DNA of 39,869 bases, from contig NZ_JYJG01000030.1 in the NCBI RefSeq assembly GCF_000955955.1, forward strand, positions 1 to 39,869, written 5' to 3'. The translations under genes were made by a program, and so were the position numbers. Shown here in pieces: positions 1-39,869 of this stretch. Under the pieces are notes generated by a model that was given only the letters and a program-made list of their open reading frames with translations, was not told the origin of the DNA and made no database searches. Source of the DNA: Lentzea aerocolonigenes. GTDB taxonomy: Bacteria; Actinomycetota; Actinomycetes; Mycobacteriales; Pseudonocardiaceae. The first letter of the stretch is position 1. Every line of letters starts with the position of its first letter.

Positions 1-27
1 TTCCGGGCCACGCCACCAGCTCAGGCG

Positions 28-1191
28 ATGTCAACGACCGAGTGGAGAACCGCCTTGACCGAACAGCTCATCTCCTGCGACGACCACATGGACCTGAGCC
101 AGCTGCCCGCCGACCTGTGGACCACGGGCCTGCCCGCCTCACTGCGCGACCGCGCGCCGCGGATCGAGGAACGCGACGGGCAGCCGATGTGGGTGTGCGA
201 GGGCAAGGTCTGGGGCCGCTGGGTCGGCAAGCCGGCCGCTGGCGGCAGTGCGCAACGGCCGGTCAAGGCGATCTACGACGCCTACGACCGCGCCGGCCTG
301 CACGACCCCAGCCCCCGCCGCGCCGCCGTGCCGGAGCTGCGGCTCGCCGACATGGACCGCGACGGGGTCGAGACGCAGGTCATCTTCGGGCCGGTGCGCC
401 AGCTGGCGGCCGACGACCCCGAGTTCCGCGCCGCCTGCTACCGCGCCTACAACGACTTCCTGCTCGACTTCTGCCAGACCGCGCCCACCCGGCTGATCGG
501 TGTGCCGATGCTGCCGGAGACGCCGCAGACCGCGCTCGCCGAGCTCCAGCGGCTGCTGGCGAAGGGGGGTGTGCGGCAGGTGGTCCTCATGATCGCCAAC
601 ATCGCCCCCTCGCTCGCCGACCGGGCGTGGGAACCGCTCTGGCACCTGCTGGAGGAGAGCGGCGTCGTCCTCTCCTGGCACATCATGGCTTTCGCCAAGC
701 CGGGTCCGCACATCGCGGGCAAGGCGGCCAGCGCGTTCGAGAACACCAAGCTGTTCCTCACGAACTTCGTCGAGCCGTTCGTCGACCTCTTCTCCTGGGG
801 CGTTCTCGAACGGCACCCGAAGATGCGCGTCGTGCTCGCGGAAGGCGGCGCGGGATGGCTGCCCTGGCTCGTCCAGGAGCTGGACCACCACCACTGGAAG
901 CTCTGGGAGGCCAAGGACTACTGGGCCGACAAGGGCGGCGCCGAGCTCGTCACCAAGCCCAGCGACCTCTTCAAGCGGCAGGTCTACGTGACGTTCCAGG
1001 ACGACCACGTGGCGATGGCGCTCATCCCGTTCTTCGGCGAGGACAACCTGCTCTGGGCGTCGGACTACCCGCATCCGGACAGCGTCTGGCCCTACTCCAA
1101 GGAGGCGATCGAGCGGCAGATGGGGCACCTGGCACCCGAACTGCGGCGCAAGCTGACCCACGACAACGCCGCCAAGCTGCTGGGGTTGTGA
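28..1191 (+). CDS. Amidohydrolase-family (PF04909-type) TIM-barrel metalloenzyme
   Basis: A 387-residue protein of the amidohydrolase 2 family, which includes ACMSD- and resorcylate-type decarboxylases and related C-C or C-N hydrolases acting on small carboxylates. Family signs are the N-terminal CDDHMD (H20, in place of the usual HxH), a barrel histidine in SWHIM (H218), the MRVVLAEGGAGWLPWL strand-helix block, and ASDYPHPDS near the C-terminus with the expected metal or catalytic aspartate (D346) followed by H349. The ATG at 28 is the first in frame; only 27 bases of upstream sequence are visible, so a longer protein cannot be excluded. It lies 65 bp before trpB in the same direction and may belong to the same biosynthetic cluster. 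The substrate cannot be read from the sequence. Loss of one histidine of the HxH pair is seen in some decarboxylase branches and makes simple hydrolysis less certain. Confidence 0.8.
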   Translation: MSTTEWRTALTEQLISCDDHMDLSQLPADLWTTGLPASLRDRAPRIEERDGQPMWVCEGKVWGRWVGKPAAGGSAQRPVKAIYDAYDRAGLHDPSPRRAAVPELRLADMDRDGVETQVIFGPVRQLAADDPEFRAACYRAYNDFLLDFCQTAPTRLIGVPMLPETPQTALAELQRLLAKGGVRQVVLMIANIAPSLADRAWEPLWHLLEESGVVLSWHIMAFAKPGPHIAGKAASAFENTKLFLTNFVEPFVDLFSWGVLERHPKMRVVLAEGGAGWLPWLVQELDHHHWKLWEAKDYWADKGGAELVTKPSDLFKRQVYVTFQDDHVAMALIPFFGEDNLLWASDYPHPDSVWPYSKEAIERQMGHLAPELRRKLTHDNAAKLLGL

Positions 1192-1205
1192 GCTGACGCA
1201 CGCGG

Positions 1206-1233
1206 CCGGTGTGGTTAACTTGCGCCCCACCGG
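1206..1233 (+). terminator. Hairpin between amidohydrolase gene and trpB
   Basis: CCGGTGTGG and CCCCACCGG form a 9-bp stem with one mismatch around a 10-base loop, followed by TTTG. It lies 15 bases after the amidohydrolase stop and 24 bases before the trpB start. It could be a weak terminator or simply leader structure; there is no long T run. Confidence 0.3.
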
Positions 1234-1256
1234 TTTGACGAGGATCTGAGACTCAT

Positions 1257-2513
1257 ATGTCCCCCAAGCTACCTGTCTGGGCGCCGGGACGCGAAGGCTA
1301 CTTCGGTGACTTCGGCGGTGCCTTCATCCCGGAAATGCTGCACGAGACGTTCGCGGAACTGCGCGCGGCGTTCGAGAACGCGTGCGACGACGAGACGTTC
1401 TGGCAGTCCTATGTGGACGTGACGGCCGGCTACGGTGGCCGTCCGACGCCGGTGACGTTCTGCGAGAACCTCACCCGCAAGCTGGGTGGCGCGCGGATCT
1501 ACGTCAAGCGCGAGGACCTGAACCACACCGGTGCGCACAAGGCGAACAACGTGATGGGCCAGGGTCTGCTGGTCCAGCGCATGGGCAAGAAGCGCGTCAT
1601 CGCGGAGACCGGTGCCGGCCAGCACGGCGTGGCCACGGCGACGATGGCGGCCCGCCTCGGCCTCGAGTGCACGATCTACATGGGCGAGGAGGACGTCGCC
1701 CGCCAGCACCCCAACGTCTTCTGGATGCGGCAGCTCGGTGCCGAGGTCATCCCGGTCACCGACGGCACGCGGACGTTGAAGGACGCGATCAACGCGTGCC
1801 TGCGGGACTGGGCCGACTCGATGGCCGACACCCACTACGTCATGGGCACGGTGTGCGGCCCGCACCCGTTCCCGCAGATGGTGACGTACTTCCAGTCGAT
1901 CATCGGCCAGGAGGCACGGGCGCAGATGCTCGCACTGGCGGGCAAGCTGCCGGACCGGGTGTACGCGTGCGTGGGCGGCGGCTCCAACGCGTCCGGGATC
2001 TTCACCGGCTTCCTCGACGACCTCTCGACCGAGCTGGTCGGCGTGGAGGCGGGCGGCAAGGGCATCGAGACGGGCGAGCACGCGGCGCGGCTCGCCGGCG
2101 GCAAGGGTGTTCCCGGTGTCGCGCAGGGCTACAAGACGGTCTTCCTGCAGAACGAGGAAGGCCTCATGCAGGACACGCACTCCGTGGCGGCGGGTCTCGA
2201 CTACATCGGCATCGGCCCGATGCTCGCGGACCTGCACGAGCAGGGCAGGGTCCGCTTCGAGTCGGCGACCGACCAGGAGGTCGTGGACGCCCTGCGGCTC
2301 ACGATGCGCAGCGAGGGGATCATCCCGGCGCTGGAGAGCTCCCACGCGTTCGCCGCCGCGTTCCGCGAGGCACCGTCCCTTTCGGACGATGACGCGATTC
2401 TGATCAACCAGTCCGGCCGTGGCGACAAGGACATCTTCACCGTCGCCGACGCGCTGGACGACGAAGGGTGGAAGACCTTCATCCGCGAGACGGCTGCGAG
2501 GTACGCGCGATGA
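1257..2513 (+). CDS. trpB: Tryptophan synthase beta chain (divergent copy)
   Basis: A 418-residue PLP enzyme that joins indole, or an indole-like nucleophile, to serine. The PLP lysine is K95 in HTGAHKANN, the catalytic glutamate is E117 in AETGAGQHG, the phosphate-binding loop is GGGSNAS (240-246), and the C-terminal SGRGDKD block is present. All core residues are intact, so it should be active. It differs from housekeeping TrpB in the segment GLDYIGIGPMLADL, where the usual VGPEH/VGPQH reads IGPML. The ATG start has a GAGGAT about 11 bases upstream. The stop overlaps the trpA start (ATGA), so the two are translationally coupled and should form the usual alpha-beta complex. No trpE, trpD, trpC or trpF flanks the pair; instead it leads into an NRPS-type cluster. 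I infer a dedicated, possibly horizontally acquired pair supplying Trp or an analogue, or acting on a related substrate. Confidence 0.93.
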   Translation: MSPKLPVWAPGREGYFGDFGGAFIPEMLHETFAELRAAFENACDDETFWQSYVDVTAGYGGRPTPVTFCENLTRKLGGARIYVKREDLNHTGAHKANNVMGQGLLVQRMGKKRVIAETGAGQHGVATATMAARLGLECTIYMGEEDVARQHPNVFWMRQLGAEVIPVTDGTRTLKDAINACLRDWADSMADTHYVMGTVCGPHPFPQMVTYFQSIIGQEARAQMLALAGKLPDRVYACVGGGSNASGIFTGFLDDLSTELVGVEAGGKGIETGEHAARLAGGKGVPGVAQGYKTVFLQNEEGLMQDTHSVAAGLDYIGIGPMLADLHEQGRVRFESATDQEVVDALRLTMRSEGIIPALESSHAFAAAFREAPSLSDDDAILINQSGRGDKDIFTVADALDDEGWKTFIRETAARYAR

Positions 2514-3307
2514 ACACGACCTACTCGTCGACCCTCGAAGCCTCGCTGCGGAAGCGGCAGACCGGCAAGTCGATCCTCTTCATGTCGCACGTCGTCGTCG
2601 GCTACCCGTCCCTCGACGCCAACTGGGCGATGCTCGAGGCGATGGACGACGCCGGCGTGGACGTGGTCGAGTTCCAGCTCCCGTTCTCCGAGCCCATCGC
2701 CGACGGCCCGCGGTTCGTGAAGGCGAACCACGAGGCGATCAGGGCGGGGACCTCGTGGCAGCAGTACTTCGACCTGGCGACGCGGGCCGCCGCGCGGTTC
2801 AGCTTCGAGATCGTGCTGATGGGCTACTACAACAGCGTCTTCCGGATGGGGCCAGAGAGGTTCTGCGCGCGCCTGGCCGAGACCGGCATGAAGGGGTTCA
2901 TCGTCCCTGACCTGCCGGTGGAGGAGGCGGGGGAGCTCAACGGGCTGGCTCGTGAGCACGGGCTGGACCCGATCCTCACGATGACGCCGACGAACTCGCC
3001 CGCACGGCTGGCCGAGATCGGCCGCAACGCGTCGGGCTTCCTGTACTGCGTGGCGCGCACGGGCGTGACGGGCCGGCAGACTGACCTCTCCTCCGAGGTG
3101 GGGTCGTTCCTGCGGAGGTGCCGCGAGGCGACGCCGTTGCCGCTCGGTCTCGGGTTCGGCATCAGGTCGGCCGAGAACGTGCGGCAGGCGCGCGAGCACG
3201 GTGCCGACCTCGCCATCGTGGGCACCGCGGGAACGCAGGCGTGGGAGGAAGGCGGGCCCGAGGCGTACTCGCGGTTCCTGAAGTCCCTGGCGGCCGCGAC
3301 CGCGTGA
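2510..3307 (+). CDS. trpA: Tryptophan synthase alpha chain (divergent copy)
   Basis: A 265-residue TIM-barrel protein that normally cleaves indole-3-glycerol phosphate and channels indole to TrpB. The two catalytic acids are in place: E54 in VVEFQLPFSE and D65 in EPIADGP. The surrounding motif reads PFSEPIADGP rather than the common PFSDPLADGP, and the SRSGVTG block reads ARTGVTG. These are marks of a minor TrpA lineage. The ATG at 2510 overlaps the trpB stop. An in-frame ATG at 2468 would add 14 residues that belong to the trpB reading region and lack family similarity, so I rejected it. A strong hairpin terminator follows 20 bases after the stop, so trpB-trpA is its own transcript, perhaps with the amidohydrolase gene. 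Indole-glycerol-phosphate lyase activity is the default expectation; an altered substrate is possible given the context. Confidence 0.92.
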   Translation: MNTTYSSTLEASLRKRQTGKSILFMSHVVVGYPSLDANWAMLEAMDDAGVDVVEFQLPFSEPIADGPRFVKANHEAIRAGTSWQQYFDLATRAAARFSFEIVLMGYYNSVFRMGPERFCARLAETGMKGFIVPDLPVEEAGELNGLAREHGLDPILTMTPTNSPARLAEIGRNASGFLYCVARTGVTGRQTDLSSEVGSFLRRCREATPLPLGLGFGIRSAENVRQAREHGADLAIVGTAGTQAWEEGGPEAYSRFLKSLAAATA

Positions 3308-3326
3308 CGGTGCGGCAAGTCGCTTG

Positions 3327-3357
3327 AGAACGAGGCCCCGGACCGGGGCCTCGTTCT
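3327..3357 (+). terminator. Rho-independent terminator after trpA
   Basis: AGAACGAGGCCCCGG and its exact reverse complement face each other across one base, giving up to 15 paired bases. In practice the inner pairs open to form the loop. It is followed by TGTTCTCC. It lies 20 bases past the trpA stop and ends the trpBA transcript. Confidence 0.85.
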
Positions 3358-3414
3358 TGTTCTCCGCCAAGGACAATCGTTCAACCGGTCGGCTTCACGG
3401 GGTGAAAACCCTTG

Positions 3415-3429
3415 TATATGTTCGATCGG
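3415..3429 (+). promoter_or_regulatory. Possible -10 box for a leaderless flavoprotein transcript
   Basis: TATATG at 3415-3420 lies eight bases before the GTG at 3429, which has no Shine-Dalgarno sequence. That spacing would place the transcript start at or near the start codon, as in leaderless actinobacterial mRNAs. TTCACG at 3394-3399 is a weak -35 candidate with a short spacer of 15. Confidence 0.3.
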
Positions 3430-4619
3430 TGACGTCTACCGCCATGCTCACCCCCAGTCAGCGCGCGGAGCGGGCTCTCCCGGTGCTCAGGGAGAACGCG
3501 CGCCGGGTGGACGGCGACGCGGTGTTCCCCGCCGAGTCCCTCGCGGCACTGCGGGAGGGCGGGCTGATGGGCCTGCTGGTCCCGGTCGCCGACGGCGGGC
3601 TGGGCGGCGGGCTCGGCGATCTGGTGGACACGGCGCAGCTGCTGGCGTCCGCGTGCACGTCGACCGCGATGATCTGGGCGATGCACTGCCAGCAGGTCGA
3701 CGTCGTGGTCCGGCACGGCAGCCCGGCGCTGCGGGCCCGGCTGCTGCCGAGGATCGCGGCCGGTGAGGTCTACCTCGCGTCGATCACCTCGGAGAAGCAG
3801 ACCGGCGGGCACCTGCTCACCAGTGCGGCTCCCTTGCAGCACAACGACAACGGCGTTCTCGTCGAACGGGTCGCGCCGATCGTCACCGGTGGCGCGGTCG
3901 CGGACGGCTTCCTGATGACCATGCTGGACGCGCCGGGAGCGTCGCCGCGCGAGGTCACGCTCGTCTACGCCGACCGCGAGCAGCTCGACGTGCGGGTCAG
4001 TGGCGACTGGAACCCGTTGGGCATGCGCGGCACCCACAGCGTCGCGTTGACGTTGTCCGGTGTGGTGCCCGAGGACCAGATCGTCGGTGCCCGCGGCGAG
4101 TTCGGCGAGGTGGCCGTCAGCAGCATGATCCCGCTGGCGCACCTGGCGTGGGCCGCGTGCTGGCTCGGCACCGCCCGCCAGGCGCTGTCCGATCTGGTCA
4201 CCGTGTTCCGGTCGCCGGGCCGCCCGCGTTCGGTCGACCTGAAGTCGGACCTGGTCGCCGAACGGCTGGCGCGCGTCCGCATGGACGTCGAGGTGGTGAG
4301 CGCGTACCTGCGGCAGACCGAACAGGAGATCTCGCGCTGCCGGGCCGGCGGCGGGGACCTGTCCGCGACGCCCGTGCAGATTCACCTCAACACCCTGAAG
4401 GTGATCGCCGCGGAACTGACGTACCGCGCGGCCGACCAGTGCGTCCAGCTCGGCGGGATGGCGCTGGGCTACCTCGCCGACGCGCCCGTGCCGTTCGAAC
4501 GCCACCTGCGCGATCTGCGGTCCGCGAGCCTGAACTACGCCAACGACAGGCTGCTCACCGCGAGCGGAACGCTGTGCCTGCTGGACAAGTCGGTGAGTCT
4601 GCTCGGCGACCGTGCGTGA
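3429..4619 (+). CDS. Acyl-CoA dehydrogenase-like flavoprotein 1
   Basis: About 396 residues with the acyl-CoA dehydrogenase fold: a helical N-terminal domain, a middle beta domain (LASITSEKQTGG, MRGTHSVALTLSG) and a C-terminal helical domain with QLGGMALGYL and RHLRDLRSASLNYAND. The family's usual catalytic glutamate is not obvious. Relatives in specialised metabolism act on carrier-bound aminoacyl groups (PltE/RedW type) or as flavin monooxygenases. The gene ends just ahead of a free-standing carrier protein, so oxidation of a carrier-bound substrate is a reasonable inference. The start is uncertain: GTG 3429 fits a leaderless transcript and ATG 3444 is the alternative; neither has a ribosome site. 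A TTG at 3324 is excluded because it falls in the terminator. It begins a plus-strand run with the carrier and condensation genes. Confidence 0.85.
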   Translation: MTSTAMLTPSQRAERALPVLRENARRVDGDAVFPAESLAALREGGLMGLLVPVADGGLGGGLGDLVDTAQLLASACTSTAMIWAMHCQQVDVVVRHGSPALRARLLPRIAAGEVYLASITSEKQTGGHLLTSAAPLQHNDNGVLVERVAPIVTGGAVADGFLMTMLDAPGASPREVTLVYADREQLDVRVSGDWNPLGMRGTHSVALTLSGVVPEDQIVGARGEFGEVAVSSMIPLAHLAWAACWLGTARQALSDLVTVFRSPGRPRSVDLKSDLVAERLARVRMDVEVVSAYLRQTEQEISRCRAGGGDLSATPVQIHLNTLKVIAAELTYRAADQCVQLGGMALGYLADAPVPFERHLRDLRSASLNYANDRLLTASGTLCLLDKSVSLLGDRA

Positions 4620-4647
4620 GCCGCTGACCACCACGACCGGAGCGGAG

Positions 4648-4902
4648 ATGCCCGTGGCAGCAGAGTGGCCGCCGGAGTTCGAGAAGGTTCTGCGCGAGCA
4701 TCTGCCGTTGCTGCCGGCCGGCGAGCAGCTGGCGCCGGACGCGCAGCTGTCGGCCATCGGCCTGGACTCGCTGTCGATCGTGCAGCTGCTGATCACGCTG
4801 GAGGACACCTTCGCGGTGGAGATCCCCGACGAGCTCCTCAGCGTCAGGACGTTCGCGACCGCGGGCGCGTTGTGGACGGCGATCAGCGGGCTGCTCGGAT
4901 GA
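4648..4902 (+). CDS. Free-standing acyl/peptidyl carrier protein
   Basis: An 84-residue carrier protein with the phosphopantetheine motif GLDSLS at residues 39-43 (S41 modified). Helix II follows as IVQLLITLEDTFAVEIP, a typical four-helix carrier pattern. The ATG at 4648 has GGAG five bases upstream; a GTG at 4654 has an equally good site, and a GTG at 4612 that would overlap the previous gene lacks one. It starts 28 bases after the flavoprotein gene, and its stop overlaps the start of the condensation gene (ATGA). As the only carrier in the window it is the likely partner of the separate adenylation enzyme, the condensation protein and one or both flavoproteins. It should be loaded by a phosphopantetheinyl transferase encoded elsewhere. 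Confidence 0.93.
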   Translation: MPVAAEWPPEFEKVLREHLPLLPAGEQLAPDAQLSAIGLDSLSIVQLLITLEDTFAVEIPDELLSVRTFATAGALWTAISGLLG

Positions 4903-6212
4903 GCGCGCCGGTGATCCGCGAACTGGTCCTGCCCGTCACCGGGGAACGCGCCGGTCGCGCGCCGCTGAGCTGGGCACAGCGCGTCCAGTGGAACGACACT
5001 CAGGCGATCGCTCCGGACGACCACCACTTCAACCTGGCTCGCGTGGTCGAGGTTCCGCCCGGCTGGACGACCCCGGAACTGGCCGGTCTGCTCGCCGCGC
5101 TGACCGGGCGGCACGAATGCCTGCGCACCAGGTATCTCGTGGACGCGGACGGGAACCCGTATCAGGAGGTCTTCGAGCAGGACGAGCTGCGGATCGCGGT
5201 GCACGAGGCGGTGGACGTGGATGCGTTGCGCGGCAAGAGCTTCGACCTGACCGGACTTCCCGTTCGAATGTCCGTTGTGGAGTCCGGAGGGGTGCCGCGA
5301 CAGCTCGTGCTGGTGCTGTCCCACGTCACCATCGACTTCGCCGGGGCCAACCTGCTGGTCGACGAGCTCCGGTCGTTGCTGGCGGGGGAGGTCTCGCTCG
5401 ACGGGCTGCCACCCGTGGCGCACCGGCAGTTCGACGAGGCCGCGCGGCAGGCCACCCCGGCAGGGCAACGCCGGTCGGCGGCATCCCTGCGGTACTGGGA
5501 GAAACTGCTGCGCGAGTCGCCTCTCACGATCTTCGGCCCGCCGGTTGCCGGCGACGCGGACCGCTTCGGGCAGCTCAGCATGTCCTCACCCGCGCTCACC
5601 GCGGCGACGACCACGGTCGCGCGCCGCATGGGCGTCAGCGGCACCACCGTGGTGATGGCCGCGGTGAACGTCATGCTGGGCCGCATCACCGGGCAGACCG
5701 CCGTGCCGTTGCGCCTGATCGCCTCCAACCGCGGGCTCACCGAGCTGCGCGACGTCGTCGGCATCACGCTGGGCAGCTGCGCGATCCTGGTGCCGACGCG
5801 CGGCCGGTCCTTCGCCGAAGCCGTCTGGGACACGGCGGAGGCCACGATGCAGGCCTACCGCAGGGCGCAGTGCGATCCGGTCGCGCTGACCGCGCTGCGG
5901 GCCGCGGTGAGCGCCGAACGCGGCGTCGACGAGATCGAGATGTCCTGTGGTTTCAACGACATCCGCGTTGCTTCAGCGTCTGTTGTGGACGGTTATCAGG
6001 ACGCGGTCGGTCTGCTGTCGCGCACCGGGTTCTCGTGGCAGACCCCGCTGCCCGAGCAGGAGAGCAAGCTCTGGTACTGGGTGCGGGAACAGGACGGCGT
6101 GGACGTGCACCACGCGCTGGTCGACACCTGGTACCTGCCCCGGGAGCGGGCGGAGACGCTGGTGCGGGGTGTGGAGCACCTGGTGGTCACCGCGGCGGCG
6201 TCGTGCCAGTGA
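4899..6212 (+). CDS. Free-standing NRPS condensation-fold protein with degenerate active-site motif
   Basis: A 437-residue protein of the condensation/chloramphenicol-acetyltransferase fold. N-terminal PLSWAQRVQW matches the C1 core and RHECLRTRY the C2 core. The HHxxxDG motif reads SHVTIDF: the second, catalytic histidine (H142) and the aspartate (D146) remain, while the first His is Ser and the Gly is Phe. The region VPLRLIASNRGL to VGITLGSC resembles the later C cores. It is not fused to any adenylation or carrier domain and is coupled to the carrier gene by an ATGA overlap. It should join the carrier-bound residue to an amine, an alcohol or a second acyl group. The changed motif may mark a sub-family using an unusual acceptor or a non-amide bond. 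Its stop lies six bases from the stop of the converging adenylation gene, with no terminator between them. Confidence 0.87.
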   Translation: MSAPVIRELVLPVTGERAGRAPLSWAQRVQWNDTQAIAPDDHHFNLARVVEVPPGWTTPELAGLLAALTGRHECLRTRYLVDADGNPYQEVFEQDELRIAVHEAVDVDALRGKSFDLTGLPVRMSVVESGGVPRQLVLVLSHVTIDFAGANLLVDELRSLLAGEVSLDGLPPVAHRQFDEAARQATPAGQRRSAASLRYWEKLLRESPLTIFGPPVAGDADRFGQLSMSSPALTAATTTVARRMGVSGTTVVMAAVNVMLGRITGQTAVPLRLIASNRGLTELRDVVGITLGSCAILVPTRGRSFAEAVWDTAEATMQAYRRAQCDPVALTALRAAVSAERGVDEIEMSCGFNDIRVASASVVDGYQDAVGLLSRTGFSWQTPLPEQESKLWYWVREQDGVDVHHALVDTWYLPRERAETLVRGVEHLVVTAAASCQ

Positions 6213-6217
6213 CCCGG

Positions 6218-7786
6218 TCAGCCTGAGGTGGCGAGCGCCTTGTGGTCGATCTTGCCGTTGCGGGTCATCGGCAGCTCTTGGACGTGCTGCCACCGCTTGG
6301 GCACCATCGCCGCGGGGAGCAGCCCACCGAGGAACTCCTTGAGGTCGCCCGGTGCCGGGGAACCACCATCGGTCACGTAGTGCGCGACCAGCACCGGTCC
6401 GTCCTGGGTCGGTTCGGTGACGACCGCGCAGTGCGCGACCAGGTGATGACGTTTGAGCGCAGCCTCGATCTCGTCCAGCTCCATCCGGACTCCGGCGACC
6501 TTCACCTGCCGGTCGCCGCGGCCGAGGTAGTGCACCAGTCCGTCGCGGAAGACCGCCAGGTCACCGGTGCGGTACAGCCGGCCGGTCGCGGAGCCGGGGT
6601 CCAGGACGTCGGAGAGGAAGGCCGCCGCGGTCAGCTCCGGCTCGCCGAGGTATCCCCGGCCCACGCAGATCCCGCCGACGAACAGCTCACCCGGCTCGCC
6701 CTCGGCGGCGGCCCGCCAGCCCCCGTCGTGCTGAACGAGCAGGTACAGCACGGCGTTGGCGATGGGCGCGCCGACCGGCAGCCGGGTCGCGGTGAGGTCC
6801 GCCCGCCGGACCACGTGGTGCGTCACGTCGTCCGAACATTCAGTGGGGCCGTAGGCGTTCATCAGCGCGACGTGCGGCAGCTCGTCCATCACCGCCTCGG
6901 CGACCGGCGGGTGCAGCTCCTCCCCGGTGGAGATGCACCAGCGCAGCGCCGGGAGCCGTTCACCGGAGCGCCTGGCCTGCGCGGTCATCCAGCCGACCAC
7001 CGTCGGTACGAGCTCGACGACGGTGATCTCGTTCTCGCGCAACGTGGTCAGCAACCGGCGGGGGAACGACACCTGCTGCTCGTCGAACACGACCGTCGTC
7101 GCCCCGGTCAGCACGCCGATCGTCATCTGCCAGATGGAGATGTCGAACACCAGCGGCGCGGTGAACGCCACGACGTCCGCCGCGGTCAGCCCGAGGTCGA
7201 GAACCTTGGCCCGCAAGTGGTTGAGCATGCCGCGCTGCTCGACCACGGCGCCCTTGGGCATGCCGGTGGTGCCGGAGGTGAAGATCACGTACCGCGGCTC
7301 CGCGCCGGCCGGTGCGCGGTGGGGAACAACGGGCGAGTCGGCCTGCCACCGCGGCAGCCGCAGCGACGGCACACCGGCGGGCGGCTCGCCTTCCTGGTGG
7401 ACGAGCAGCGTCACGCCGGCCTGCCGGACGATCACCTCGGTGCGCGCGACCGGCCAGGCCGGGTCCAGCGGCAGGTAGATCGCGCCGATGTCCTCCAGCG
7501 CCAGGAAGAGCGCGATGGTGTCGGCGCTGCGCCGGCCGAGCAGGGCGACGACGTGGCCCTCGCCGATGCCGGCGGCGAGGAGCAACTCGCGCAACTGCCG
7601 CACCCGTCCGGCGAGAGCGCGATAGGTCACCACGTGCTCACCGTCGACGACGGCCGGTTTGGCGGGGGTGGCCGTCGCGAACCTGGCCAGCTCACCGACG
7701 ACCGAGTGCAGTGGCTCGAACGCGTGTGCGCGGGTCAGGGCGCGCTGCCTGGCCAGTGCGGCTTCTGCCTGCGTGATCTCCAGCAT
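6218..7786 (-). CDS. Free-standing NRPS adenylation enzyme
   Basis: A 522-residue amino-acid-activating enzyme (ANL superfamily) without carrier or condensation domains. Core motifs in order: A3 FTSGTTGMPKG (169-179), A4 FDISIWQ, A5 NAYGPTE (310-316), A7 YRTGDL (405-410), A8 GRGDRQVKVAGVRMELDEIE (422-441) and A10 TRNGKID (508-514) with catalytic K512. Reading the GrsA-equivalent pocket by eye gives D-I-W-E-I-T-A-D-D-K. D235 marks an alpha-amino acid, and the three extra acidic positions (E278, D330, D331) suggest a cationic or amino-bearing side chain. That is inference; I do not assign a named substrate. The ATG directly follows the stop of the upstream flavoprotein gene (TGAATG) with GGAG before it, so the two form one minus-strand operon. 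Its presumed partner is the carrier at 4648. Confidence 0.93.
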   Translation of the reverse strand: MLEITQAEAALARQRALTRAHAFEPLHSVVGELARFATATPAKPAVVDGEHVVTYRALAGRVRQLRELLLAAGIGEGHVVALLGRRSADTIALFLALEDIGAIYLPLDPAWPVARTEVIVRQAGVTLLVHQEGEPPAGVPSLRLPRWQADSPVVPHRAPAGAEPRYVIFTSGTTGMPKGAVVEQRGMLNHLRAKVLDLGLTAADVVAFTAPLVFDISIWQMTIGVLTGATTVVFDEQQVSFPRRLLTTLRENEITVVELVPTVVGWMTAQARRSGERLPALRWCISTGEELHPPVAEAVMDELPHVALMNAYGPTECSDDVTHHVVRRADLTATRLPVGAPIANAVLYLLVQHDGGWRAAAEGEPGELFVGGICVGRGYLGEPELTAAAFLSDVLDPGSATGRLYRTGDLAVFRDGLVHYLGRGDRQVKVAGVRMELDEIEAALKRHHLVAHCAVVTEPTQDGPVLVAHYVTDGGSPAPGDLKEFLGGLLPAAMVPKRWQHVQELPMTRNGKIDHKALATSG

Positions 7787-8932
7787 TCACCGCTCCTGCT
7801 CGTCGTCGCCGAGTACGAGACCACCGAACTGCTCGGCTGCGGCGTCCCAGCCGAGCGACGCGTGGTGTGAAGCCGCGTGGACGTCGCGGTGCAGCCGCTG
7901 GATCGGCTCCGAGTCCATGAGCGCCCGTGCGCCGGCGGCGGCGTGCAGCCGGTTGACCGCCTGGACGCAGAGGGAGACCGCGAAGGCGGCGTCACGCGGG
8001 ATCCTGGCGCGTTCGAGCGGCGTGAAGGACCCGCCGCGGTCCGCCCGGTCGAGGATGTCGCGGACGCCTTCCCTCATCAGGGTGCGGGCCGCGTCCACCT
8101 CCGCGGAGGCCTCGGCCAGACGCAGGCGAGCCGGAGCCGAGGAGCCGCGCCGGACTCGTGCGAGAGCCTCGAACTCGTCGACGACGCCCTGCGCCATGCC
8201 GATGACCGGGGCGGCCAGTGCCCACTCGATGAACACCTTCAGCGGCACGCCGTAGCTCGCGCGCTTGTGCAGGTCCCAGCCCGTGCGGTCGCCGTCCCCG
8301 GCGTCGTTGGGGTTCAGCGTGCGGTGCGCGGGCACGAAGACGTCCCGGACGACCAGGTCCTTGCTGCCGGAACCCCGCAGCCCTGCGGCGAACCAGGTGT
8401 CGACGATCTCCCAGTCGGCGCGGGGGAGCAGCAACCACAGCTTGCCTCCGGCACCGGGCCCCGCGGCGCAGGCGACCACCGCCCAGCTCGCCGCGTCGCA
8501 TCCGCTGGAGAAGGTCCACCGGCCGGAGACCAGGAAGCCGCCGCCGGTCCGCTCGGCCGTGCCGCCCGCCGCGTTGAGGGCGCTGGCGCACACCGTGTCC
8601 GCGCCGGTGGCGAAGTACTCCTCCTGGCACTGCTCGGGAAACTGGCCGAGCCACCAGTTGTGCGCGGTCCAGACCGCGTAGCACCAGGCGGTGGAACCGC
8701 AGCCACGTCCCAGCTCGCCGGCCACGGCGAAGGCGGTGTCGAGATCGAGGCCCGCGCCACCGAACCGGTCGGGCGCGCCGATGCCGATCAGGCCGGAGGC
8801 GAGCAGATCCCGGACGGTCTCGGGGGGAACCTGGCGGAGTCGATCGGTGAGGGCCGCCCGTTGTTTCAGCACGGGCACCAGCTCCGCGGCCCGCCGCAGG
8901 ATTTCGGTTTTGCGCGAGGACGACCTGTCCAT
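7787..8932 (-). CDS. Acyl-CoA dehydrogenase-fold flavin monooxygenase-like protein 2
   Basis: A 381-residue protein of the acyl-CoA dehydrogenase superfamily, in the branch of two-component flavin monooxygenases (HsaA, DszC, KijD3 type). Supporting motifs are GSTAWCYAVWTAHNWW, VSGRWTFSSGCD and GSGSKDLVVRDVFVP in the middle domain, and the C-terminal RLHRDVHAASHHASLGWDAA. The last block replaces the dehydrogenase glutamate region and is typical of oxygenating members. It could hydroxylate a carrier-bound amino acid or oxidise a nitrogen; the sequence does not decide. It is the first gene of a two-gene minus-strand operon with the adenylation enzyme and diverges from the dioxygenase-like gene across about 170 bp. 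It would need reduced flavin from a reductase not seen in this window. Confidence 0.85.
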   Translation of the reverse strand: MDRSSSRKTEILRRAAELVPVLKQRAALTDRLRQVPPETVRDLLASGLIGIGAPDRFGGAGLDLDTAFAVAGELGRGCGSTAWCYAVWTAHNWWLGQFPEQCQEEYFATGADTVCASALNAAGGTAERTGGGFLVSGRWTFSSGCDAASWAVVACAAGPGAGGKLWLLLPRADWEIVDTWFAAGLRGSGSKDLVVRDVFVPAHRTLNPNDAGDGDRTGWDLHKRASYGVPLKVFIEWALAAPVIGMAQGVVDEFEALARVRRGSSAPARLRLAEASAEVDAARTLMREGVRDILDRADRGGSFTPLERARIPRDAAFAVSLCVQAVNRLHAAAGARALMDSEPIQRLHRDVHAASHHASLGWDAAAEQFGGLVLGDDEQER

Positions 8933-8977
8933 GGCCGAGAAGGTACAACAGGAGGGCGGGTGTTCGACGAGGCCGGC

Positions 8978-9004
8978 TTGTCTTCAGGATATTCGCGATA
9001 AGGT
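8978..9004 (+). promoter_or_regulatory. Candidate promoter for the dioxygenase-like gene in the divergent gap
   Basis: TTGTCT (8978-8983) and TAAGGT (8999-9004) with a 15-base spacer point towards the gene at 9104. On the other strand AGGATA (TATCCT reversed, 8986-8991) could serve the flavoprotein-adenylation operon, so the two promoters may overlap and be co-controlled. Both matches are weak. Confidence 0.35.
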
Positions 9005-9018
9005 GACCTCGAAACTGG

Positions 9019-9064
9019 GAATCCCACGCCTTTCTTCGCGGCACGGAGAAATTGCGTGGAATTC
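9019..9064 (+). promoter_or_regulatory. Long imperfect hairpin in the 5' leader of the dioxygenase-like gene
   Basis: GAATCCCACGC (9019-9029) pairs with GCGTGGAATTC (9054-9064) at 10 of 11 positions, with inner TTTCT/AGAAA pairing. It ends 25 bases before the AGGAAAGGGA ribosome site. It may be an RNA structure or a palindromic operator in this divergent control region. Confidence 0.45.
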
Positions 9065-9103
9065 ACCGTGCGCCCGATCAGCGAGCCGAGGAAAGGGACA
9101 TCC

Positions 9104-10450
9104 ATGCCCGCCAGTCATGTCGAGATCGGCTCGGTCAAGCTGATGCGGTGGTTGAACGCGCGCAAGCTGACCGTGTCGGCGTTCAGCGCGGCGATCGGCG
9201 TCGACGCCGCCCAGGTCGAGGCCGGCCTCGGCGGTGACGTCCTGCGCTGGGAGCCCGGCCTCGCCACCCGCGCTGCCGAGGCCCTCGACGTCGGCGTGGA
9301 GCAGCTGGCCGTGGTCCCCGCGGCGGAAACGGCCGTGCACCTGTCCGCCGCCGCGTCCAGGGCGGGCAGCAGGGTGGTCCGCCGGGGTGGCATCGACTTC
9401 TACGTCTACTACTCGCTCGCCGGACCTCGCGGGCAGGTCGCGCCGGTCATCCTGGACATCCTGTGCCCGCCGGGCCGCCTGCCGGAGCTCAACCGCGGGC
9501 ACCTGGAACCCGCGATCACGGTGAACCTCGGGCCGGGGGACATCAACGGCCGCTGGGGTGAGGAGCTCACCGGCGACACCTGGTCCGTGCTCGCCGCGAA
9601 CACCGGCGAGGACCGCTGGATCACCGGCGACTCCTACGTCGAGCCGTCGTTCTGCCCGCACACCTACTCGCTGGTCGGCGACGAGCCGGCGCGCATCCTG
9701 TCCTACACCGGCGCCAGTCCGCTGGCCGGGCTGGTCGACCGCGCGGACACGTGGCCGGCCGAGTCGTTCGCCGCGCTGCTCGACGACGTCGGCGAACGGC
9801 TGGAGCCCGCGGGGATCCTCGCCCAGGCCATGCGCCGCCGCGCGTTCGACGTGAAGACGCTGTGCTCGGCGGCCGGTGTGGACGAGCGTTCCGTCGGGGA
9901 CTTCCTCGGCGGCGCGGACTCGCTCGACCTCGCCGCGCTGCGGCGGGGGGGCGCGACCGTCCACTGCGACTACCGGTTGCTGCTCCCGGTCGACGTGGTC
10001 AGGGACGGCGTGGGCAAGTCGTCGCGCACGATCCAGGAGAGCAAGGACTCGATCAGGTCCTTCGGCGAGTACGTGGTGGCCGACCTGGCGGGATCGCCGT
10101 CCGCACCGGACCTGCTGGGCACGTTCCTGCTCGTCGACCGCGCCGAGCACGGCGAGCTGACCGACCTGCGCGATCAGGCGGCGACGTTCTACCTGGTCAC
10201 CAGTGGTACCGCGACCGCCCACTGGTGGACCGGCGGCGAGGTCCGCAGGCAGGAACTGGGGCAGTGGGACAGCCTGTGGATCGGCCCGGGGGTGGCGCAC
10301 GGGTTCACCGGGCAGGCCGGCCTGCTGCGCATGGGCGACGCGAGCTCGTACTCGTACGCGGACACGCTGGAGCTGACCAACACCTACCGCCCCGCCTGGA
10401 CGCTCGGCCGGGCGCGGCACGACCGGCAGGGCTGGGGGTACGACCGGTGA
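9104..10450 (+). CDS. 2-hydroxyethylphosphonate dioxygenase (HEPD)-like double-cupin iron enzyme
   Basis: A 448-residue protein with an N-terminal helical HTH-like part, then tandem cupin halves. N130-x-x-H133 in NRGHLEPAITVNLG, and E180 with H186 in YVEPSFCPHTY, match the HEPD facial triad (H129, E176, H182) and N126 with a constant +4 offset. R94 and Y102 in the RRGGIDFYVYY stretch match HEPD substrate contacts R90 and Y98. HEPD cleaves the C-C bond of 2-hydroxyethylphosphonate with O2. Methylphosphonate synthase uses Gln as its third ligand, so this protein resembles HEPD more. Automated annotation may call such proteins XRE/cupin regulators because of the N-terminus. AGGAAAGGGA precedes the ATG. 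Its stop overlaps the next gene's GTG. No PEP mutase is visible, so either a phosphonate is supplied from elsewhere or the substrate has changed. Confidence 0.85.
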   Translation: MPASHVEIGSVKLMRWLNARKLTVSAFSAAIGVDAAQVEAGLGGDVLRWEPGLATRAAEALDVGVEQLAVVPAAETAVHLSAAASRAGSRVVRRGGIDFYVYYSLAGPRGQVAPVILDILCPPGRLPELNRGHLEPAITVNLGPGDINGRWGEELTGDTWSVLAANTGEDRWITGDSYVEPSFCPHTYSLVGDEPARILSYTGASPLAGLVDRADTWPAESFAALLDDVGERLEPAGILAQAMRRRAFDVKTLCSAAGVDERSVGDFLGGADSLDLAALRRGGATVHCDYRLLLPVDVVRDGVGKSSRTIQESKDSIRSFGEYVVADLAGSPSAPDLLGTFLLVDRAEHGELTDLRDQAATFYLVTSGTATAHWWTGGEVRRQELGQWDSLWIGPGVAHGFTGQAGLLRMGDASSYSYADTLELTNTYRPAWTLGRARHDRQGWGYDR

Positions 10451-11688
10451 CCGCCACGCAGACACCGGCGGCCACGCTGACCGATCCCGACCTGCTCGGC
10501 TTCGACCCCGTCCGGCTCGGCCGCGTCCGTGAGGTGCTCACCGCCCACGTCGGCCAGGGCCTCACACCGGGCGGGGTGTTCGCGGTCCACCGGCGCGGGC
10601 GGCTCGCGTGCCTCGAGTCGTTCGGCAGGCGCGACCCCGCCCGTCCGGAACCGATGACGATCGACTCGATCTTCCGCATCGGGTCGATGACCAAGCAGTT
10701 CACCGCCATGGCCACGCTCGCGCTCGTCGAGCAGGGCCGGTTGCTGCTGTCCGACAGCATCTCCGCGTTCCTGCCCGAGTTCGAGAACGTCACCGTGACC
10801 GCGGATCCGGTCAACGCGGACTCCCCGGACGTCCCCACGTGCGCCCCGATCCGCCCGCCGACCGTACGGGACCTGCTGATCCAGACGAGCGGCATCGTGG
10901 GCGGGTACAAGGGGTCGCCGGGAGTCCTGCGGGCGTACCGGGCGCGCGGCGTCCGCGGGTTCGACCACCAGAGCGCCGCTCTCACCGCAACGACCCAGCA
11001 GCTGGTCGAACGGCTCGCGACGGTGCCGCTCGCGCACCAGCCGGGCACGGTCTGGGAGTACGGCCTGTCCTACGACGTGCTCGGCCGGCTGCTGGAGGTG
11101 GCGAGCGGGCAGGGACTGGACGAGCTGGTCGGGGACCTGGTGCTCGGCCCGCTCGGCATGACGAGCACCGGGTTCTGGGTGCCAGGGAGCGACGCGGACC
11201 GGGTCGCCCAGCCGGACCGGACGCTCGCGCCGGACCAGGAACTGCTCACCCTCACGTCCCGGCCCGCGTTCCTGTCCGGCGGAAGCGGGTGCTACTCGAC
11301 CATCACCGACTACCTCAACCTGCTGCTGTGCGTGGCGGGCCGCGGCGTCGCGGTGGACGGGACCAGGGTGCTCAGCCCCCGGTTCGCGGACCTGATGCTC
11401 GCCGACCACCTCGGTGACCTGGCCGAGAGCGGTCCGGACTACATCCCCGGCACCGGGTACACGTTCGGTCTCGGGCTGGCGGTGCGCCGGCCCGTCGCCG
11501 GTCACGCCCCCGGGACGCCGGGCGACTACTGGTGGCTGGGCCGGGGGTCGACCGTCTTCTTCGTCGATCCCGCCGAGGACCTGATCGCCGTGCTGCTCAT
11601 GCAGAGCTCGTGGCAGGTCCGGTGGTGGCAGGCCCGCCGCTACCACGAGCTGTTCCGCGACCTCGTGTACCAGGCGATCGTCGACTAG
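10447..11688 (+). CDS. Class C beta-lactamase-fold serine hydrolase/acyltransferase (EstB/LovD type)
   Basis: A 413-residue penicillin-binding-protein-like serine enzyme. The nucleophile motif is S80-M-T-K83 in RIGSMTKQFTAMA; the second motif tyrosine is Y205 in WEYGLSYDVLGRLLE. The third motif reads WLGRGSTVFFVDP (363-375) rather than KTG, as in esterases and acyltransferases of this fold. There is no signal peptide, so it is probably cytoplasmic and not a cell-wall enzyme or secreted lactamase. It starts at a GTG overlapping the dioxygenase stop (GTGA). No thioesterase domain is present in the cluster, so it is a candidate for releasing or transferring the carrier-bound product, as LovD does in lovastatin assembly. 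That role is inference; a resistance or prodrug-hydrolysing role is also possible. Confidence 0.83.
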   Translation: MTATQTPAATLTDPDLLGFDPVRLGRVREVLTAHVGQGLTPGGVFAVHRRGRLACLESFGRRDPARPEPMTIDSIFRIGSMTKQFTAMATLALVEQGRLLLSDSISAFLPEFENVTVTADPVNADSPDVPTCAPIRPPTVRDLLIQTSGIVGGYKGSPGVLRAYRARGVRGFDHQSAALTATTQQLVERLATVPLAHQPGTVWEYGLSYDVLGRLLEVASGQGLDELVGDLVLGPLGMTSTGFWVPGSDADRVAQPDRTLAPDQELLTLTSRPAFLSGGSGCYSTITDYLNLLLCVAGRGVAVDGTRVLSPRFADLMLADHLGDLAESGPDYIPGTGYTFGLGLAVRRPVAGHAPGTPGDYWWLGRGSTVFFVDPAEDLIAVLLMQSSWQVRWWQARRYHELFRDLVYQAIVD

Positions 11689-11702
11689 CCGGGAGAGGAC
11701 AC

Positions 11703-13007
11703 GTGACGACGTACTGGGAGCGGGCGTGCCACTTCTTCCGCACGACAGGGCTCGCCGGCACCGCGGGCAGCTACTTCATCCACAACAAGAACGAGGAGAA
11801 CGTCAAGATCGGGGTTCGGCCGCGGCTCTCGGTCTCCGTCGACGAATCTTCTGTGAGCCTGACAGCCGGCGGACGGCGAACGGTCGCGCCCCGGCTGCCG
11901 GGGGAACTGGTCTTCGGGCGCGTCCGGGAGCTGCTGCTCGACTCCGCGCCGTACTTCTTCCTGGTCAGCCCTGATCTTCGCCGGCCGTTCGCCGATCCCG
12001 GCCACCCGCAGGTCCTGCTGGTCCAGCCCGCGGTGGAGTTCACGTTCTCGCCCGAGCACGCCGACGGGACGGTCAGCCACGGGCACGACGGAGCCGCTCT
12101 GCTCCAGGCCGCCGCGCAGACGCCTCCGGTTGCGCCGCGCGACCTCGGGGAGCCAGGACCGTTCGCCGAGCTGGCCACCGGGTGGGTGCCGGCCGAGGAC
12201 GACTCCGCGTTCCTCCGGCGGCTCGTCGACGCCGTCGAGGTGCTTCAGGGCCATCCTGACGGGAAGGTGGTGCTGACCAGGGCTTACGAACGGAAGCTGG
12301 GCACCACGAACGATCCGTTCGCGCTGTACGAGTCGCACGCCAGGAACAACGGCGAGTACGCGTGCAGCCACTACTTCTGCGTGCGGCCGGGCGTCTTCTC
12401 CCTGGGAGTCACCCCGGAGAACGTTCTGGAGACCCGCGACACGACGTTGACGGTGGACGTCGTCGCGGCCACCTGCGCCGGCAGCGACGACGACGCGTTC
12501 GTCGCGCGGGAGCTGTACGAGAACCCGAAGCAGGTCAGGGAACACCGGTCGTCGCTGGTCAACCGGCAGAACCGGTTCCGGCCGTTCTGCGCGGAGGGGT
12601 CGATCCGGGTCGTCACGGACATGCGGGTCAAGCGGTTGCGCAACGTCTGCCACCTGCACTCGGTGTTCACGGGCGAGCTGCTGCCGGGGGTCACGGTCTT
12701 CGACCTGCTGGAGCCGATCTTCCCGTTGCTCGGGGCGCGGCCGAAGGAGCTGCTCGTGCTCGCCGACGCCGAAAAGGCCCCGCACCGTTACTACGGAGGT
12801 GTGGTGGGGCATGGGCACGGAAGGTCCGCTTCCTGTTTCCTGAACATCCGGAACGCATTGCTGGACCACGACACGATCCACGCGAAGGTCGGGGTCGGCG
12901 TCATCAAGGAATCCGATCCGCACAGCGAGCTGGTGGAGACCAGGGACAAGCTGTCGGGGTTGCTCGAGGCAATCGTTTCATGGGAGCGGAGCGTTCAACG
13001 CGAATAG
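11703..13007 (+). CDS. Chorismate-binding enzyme, divergent (anthranilate/isochorismate/ADIC synthase fold)
   Basis: A 434-residue member of the TrpE/MenF/PabB fold, starting at GTG with GGGAGAGGAC upstream. Recognisable blocks: EH in KQVREHRSSLVNRQ, the catalytic-site histidine in NVCHLHSVFTG, RYYGGVVGHG, then GVGVIKESDPHSELVETRDK, equivalent to the TrpE block AGAGIVxDSDPExEYxET. Other conserved blocks have changed: the chorismate-binding GTxTGAPK loop is shortened to PLLGARPKEL without its threonine, and the AGTRPRG block reads AATCAGS. There is no glutamine amidotransferase domain or neighbour. It may aminate or rearrange chorismate, use a chorismate derivative, or have a new reaction. It sits in line with the dioxygenase and serine hydrolase genes and suggests that an aromatic or cyclohexadiene unit enters the product. 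Confidence 0.8.
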   Translation: MTTYWERACHFFRTTGLAGTAGSYFIHNKNEENVKIGVRPRLSVSVDESSVSLTAGGRRTVAPRLPGELVFGRVRELLLDSAPYFFLVSPDLRRPFADPGHPQVLLVQPAVEFTFSPEHADGTVSHGHDGAALLQAAAQTPPVAPRDLGEPGPFAELATGWVPAEDDSAFLRRLVDAVEVLQGHPDGKVVLTRAYERKLGTTNDPFALYESHARNNGEYACSHYFCVRPGVFSLGVTPENVLETRDTTLTVDVVAATCAGSDDDAFVARELYENPKQVREHRSSLVNRQNRFRPFCAEGSIRVVTDMRVKRLRNVCHLHSVFTGELLPGVTVFDLLEPIFPLLGARPKELLVLADAEKAPHRYYGGVVGHGHGRSASCFLNIRNALLDHDTIHAKVGVGVIKESDPHSELVETRDKLSGLLEAIVSWERSVQRE

Positions 13008-13043
13008 TAGGAACGTGATTGTGGCGATGTGAGGATGGGCGCC

Positions 13044-14144
13044 ATGGAATTCAGTGCCGAAGCGCGGCTCATTCACACGGGGACCGCACGGGCGATCGGC
13101 TCGCCGGTGGGGCCGGCGCTGACGCTCACGAGCACATACGTGTCGCACGGCGTCCACGACCCGTCGCTGCCCGCCTACGGGCGCAACACGAACCCCGGCT
13201 GGCAGGACGTCGAGCACGCGCTGGCCGTGATCGAGGGCGAGGGGTGCCAGGCGGTCGTCTTCTCCTCCGGCCAGGCCGCCGCCATGGCGTTGATGCTGAC
13301 GCTCAGCGAAGGCCGCGAGCGGCTCGTGATGCTCGACGACGGTTACTACAAGCTCCGGAACCTGGCGACCAAGCTGCGTCCGCACGGTGTCGAGGTGGTG
13401 ACCGTCGACCTGCTCGACCTCGACGCCGTGGAGACGGCGATCGGCGCGGGCCCGTCGGTCCTGTGGGGAGAGACGCCGACCAACCCGTTGCTGCGAGTCG
13501 CCGATCTGGCCGGGCTTTCCGCACTGGCGGACGCGGCGGGCACACCGTTCGTCGTGGACAACACGGTCGCGACGGCGTTGCAGCAGAAGCCTCTCGAGTT
13601 CGGTGCGCTCGCGTCGGTGTACTCGCTGACCAAGTCGCTGTCCGGGCACTCGGACGTGCTCGGTGGCGCGGTGGTCACGCGGTCGGCCGAGCTGGCGGAG
13701 TCGCTGCGGGCGTGGCGCGGTACCGGCGGTGCGATCCTCGGGCCCTTCGAGAGCTGGCTGGTGCTGCGCGGGCTGAAGACGTTGCCGCTGCGGCTCGAAC
13801 GCCAGTCGCAGAACGCGCTGGCCGTCGTGGAGTTCCTGGAACGGCATCCGCGGGTGACGGCAGTGCACTACCCGGACGGGCCGCTGGTGAAGACGCAGAT
13901 GCCGAACGGGGCGGGCTGCCTGCTCGCGTTCGAGCTGTCCGGCACGGTCGCCGACGCGGACGCCGTCGTGGCCGCCGCCCGGCTGATCGTTCCGTCGACG
14001 AGCTTCGGCGGTGTCGAGTCGACCTGGGAACGCCGTGCCCGCTGGGCCGCCGAGACCGCTCCGGACACGCTGATCCGCATCGGCACGGGCGTCGAACCGG
14101 CCGCGGACATCATCGCCGACCTGAGCCAGGCCCTGCGCGCGTGA
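13044..14144 (+). CDS. Cystathionine gamma-synthase/lyase-family PLP enzyme
   Basis: A 366-residue fold-type I PLP enzyme of the Cys/Met metabolism family. Internal landmarks are YGRNTNPGWQDVE, VFSSGQAAAMA, LWGETPTNPLLRV, FVVDNTVAT and the PLP lysine K197 in YSLTKSLSGHSDVLGG; the C-terminal SFGGVESTWERR and RIGTGVEPAADIIADL close the fold. Family members do gamma- or beta-replacement or elimination on amino acids such as O-succinylhomoserine or cystathionine. ATG 13044 matches the usual N-terminus; GTG 13029 and ATG 13035 are in-frame alternatives, and GAGG lies about 10 bases before 13044. It follows the chorismate enzyme by 36 bp and precedes the kinase, so it probably makes or modifies an unusual amino acid for the cluster. 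A housekeeping role in methionine metabolism is less likely here. Confidence 0.88.
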   Translation: MEFSAEARLIHTGTARAIGSPVGPALTLTSTYVSHGVHDPSLPAYGRNTNPGWQDVEHALAVIEGEGCQAVVFSSGQAAAMALMLTLSEGRERLVMLDDGYYKLRNLATKLRPHGVEVVTVDLLDLDAVETAIGAGPSVLWGETPTNPLLRVADLAGLSALADAAGTPFVVDNTVATALQQKPLEFGALASVYSLTKSLSGHSDVLGGAVVTRSAELAESLRAWRGTGGAILGPFESWLVLRGLKTLPLRLERQSQNALAVVEFLERHPRVTAVHYPDGPLVKTQMPNGAGCLLAFELSGTVADADAVVAAARLIVPSTSFGGVESTWERRARWAAETAPDTLIRIGTGVEPAADIIADLSQALRA

Positions 14145-14179
14145 CCGTCCTGAGTGGACGTTGATTCGAGAGGAGTGGG

Positions 14180-14860
14180 ATGAAGATCGATCTGGCGCCG
14201 CACGGTCAGCCCGGAACGCTGCTGGTGGTGTGCGGCTTCGACGGCAGCGGCAAGACCACGCTGGAGGAGGCCCTGGTGGCCGCCGTCGCGCCGGTGCGCC
14301 CGTGCGTGGCCACGTGGACGCCGACGGCCTGGTGGCGCCAGGACGCGAACATCCGGCGAACCCTCTACGGCGAGGGCGAGGGGCAGGTGCTCCCGGAGGA
14401 CGCTCTGATGCACTTCAACCTCGCGGACTGCCACGCGCATCAGGCGAACGTGATCCTGCCCGCCCTGGCCCGCGGCGAGGTGGTGATCGGCAACCGCTAC
14501 CTCTACGACATGCTGGCGCTGTTCGAGGCCCGCGGTTACACCCAGCCGGAATGGCTGCCGGCGGCGATGTCCGGCCTCGTCCAGCCGGACTTCTCGTTCG
14601 TCATCGACGGTTCCGCCGAGCTGATGGTCGACCGGGTGGTGCGCCGCGACGGTGCGCGGGAGGGCAGGTTCGACCAGGACGTGGCGTTCGTGGAACGCTT
14701 CAACACCGCCCTGCGCCAGATCGCCGAGGACAACGACCTGACGTTGTTGCAGACCGACGCCGACCCGCTCAGCAACCTGAAGCAGTGCCTGGAAGTGTTG
14801 TCCGGCAACGTGGCCGGGATGACGTCCGTCGCCACCCCGGCCGGGCTCCAGGTCAGCTGA
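14180..14860 (+). CDS. Thymidylate-kinase-like P-loop kinase
   Basis: A 226-residue P-loop protein of the dTMP/deoxynucleoside kinase group. Walker A is GFDGSGKT (19-26); IGNRYLYD (103-110) matches the DRY/NRY motif of these kinases, and RRDGAREGRFDQD is a likely lid. The start has AGAGGAGTGGG directly upstream. It is unlikely to be the housekeeping tmk: the middle region (TPTAWWRQDANIRRTLYGEG) is unusual and the gene is in a biosynthetic run, 35 bp after the PLP-enzyme gene. It may phosphorylate a pathway intermediate or inactivate the product for self-protection; the substrate is unknown. Its 3' end overlaps that of the converging methyltransferase-like gene by eight bases. Confidence 0.82.
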   Translation: MKIDLAPHGQPGTLLVVCGFDGSGKTTLEEALVAAVAPVRPCVATWTPTAWWRQDANIRRTLYGEGEGQVLPEDALMHFNLADCHAHQANVILPALARGEVVIGNRYLYDMLALFEARGYTQPEWLPAAMSGLVQPDFSFVIDGSAELMVDRVVRRDGAREGRFDQDVAFVERFNTALRQIAEDNDLTLLQTDADPLSNLKQCLEVLSGNVAGMTSVATPAGLQVS

Positions 14861-15626
14861 CCTCGATCTCGAACAACGTGTCGGCACTCGTGACGGGCAG
14901 CTTTCCGGCGGCGACGATGCGCGCGCTGATGCCCTGCGCGGACGCCGCCGCGACGTACCGCGCCACGTCCGCCTCGTTCATCCGCTTCTCCGGCCCCCGC
15001 AACCGGTAGAAGTCGAGCAGCGTGGCGCGGGGAATGGAACCGTGGTCGGACAGGCTCTGGTCGAGCAGGTCCCCCGCCTTGGCGTAGTCGATCTCCATCG
15101 CCTCGGCGTCGAAGAACTCGGCTGTCCTGCCCGCCTTGTCCGCCACCGCGATCAGCGCGCGATCCCGTTCGTAGAGCCCCAGCCGGATCGTGGTGCGCAA
15201 CCGCCCGCCCGGCGCGAGCAGGCTCAGCAGCCCCGGCACGCCCGCCAGCGCCTCGGCGTCGGTGAACCGGTTGACGAGCCGGTCGGCCAGTACGAGGTCG
15301 AACCGACCCTTCAACCCGGCGGGCGCGGGGGCGGTGGCGTCGTAGTGCTCGACCGCACAACGACTCCCGGCCGGCCACTCCTGAATCGCCTCCAGCAGTG
15401 CGGTCCGCTGTCCCTCGGCGAAGTCGAGCACGGTCACGCCGACGCCGCGGTCGACGGCGGCCCGAATCAGGTGGACCGTGGACGCACCGACGACGGCGAG
15501 CGAGGTACCGCTGTCCACGCCGTCGAGATAGGCCTCGAGGTCCTCGCCGACGGGTCCACCGTTGTAGCTGGCGGCCCAGTAGTCGCTGCCGATGAGGTCC
15601 CACGCGCTGGACTTCGGATTCCCCAT
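14853..15626 (-). CDS. Class I SAM-dependent methyltransferase-fold protein
   Basis: A 257-residue protein with a Rossmann-type methyltransferase core. Motif I is LAVVGASTVH (43-52), an acidic residue ends strand 2 (VTVLDF, D68), and FDLVLADRLVNRFTD is motif IV-like, followed by LLSLLAPGGRLRTTIRLGLYERD. Motif I lacks the classical GxGxG, so SAM binding is likely but not certain. A C-terminal part with SIPRATLLDFYRLRG and MNEADVARYVA may bind the substrate. AAGGACGTGAC precedes the ATG. It converges on the kinase gene with an eight-base overlap and lies 106 bp downstream of the MerR-type gene on the same strand. It may tailor the cluster product or be the right-hand edge of the cluster. Confidence 0.75.
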   Translation of the reverse strand: MGNPKSSAWDLIGSDYWAASYNGGPVGEDLEAYLDGVDSGTSLAVVGASTVHLIRAAVDRGVGVTVLDFAEGQRTALLEAIQEWPAGSRCAVEHYDATAPAPAGLKGRFDLVLADRLVNRFTDAEALAGVPGLLSLLAPGGRLRTTIRLGLYERDRALIAVADKAGRTAEFFDAEAMEIDYAKAGDLLDQSLSDHGSIPRATLLDFYRLRGPEKRMNEADVARYVAAASAQGISARIVAAGKLPVTSADTLFEIEVS

Positions 15627-15732
15627 GTCACGTCCTTGGTGTCGCTGGAGCGAGGTCGCGCCAAGCCTTCCGGAAGCCGATCAACGACGCCAACACGTGA
15701 GTGCCGGCACGTTGAACGCCCGCGCGAAGCGG

Positions 15733-16452
15733 TCAGCCCGGCAGTTTCGGCACGTCCAGGAACGTCAGGTACCCGGCGAGGTGGTGGGCGCCTTCGAGCA
15801 TCGCGACGCCGCGCAGCGTGAGCCGCAGCCGCCATTCGTCCAGCGCCTTGGAGAGTGCCTGTGTGCCACCGGCCGTGCGGACCTGTTGTACGACCACCGC
15901 GATCTGTTCGAGGCCGTAACCGCCGCGGCGCAGCAGGTGGGCGAGCTCCGCATCCCTGACGTCGGCGGCGTCGTAGGTGCGGTGACCGGCGACGGAACGT
16001 TGGGGGACAACGATTCCGGCGTCCTCCCAGTTGCGCAGGGTCGCGGTGGTCACGTCCAGGCGGTGCGCCAGGCCGCCGATGGTGAACGCAGAGCGGGAGT
16101 TCGCGGGTTCTCCAGCCGGTGTCCCGGTCAGGTGCGTGATCGCCTCCGCCACCGCTTTCAGCGTTTCGCGGTCGCGCTGGAGCTGGGCGTGGCCGCGGTC
16201 GATCGCTGCCAGTGCGGCGTCGATCCGGCCCGTGTTGAGCGCGTGCATGATCTCCCGGGCGGTGGCGTGGCCGTGGGCCGGGACGAGGCCGAGGAAGGCG
16301 CGCAGGGCCGCGGCGTGCAGGTCGGTGTAGACGCGGTAGCCGCTGGCCGTGCGCTCCGCGGGTGGGATCAGGCCGTCGGTCTCGTAGTTGCGGACGGCTT
16401 GGGGCGTGATCGAGTGCTCACGGGCCAGGTCGATCGGTCGCAGCTTGCTCAC
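15733..16452 (-). CDS. Double MerR-domain transcriptional regulator (TioE-like)
   Basis: A 239-residue regulator with two winged-helix MerR domains in one chain. The first spans about 4-75 (LAREHSITPQAVRNYETDGL, then TASGYRVY) and the second about 122-190 (IGGLAHRLDVTTATLRNWED, then GHRTYDAADV). Ordinary MerR proteins have one such domain and dimerise; here the second HTH replaces the usual effector region. The layout resembles TioE of thiocoraline clusters. It is transcribed divergently from the SWIM/VWA/MoxR operon and towards the methyltransferase-like gene. It may control the biosynthetic cluster to the left, the operon to the right, or both. No metal-binding cysteine motif is seen. Confidence 0.88.
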   Translation of the reverse strand: MSKLRPIDLAREHSITPQAVRNYETDGLIPPAERTASGYRVYTDLHAAALRAFLGLVPAHGHATAREIMHALNTGRIDAALAAIDRGHAQLQRDRETLKAVAEAITHLTGTPAGEPANSRSAFTIGGLAHRLDVTTATLRNWEDAGIVVPQRSVAGHRTYDAADVRDAELAHLLRRGGYGLEQIAVVVQQVRTAGGTQALSKALDEWRLRLTLRGVAMLEGAHHLAGYLTFLDVPKLPG

Positions 16453-16522
16453 CCGGTCGAACTCTACGGCCTGCCGATCGAGGTTGCCTGGTCAGAGGGT
16501 CTCCGGCGGCATCGGTCCAAAA

Positions 16523-16545
16523 TTGTCAGACCCCCTCGCTAACGT
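16523..16545 (+). promoter_or_regulatory. RecA-independent DNA-damage (PafBC-type) promoter motif
   Basis: TTGTCAGAC, exactly eight bases, then TAACGT. The known actinobacterial RecA-NDp consensus is TTGTCRGTG-N8-TAnnnT. Seven of nine positions of the first block match, and the spacer and -10 element fit fully. It lies 57 bases before the TTG start of the SWIM-protein gene, which leaves room for the GAGGAGAGG ribosome site. Confidence 0.65.
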
Positions 16546-16602
16546 CTCTCCCGTACCGCTGGAACGGCGGATCGGGTAGCTCGGGGGCGAGGAGAGGAAT
16601 CG

Positions 16603-17100
16603 TTGTCGGACTGGGAAAGTGCGAGCACGGCGCGGGTGTTGGCGCCTGCGCGGCCGCGCAAGCTCGCCAAGGTGCCGTTCGTCGAGTTGGCGGACGGACG
16701 GCTGCAGGGGGTGGTGTCCAGTGGGTCGGACATCGAGCGGGTGTACGTGTCCTCGGTTGCCGCAGGGACTTACGAGTTCGCCTGTAGCACCAACAACAAC
16801 CGGCCTTGCGGTGGGGCGCGGGGGTCGTTCTGCAACCACATCTTCGCGCTGATCACCGAGGCGGTGCTGCAGTACGGGGTGGAGCGGGTGGCCCGCTATC
16901 TGCGGGTGGACGCCGCGGACCTGGACGCGCAGGCCGTCCACTCGCTCATGCTGGGGGAGCGGCCGGCACAGGCGGACAGTGCGGCCGCGGCACAGGTGTT
17001 CAGCCGGTTCCTGCGGCATCTGGCCTATGTGGAGCTTCCCGCGACCACGGCTGTGTTGCCTGAGCTGCAGTGGTTTCCGCCTACTCGGGTGGTGGTGTGA
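16603..17100 (+). CDS. SWIM-type zinc-binding protein, first gene of a MoxR/VWA operon
   Basis: A 165-residue protein. C61, C69, C77 and H79 (FACSTNNNRPC then FCNH) form a SWIM-like zinc site, a module that binds DNA or protein partners. The upstream part, LAKVPFVELADGRLQGVVSSG, is typical of SWIM proteins linked to MoxR/VWA operons such as YehQ. The start is TTG, chosen because GAGGAGAGG lies five bases upstream and because the conserved part begins soon after. Its stop overlaps the ATG of the next gene by one base (TGATG). In E. coli YehQ the zinc module and its partner region are in one protein; here they appear split into two coupled genes. A DNA-damage promoter motif lies just upstream. 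Confidence 0.8.
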   Translation: MSDWESASTARVLAPARPRKLAKVPFVELADGRLQGVVSSGSDIERVYVSSVAAGTYEFACSTNNNRPCGGARGSFCNHIFALITEAVLQYGVERVARYLRVDAADLDAQAVHSLMLGERPAQADSAAAAQVFSRFLRHLAYVELPATTAVLPELQWFPPTRVVV

Positions 17101-18482
17101 TGCGGGTCGATCTGCTGGCTGATCCTGTCGACGGGGTCGACGAGGTGCTCGCGGTGATCGCGGGTGCCGACCGGGCGCTGGCCGGTGGGCTGTCGCGGCC
17201 GCAAGCCGCGCAGGCCGCCGGGCTGGTCGCGCTGGCCGAGGCGGTGGTGGCGTCGCCGTTGGGGGCCGAGGTGGCCGAGGCCGCCGAGAAGGCGGCGGCA
17301 GGGGCTGCCGGCGAGGAGCACTTCGTTTCCCTTGCGACGGCGCGGATCGCGTTGTTCGGGGCGGTGCACGACGCGGTGCTGGCGCGGATCGAGCAGGCGA
17401 CCGGGCGCGGCCGGGCCGACTCGGGCGTCGTGTTGCCGAGCGGTGGCGGGCAGGCGGAGAACCTGTTGCTGGCCGCGCGGTCGTGGCTGGCCGACCTGGC
17501 GCGCGCCGGGTGGCGGGGGATCGACCACGACCTGGTCTCCGGTGCCGAGCCGGTGATCTCCGCGCTGTTGCCGGAGCCTCGTCTCAGGCGGCTGGCGGCG
17601 TTGCTGGACGGGTTCGCGGCCGAGTTGGCGGCCTCGTGTCCCGGGTCGGCGCTGGAGCGGATTCCGATGCGGCGCTGGGGAGATCTGTGGTCGCGGGCGC
17701 TGCTGCTGACGTTGCCCGGTGCGACCGGGACTGCGACAGGCACGGTGACCGGGCGGTTGCTGCCGCTCGGAGTGGATCTGCACGAGCACGCGACCGCCGC
17801 GCAGGCTCAGGTGCACGCGGTGTTCGAACCGGCCGACGGTGGTGTGCCGCGGCTGGTGCGGGCCAGCGTGTCCGCGCCCAAGCCGGACACGAACATCGGC
17901 GCCGGGATCTGGCAGTTGCTGCGGCCGCACCTGTCGTTGCTGGCGGCGGTCAGCGAGGGCAGGTCGATGGACCTCACCGACATGCCGATCACCGCTGAGG
18001 GGGATCTGGTGTGGGCGGACGAGCACGCGAAACCCGGCGAGCCCGCTGATCCGTTCGTCACCGCGCGGGTCGTGCTGCCGACCGCGAGCGCGTTCCCGAC
18101 GGCACCGCTGGACCGGCATCCGGCCCGCATCGCCGTGCCCGTGTTCCTGGAGGGCTACAGCGCCGGGCAGGGCGGGGAGATCTTCACCGTCGCCGGGCAG
18201 TCCGTTGCCGTGGACACCGATCGGGTGCCGGTGGCCGGTCCGCTCACCCCGGAGGCGGTGGCGGGTTCGAACGCGTGCATCGGGCTGGTGCGCTGGGACG
18301 CGGGGGTGTTCCGGGTTCAGCCGCTCGCGGTCGAGACGACCGTGCGCAAGAAGACTGTGGCTTTGCACGCTGGTGCGTGGGCCGGCGGCGCGGTGGACAA
18401 GGCCGGGGTCAAGGCGGAGAAGGCCGCGACGGACGCCGCGACCGTGCTTCGTGAACGCGCTGGAAGGTTGCTGCGCAAATGA
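17100..18482 (+). CDS. Uncharacterised partner protein of the SWIM/VWA/MoxR operon
   Basis: A 460-residue protein that I do not recognise as a characterised family. The N-terminal third is Ala-rich and helical (LSRPQAAQAAGLVALAEAVV); the middle holds IPMRRWGDLWSRALLLTLPG, a block I associate with the C-terminal half of YehQ-like proteins. The rest is a mixed beta region (VPVFLEGYSAGQGGEIFTVA, then VRWDAGVFRVQPLAVETTV). There is no signal peptide or membrane segment. The ATG overlaps the stop of the SWIM gene and its own stop overlaps the VWA gene start (ATGA), so all three should be made in fixed ratio. An in-frame GTG-type extension to 17070 would run back into the SWIM gene and lacks support. 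Confidence 0.75.
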   Translation: MRVDLLADPVDGVDEVLAVIAGADRALAGGLSRPQAAQAAGLVALAEAVVASPLGAEVAEAAEKAAAGAAGEEHFVSLATARIALFGAVHDAVLARIEQATGRGRADSGVVLPSGGGQAENLLLAARSWLADLARAGWRGIDHDLVSGAEPVISALLPEPRLRRLAALLDGFAAELAASCPGSALERIPMRRWGDLWSRALLLTLPGATGTATGTVTGRLLPLGVDLHEHATAAQAQVHAVFEPADGGVPRLVRASVSAPKPDTNIGAGIWQLLRPHLSLLAAVSEGRSMDLTDMPITAEGDLVWADEHAKPGEPADPFVTARVVLPTASAFPTAPLDRHPARIAVPVFLEGYSAGQGGEIFTVAGQSVAVDTDRVPVAGPLTPEAVAGSNACIGLVRWDAGVFRVQPLAVETTVRKKTVALHAGAWAGGAVDKAGVKAEKAATDAATVLRERAGRLLRK

Positions 18483-19843
18483 CGGATGCACAGGAGAACC
18501 GGCGGCAGGTCCTCTACTGGCGGCTGCTGTCCCGGCTGTTCGACCACGAGGAACAGTCCACTTTGGAGTCAGCCAGTCTGGCCGTGCTCCAGGACATCGG
18601 GCTGCCACCGGCACTGCTGGACCCGCAGGCCGGGGTCGACTCGATCGTGCAGCGCCATCCCGAGCTCGCCGCCGAGTTCGACGGCGTGATGGTTCCCGCG
18701 ACGGGGGATGAGCGCGACAAGGCGGCCGAGGTGCGGCGGGCCGCGCTGGTGTCGAAGGTGCTGCTGAACGTCTTCGGCACCGGGTCCGGCACGGTCACCG
18801 CCGGGCAGCTGTCCCGGTGGCAGGCCGACGCGGGCTGGCTGGAACGGGCGCTGGGCTGTCAGCCGGGGCAGCTGCGCGGCAACGGTCGTCAGGCCGGGCA
18901 GACCGGCACCGGGATGGGGTCCGGCACGCCGGACCTGAGCAACCTGATCCCGCAGATCGGGCCTGAACTCGGTGCGCTGGAAGCGGATCTGGTCAAGCGC
19001 ATGCACCTGCGCGAGGTGCTCGCGGATCCCGTGCTCGCCGCCCAGCTCACGCCGAGCATGTCGCTGATCGAGCAGTTGTTGCGGGACAAGGACAACCTGT
19101 CCGGCGTGGCGCTCGCCAACGCCAAGTCGCTGATCCGGCGCTTCGTGGACGAGGTGGCCGAGGTGCTGCGCACGCAGGTGGAGAAGGCGTCCGCCGGTGC
19201 GCTGGACCGGTCGGTGCCGCCCAAGCGGGTGTTCCGCAACCTCGACCTCGACCGCACGATCTGGAAGAACCTGACGAACTGGAGCCCGGAGGAGGAACGG
19301 CTCTACGTCGACCGCCTCTACTACCGGCACACCGCGCGCAAGACCACGCCGCAGCGGTTGATCGCGGTGGTGGACCAGTCGGGTTCGATGGTCGACTCGA
19401 TGGTCAACTGCACCATCCTGGCCTCGATCTTCGCCGGGCTGCCCAAGGTGGACGTGCACCTGATCGCGTACGACACCAGGGCGCTCGACCTCACGCCGTG
19501 GGTGGCGGACCCGTTCGAGACCTTGCTGCGCACCAACCTCGGTGGCGGTACCGACGGCACGGTCGCGATGGCGCTGGCCCAGCCGAAGATCGCCGAGCCG
19601 CGCAACACCGTGGTGGTGTGGATCTCCGACTTCTACGAGTGGCAGTGCGAGCCGCTCTTCGAGCAGATGGCGGCGATCCACCGCTCCGGCGCCAAGTTCA
19701 TCCCGGTCGGCTCGGTGACCAGCTCCGGCCGCGGCAGCGTGAACCCCTGGTTCCGCGAGCGGTTCAAGGACCTGGGCACGCCGGTGATCTCCGGCCACAT
19801 CCGCAAGCTCGTCCACGAGCTCAAGACGTTCCTCACCATCTGA
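18479..19843 (+). CDS. VWA (MIDAS) domain protein of the MoxR operon
   Basis: A 454-residue protein. The C-terminal half is a von Willebrand factor A domain with a full metal-ion-dependent adhesion site: D299-Q-S301-G-S303 in AVVDQSGSMVDSM, T358 in LGGGTDGTVA and D384 in WISDFYEW. The N-terminal half is helical (YWRLLSRLFDHEEQSTLES) with a Gly-rich linker (QTGTGMGSGTP) near residue 145. It resembles YehP-type proteins. MoxR ATPases typically work with VWA partners that recruit or sense a client through the metal site, as in CbbQ/CbbO and NorQ/NorD. The gene overlaps the preceding stop and is followed 28 bases later by the ATPase gene. It has no membrane anchor, so the complex is probably cytoplasmic. 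Confidence 0.92.
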   Translation: MTDAQENRRQVLYWRLLSRLFDHEEQSTLESASLAVLQDIGLPPALLDPQAGVDSIVQRHPELAAEFDGVMVPATGDERDKAAEVRRAALVSKVLLNVFGTGSGTVTAGQLSRWQADAGWLERALGCQPGQLRGNGRQAGQTGTGMGSGTPDLSNLIPQIGPELGALEADLVKRMHLREVLADPVLAAQLTPSMSLIEQLLRDKDNLSGVALANAKSLIRRFVDEVAEVLRTQVEKASAGALDRSVPPKRVFRNLDLDRTIWKNLTNWSPEEERLYVDRLYYRHTARKTTPQRLIAVVDQSGSMVDSMVNCTILASIFAGLPKVDVHLIAYDTRALDLTPWVADPFETLLRTNLGGGTDGTVAMALAQPKIAEPRNTVVVWISDFYEWQCEPLFEQMAAIHRSGAKFIPVGSVTSSGRGSVNPWFRERFKDLGTPVISGHIRKLVHELKTFLTI

Positions 19844-19871
19844 CTTTCTCCTTGAAAGGCACCACGAACTC

Positions 19872-20984
19872 ATGTCCGACCTGTTGCGCGCCCCCGCCGA
19901 GCTCAAGTACGCCGAGGAACTGGACTGGCTGGAGTCGGTCGACGACAACCCCAAGCCGTTCTCCTGGCGGTTGTCGCCCAAGATGATCCGCCTGTTCGTC
20001 CTGGGTGCCGAGCGGTCCGACGGCCTGGAGCGGGAGATCGCGCAGAAGTGGTTCGGCGACCGCAGCATCGTCGAGCGCGCCATCGTCACGCTGGCGTCCG
20101 ACCGCGGTCTGCTGCTGATCGGCGACCCGGGCACCGGCAAGAGCTGGCTGGCCGAGCTGCTGGCCGCCGCGATCTCCCGCAACTCCACCCAGGTGGTGCA
20201 GGGCACCGCGGGCACGACCGAGGACCACATCAAGTACTCGTGGAACGTGTCGATGGTGATCGCCAAGGGTCAGTCCCGCGAGTCGATGATCCCGTCGCCG
20301 ATCATGAACGCGATGGAGTCCGGCACCATCGGCCGGTTCGAGGAGCTGACCCGCTCGACCAGTGACGTGCAGGACGCGCTGATCTCCATCCTGTCCGAGA
20401 AGTACATCTCGGTGCCTGAGCTCGACCACGACAACATCGTGTTCGCCAAGCCGGGGTTCTCGGTGATCGCCACCGCGAACAGCCGTGACCGGGGCGTCAA
20501 CGACCTGTCGTCGGCGTTGAAGCGGCGGTTCAACTTCGTGCGCATCCCGGTGGTGACGAACAAGAAGAGCGAGGCCGAGATCGTCCGGTTCCGCACCGAG
20601 GAGCTGCTGCGCCGGCACCAGATCGAGCTGGACGTGCCGCCGACCCTGCTGGACGTGTTGCTGCGCAGCTTCGCCGACCTGCGCGCGGCGTCGGCCGCGG
20701 CGGGCAGCGACGACGAGAAGCTGGAGTCCGCGCTCTCCACCGCGGAGCAGATCGGTGTGCTGGAGGACGCCATCCTGCACAGCAACTTCTTCGGCTCGCG
20801 CGAGCTGACCGCGCGCACGCTCGGTTCGTCGCTGGTGGGGTCGCTGTCGCGGCGGGCGCCGGAGGATCTGGCGATCATGAACAAGTACCTGCACGGGGTC
20901 GTCGAGCCGCGCGGCAAGGACGAGGGCGGGCTGTGGCCGGAGTTCCTGGCCGGCGGCCGCGACACGATCGCCACCCTCTCGTGA
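19872..20984 (+). CDS. MoxR-type AAA+ ATPase
   Basis: A 370-residue AAA+ protein. Walker A is GDPGTGKS (84-91). Walker B reads RFEELTR (155-161), with Glu in the usual Asp position, a variant I associate with YehL-type MoxR proteins. Sensor 1 is IATANSRDRG (N203), and arginines in SALKRRFNF (R218, R219) are finger candidates. The C-terminal lid follows the helical segment RSFADLRAASAAAGS. MoxR ATPases remodel protein complexes, usually with a VWA adaptor, here the gene directly upstream. A weak AAAGG lies 13 bases before the ATG. Its stop overlaps the GTG of the DUF5682-type gene (GTGA). Confidence 0.92.
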   Translation: MSDLLRAPAELKYAEELDWLESVDDNPKPFSWRLSPKMIRLFVLGAERSDGLEREIAQKWFGDRSIVERAIVTLASDRGLLLIGDPGTGKSWLAELLAAAISRNSTQVVQGTAGTTEDHIKYSWNVSMVIAKGQSRESMIPSPIMNAMESGTIGRFEELTRSTSDVQDALISILSEKYISVPELDHDNIVFAKPGFSVIATANSRDRGVNDLSSALKRRFNFVRIPVVTNKKSEAEIVRFRTEELLRRHQIELDVPPTLLDVLLRSFADLRAASAAAGSDDEKLESALSTAEQIGVLEDAILHSNFFGSRELTARTLGSSLVGSLSRRAPEDLAIMNKYLHGVVEPRGKDEGGLWPEFLAGGRDTIATLS

Positions 20985-23698
20985 GCTTCGAGTCGCTGCG
21001 CACGCAGCTGAACGAGGCGGCGACGGCCTTCTCCGACGGACCTGGTGCCCTGGAAGGCATCCTGCTCGGCATGGTCGACGACGTGGACCGCGCGGTGCGG
21101 GAGCCGCTGGAGATCTTCCCGGTCTGCCACCACTCCCCGGCCTCGGCCGTCGCGATGGCCCGCCGGTTGCGGGACAAGCAGCCCAAGGTGATCTACCTGG
21201 AGCTGTGCGAGGACATGGCGCCGCTGCTCACCGAGCTGCGCAACTGCCGTCTTCCCGTCGCGGTGCAGGCGTTCTCCAGCGAGGTCGACGGGTTCCCGGC
21301 CGACTGGGCGCCGCTGTCGGTGGTCGCGCCGATCACCGAGGCGTCCGCGGAGTACCAGGCGATCGCCTATGCCCTGGACACGCCGGGCGTCGAGCTGGTG
21401 CTGGTGGACCGCTCGTCGGACCACGTGTTCCAGTGGCAGCCGCCGGAGACGAAGGCGTCTGCGGAGGACGCGCTGCACGGTGACGCGGTCGGCGTGGAGA
21501 TCGGTGACCTGCGGCCGCGCTTCGCCGAACTGGAGGAGCACCTGCTGCACCACGGCAAGGTGCGGCACTGGTCGGAGTGGTGGCACCAGTACGTCGAGCT
21601 CCCGCTCGGCGACAGCGACCACGACACGTACCGCCAGGTGATGTTCCTGATCGGCAGCCTGTTCCGGCGGCTCGCTCCCGGCGATCCGCACCGGGTGCGG
21701 GTGGACGAGGATCGCGAGCGGTACATGTGGACGCGGATGCGCGAGCACCTGGCCGCCAGCGGTGCGGACCCGGCTGAGTGCCTGTACGTGTGCGGCGCCT
21801 TCCACGCGGCCAGCCGGGTCGCGGAGTTCGGTGTCGAGGGCACCGACGGCTTCGTGATCAGCCCGCGCAGCGCGACCAAGTGGCAGCACGGCCTGATCCC
21901 GTCGAGCCACGCGGCGATCGAGGCGCAGTTCGGCCTGGCGCCGGGCTCGGTGTCCATCGCGGCCACCGAGTGGGCGAAGAACCTCAAGCGCACCAAGGTG
22001 AAACCGTTCCAGCTCGCCGGTCAGGCAGGCGGGAAGAAGGCTCGCAAACAGCCTGCGCTGCCTGGTCCGGTCGCGGAACCCACCACGGCGGATCAGCTCT
22101 CCGGCTTCCTGCAACGTCCTCCGGTGCTGGACCGGCTGGACGAGGCCGAGCTGCTGGGCTGGTCCGTGGAGATCGTGCGCGCGGCCCGGCGCAACGGCTA
22201 TCTCGCCTCCACCGCCGACGCGATCGCGGTCTTCGAGACCTCGATCCTGCTGGCGGGCATGAGGGATCGGGCCAGGCCGACGCCGTACGACTTCCAGGAC
22301 GCCGCCGTCACGTGCATCGAGAAGGACGTCGTCCCCGGCCGCCGGGACGTCCGGCGCCTGGTCGAGATCATGATGGGCGGCGACCGGATCGGCCAGGTCG
22401 GCTACGACGCGCTGCCACCGCTGGCCCGCGACGTGCACGACAGGCTCGCCCCGTTGAACCTCAAGCTCCAGCAACGAGGTGTGCAGCGCGCCCTGCTCGA
22501 CATCACCTCCCAGCCGGAGCTCGAAGCGTGCTCGAACCTGCTGTGGATGCTGCGCTACCTGCTCCCGCACGCTTCCGCCCGCCCGATCATGGGCGAGCGG
22601 AAGCTGGGCGAGCGCCCGATCCAGGAGTCCTGGGACCTCGCTCTCGGCACGCACCAACGGTCCCTGATCGAGCTGGGCTACGAGGGCGTCAGTGTCGAAC
22701 AGGTAGTGGAACAACGCCTGCGCCGCAGCGCCTACGACCCGCAGGCCACCACCGCGACAGTCCTCGAAGCCGTCGAGGACGCCATCCGCTACCTGCACAG
22801 CCCACGGCTGGCGGGCGAGCTGGGCACCCGAGCGCTGGAGGTGCTGTCGGGCGAACGCACGGTCGACGGCGCACCGGAGGTCCTGAAGCGGTCCCGCCGC
22901 CTGCTCGCCTACTACCGCACGAACGAACCCGTTCTGCCGCAGTGGATCGAGTCGTTCGTGCGGACCGGCTACGCGCACTACTGCACGCTGCTGCCGACGG
23001 CGTTCACCGAGGAGGAGGCGGGCGTCGACCAGGTGGCCGCCATGCTGGGCTTCCTGTTCAGCATGGAGTCGCTGGCCTTGTCCCTGGGCTGCGACCGCAC
23101 GCAGCTGGAGCTCGCGGTGGCGCAGTCCCACCCGGAGGAGCCGTCGAAGGTGGCGCTGCTGTGGGCCGCGCAGGTCCACCTCGGCCGCCTGTCCCGCGCG
23201 GAACTTCGTGCCCGGTGCGACGAGCTGCTGAGCAACCCGTTGTCGCTGCCCAGCTATCCGCGCTACCTGAGCGGGTTCGTGCACGCCCTCGACCCGGTGC
23301 CGAGCCTGGTGGACTTCGTCGTGGAGACGATGTCCAACGCGTTCGCGCACCTGCCGGACCCGCTGCTGCTGCCGTGGCTGCCCAGCCTGATCAGCACGCT
23401 GCGCTCGCGCGGCGCGCAGTTCGTCCCGCTGCTCGTCAAGGAAGCCGGACGGTTGTTCCCCGGCCGGCTCCCGGCACTGGACGAGTGGGTTCCGCCCTGG
23501 CTCGACGAGCCCGCGCCTGTCGCCGTGCGGACTCGCACCGGACAGGGCCTCGCACTGCTGGCCGCTCACCCGGAGACGTGTGACGCGGTGGCGGCCCTTC
23601 TGGGGTGCGAGGGTTCGTGGCAGGCCGCGCCGGGCGGGGTGGCGTTGCTGAACAGGTACCCGGACACGGCGGTGGCGCTGGAGGCGCTGATGTCCTGA
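20981..23698 (+). CDS. DUF5682-type large protein of the MoxR/VWA operon
   Basis: A 905-residue protein like E. coli YehM. The N-terminal domain contains PVCHHSPASA (47-56), VIYLELCEDM and, further on, YVCGAFHAA (H275). This spaced His/Glu pattern recalls TraB/EreA/ChaN-type putative metal-dependent enzymes, but that link is only suggestive. The C-terminal two thirds are helical and repeat-like (RHLPDPLLLPWLPSL type helices), without known catalytic motifs. It starts at a GTG overlapping the ATPase stop. It is the last gene of the five-gene operon and is followed by a clear terminator. Its biochemical role is unknown; it may be the effector or client-processing part of the AAA+/VWA complex. 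Confidence 0.85.
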   Translation: MSFESLRTQLNEAATAFSDGPGALEGILLGMVDDVDRAVREPLEIFPVCHHSPASAVAMARRLRDKQPKVIYLELCEDMAPLLTELRNCRLPVAVQAFSSEVDGFPADWAPLSVVAPITEASAEYQAIAYALDTPGVELVLVDRSSDHVFQWQPPETKASAEDALHGDAVGVEIGDLRPRFAELEEHLLHHGKVRHWSEWWHQYVELPLGDSDHDTYRQVMFLIGSLFRRLAPGDPHRVRVDEDRERYMWTRMREHLAASGADPAECLYVCGAFHAASRVAEFGVEGTDGFVISPRSATKWQHGLIPSSHAAIEAQFGLAPGSVSIAATEWAKNLKRTKVKPFQLAGQAGGKKARKQPALPGPVAEPTTADQLSGFLQRPPVLDRLDEAELLGWSVEIVRAARRNGYLASTADAIAVFETSILLAGMRDRARPTPYDFQDAAVTCIEKDVVPGRRDVRRLVEIMMGGDRIGQVGYDALPPLARDVHDRLAPLNLKLQQRGVQRALLDITSQPELEACSNLLWMLRYLLPHASARPIMGERKLGERPIQESWDLALGTHQRSLIELGYEGVSVEQVVEQRLRRSAYDPQATTATVLEAVEDAIRYLHSPRLAGELGTRALEVLSGERTVDGAPEVLKRSRRLLAYYRTNEPVLPQWIESFVRTGYAHYCTLLPTAFTEEEAGVDQVAAMLGFLFSMESLALSLGCDRTQLELAVAQSHPEEPSKVALLWAAQVHLGRLSRAELRARCDELLSNPLSLPSYPRYLSGFVHALDPVPSLVDFVVETMSNAFAHLPDPLLLPWLPSLISTLRSRGAQFVPLLVKEAGRLFPGRLPALDEWVPPWLDEPAPVAVRTRTGQGLALLAAHPETCDAVAALLGCEGSWQAAPGGVALLNRYPDTAVALEALMS

Positions 23699-23704
23699 GT
23701 GGAC

Positions 23705-23740
23705 TCTCGGGTCGCGCCCGCGAACAGGCGTGACCCGAGA
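23705..23740 (+). terminator. Terminator after the MoxR/VWA operon
   Basis: TCTCGGGTCGCGCC pairs with GGCGTGACCCGAGA across an eight-base loop: 14 pairs including one G-U. It begins seven bases after the last stop codon. No strong T run follows, as is common in high-GC actinobacteria. Confidence 0.75.
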
Positions 23741-24146
23741 TCATCAGGCCGGCCAGGTCCTCCGGGGCCAGGAACGACGACGTTGAACTGGCCGCGAGCC
23801 CGCTCCGCAGAGCCCAGTCGACCATGTCGGTGGCTGGGGCACGCCCCATGCCTCACACCGGTGCCTCACGCCCACGGCCCACGCTCACGGCTCACGGCTC
23901 ACGGCTCACGGCTCACGCTCACGGCCCATGCCCATGCCCATGCCCATGCCCGTGACCCCACGCCCCACGCGCGTGCCCCAGCACAATGCGCTGCCCAGGG
24001 TTCGTGGCCTCTTCTGCGGCGGCAATCACCACGTCACCGGTGCCGCTTCGCGCAAGCCGAGGATCCGCAGGCCCGGTGCCACCGCGCCGGCTGGGACCTC
24101 CCCGAGCCCGGTGGTCTGGACCTGCGGTTACCCGACGCCCGGCCCC
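23741..24146. other. About 400 bp without a convincing gene
   Basis: Between the operon terminator and the GH31 promoter I see no protein-like reading frame on either strand. Frames that stay open are low-complexity (His/Ala or Arg/Pro rich) because of the short tandem repeats in the middle. The stretch from 23750 to 23860 gives short open frames on the minus strand that I could not relate to any family. Confidence 0.5.
23886..23950. repeat. Short tandem repeats (7-bp and 6-bp units)
   Basis: Four exact copies of CACGGCT (23886-23913) are followed by two imperfect units and four exact copies of CATGCC (23927-23950). Degenerate relatives (GCCTCAC, CCCACGGC) extend leftwards to about 23850. 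The units are directly adjacent with no spacers, so this is a microsatellite-like tract and not a CRISPR array. Confidence 0.9.
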
Positions 24147-24176
24147 TTGACAGGCGCATGGACCTGAACGCACTAT
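24147..24176 (+). promoter_or_regulatory. Promoter of the GH31 gene
   Basis: TTGACA (24147-24152), an 18-base spacer, then CACTAT (24171-24176). The -35 element is consensus and the -10 is weak. The operator-like TTGC...GCAA motif begins at the last base of the -10 box, the usual place for a repressor to block initiation. Confidence 0.5.
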
Positions 24177-24191
24177 TGCGCAATCATGCAA
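24176..24191 (+). promoter_or_regulatory. Candidate sugar-regulon operator, copy 1 (GH31)
   Basis: TTGCGCAATCATGCAA, an imperfect TTGC-N8-GCAA palindrome. It matches 13 of 16 positions of the site before the ROK kinase gene (30569) and 12 of 16 of the site before the dehydrogenase-like gene (30711, other strand). The likely binder is the DeoR protein encoded at 27072-27842. Confidence 0.55.
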
Positions 24192-24205
24192 GAAGTATCC
24201 GTCAA

Positions 24206-24265
24206 ATGAGCATGATTGAACAGCTCCACGCCACGGCGATCCCTGCGCCCGGAAGGTGTCCATGA
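24206..24265 (+). other. Possible 19-residue leader reading frame coupled to the GH31 gene
   Basis: ATG at 24206 opens a frame for MSMIEQLHATAIPAPGRCP, whose stop overlaps the GH31 start codon (ATGA). Only a weak AGAAG lies upstream. It falls within the predicted leader transcript. It could couple or tune translation, but it may be chance. Confidence 0.25.
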
Positions 24266-27018
24266 GAGCTCGACCACGTGCCGGACTGGCCCTGGTGGCC
24301 ACTGCGGCCCTAGCTTCGTCGTTCGCGCTGGCGGGATCCGCCAGCGCGGCCCCGGCGACGATCGGTGATGTCACGGCGTTCAGCCAGTCCGGGTCCGCGT
24401 TCACGATCACGGCCGGTGCGGCGAAGGTGAAGGTGTCCTTCGCGCAGCCCGGTGTGTTCCGGCTGCAGATGGCGCCGGACGGGACGTTCACCGACCCGGT
24501 CAACGGCCAGATCGCGATCAAGACCGACTTCGGCCCGGTCACGGCGTCCTACGTGGACTCCGGGGCCTACTACAAGATCAGCACCAGCGCCGTCACCCTG
24601 CGGGCCTACAAGACGCCGCTGAGGTTCGAGCTGTACAAGGCCGACAACTCCACCCTCGTCTGGAAGGAGTCGACCGGCCTGAACTGGGACACCGCGGCCA
24701 AGACCGCCACCCAGTCGCTGACCAGGGGCCAGGACGAGCAGTTCTACGGCACCGGGTTCCGGCTCGGCGAGTGGGCGCTGCGGGACAAGACGGTGCCGGT
24801 CAGGATCGACAGCAAGTGGCGGGAGAACGGCAACGCTTCCCCGGCACCGTTCTACTGGTCCACCAAGGGTTACGGCGTCGTGCGCAACACCTGGGCTCCG
24901 GGGCAGTACTCGTTCCTGTCCACGGTCGGCCTGAAGCACGACGAGGCGCGGTTCGACGCGTTCTACTTCGCCGGCGACACGCCGAAGGACATCCTCAACC
25001 GCTACACCGACGTCACCGGAAAGCCTTTCCTGGCCCCGATCTGGGGCTTCGAGATGGGCAACGCCGACTGCTGGAACGCCAGCAACCCCGACTACACCGG
25101 CGACCACGACAGGGTCGACCACCAGACGACCCCGGATGTCGTCAAGTACGCCCAGCAGGCACGGGACAAGGACATGCCGTCCGGCTGGTTCCTGCCCAAC
25201 GACGGTTACGGCTGCGGCTACAAGGACCTGACGAAGGTCGTGTCGGACCTGAAGAACCTCGGGTTCAAGACCGGCCTGTGGACCTCGACCGGTCTCGCGA
25301 ACATCAAGGACGAGGTGGGCGTCTCCGGTTCACGCGCGGTGAAGACCGACGTGGCGTGGATCGGCTCCGGCTACAAGTTCGCCTTCGACGGCGTGCAGCA
25401 GGCCGTGAACGGCATCGAGGACAACAGCGACGGCCGTCGTTTCGTGTGGACGGTCAACGGCTGGGCTGGCACGCAGCGCAACGCGGTCGTCTGGAGCGGC
25501 GACACCTACGGCACGTGGGACGACATGCGCTGGCACGTACCGGCGATCACCGGCGCGGGCCTGTCGGCACTGAACTACGCGAGCGGTGACGTCGACGGCA
25601 TCTTCAGCGGCAGTGCCAAGACCTACGCCCGCGATCTGCAGTGGAAGGCGTTCCTGCCCTCGGTGATGACGATGTCCGGCTGGGGTCCCGCGAACCCGTC
25701 CAGCGGCTACAGCGACAAGCAGCCGTGGCGGTGGGCCGAACCGACCCTGTCGATCAACCGCAAGTACCTGAAGCTGCGCGAAAGGCTGCTGCCGTACCTG
25801 TACTCGACCAGCCGGGTCGCGAACGAGACCGGTTACCCGTCCACCAGGGCGATGGTGCTGGAGTACCCGGACGACCCGGTCGCCCGCGGCAACCAGACCA
25901 GCCAGCAGTTCCTGGCCGGTGACGCGTTCCTGGTCGCCCCGGTCACCAGCGACACCAGCGTCCGCGACGGGATCTACCTGCCCGCGGGCACCTGGACCGA
26001 CTACTGGACCGGCACCACCTACCAGGGGCCCGGCTGGCTCAACGGCTACAACGCGCCGCTGGACACGTTGCCCCTGTTCGTGAAGGGCGGCGGCATCGTG
26101 CCGATGTGGCCGCAGATGAACTACGCCGGTGAGAAGCCCGCCACGCCGATCACCTTCGACGTGTACCCGCGCGGCAACTCGTCGTTCAGCCTCTACGAGG
26201 ACGACGGCAACACCAGGGCGTACCAGAACGGCGCCTTCGCCAAGCAGCAGGTCGACGTCACGGCGCCCGGTTCGGGTTCCGGCAACGTCGCGGTGAAGGT
26301 GGGGGCCAGCAACGGCACGTACACCGGCAAGCAGGCCGGCCGGGCGTACGAGCTGACGATGCACGTCTCGGGCGCGCCGTCCTCGGTGACGCTGGGGACG
26401 ACGACCCTCACGAAGTACTCGACCAAGGCGGACCTCGACGCGGCCACCACCGGCTGGTTCCACGATCCGGCGGACCGCGGCGGCGTGCTGACGGTCAAGA
26501 CCGGTTCGCAGCCGACGTCGGCGGGTTTCACGGTGACGGCCAACGGAGTCACGCTCCCGGCGGCCAAGTCGATCACCGGCGCTCCTGCCATCGCCAAGGC
26601 GGGACAGTCCGTCGTCCACACCGACAGCGCCGAGTCGAGCCAGACCGGTGCCAAGGCGATCGACGGCGACAACGCCACGATGTGGCACACCGCGTGGTCG
26701 AACGTCGACCCCGACCCGGCGCCGCCGCACGAGATCCAGATCGACCTCGGCGCCCGGTACGACGTCGACGCGGTGCACTACCTGCCCCGGCAGGACGGTG
26801 GCGTGAACGGGCGCATCGGCCAGTACGAGGTGTACGTCAGCAACAGCACCTCGAACTGGGGCACCGCGGTCGCCACCGGCACGTGGGCCAGCAACGCGAC
26901 GGAGAAGACGGTGTCGTTCGCCGCGAAGACCGGGAGGTACCTGCGGCTGCGGGCGCTGACCGATCTCTCCGGAGGGCAGTACACCTCGGCCGCGGAGATC
27001 ACCGCGATCGGAATCTAG
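24262..27018 (+). CDS. Secreted GH31 glycoside hydrolase with C-terminal F5/8-type (discoidin/CBM32-like) domain
   Basis: A 918-residue exported enzyme. The signal peptide has MRARPR, a hydrophobic core (LALVATAALASSFALAG) and a cleavage site after ASA (residue 29). The GH31 barrel carries the likely nucleophile D363 in VKTDVAWIGSGY and the acid/base D414 in WSGDTYGTWDDMRWH, followed by MSGWGPANP and RLLPYLYS. The nucleophile motif differs from classical alpha-glucosidases and resembles the alpha-N-acetylgalactosaminidase branch as I recall it; this is a tentative subfamily call. A beta-sandwich (FSLYEDDGNTRAYQNG) follows. From about 771 a discoidin domain (AKAIDGDNATMWHT, HEIQIDLGARYDVDAVHYL) should bind glycans. 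ATG 24262 is preferred because GGAAGG lies five bases upstream. The opposing operon encodes tagatose-type sugar catabolism, consistent with GalNAc or galactoside release. Confidence 0.9.
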   Translation: MRARPRAGLALVATAALASSFALAGSASAAPATIGDVTAFSQSGSAFTITAGAAKVKVSFAQPGVFRLQMAPDGTFTDPVNGQIAIKTDFGPVTASYVDSGAYYKISTSAVTLRAYKTPLRFELYKADNSTLVWKESTGLNWDTAAKTATQSLTRGQDEQFYGTGFRLGEWALRDKTVPVRIDSKWRENGNASPAPFYWSTKGYGVVRNTWAPGQYSFLSTVGLKHDEARFDAFYFAGDTPKDILNRYTDVTGKPFLAPIWGFEMGNADCWNASNPDYTGDHDRVDHQTTPDVVKYAQQARDKDMPSGWFLPNDGYGCGYKDLTKVVSDLKNLGFKTGLWTSTGLANIKDEVGVSGSRAVKTDVAWIGSGYKFAFDGVQQAVNGIEDNSDGRRFVWTVNGWAGTQRNAVVWSGDTYGTWDDMRWHVPAITGAGLSALNYASGDVDGIFSGSAKTYARDLQWKAFLPSVMTMSGWGPANPSSGYSDKQPWRWAEPTLSINRKYLKLRERLLPYLYSTSRVANETGYPSTRAMVLEYPDDPVARGNQTSQQFLAGDAFLVAPVTSDTSVRDGIYLPAGTWTDYWTGTTYQGPGWLNGYNAPLDTLPLFVKGGGIVPMWPQMNYAGEKPATPITFDVYPRGNSSFSLYEDDGNTRAYQNGAFAKQQVDVTAPGSGSGNVAVKVGASNGTYTGKQAGRAYELTMHVSGAPSSVTLGTTTLTKYSTKADLDAATTGWFHDPADRGGVLTVKTGSQPTSAGFTVTANGVTLPAAKSITGAPAIAKAGQSVVHTDSAESSQTGAKAIDGDNATMWHTAWSNVDPDPAPPHEIQIDLGARYDVDAVHYLPRQDGGVNGRIGQYEVYVSNSTSNWGTAVATGTWASNATEKTVSFAAKTGRYLRLRALTDLSGGQYTSAAEITAIGI

Positions 27019-27030
27019 TGCTGTGAAACG

Positions 27031-27066
27031 ACTGTGGGCCCTCACCGCTCGGTGAGGGCCCACAGT
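27031..27066. terminator. Bidirectional terminator between GH31 and DeoR genes
   Basis: ACTGTGGGCCCTCACC and its perfect complement flank a four-base loop (GCTC), a 16-bp stem. It ends 12 bases after the GH31 stop and five before the converging DeoR stop, so it can serve both transcripts. Confidence 0.92.
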
Positions 27067-27071
27067 CCTGT

Positions 27072-27842
27072 TCAGACCTGGACGACGTCGACGCCGCGCT
27101 CGCGGAAGCGTTTGACATCGTCGTCATCGGCGTCGGTGTCCGTGATCAGCACGTCCACCTCGGGTGTCGAGCAGATCGAGGCGAACGCCCTGGCCCCGAT
27201 CTTGGAGGAGTCCGCGACGATCACGACCTTGCCGGCCCGCTTGGCCAGCAACCGGTTGATCGCGGCCTCGCCCTCGTGGTGCGCCGACGCACCGGCGGCC
27301 GGGTCGATCGCGTCCACGCCCAGGAACGTGATGTCGAGGCTCAGATCGCCCAGGATCTTCTCCGCCAGCGGTGACATCAGCTCGTAGGACTGCGCCCGCG
27401 CCACTCCGCCCGTCACGACCAGTTTCACCTGAGGCCGCACCGCGAGCTCGTTGGCGATGTTCAACGCGTTGGTCACCACCGTGATCGCCGCGTCGCCCTC
27501 CGACCGGGTCACCAGCGTCCTGGCCACCTCGGTCGTCGTCGTGCCGCCGTTCAGCCCGACCACCGCGCCCGGCGACACCAGGTCCGCCGCGGCCCGTGCG
27601 ATCCGCAGCTTCTCCTCGGCGTGCCGCACGGTCTTGTAGCGCAACGGCAGGTCGTAGGCCACCGCGTGCGCCACCGCGCCACCGCGGGTGCGGGTCAGCA
27701 GCTGCTGCTCGGCCAGGTGATCGAGGTCCCGGCGGATCGTCGCACCCGAGACCTGCAGCTGCTCCGAGATCTCGTCGACCTCGATGCGCCCCCGCTCGCC
27801 GAGGATCTCCAACAGCGCGTTCAGCCGCTCATACCTGTTCAT
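27072..27842 (-). CDS. DeoR-family sugar-operon regulator
   Basis: A 256-residue repressor. The N-terminal winged helix (20-42: IEVDEISEQLQVSGATIRRD) is followed by the DeoR linker RTRGGAV and a sugar-phosphate-sensing ISOCOT domain with VVGLNGGTTTTEVA, VTGGVARAQSYE and VIVADSSKIG. ATG 27842 is preferred over the in-frame codon at 27878 because GGAGGTG lies directly upstream and the HTH alignment starts here. It lies 63 bp after the PfkB-kinase gene and is probably the last gene of the ROK-aldolase-kinase operon. No copy of the shared operator motif precedes it. I infer it represses that operon, the GH31 gene and the dehydrogenase-like gene, with a sugar phosphate as inducer, as AgaR or LacR do. 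Confidence 0.93.
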   Translation of the reverse strand: MNRYERLNALLEILGERGRIEVDEISEQLQVSGATIRRDLDHLAEQQLLTRTRGGAVAHAVAYDLPLRYKTVRHAEEKLRIARAAADLVSPGAVVGLNGGTTTTEVARTLVTRSEGDAAITVVTNALNIANELAVRPQVKLVVTGGVARAQSYELMSPLAEKILGDLSLDITFLGVDAIDPAAGASAHHEGEAAINRLLAKRAGKVVIVADSSKIGARAFASICSTPEVDVLITDTDADDDDVKRFRERGVDVVQV

Positions 27843-27905
27843 CGGCACCTCCAGACACACATCATCGCGCACGGGCACCGACAGAACGGTGCAGCGGGCC
27901 CGTGT

Positions 27906-28817
27906 TCACAGCGATTCGACGAGAACGTCGTCGTAGATCCGGTGGAGGGTGGGGGTGTCGACGCTGCCGGCGAGGGGTGAGGCGACCGCGGCCGCCGACC
28001 ACGCGACCGCGGCCCGCAACCTGAGCGGCCACTCCCACTGCTCCTCCACGCCGGTGGAGAGCGCGGCCACGGCGGCGTCACCTGCCCCCGTCGCGTTGCC
28101 CCGCACGGCGAACGGTGGCACCGCACGCCATTCGCCCTCCGCCGTCACAGCGACCATGCCGTCCGCTCCACGTGACAGGACGACGGCACCGGCTCCGTAC
28201 CCGCACAACGCTCGCGCCCCGTCCACGGGATCCGGGACGTCCAGCGCCTCCAGCAGTTCCGCGGTGTTGGGCTTGAGCACGTCCGCGCCGGCCTTCGCCG
28301 CTGCCACGAGCGCCGGGCCGCTGGTGTCCACCACGACCGGTACGCGCCACCGCCGCGCCAGTTCGACGACCCGCGCGCACAGATCGGCGGGCGCCGCGGG
28401 CGGCATGCTGCCCGAGCACACCAGCACACCGGCTTCTTCGAGGCGTTGCGCCACGAGTGCCAGCAGCCTGTCCCAGTCCTCGTCCGGCAACGCGCAGCCC
28501 GCCTCGTTGAAGAGCGTGGGATCTTCATCGCCCGGCACGACGGCGACGGTCATCCGGCTCGGCGCGCTCACCGGCAGCAGGGCGTGCGGCACGCCCGAGG
28601 CTTCGAGATCGGCGCGGATCGAGTCGCCCAGCACCCCACCGGCCGGAGCCACGGCGAGCGTCGGCACGCCCATCTCGTGCAGCACGCGGCTGACGTTGAA
28701 CCCCTTGCCACCCGCCCGTTCGCTGACCGTTCCGACGCGGTGGGTGTGCCCCGGCCGCAGCCGGTCGACCTGGTAGGTCACGTCGAGGGCGGGGTTCGGG
28801 GTGAGCGTGAGGATCAT
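27906..28817 (-). CDS. PfkB-family kinase (1-phosphofructokinase / tagatose-6-phosphate kinase type)
   Basis: A 303-residue ribokinase-family enzyme. The start MILTLTPNPALDVTY is diagnostic for the LacC/FruK branch. Signature 1 is RAGGKGFNVSRVLHEMG (34-50) and signature 2 is GNATGAGDAAVAAL (240-253) with catalytic D247. It phosphorylates a sugar phosphate at C1 or C6. Next to a tagatose-bisphosphate-type aldolase, tagatose-6-phosphate is the likely substrate; fructose-1-phosphate is the alternative and sequence alone does not separate them. The ATG overlaps the stop of the aldolase gene (ATGA), so the two are co-translated. Confidence 0.9.
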   Translation of the reverse strand: MILTLTPNPALDVTYQVDRLRPGHTHRVGTVSERAGGKGFNVSRVLHEMGVPTLAVAPAGGVLGDSIRADLEASGVPHALLPVSAPSRMTVAVVPGDEDPTLFNEAGCALPDEDWDRLLALVAQRLEEAGVLVCSGSMPPAAPADLCARVVELARRWRVPVVVDTSGPALVAAAKAGADVLKPNTAELLEALDVPDPVDGARALCGYGAGAVVLSRGADGMVAVTAEGEWRAVPPFAVRGNATGAGDAAVAALSTGVEEQWEWPLRLRAAVAWSAAAVASPLAGSVDTPTLHRIYDDVLVESL

Positions 28818-29659
28818 GTCCGCACCCGCTGCGCGCGCACCACGCCGAGCAGCCGGGCGACCTCGTCCGCCATCCGGTCGCGGGCCGGGCCGAGGTACTT
28901 GCGGGTGTCGACGAGACCGCCGTCGGCGAGACGTTGCCGCACCTCGCCGGTGAACACCTTGTTGAGGTGCGTCGCGATGTTCACCTTGGTGATGCCCGCC
29001 GCGACCGCCTTGTCCAGGTCGCCGTCCGACACGCCGGACGACCCGTGCAGCACGAGCGGAACGTCCACAACGGACCTGAGCCGGGCGATGAGGTCGAAGT
29101 CCAGTGCCGCGTCCCTGGTCAGCATGGCGTGCGAGCTGCCGACCGCGACGGCGAGCGCGTCCACCTCGGTGGCCGCGACGAACGACGCGGCCTCGGCGGG
29201 GTCGGTGCGCGCGCCGGGCGCGTGCACGCCGTCCTTGCCGCCCACCTCGCCCAGCTCCGCCTCGACCCACACCGCGCGGGAACGGCAGCGCCGCGCGACG
29301 TCCTTGGTGGTCGCCACGTTGTCCTCATAGGACAGTTTGGAGGCGTCGAACATCACCGAGCCGACGCCGATCTCCACCGCGTCGTCGACGAGCTGGGACG
29401 ACTCGACGTGGTCGAGGTGCACGGCGACGGGCACGGCCGCCTCGGCCGCGACGGCGAGCGCGGCGGTGACCAGTGGTGCGAGAGAACCGTGGTACCGCAC
29501 GCAGTTCTCGCTGATCTGCAGCAGCACCGGGGATCCGGCCTGCTCGGCGCCCGCCACGACGGCGTAGGCGTGTTCGAGCTGGATCACGTTGAACGCGCCG
29601 ACGCCGTGGCCACCGCGGACGGCGGCGTCGACGATCTCGGCGGTGGGGGTCAGCGGCAC
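28814..29659 (-). CDS. Class II ketose-bisphosphate aldolase (tagatose-1,6-bisphosphate type)
   Basis: A 281-residue zinc aldolase of the GatY/AgaY/FbaA family. H81-L-D83-H84 supplies the catalytic aspartate and a zinc ligand, E134 lies in WVEAELGEVGGKD, H177 in VGSSHAM and H205 in LHGSSGV. The VEAELG...GxxDG pattern and the short length favour the GatY/AgaY side over large housekeeping FbaA. It splits a ketose bisphosphate into dihydroxyacetone phosphate and glyceraldehyde-3-phosphate. GTG 29659 was chosen for the GAGGAG just upstream and the good N-terminal fit. It overlaps the ROK gene by 10 bases and the PfkB gene by four, in the middle of the catabolic operon. Confidence 0.9.
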   Translation of the reverse strand: MPLTPTAEIVDAAVRGGHGVGAFNVIQLEHAYAVVAGAEQAGSPVLLQISENCVRYHGSLAPLVTAALAVAAEAAVPVAVHLDHVESSQLVDDAVEIGVGSVMFDASKLSYEDNVATTKDVARRCRSRAVWVEAELGEVGGKDGVHAPGARTDPAEAASFVAATEVDALAVAVGSSHAMLTRDAALDFDLIARLRSVVDVPLVLHGSSGVSDGDLDKAVAAGITKVNIATHLNKVFTGEVRQRLADGGLVDTRKYLGPARDRMADEVARLLGVVRAQRVRT

Positions 29660-30546
29660 GGTTCTCCTCGGTGATCGGCGATCGCGGCGAGCGCCGCGCC
29701 GTGGCAGCCGGCGAGGCCGCCGAGCGCGGCGGGCACGAGCCGCGGTTCGCGCTGGAACGTCAGGCGGGCCGACAGGCCCTTGGCGAGCGGGTCCAGCAGG
29801 AGGCCGTTGGCGCCGGACAGGCCACCGCCCACCACGACGACCTCGGGGGCGAGCACGCTCGCGGTCCAGGCCAGAGCGGTGACCAGTGCCTCGACTGCGT
29901 CGTCCCACACGGCGGCCGCCTCCGGTTCGCCCGCCTCGACCCGGCGGGCGACGTCGACGGCGCCGCAGACCTCCCGTCCGGTCAGGGCGGTGTAGCGACG
30001 GGCGATGGCGCTCGCGGAGGCGATCGCCTCCAGGCAGCCGGTACCTCCGCACAGGCAGGGCTCGCCGTGGCCGACGTCGACGTGGCCGAGCTCGCCCGCG
30101 TACCCGTCGCCGTCGTGCACCCGGCCGCCGGTGACCAGGGCGGCCGCGATTCCGGTGCCGAGCGGGAGGAACAGCATCGTGTGCGCGCCTCTGCCGCCGC
30201 CGATCCTGTTCTCCGCCAACGCTCCGGCCCGGACGTCGTGGGTGAACGCGACAGTGCGGCCGAGGCGGTCGGCGAGCAGGTCTTTGAACGGGACGTCGTG
30301 CCAGCCCAGGTTCTCCGAGAACACGCCGACGCCCCGCCGTTCGTCCACGATGCCGGGCACCGCGACGCCGATGCGTTCAGCCGGCAGCTCCCAGGCCAGC
30401 TCGGCGACCAGGTCGAGGACCTCGGGCACGACGGACGGCCCGCGTCGGGGTGTCGGCCGCGACCTCACGTCGAGCACGGCACCCGCGTCGTCGACGAGCA
30501 CCGCCTTGGTGGCGGTGCCGCCGACATCCACGCCGAGCACGGGCAC
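29650..30546 (-). CDS. ROK-family sugar kinase
   Basis: A 298-residue actin-fold kinase. It starts VPVLGVDVGGTATKAVLVDD (phosphate-binding loop), has the catalytic aspartate region FTHDVRAGAL (D104), a second phosphate loop LPLGTGIAAALV and the ROK zinc signature ELGHVDVGHGEPCLCGGTGC (H155, C164, C166, C171). ROK kinases phosphorylate glucose, GlcNAc, ManNAc or GalNAc-type sugars at C6 or C1. There is no DNA-binding N-terminus, so it is an enzyme and not a ROK repressor. GTG 30546 has GGAGG six bases upstream. First gene of the operon; its promoter carries the shared operator. Together with the next two genes it gives sugar to sugar-6-P to bisphosphate to triose phosphates, missing only a deacetylase/deaminase or isomerase if the sugar is GalNAc. 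Confidence 0.9.
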   Translation of the reverse strand: MPVLGVDVGGTATKAVLVDDAGAVLDVRSRPTPRRGPSVVPEVLDLVAELAWELPAERIGVAVPGIVDERRGVGVFSENLGWHDVPFKDLLADRLGRTVAFTHDVRAGALAENRIGGGRGAHTMLFLPLGTGIAAALVTGGRVHDGDGYAGELGHVDVGHGEPCLCGGTGCLEAIASASAIARRYTALTGREVCGAVDVARRVEAGEPEAAAVWDDAVEALVTALAWTASVLAPEVVVVGGGLSGANGLLLDPLAKGLSARLTFQREPRLVPAALGGLAGCHGAALAAIADHRGEPCR

Positions 30547-30568
30547 GGTGTCCTCCGCCTGATCGAAG

Positions 30569-30584
30569 TTGCGCGATATTGCAA
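30569..30584 (-). promoter_or_regulatory. Candidate sugar-regulon operator, copy 2 (ROK operon)
   Basis: On the plus strand this reads TTGCGCGATATTGCAA. It lies between the -10 box (30586-30591) and the ROK start codon and matches the site at 24176 in 13 of 16 positions. Confidence 0.55.
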
Positions 30585-30585
30585 A

Positions 30586-30613
30586 CAAGTATGCAGTTGT
30601 GAGCAGGCGACAA
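30586..30613 (-). promoter_or_regulatory. Promoter of the ROK-aldolase-kinase operon
   Basis: Reading the minus strand, TTGTCG (30613-30608), a 16-base spacer and TACTTG (30591-30586). Initiation would fall inside the operator-like motif immediately downstream. Confidence 0.45.
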
Positions 30614-30681
30614 ACAAGACTGGGATCGTCACAGCAGGTCAAACGTGGAAAGTTCGCCCAGGTGCACATGCTTCAGCGCTG

Positions 30682-30710
30682 TTGACAGCTGCAAGATAGC
30701 GGCGCAAACT
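30682..30710 (+). promoter_or_regulatory. Promoter of the 2-hydroxyacid dehydrogenase-like gene
   Basis: Consensus TTGACA (30682-30687), a 17-base spacer and CAAACT (30705-30710), about 46 bases before the GTG start. The third operator-like motif starts at the next base. Confidence 0.5.
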
Positions 30711-30726
30711 TTGCAAAATTGCTCAG
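30711..30726 (-). promoter_or_regulatory. Candidate sugar-regulon operator, copy 3
   Basis: The minus strand reads CTGAGCAATTTTGCAA, matching TTGCGCAATCATGCAA in 12 of 16 positions including GCAAT-N2-TGCAA. It directly follows the -10 box of the dehydrogenase-like gene, the same placement as the other two copies. Confidence 0.45.
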
Positions 30727-30755
30727 CGTGCATCTTTGCGGAGGGAGCTGTCACC

Positions 30756-31772
30756 GTGTCACTGCCTCGTTCGAGCAGACCGCGCGTCCTCCTGGCCATG
30801 CACGGCACACTCGCCCGCAAGCTGTTCGAACCGGACGCGCTCGACCGCCTCGCGCGCATCGCCGACTTCGACCACAACCTGGTGGTGGACGACTTCACGA
30901 CCCCGGAGGCCCGCGCGGCGCTCTCCCGTGCGGAAATCGTCGTGAGCAGCTGGGGTTGCCCGCGGATCGACGCTGCCGTGCTCGCGTCCGCACCCAAGCT
31001 GCGCGCGGTCGTCGACGCGGCGGGGTCGGTCAAAGGGCCCGTGACCAACGCCTGCTGGAACCGTCCGCTCGCGGTCAGCTCGGCCGCGTGGGCCAACGCC
31101 ATCCCGGTCGCCGAGTACACGCTCGCCGCGATCCTGTTCGCCGGCAAGCGGGTGCTACCTCTGAGCGCGGGCTACCGCCGCCAGCGGGCCGCGTTCGACT
31201 GGCGGGCAGTCGAGAACGTGCCCGGCAACTACCGGCGCGTGGTGGGGATCGTCGGTGCCTCGAGGGTCGGCCGGATGGTGCTGGGTTTCCTGCGCCGCCA
31301 CGATTTGCGGGTGCTGGTGCACGACCCGTACCTCACCCGGGAGGAGGCGTGCGCCCTCGGCGTCAAGGTGGTCGGCCTGGACGAGCTCTGCGCGCTCAGC
31401 GACGTCGTCAGCATCCACGACCCGGCGCTTCCGGAGGCCGGGCACCTGGTCGACGCCAGGAGGCTCGCGTTGATGCGCCCCGGCACCACCGTGATCAACA
31501 CGGCCCGCGGCTCGCTCGTGGACCAGGCCGCGCTCGCCGCCGAGCTGCGGTCAGGGCGGCTCGACGCCGTTCTCGACGTCACCACACCGGACCAGCTGCC
31601 CAGCTCGCTGCACGACCTGCCCAACGTCCTGCTGACACCCCGCGTCGCCGGCTCGCACGGGGATGAGCTGCACCGGCTGGCCGACGCCGCCATCGCCGAG
31701 GTCGCCCGTTACGCGGAGGGTCAGCCGTTCATGCACCCGGTGCTGCGCCGCGAGCTCGACCGGACAGCGTGA
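30756..31772 (+). CDS. D-2-hydroxyacid dehydrogenase-fold protein lacking the catalytic histidine
   Basis: A 338-residue member of the D-isomer 2-hydroxyacid dehydrogenase family. The NAD-binding loop is GIVGASRVG (164-172) followed by an acidic residue in VHDPY. The substrate arginine R251 is present in NTARGSLVD. The two other active-site residues have changed: the Glu of the usual EP block is D279 in TTPDQLP, and the catalytic His of TPHxAG is R296 in LTPRVAGS. A single base change (CAC to CGC) would explain the latter. Without that His the normal hydride/proton transfer should fail, so the protein may be inactive, regulatory, or use another residue such as the nearby His in AGSHGDE. GTG 30756 has GGAGGGAG upstream. 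It shares an operator-like motif with the sugar genes. Confidence 0.87.
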   Translation: MSLPRSSRPRVLLAMHGTLARKLFEPDALDRLARIADFDHNLVVDDFTTPEARAALSRAEIVVSSWGCPRIDAAVLASAPKLRAVVDAAGSVKGPVTNACWNRPLAVSSAAWANAIPVAEYTLAAILFAGKRVLPLSAGYRRQRAAFDWRAVENVPGNYRRVVGIVGASRVGRMVLGFLRRHDLRVLVHDPYLTREEACALGVKVVGLDELCALSDVVSIHDPALPEAGHLVDARRLALMRPGTTVINTARGSLVDQAALAAELRSGRLDAVLDVTTPDQLPSSLHDLPNVLLTPRVAGSHGDELHRLADAAIAEVARYAEGQPFMHPVLRRELDRTA

Positions 31773-31923
31773 TCAGCTGTCCTTCCCCCAGTACTCGGCC
31801 TGCCCGCGCACCAAGTTCCGCGACGAACCCTGCCACGTCGATCCTGCCCTTCAGCAGCTCGTCGTCGACGGGCTGGAACGCCGCGCCACCTGACCCGTCC
31901 GGTGATCCTCAACGGGTGAGGGT
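31773..31923. other. Short gap with a possible gene remnant on the minus strand
   Basis: Read on the minus strand from about 31900, a frame gives GGAAFQPVDDELLKGRIDVA and continues to about 31775 with high third-position GC at first. It has a stop just upstream and no start codon or ribosome site. It could be a decayed fragment or chance; I recognise no family. Confidence 0.25.
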
Positions 31924-33300
31924 TCAGGCCAGGCGAGCGCGCAGGGAGGCGATCAGCTCGGCGCGGCCGCCCACCGCGAGCTTCTGGCGGATCTTCGCCA
32001 CGTGCTGCTCGACGGTCTTCGGCGAGATGTAGAGCCGGGCGCCGATCTCCTTGTGCGTCATGCCTTCCAGCAGCAGTTCGCCGACCGCGCGTTCCCGCTT
32101 CGACAGGCCGTCGCCGGGGCCGTTGTCCTCGGTGCCGATGCGGGCTCGCAGGGCGCGACCCGTGCTCAGCAGTTCGCGGGCATCGGCCGGGTTGCTCATG
32201 CGGGCGGCTGCGGCGCCGCACAACGCCATCGCGTCCCACGGGTGGCCCGCGTGGGCGAGGAGATCGGCGACCTCGGTCACCGCAACGGGATTGACGTCGC
32301 CGGTGAGGATCGACGCCCACATGCGCGCGGCGGAGGCTCGTGGTTCGACGGTCAGTTCCACCACCAGTGAGGTGTCACCGGCGACCACGGCCCGTTGCAC
32401 GCGCCACCAGTTGTCCGTTTCCACGCACCACGCCGCACCGACCCGTCCGACCGCGGTGGTCATCGCGTCGACGATCGTGTCGCGTTCGAACGCGCTGCCC
32501 GCACCGGCCGACAGTTCGCCCCAGGCGTCGAGCAGCAGCGGTTCCACGTCCACGCCGGCCACCACGGGCGCCACCCGTCGCCAGGTCGCGCGCAACGCCT
32601 CGTCGTCGCCTGCCCGGCGGGCCAGGCCGATCGTCACGGCCGCGGCGAGCACGGCGTCGCGGCGCAGGACCGGCGTGGTGCAGGCGGCGATCTCGGTGCG
32701 GGCGGCGGCCAGGCGGCCCGCTCGCAGGTGCAGCCAGGCCGTGAGCAGGTGGCGGCGCGGGGTCGGGCGGTCCGCGAACATCGCCAGCAGCTCCGCGGCG
32801 CTGGCGTCGTGACCACCTGCCACCAGCGCTGTCACGGCCAGGTCGCCCCACTGCTCCGCGGCCATCGGGTCGGCGGGCACGGTCGCGGCGGCGAGTCCGG
32901 CCAGCTTGCGGGCGGCCGGAGCGAACGAACCCCGGACGGCTTCCAGTGCCGCGTCGACGCCGTCCAGCAGCACGGTCAGGCCTCGTGGCGCGGCGCCGGA
33001 GAGCCGGGCTCGTGCGGCTGCGAGGTCCTCCGCGGCAGACGAGAGATCGCCCGCCAGGCAAGCGGCCAGCGCGGCACGGGCGGCTGCGGCGACACCGGGC
33101 GCGCCACTCAGTGACCCAGCGATCACACGCCACCGTGCGGCGGCGTCGAACAGGGCTCCGTCCGCGGCCGCCGCGGCGGCTGCCACTCCAGCCGCCAGGC
33201 AGTCCTGGTCCGTGCCCTCGGTGAGGATCCGGTCCGCGGTCTCGATCGCCGACGCGGTGTCACCCTCCCGCCACGCCAGCTCCGCTGCGACAGCGGTCAT
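31924..33300 (-). CDS. LuxR-type regulator with large Ala-rich helical N-terminal domain
   Basis: A 458-residue regulator. The last 60 residues are a LuxR/GerE helix-turn-helix: LSKRERAVGELLLEGMTHKE, then IGARLYISPKTVEQHVAKIR. The preceding 390 residues are Ala/Leu-rich helices of TPR or MalT-repeat character (AAELAWREGDTASAIETADR, HLRAGRLAAARTEIAA) and carry no P-loop, so it is not a full LAL-type ATPase regulator. ATG 33300 has GGGGAGGCG upstream and overlaps the stop of the membrane-protein gene (ATGA). Third gene of the operon with the Hsp70-like ATPase and membrane protein. It may read signals from these and control the divergent Ini genes, possibly at the inverted repeat near 35251. Confidence 0.9.
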   Translation of the reverse strand: MTAVAAELAWREGDTASAIETADRILTEGTDQDCLAAGVAAAAAAADGALFDAAARWRVIAGSLSGAPGVAAAARAALAACLAGDLSSAAEDLAAARARLSGAAPRGLTVLLDGVDAALEAVRGSFAPAARKLAGLAAATVPADPMAAEQWGDLAVTALVAGGHDASAAELLAMFADRPTPRRHLLTAWLHLRAGRLAAARTEIAACTTPVLRRDAVLAAAVTIGLARRAGDDEALRATWRRVAPVVAGVDVEPLLLDAWGELSAGAGSAFERDTIVDAMTTAVGRVGAAWCVETDNWWRVQRAVVAGDTSLVVELTVEPRASAARMWASILTGDVNPVAVTEVADLLAHAGHPWDAMALCGAAAARMSNPADARELLSTGRALRARIGTEDNGPGDGLSKRERAVGELLLEGMTHKEIGARLYISPKTVEQHVAKIRQKLAVGGRAELIASLRARLA

Positions 33301-33746
33301 CTTCGCCTCCCCGCGAACCACGCGTTCGACGCCGGCAGGAACGCCGGCACTCCCGCGCCCACCACAGCCATCCCCGCCACCAGCGGCATCTGGGACACCA
33401 GCACGCCCACGACTCCCAGCACCGCCAACAAGATCCGCGCCCAGTTCCGGCCAACGGCAAACGCCCGCAGCACTCCCAGCTGCACCAGCGCCACCAGCAC
33501 GCCCGGTCCGAGCAGCACTCCCAGTCCGGCCAGCACCACCTTGTCCTGGGTGGACTGATCAACACCACGTGCCGCCACCTCGGCGGTCAGCGAGGCGCGC
33601 ACGTCACCGAAAGCCACAGCCGTCACGACCAGCTCGACGACCACCGCGAGCAGCCACAGGCAGACCGCCACCGTGGCCAGTCGCGGCCGCGGCACCTGGA
33701 CCAGCTGAAACTTCGTCACTCCCGGGCGAGGAGGCAACGCGGTCAC
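33297..33746 (-). CDS. Small multi-pass membrane protein
   Basis: A 149-residue protein with three or four predicted membrane segments: RLATVAVCLWLLAVVVELVV near the N-terminus, then VVLAGLGVLLGPGVLVALVQ, then ILLAVLGVVGVLVSQMPLVA with a further hydrophobic stretch up to VPAFLP. A loop of about 20 polar residues (SLTAEVAARGVDQSTQDK) lies between the first two. I recognise no family. It starts at a GTG overlapping the Hsp70-like gene's stop (GTGA), and its own stop overlaps the LuxR gene's ATG, so all three are tightly coupled. It may connect the membrane-anchored ATPase with the cytoplasmic regulator. Confidence 0.82.
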   Translation of the reverse strand: MTALPPRPGVTKFQLVQVPRPRLATVAVCLWLLAVVVELVVTAVAFGDVRASLTAEVAARGVDQSTQDKVVLAGLGVLLGPGVLVALVQLGVLRAFAVGRNWARILLAVLGVVGVLVSQMPLVAGMAVVGAGVPAFLPASNAWFAGRRR

Positions 33747-35161
33747 GGTGCACCCGCCTTGGTGCTCGCCTTGGTGCTGAGCGTCGGCGCCGGCGCGCTC
33801 GTCGACTTGCTCACGCTCGGCGCCGAGCTCGACGGCCACGTGGTCGTCGTCGTCGTGGTGCGCTTGGTCGGCGGGGGAGGAGGCGGCGCAACCGTTTTCT
33901 GCGGCTGGACCGGCGCTTCGGTCGTCGTCACCACAACGGCCGCCTTCTCCTCGGTGGTGGTGGGCGTCGGCGTCGGAGTGGTCGTCGTCGTGTCCGGGGT
34001 GGCGTTGCCCGCGAAGTACGTGTTCATCGCGAGACCACCGCCGACCGCCGCCGCGAGCACCGCCGCCGTGATGTACGGCGTGAGCTTCCTCCTCTTGCGC
34101 TGCAACGCGGGTGCGGCAGGCCGGGGCGGACGCGACCACATCACGGTCGCCACCTCGGGTGCGGCCACCTCGCGCACGCGGGCGGACAAAGCGGCACCCA
34201 CGGCGACCATGCCCTCGAACGCGGGCGTCACCGAACGGCCGAGCAACGCGGAAACTTCCTGCGTCACCAATGGAATCCGTGAAGACCCGCCGACCAGCAA
34301 CACCGCGGCGAGGTCTCCGGAACGCACCCCGGCGTTCTCCAAAGAACGCAACAGAGCGCTGGTCGTCTCGGTCAGCGCGGGCCGGATCATCTCCTCGAAC
34401 TCCGCGCGGGTCAGCCGCACCTCGCGAACAGAGATCCCCGGCACCGCAACGGGAATCCGCACCTCGGTGTCCGACGACAGCTGCTCCTTCGCCGCTGTGC
34501 AAGCCCGCCTGAGATCGGCAACCGCCGCCCGCACAACGGGATTCTCCGCGTCGAGCGAGTCCCACTCCAAGGACTCGGCCACGTGCGAGAACACCGCCTC
34601 GTCGAAGTCCAGCCCGCCGACCTCGGCCTCCTCAGGACGGCCGGCCAGCACGAAGGAGTCGAGCTTGCGCACCACCGCGGCCTCGAACCCGCTGCCGCCG
34701 AGGTCGTACACGGCGACGACAGAACCCGGCTCAAGCCGTGCCCGCGAGTCGTGCGCCACGACCGCGGCCTGCGGCCCCGGCACGAACACAACATCGGAAA
34801 GTCCGGCTCCGCGAAGGGATTCCAAGCGGTGTGGACCCCACGATGCCGGGTGCGCGACGGCGACTCGGCCGTTGTGAGGCGCGAGCAGCTGCGTGACGAA
34901 ACGCGCCGTGAGCACGTCGGCACCGAGCGCCACCCCGCCCAGCCGCAACGGCGTCGGGTCACCCACTCGACGCAGGAACCGGCGCGCCACGCGGTTCGGG
35001 TCGGCGACCCCGCGGCGTTCCGCTTCCTCACCGATGACCAAAGAGCCATCAGGATTCGCGAACACCACCGTCGGCGTCACCGACTCGAGCCGCGGTACGT
35101 CGCGGCACGTGGCTGTTGCGGTGCGGGTGGATCCGAGATCCAGCCCGATCTGGTAGTGCAT
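33743..35161 (-). CDS. Membrane-anchored Hsp70-like ATPase with Thr/Pro-rich tail
   Basis: A 472-residue protein. Residues 1 to about 335 form an Hsp70-type actin-fold ATPase: phosphate 1 GLDLGSTRTA (5-14), phosphate 2 VAVYDLGGSGFEAAVV, and the adenosine motif VLLVGGSSRIPLV. The DnaK substrate-binding domain is missing. After a basic stretch (QRKRRKLTPY) comes one membrane segment at about 358-379, then a tail of some 90 residues rich in Thr, Pro and Ser (TTTTTPTPTPTTTEEK), probably outside the cell. It should therefore be an inside-out sensor or anchor, not a general chaperone. ATG 35161 was chosen for the GGGGGTG upstream and because the actin fold starts at once; an in-frame codon at 35215 adds a non-homologous basic stretch. 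First gene of the three-gene operon facing the Ini genes. Confidence 0.9.
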   Translation of the reverse strand: MHYQIGLDLGSTRTATATCRDVPRLESVTPTVVFANPDGSLVIGEEAERRGVADPNRVARRFLRRVGDPTPLRLGGVALGADVLTARFVTQLLAPHNGRVAVAHPASWGPHRLESLRGAGLSDVVFVPGPQAAVVAHDSRARLEPGSVVAVYDLGGSGFEAAVVRKLDSFVLAGRPEEAEVGGLDFDEAVFSHVAESLEWDSLDAENPVVRAAVADLRRACTAAKEQLSSDTEVRIPVAVPGISVREVRLTRAEFEEMIRPALTETTSALLRSLENAGVRSGDLAAVLLVGGSSRIPLVTQEVSALLGRSVTPAFEGMVAVGAALSARVREVAAPEVATVMWSRPPRPAAPALQRKRRKLTPYITAAVLAAAVGGGLAMNTYFAGNATPDTTTTTPTPTPTTTEEKAAVVVTTTEAPVQPQKTVAPPPPPPTKRTTTTTTTWPSSSAPSVSKSTSAPAPTLSTKASTKAGAP

Positions 35162-35243
35162 CGGACACCCCCTGTAGCGGCGGACAAGGCGGACGTCAGT
35201 ACACGTACGTCTCATATGGAGTGGTTCAGCCAGATCGAAATAC

Positions 35244-35258
35244 AGGGGTGAATCCCCT
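35244..35258. promoter_or_regulatory. Inverted repeat in the divergent Hsp70-like/IniB-like control region
   Basis: AGGGGTGAATCCCCT: a perfect 5-bp inverted repeat around TGAAT, roughly mid-way in the 233-bp gap between the divergent genes. It suits an operator for a dimeric regulator; the LuxR protein encoded downstream of the Hsp70-like gene is the obvious candidate. Confidence 0.45.
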
Positions 35259-35394
35259 ATGACTCCGGCGATCCCTGCGTGCGCGGCCCGGCACCTTCCG
35301 GGCGTTGCCTTGATGGCAGGACGCGTGGCGCTCCCTAACGTTGTTGGCAGCCGGTCGGAAAGTCTTCCGGCACAACACGATCAAGGAGCCCGAC

Positions 35395-35964
35395 ATGAGC
35401 AACCCCATCGACCTCAACGCTTTCCTCGCCGACCTGACCGCCGACCTGGACGTCGACAGCACCCAGGCCGCCGAGCAGCAGGTGCAGTCGGCACAGGTCG
35501 CGCCGCAGACCTCCTCGCAGGACGCGCGGCAGGACCAGGACACCACCACCGCCACGAACACCGAGGGTGGCGACGGCGGCAACGGCGGCATCGCGGTGGC
35601 CGGCGACGGTGGCAGCGCGGACGGCGGCAACGGCCTGGGCATCGGTGGCGCCGGCGGCGACATCGACCAGGACGGTCTGGTCAACGTCAACTTCGGCAGC
35701 TCGGCGGGTGGCAGCGGCCTCGGCCTCGGCGGCAACGGCGGCGTCGCGGGCAACGGCGGCAACGCCGACGCCGGTGGTGGCAACGGCGGCGACGCGCGTT
35801 CCGACGTGGACGTGGACGCCGACCAGGACGCCGACCTCGACTCGGACCAGTTCTCCGAGCAGGACGCCGACCAGACCGCGGTCTCCGACCAGGACGCCGA
35901 CTTCGACCTGGACGTCGACACGCAGATCGACAACGTCCTCGAAGACCTCGACCTGCCCATCTGA
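35395..35964 (+). CDS. Gly/Asp-rich IniB-like low-complexity protein
   Basis: A 189-residue acidic protein. The N-terminus (SNPIDLNAFLADLTADLDVD) is helical and acidic. The middle is Gly/Asn-rich with GG-x-GG spacing (GGDGGNGGIAVAGDGG, LGLGGNGGVAGNGGNAD). The C-terminus is built from DQDAD units (DADQDADLDSDQ, SDQDADFDLD) and ends DLDLPI. The build recalls mycobacterial IniB, which is also Gly-rich and precedes the IniA/IniC GTPases, though the sequence is not closely conserved. There is no signal peptide or membrane span. AAGGAG lies six bases before the ATG. The repeated acidic units could bind cations; this is inference. First gene of the rightward Ini-type operon, followed by a hairpin that may let more of this gene than of the later ones be made. 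Confidence 0.85.
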   Translation: MSNPIDLNAFLADLTADLDVDSTQAAEQQVQSAQVAPQTSSQDARQDQDTTTATNTEGGDGGNGGIAVAGDGGSADGGNGLGIGGAGGDIDQDGLVNVNFGSSAGGSGLGLGGNGGVAGNGGNADAGGGNGGDARSDVDVDADQDADLDSDQFSEQDADQTAVSDQDADFDLDVDTQIDNVLEDLDLPI

Positions 35965-35970
35965 CGCCGG

Positions 35971-36006
35971 ACCGGCCCCGCTCTCCTCCGCCGAGGCGGG
36001 GCCGGT
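35971..36006 (+). terminator. Hairpin between the two IniB-like genes
   Basis: ACCGGCCCCGC pairs perfectly with GCGGGGCCGGT around a 14-base loop. It lies seven bases after the first IniB-like stop and 24 before the next start. It is probably a partial terminator or an mRNA-stabilising structure, since the GTPase genes downstream have no other obvious promoter. Confidence 0.6.
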
Positions 36007-36029
36007 CTCCTCGGTGAGGAGACACCACC

Positions 36030-36575
36030 ATGCTGGAAAAGCTCATCGACTTCCTGATGAACATGATGAAGGACCCGAAGGCCCAGCAGGCGTTCGACGA
36101 GAACCCGCAGAAGGAGCTGGCCCGCAACGGTCTTTCCGGGGCGACCGACGCCGACATCCGGGACGCGAAGCTGATCATGGCCGACCGCCCGGCGCCGGTG
36201 CGGGAGGTGCACCACACCGAGGTCGTGCACGACCGTCCGGTCCAGCACTTCGACCAGACGTTCAACATCGACGACCGCGACGTCACGATCATCGACGACT
36301 CGTTCAACTCCGACGACGACACCGAGGTCAACTCCGTCGCCGTCCAGGACAACGACACCGAGACCAACGTCGTGCAGGTGAAGGACTCGTTCAACGACAT
36401 CGACGTGGACAAGACCGGCGTCGAGGCGCCCGGCGAGGCCGAGCCGGAGCCTGAACCGGTCGAGGAGCCGGCGCTGGAGGTGCACCCGGAGCTGGACCAC
36501 GAGCCCGTGCTGCTGGACGAGCCCGAGCCCGAGCCGGTGGAAGAGCCCGATCCCGTCGACAGCCTGGCCGGGTGA
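36030..36575 (+). CDS. IniB N-terminal-domain protein with acidic Pro/Glu tail
   Basis: A 181-residue protein. The first 50 residues match the IniB N-terminal domain: MLEKLIDFLMNMMKDPKAQQ, AFDENPQKELARNGLSG, then a DADI turn. The middle is Asp/Asn-rich with spaced motifs (FNIDDRDVTIIDDSFNSDDD, VVQVKDSFNDIDVD), and the last 45 residues are a Glu/Pro tail (EPEPEPVEEPALEVHPE). No signal peptide or membrane span is visible. GAGGAGACACCACC precedes the ATG. It ends five bases before the GTG of the first dynamin-like gene. The family context is the M. tuberculosis iniBAC operon, induced by cell-wall inhibitors; the molecular role of IniB-type proteins is not known. Confidence 0.88.
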   Translation: MLEKLIDFLMNMMKDPKAQQAFDENPQKELARNGLSGATDADIRDAKLIMADRPAPVREVHHTEVVHDRPVQHFDQTFNIDDRDVTIIDDSFNSDDDTEVNSVAVQDNDTETNVVQVKDSFNDIDVDKTGVEAPGEAEPEPEPVEEPALEVHPELDHEPVLLDEPEPEPVEEPDPVDSLAG

Positions 36576-36579
36576 CCCG

Positions 36580-38343
36580 GTGGCGACCTCACCGCAGCGG
36601 GCGATCGAGCTCGCGCTGGCCGCCATCAAGCGCTACGAGCGTCCTGACCTGGAGCAACGCCTGCACCAGGCCAGGGCCAGGCTCGCCGACGACCAGGTCC
36701 GCCTGCTGGTCGTCGGCGAGTTCAAGCAGGGCAAGAGCATGCTGGTCAACGGCCTCGTCGGGGCACCGGTCTGCCCGGTGTCCGACGACGTCGCCACCGC
36801 TGTTCCGACCGTGGTGAGGCACGCGGAGACCCCGGTCGTGACCCTGGTGCGGGCCGAAGGACGCACCGAGGTGCCGCTGGAGGAGCTGCCCAGGTTCGCG
36901 GCGGAGGAAGGCAACCCGGGCAACCGCGAACGCCTCCTGCACGTCGAGGTCGGCCTGCCGCGGCCGTTGCTGGCCGAGGGGCTGGTGCTCGTCGACACGC
37001 CCGGTGTCGGCGGGCTCAGCTCGGTGCACGGTGCCGCCACGATGGCCGCGCTGCCGTCGGCGGACGCGGTGCTGCTGGTGTCGGACTGCTCGCAGGAGTA
37101 CACGGCGCCGGAGCTCGAGTTCCTGAAGCAGGCGATGGCGGTGTGCCCGAACGTCGCGTGCGTGCTCACCAAGACCGACCTCTACCCGGAGTGGCGTTCG
37201 ATCGCGGACCGCGACCGGCAGCACCTGGCGGACGCGGGCATCAAGGCAGAGGTGTTCACCGTGTCGTCGACTTTGCGGTGGCACGCGCTGCAGACCGGCG
37301 ATCAGGAGGTCAACACCGAGTCCGGTTATCCGCCGCTGGTGACCTACCTGCGCAAGAAGGTCGTCGCCCAGGCTGATCTTCTGGCGCGGCGGTCGACGTT
37401 GCACGACGTGCTGACCGTGATCGGCCAGGTCGTCGACAGCCTGCGGGCCGAGCAGACCGCGCAGGAGAACCCGGAGTCGGTGCAGCAGCTGATCCGGGAG
37501 CTGACCGAGGCCGAGCAACGCGCGGCGGGCCTGAAGGAACGTTCGGCGCGCTGGCAGCAGACGTTGAGCGACGGCGTGGCCGACCTCAACGCCGACGTCG
37601 ACTACGACCTGCGCGACCGGATGCGCGAGATCGTCCGCGAGGCCGAGGACGCTTTGCTGGCAGGCGATCCGCAGAAGATCTGGGACCAGTTCTCGGTGTG
37701 GGCGCAGCAGGCGGTGACGTCCGCGGTGTCGGCGAACTCGGTCTGGGCCACGCAACGAGCGCGCTGGCTGGCCAAGAAGGTCGCCGAGCACTTCGACTCG
37801 GACCGCGAGCAGATGCTGCCGGCGTTGCGCGTCGGCACCTCCGACCCGTTGCGGTCGGTGCCGGAGCTCGCGGTGCGCGAGTCGGACAAGTTCGGCATCG
37901 GCAGCCGCCTGCTCACGGGTCTGCGCGGTGGCTACGGCGGCCTGCTGATGTTCGGCCTGATCGGTTCGGTGATCGGCCTGACGCTGATCAACCCGATCTC
38001 GGTCGGCGCGGCGTTGTTGCTGGGCGGCAAGGGAATCGTGGACGAGCGCAAGCGGATCACCACCAAACGCCAGAACGACTGCAAGGTGGCGTTGCGCAAG
38101 TACGTGGACGACGTGTCGTTCCACGCGGGCAAGGACTCCCGGGACATGCTGCGCGGCCTGCAACGCGATCTGCGCGACCATTTCACGACGCTGGCCGAGC
38201 AGCTGAAGCGTTCGCTGACGGAGTCCATCCAGGCGGCGCAGAAGTCCGTGAAGGCGTCGCATGGCGACCGCGACGCGCGGCTCGCCGAGATCAAGACCGA
38301 GCTGGCGGCCCTGGAACGCGTCGTGAAGCAGGTGACGGCATGA
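36580..38343 (+). CDS. Dynamin-like GTPase 1 (IniA-like)
   Basis: A 587-residue bacterial dynamin-family protein. GTPase motifs: G1 GEFKQGKS (46-53), a G2 threonine in VATAVPT, G3 DTPGVGG (139-145) and G4 TKTD (197-200). After the GTPase head come long helices (QQLIRELTEAEQRAAGLKER) forming the stalk. A hydrophobic tip of about 30 residues near 453-484 (MFGLIGSVIGLTLINPISVG, then AALLLGG) should insert into membrane, followed by a return stalk. Mycobacterial IniA uses this build to fuse or reshape membrane in response to cell-wall stress. The GTG start lies five bases after the IniB-domain gene; no strong ribosome site is seen, suggesting translational coupling. Its stop overlaps the ATG of the second GTPase (ATGA), so a hetero-pair is likely. 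Confidence 0.92.
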   Translation: MATSPQRAIELALAAIKRYERPDLEQRLHQARARLADDQVRLLVVGEFKQGKSMLVNGLVGAPVCPVSDDVATAVPTVVRHAETPVVTLVRAEGRTEVPLEELPRFAAEEGNPGNRERLLHVEVGLPRPLLAEGLVLVDTPGVGGLSSVHGAATMAALPSADAVLLVSDCSQEYTAPELEFLKQAMAVCPNVACVLTKTDLYPEWRSIADRDRQHLADAGIKAEVFTVSSTLRWHALQTGDQEVNTESGYPPLVTYLRKKVVAQADLLARRSTLHDVLTVIGQVVDSLRAEQTAQENPESVQQLIRELTEAEQRAAGLKERSARWQQTLSDGVADLNADVDYDLRDRMREIVREAEDALLAGDPQKIWDQFSVWAQQAVTSAVSANSVWATQRARWLAKKVAEHFDSDREQMLPALRVGTSDPLRSVPELAVRESDKFGIGSRLLTGLRGGYGGLLMFGLIGSVIGLTLINPISVGAALLLGGKGIVDERKRITTKRQNDCKVALRKYVDDVSFHAGKDSRDMLRGLQRDLRDHFTTLAEQLKRSLTESIQAAQKSVKASHGDRDARLAEIKTELAALERVVKQVTA

Positions 38344-39746
38344 TCACCGACGAGGTGCGGCGGGTGCTGCTGACCGCGATCGACCTGTACCCGCAGGCTT
38401 CCGAAGTCCTGCGCCGTCAGCTGGTCCGGCTCGACGAGCCGCTGCGGGTGGCGATCGCGGGCAAGGTCAAGGCGGGCAAGTCGACGCTGCTCAACGCACT
38501 GGTCGGCGAGGAGATCGCACCGACCGACGCGGGGGAGTGCACGAAGGTCGTCACCTGGTACCGCGACGGCCCCTCGCCGCGCATCGTCCAGTTCCCCCAA
38601 GGCAAGTCACTCCCGGTGGTCCGCCGTGACGGAGCGCTGGAGATCGCGCTGGACGGCCCGGCCGATCGGCTGGTGGTCGACTGGCCCTCGCAGTCGCTGC
38701 GGTCGACCACGTTGATCGACACGCCGGGCATCGCGTCGCTGACCACCGCGAACTCGTTGCGCACCACCCACTTCCTGTCGCCGGAGGACTCTCCCAGCGA
38801 GGCGGACGCGGTCATCTACCTGATGCGGCACCTGCACTCGGCCGACGCGAACTTCCTGGAGTCGTTCCGCGACCAGGGTGTCGCGCGGGCCACGGCGATC
38901 AACACGGTCGCGGTGATCTCGCGCGCCGACGAGATCGGTGGTGGCCGGGTGGACGCGATGATCTCGGCGCGCGGAATCGCCGGCCGCTACCGGGCGGACT
39001 CGTCGTTGCAGGGCCTGTGTCAGAACGTCGTGGCGGTCGCCGGTCTGCTCGCGTTCGCGGGGCGTTCGTTGCGGCAGAACGACTTCATGGCGCTGACAGC
39101 ACTGGCCGCGTTACCGCGTGAAGAGCTGGAGTCGTCGCTGCTGTCCGCCGACCGGTTCGTGGACGGCTCGGTGGAACGGCGCGCGCTCTTGAACCGCTTC
39201 GGTGTCTTCGGCATCCGGCTGGCGGTGACGTTGATCAGGCAGGGCGTGACCGAACCGTCGGCGCTGGCCGCGGAACTGGTGGCGCGCAGTGGTTTGCTGG
39301 AACTGCAGAAGGTGCTGCACACCCAGTTCGGCGAACGCCGCCACCTGCTCAAGGCGCGCTCGGCGTTGCTGGCGCTGGACGGCGTGCTCCGCGCGGCCGG
39401 CGACTCGCGGCTGACCGGCGCGGTCGAGCGGATCCTGGCGGGCACGCACGAGTTCACCGAACTGCGGCTGCTGAGCGCGTTGCGGTCGGGCGCGGTGAAG
39501 GTGCCCGACGCGGAGCTGGCCTCGCGGCTGCTGGGCGACGAGGGCGCACATCCGCTGGTGCGCCTGGGTTTGCCGCGCGGCTCCGGCCCCGGTGAGGTGG
39601 GTCAGGCCGCGTTCGCCGCGCTGCAACGGTGGCAGCGGCATGCCGAGAACCCGATGCTCACCAGGCGTTCGGCCGACGCGTGCCGCGTGCTGGTCCGCAC
39701 CTGCGAGGGCCTGCTGACGCGCGAAGGGGCGCGTCCACCGAGGTGA
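38340..39746 (+). CDS. Dynamin-like GTPase 2 (IniC-like)
   Basis: A 468-residue GTPase close to IniC in length. G1 is GKVKAGKS (41-48), the G2 threonine is T68 in ECTKVVTWY, G3 is DTPGIAS (127-133), and G4 is the variant SRADE (194-198). The helical part that follows (LELQKVLHTQFGERRHLLK, LLALDGVLRAAGDSRLTGAV) lacks a clear membrane-inserting segment, so it probably pairs with the IniA-like partner rather than acting alone. A longer in-frame reading back to 37698 is only the shadow of the preceding gene. The transcript ends in a hairpin that overlaps the last codons. Confidence 0.92.
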   Translation: MITDEVRRVLLTAIDLYPQASEVLRRQLVRLDEPLRVAIAGKVKAGKSTLLNALVGEEIAPTDAGECTKVVTWYRDGPSPRIVQFPQGKSLPVVRRDGALEIALDGPADRLVVDWPSQSLRSTTLIDTPGIASLTTANSLRTTHFLSPEDSPSEADAVIYLMRHLHSADANFLESFRDQGVARATAINTVAVISRADEIGGGRVDAMISARGIAGRYRADSSLQGLCQNVVAVAGLLAFAGRSLRQNDFMALTALAALPREELESSLLSADRFVDGSVERRALLNRFGVFGIRLAVTLIRQGVTEPSALAAELVARSGLLELQKVLHTQFGERRHLLKARSALLALDGVLRAAGDSRLTGAVERILAGTHEFTELRLLSALRSGAVKVPDAELASRLLGDEGAHPLVRLGLPRGSGPGEVGQAAFAALQRWQRHAENPMLTRRSADACRVLVRTCEGLLTREGARPPR

Positions 39747-39763
39747 ACGCGCCCTTCTGTTTT
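39723..39763 (+). terminator. Terminator overlapping the 3' end of the IniC-like gene
   Basis: GAAGGGGCGCGT pairs with ACGCGCCCTTC (one bulged G) around a 12-base loop and is followed by TGTTTTC. The stop codon lies in the loop/right-arm region. It may also serve the converging partial gene. Confidence 0.8.
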
Positions 39764-39767
39764 CAAC

Positions 39768-39869
39768 TCAGACGGGTCGGTGGCTGCTGTTGCCCAGCCG
39801 CCAGGCCGGCTCGTAGAGACCACCGCTGTCGAACAGGATGTGGAACGACCCGTCCGCGGGGTTGTAGAC
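39768..39869 (-). CDS. 3' end of an unidentified gene (partial)
   Basis: On the minus strand an open frame enters from the right edge and ends at TGA (39770-39768). The visible 33 residues include YNPADGSFHILFDSGGLYEP followed by AWRLGNSSHRPV. The sequence is protein-like with high third-position GC and converges on the Ini operon with a terminator between them. The family is not recognisable from so short a piece. Confidence 0.55.
   Translation of the reverse strand, partial: VYNPADGSFHILFDSGGLYEPAWRLGNSSHRPV

Follow-up and report, generated by a model that had tools for sequence, protein, structure and literature searches.

The stretch of DNA analysed here, hereafter the window, comprises 39,869 nucleotides from Lentzea aerocolonigenes and is an entire contig (C461), with base 1 at the contig end. 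Profile searches and the open frames confirm that the genes named in an initial annotation exist, at or near the positions given there and in the families assigned; the first gene, encoding the protein AH, was not named in its reasoning. Most of the frames have the expected third-position GC pattern. The genes are listed below with their amino-acid identities to orthologues in a second genome, G1291, and, for tryptophan synthase, to the pair on contig C327.

28 to 1191, plus strand: amidohydrolase-superfamily protein (AH), Amidohydro_2, Pfam 102.9 bits; PDB 6omp, 135 bits; 80% to G1291
1257 to 2513, plus strand: TrpB, second copy in the genome; TIGR00263, 588 bits (cut-off 392); 54% to C327 TrpB, 78% to G1291
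2510 to 3307, plus strand: TrpA, second copy in the genome; TIGR00262, 201 bits (cut-off 102); 34% to C327 TrpA, 63% to G1291
3444 to 4619, plus strand: ACAD-fold flavoprotein 1, FadE16/SfnB-like; best match in the G1291 cluster 27%, no clear orthologue
4648 to 4902, plus strand: discrete carrier protein (PCP), PF00550, with its serine within GLDSL
4899 to 6212, plus strand: discrete condensation (C) protein, PF00668, 75 bits; SHVTIDF where HHxxxDG is expected
6218 to 7786, minus strand: discrete adenylation (A) protein, TIGR01733, 335 bits (cut-off 317); acidic pocket DIWEITADDK, read by eye
7787 to 8932, minus strand: ACAD-fold flavin monooxygenase-like protein 2 (ACAD2), HsaA/HpaB-like, PF08028, 97 bits; 65% to G1291
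9104 to 10450, plus strand: 2-hydroxyethylphosphonate dioxygenase (HEPD), PDB 3rzz/3g7d, 387 bits; active-site residues kept; subclade P0197-P0205; 65% to G1291
10447 to 11688, plus strand: beta-lactamase-family serine hydrolase/transesterase (BLac), PF00144, 177 bits; SMTK; 72% to G1291
11703 to 13007, plus strand: chorismate-binding enzyme of a distinct clade (ChorB), PF00425, 122.6 bits on the longer frame 11532-13004; 57% to G1291
13044 to 14144, plus strand: Cys/Met-metabolism PLP enzyme, PF01053, 267.6 bits; 69% to G1291
14180 to 14860, plus strand: thymidylate-kinase-like P-loop kinase (TMK), PF02223, 48 bits (cut-off 27); 60% to G1291
14853 to 15626, minus strand: methyltransferase-like protein (MT), PDB 3iv6, 157 bits; 76% to G1291

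AH, whose nearest solved relative is PtmU3, is the best-conserved member of the cluster, and MT is the final gene on its side common to both genomes. The methyltransferase-fold label of the initial annotation holds for MT only weakly: its Pfam methyltransferase score of 17.6 bits lies below the cut-off of 27, and the nearest solved relative is 3iv6. BLac carries the SxxK serine-hydrolase motif of LovD-type transesterases, making it a putative acyl-transfer enzyme. The A, PCP, and C functions are indeed separate proteins, as the family profiles and the PCP serine attest. The C protein keeps the second His and the Asp of HHxxxDG and has lost the first His and the Gly.

The earlier description of the window HEPD as "HEPD-like" can be made more precise. 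The assignment to the phosphonate-dioxygenase family stands, and the protein is ~46% identical to authentic PhpD along its full length. We take the iron triad of PhpD to be His129, Glu176, and His182, and its phosphonate-binding residues to be Lys16, Arg90, Tyr98, and Asn126. All seven are kept in 12 of 12 aligned sequences (the window, G1291, and ten more; PhpD numbering). Methylphosphonate synthase, in which Gln presumably replaces the iron-binding Glu176, was considered as an identity for the window protein and rejected on the Glu present at this position in all 12 sequences. Position 180 is Cys in PhpD itself and was left out of the count. By residue conservation, the window HEPD is predicted to convert 2-hydroxyethylphosphonate to hydroxymethylphosphonate. 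The gene is sparsely distributed, occurring in 4 of 99 genomes of relatives, its own counted, and within the genus in 2 of 24, again including its own, the second copy being a fragment with a stop. Three HEPD relatives outside the window subclade have readable surroundings: two sit in phosphinothricin-type loci and one beside an iron-dependent alcohol dehydrogenase (Fe-ADH), PepM, and Ppd.

The early phosphonate genes are present in the same genome on another contig, C471. PepM lies at C471:96675-97484 and carries EDKLFPKRNS; its G1291 counterpart carries EDKTFPKRNS, and both fit the PepM motif EDKX5NS given in passages of PMC12723261. Both proteins score below the TIGR02320 cut-off of 319.55, at 278.5-285.6 bits and 254.2 bits, respectively. 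The G1291 PepM gene call is short at its N-terminus. The end of C471 also carries a Ppd-alcohol-dehydrogenase fusion, and an aldehyde dehydrogenase (AldDH) and a 2-hydroxyacid dehydrogenase that form a PhpE/PhpJ-like pair. SbnA (367 bits, cut-off 350) and SbnB (395 bits, cut-off 327) on this contig exceed the thresholds of the NCBIfam equivalogs TIGR03945 and TIGR03944. A dehydroquinate-synthase/aminotransferase/kinase gene group that precedes PepM could be a separate cluster.

Genome G1291 (contig of 4,206,296 bases) holds ten of the window genes together, a recurrence that places their grouping beyond chance and sustains the earlier claim of a real, co-inherited biosynthetic cluster. Rather than being scattered in relatives, the set is together in this, the one readable other genome. 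G1291 is probably Nocardioides campestrisoli, judging from sequence, and proteins P0052 and P0204 of that species contain its ChorB and HEPD. The G1291 cluster has its own PepM, Ppd, 2-hydroxyacid dehydrogenase, and AldDH, and both gene sets, phosphonate and window-type, occupy one stretch of ~35 kb. The early genes are less similar between the two genomes than the core (PepM 46%, Ppd 37%, PhpE-like 51%, PhpJ-like 52%), and may therefore have been exchanged or serve another product. Neither Fe-ADH nor SbnA/SbnB was found among the 20 G1291 proteins searched, and when the three window proteins were used in tblastn, the 80 kb surrounding the G1291 cluster yielded no gene for A, PCP, or C. The G1291 cluster does contain a match resembling PCP (E 0.02), but it falls inside the ChorB gene and was discarded as a carrier protein. 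The NRPS parts thus look like a variable layer, and the initial view of a cluster built around them is not supported.

The left end of C461 truncates the cluster, and what had been called compact is its right-hand part, incomplete in the window. The apparent missing half is the PepM pathway on C471. The final 5.6 kb of that contig match a ThDP enzyme, an ELFV amino-acid dehydrogenase, a second 2-hydroxyacid dehydrogenase, and an ACAD protein (ACAD0) of G1291 at 65, 68, 67, and 70%, respectively, and in G1291 these genes adjoin AH. ACAD0 ends 23 bases short of the end of C471, and AH begins at window base 28. The two contig ends have complementary arms matching at 13 of 15 positions, a value reached by 41 of 20,000 random pairs; they share no exact overlap, and adjacency is therefore proposed rather than read directly. 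The whole cluster most likely measures ~36 kb or more, spread over C471 and C461. That the phosphonate genes of C471 and the window genes instead belong to two unrelated clusters with different products, the HEPD acting on another substrate, would accord with the contig gap and the lower conservation of the early genes, but is very improbable given the co-location of both sets within ~35 kb in G1291 and the seven iron- and phosphonate-binding residues that the HEPD keeps.

The most unusual feature of the cluster is an extra tryptophan synthase accompanied by an unstudied kind of chorismate enzyme. The pair was initially described as divergent but intact, and it is both. TrpB keeps the PLP lysine, the Glu of AETGAGQHG, GGGSNA, and SGRGDKD, and TrpA keeps the general Glu and Asp. 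The TrpB changes fall at positions that we take to be the Leu-His tunnel gate: A289 replaces a residue that is Leu in 18 and Phe in one of 19 ordinary TrpB sequences (a set that includes genome G756 twice), and Q290 replaces a His found in all 19. The gate is Ala-Gln in both the window and G1291, and the GPEH of ordinary TrpB is GPML in the window and GPLL in G1291. Synthesis of tryptophan from indole and serine is a putative activity of the cluster TrpBA, in which the gate residues are changed. TrpA belongs to a lineage unlike the ordinary actinobacterial TrpA compared. Its deviations H27, Q56, and E61 are common to 118-120 of the 120 relatives listed, including MAGs named Rokubacteria and Dehalococcoidia, and are thus lineage traits; the idea of a specially altered TrpA was dropped on these grounds. 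Seven TrpAs come from contigs equal in length to one with ChorB or the HEPD clade. Only one of them, P0088, falls within the 14 tips closest to the window TrpA, a placement with weak support (0.25), and the G1291 TrpA lies outside that group of tips.

ChorB had been called degenerate, a description that its alignment overturns. A search for relatives returned 76 hits. Of 73 sequences of the clade, three fragments were left out, and all of the remaining 70 have K188, E239, E280, R383, E409, and E412, which include the catalytic lysine and glutamate and the metal ligands. The protein thus keeps the Lys that serves chorismate-utilising (MST) enzymes as general base, the Glu that serves as general acid, and the Glu residues that bind metal, and it has the MST fold as seen in MbtI and Irp9. 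A dead enzyme was rejected because these catalytic and metal-binding residues are intact. The lysine is, we assume, that of water-using chorismate enzymes. The clade departs from the GTR and KExxEH signatures of the aligned solved members, with Cys for Arg in 68 of 70 and Gln for the first Glu in 65 of 70. ChorB is ~20% identical to the salicylate and isochorismate synthases MbtI, Irp9, MenF, and EntC. It matches 23 NCBIfam models, each with a score under the threshold of that model.

Relatives of ChorB carry names from Actinomycetota and Pseudomonadota, S. anulatus, S. spongiae, and Catellatospora methionotrophica among them, and are rare close to home. At E 1e-40 the 390 genomes searched in the family and the 394 in the class each yield only its own genome, and 392 genomes of a genus taken to be Streptomyces yield none; at E 1e-20 there is one in 341 genomes in the family of G808, and matches in 4 of 267 in the family of G790, all at 28-34% and outside the clade. 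(Streptomyces, Nocardioidaceae, and Micromonosporaceae are names that we infer for the G-numbered genomes.) Viral contigs gave four pattern matches for ChorB, none of them a relative, and the clade was not found in 192 plasmid records, all below 60% with the best listed at ~30%. Plasmid relatives of TrpA, TrpB, AH, and MT are likewise all below 60%, and the nearest for AH (51%, Sphingopyxis) and MT (39%, Cereibacter) have neighbourhoods that differ from the cluster. The Cereibacter MT relative adjoins distant relatives of the Cys/Met enzyme and AsnB.

ChorB and TrpA relatives occur on contigs of equal size, a proxy for linkage rather than proof of a shared contig, eight times, compared with 0-2 times in 40 shifted controls. 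This comparison used 72 ChorB rows, 117 of 120 TrpA rows (one TrpA label being wrong), and 8 HEPD rows; that of ChorB with HEPD omitted short contigs and covered 55 rows for ChorB and 94 of 119 for HEPD. Matches between short contigs are distrusted: two of the eight involve contigs below 2.3 kb from differing sources, and one match of TrpA with HEPD (1448) could not physically exist. The other six, on contigs of at least 12.7 kb, have no HEPD relative among the 120 listed of a set that includes 75 further, weaker hits, and this TrpA type therefore seems to travel also without the HEPD clade. For S. anulatus and Ralstonia, the proteins in the two lists lie on contigs of different size, and linkage is unsupported there.

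A phosphonate cluster probably runs from the right end of C471 into the window, which would then contain its right-hand 15.6 kb; we propose a pathway as follows. PepM would convert PEP to phosphonopyruvate, from which the fused Ppd/Fe-alcohol dehydrogenase would yield 2-hydroxyethylphosphonate, the substrate to be cleaved by the window HEPD to hydroxymethylphosphonate. Oxidation by the PhpE-like and PhpJ-like dehydrogenases could then give phosphonoformaldehyde or phosphonoformate. A second unit, aromatic or amino-acid-derived, may be made and attached by a conserved module in which TrpBA and ChorB would be dedicated biosynthetic enzymes. Besides these, the module comprises the ThDP enzyme, the ELFV amino-acid dehydrogenase, the second 2-hydroxyacid dehydrogenase, the ACAD flavoproteins, AH, the Cys/Met PLP enzyme, the kinase, the methyltransferase-like protein, and the serine hydrolase. 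In L. aerocolonigenes an accessory layer would be added: SbnA/SbnB would make L-2,3-diaminopropionate, which A would activate, PCP carry, and C join. The pocket, read by eye, suggests this amino acid as the A substrate, and no paper with the code DIWEITADDK was found in the literature searched. The earlier proposal, in which a single activated amino acid is coupled to a building block made by the other enzymes, is still plausible. A search of the literature gave no support for azetidine or vinylglycine chemistry by the Cys/Met enzyme and MT. The product appears to be an undescribed phosphonate, a compound with a carbon-phosphorus bond.

Other roles for TrpBA can be envisioned. Phosphonates that inhibit TrpA are known, and the product could be a phosphonate mimic of indole-glycerol phosphate or glyceraldehyde phosphate that blocks tryptophan synthase, the cluster TrpBA serving as a self-resistance copy. 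A second, divergent pair beside that of C327 and a TrpB gate changed alike in two genomes are consistent with this idea, but we regard it as unlikely, since the ChorB and TrpA types share the six larger contig sizes without a listed HEPD and the TrpA deviations belong to the lineage at large. It is distinctly unlikely that TrpBA and ChorB serve simply to provide more tryptophan, or some other ordinary aromatic building block, for the product. The catalytic motifs of both subunits are intact and both score above the NCBIfam tryptophan synthase cut-offs, but the presumed water-using lysine of ChorB, the gate residues unlike those of ordinary TrpB, and the lack of an amidotransferase, trpC, trpD, or trpE in the families to which the genes between 28 and 15626 were assigned all point elsewhere. 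A bolder and still less probable form of the proposed pathway would have the synthase itself turned to phosphonate building: the TrpA phosphate site would hold the phosphonate aldehyde of the HEPD branch and couple it to an aromatic unit supplied by ChorB, and the gate-rebuilt TrpB would add that or another non-indole nucleophile to serine, giving an aryl- or indole-phosphonate amino acid. We know of no such route to these amino acids.

The gene set can be compared with described systems. Its combination of TrpBA, ChorB-clade enzyme, AH, Cys/Met enzyme, and kinase with phosphonates was not found in the open-access papers searched; within that scope, the earlier statement that no described pathway has this set is upheld. 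The PTT cluster (php; locus L003 of S. viridochromogenes DSM 40736, with a similar locus, L002, in OK074) also contains NRPS parts; its HEPDs are 45-46% identical to that of the window, and its PhpE-like and PhpJ-like proteins are 59-60% and 50% identical to those of G1291. However, in the 21 kb around PhpD the only matches to window genes are the HEPD and, at a generic level, A and C domains, with no relative of TrpBA, ChorB, AH, the Cys/Met enzyme, or the kinase, and the window lacks a PTT-type HEPD neighbourhood. The argolaphos cluster (alp) is described in PMC8976061, in whose main text the word "tryptophan" is absent, as encoding PepM, Ppd, Fe-ADH, and HEPD, followed by oxidation of hydroxymethylphosphonate; its product is a short phosphonopeptide whose residues include an unusual basic amino acid. 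Its AlpG is there a class II HEPD, whereas the window HEPD aligns over its full length with PhpD. The SbnA/SbnB route to diaminopropionate, whose curated cut-offs the C471 proteins exceed, here adjoins a phosphonate pathway. Passages of PMC12723261 note that phosphonate products find drug and herbicide use at an unusually high rate and that their gene clusters diverge widely past the first steps. With PepM hidden by the contig break, the present cluster would be mistaken for a small NRPS cluster. ChorB chemistry, solved once, could explain several unknown clusters, since the enzyme seems to share contigs with TrpA without the HEPD clade and is taxonomically broad. Within the papers searched, the extra TrpBA, the distinct chorismate-enzyme clade, the AH protein, the Cys/Met enzyme, and the kinase are new to phosphonate clusters.

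Gene calls and family searches bear out the gene list that the initial annotation gave for the cluster in the window. The left edge lies 27 bases ahead of the first gene and is an assembly end, the window being all of contig C461 (39,869 bases). No PEP mutase (PepM) is found among the window's genes.

28–15626, both strands: in order, amidohydrolase-superfamily protein (AH), trpB, trpA, ACAD-fold gene 1, carrier protein, condensation protein, adenylation protein, ACAD-fold gene 2, 2-hydroxyethylphosphonate dioxygenase (HEPD), beta-lactamase-family hydrolase, chorismate-binding enzyme of a distinct clade (ChorB), Cys/Met PLP enzyme, thymidylate-kinase-like gene and methyltransferase-like (MT) gene; the adenylation, ACAD-fold 2 and MT genes are on the minus strand
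15733–16452, minus strand: two MerR-type DNA-binding domains in a single chain, adjoining the cluster boundary
17100–23698: MoxR-VWA-type system, a 460-aa gene without family match followed in a row by VWA_CoxE, MoxR-type AAA and DUF5682
24295–30546: sugar-use operon, a GH31 glycosidase carrying an F5/8 type C domain followed by DeoR-type regulator, hexose kinase, class II aldolase and ROK kinase

The window HEPD matches the authentic enzyme PhpD (PDB 3rzz) along its full length (387 bits) and retains the seven iron-ligand and phosphonate-contact positions of PhpD that were compared. It falls in a subclade of nine database sequences, its own included, at 63–100% identity; the 111 others among the matches listed are all at 49% or less, with 75 weaker matches beyond them. 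For three relatives outside the subclade the surroundings could be read: L002 and L003 lie in phosphinothricin-type loci, and L007 (genome G051) adjoins an Fe-alcohol dehydrogenase, PepM and phosphonopyruvate decarboxylase (Ppd). Together, the PhpD match, the kept residues and these neighborhoods indicate a phosphonate pathway. The G051 cluster, from another genus of the family (C2:518000-552000; L007, L008), contains aldehyde dehydrogenase, 2-hydroxyacid dehydrogenase, Fe-alcohol dehydrogenase, HEPD, PepM and Ppd, and an oligopeptide ABC transporter is encoded nearby. Another species of the window's genus has an HEPD fragment interrupted by a TAG (L009, G011:C15:11053-11598), apparently a decayed relative.

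A PEP mutase search of the same genome gave one strong match, on contig C471, at 285.6 bits, below the curated cut-off of 319.55. The protein contains EDKX5NS, the diagnostic PepM motif given in PMC12723261. It is followed by Ppd fused to Fe-alcohol dehydrogenase, aldehyde dehydrogenase and a PhpE-like 2-hydroxyacid dehydrogenase and, further on, by a transporter, GNAT, a diaminopimelate-decarboxylase-like protein, DUF6271, a PhyH protein, and SbnB and SbnA, both above their cut-offs. Five genes end the contig: ThDP enzyme, ELFV dehydrogenase, second 2-hydroxyacid dehydrogenase, short-chain dehydrogenase and an ACAD gene. The Ppd and Fe-alcohol dehydrogenase share one open frame of ~749 codons (C471:97477-99726; L010, L013, L014), predicted to encode a fused two-step enzyme. 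Directly adjoining upstream of PepM is a same-strand group (C471 ~87.3–96.6 kb; L013:9341-18555) of GH3, 6-phosphogluconolactonase-like, ROK kinase, dehydroquinate-synthase-like, a protein without family assignment, DegT aminotransferase, ribulose-phosphate epimerase, HAD phosphatase and NTP_transf_5. This group is reminiscent of a cyclitol or aminoshikimate pathway; it could be part of the phosphonate cluster or merely adjacent to it.

ChorB occurs in one of 341 genomes of the family of G808, namely G1291, a single contig of 4,206,296 bases, whose ChorB and HEPD stretches are found unchanged in P0052 and P0204, both named Nocardioides campestrisoli. In the stretch around this ChorB, identities to the window proteins are AH 80, TrpB 78, MT 76, hydrolase 72, Cys/Met enzyme 69, HEPD 65, ACAD2 65, TrpA 63, kinase 60 and ChorB 57%. 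The same stretch has PepM, Ppd, aldehyde dehydrogenase and a PhpE-like dehydrogenase, and adds its own AurF, AsnB and MFS genes; adenylation, carrier and condensation genes were not found in 80 kb around it. Left of AH lie ThDP, ELFV, a second 2-hydroxyacid dehydrogenase, ACAD2 and ACAD0; all but ACAD2 match four of the five C471-end genes (65–70%), the exception being the short-chain dehydrogenase. On the other side, the MT gene is the final shared gene in both genomes. Early phosphonate genes are 37–52% identical between the two clusters, whereas the others compared are at 57–80%: the HEPD-TrpBA-ChorB set forms the conserved core, and the early and amide-forming steps vary. An FAD-linked oxidase follows Ppd in G1291 (L046:13374-14669). 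No Fe-alcohol dehydrogenase that could reduce phosphonoacetaldehyde was found among the G1291 proteins searched.

The final C471 gene stops 23 bases short of the contig end, and AH begins at C461 base 28. No exact overlap joins the two ends, but the last bases of C471 and the first of C461 form complementary arms at 13 of 15 positions, as attained by 41 of 20,000 random stretch pairs. GC-rich hairpins are a usual break point in short-read assembly. These arms and the orthologue's gene order make adjacency of the contigs likely but do not prove it. A cluster spanning both would measure ~36 kb, from about C471:96.7 kb through the contig end to C461:15.6 kb, and may start further left.

By analogy with the php pathway to phosphinothricin tripeptide and with the alp pathway to argolaphos (PMC8976061), PEP would probably be converted via phosphonopyruvate, phosphonoacetaldehyde and 2-hydroxyethylphosphonate to hydroxymethylphosphonate, and this probably to phosphonoformaldehyde or phosphonoformate. 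SbnA and SbnB would supply L-2,3-diaminopropionate. Visual reading of the adenylation protein's core motifs gives the pocket DIWEITADDK, whose acidic residues would suit a diamino acid; the literature searched gave no match to this code.

On a Cereibacter sphaeroides plasmid (L056), an MT relative (39%) is flanked on one side by a Cys/Met-type PLP enzyme and on the other by an asparagine-synthase-like gene, three gene kinds also in the G1291 cluster, the latter two distant. Searches of mostly open-access literature for this gene combination or for closely related phosphonate clusters turned up no description. The cluster most likely belongs to a known kind, the phosphonate clusters, and its core is unusual.
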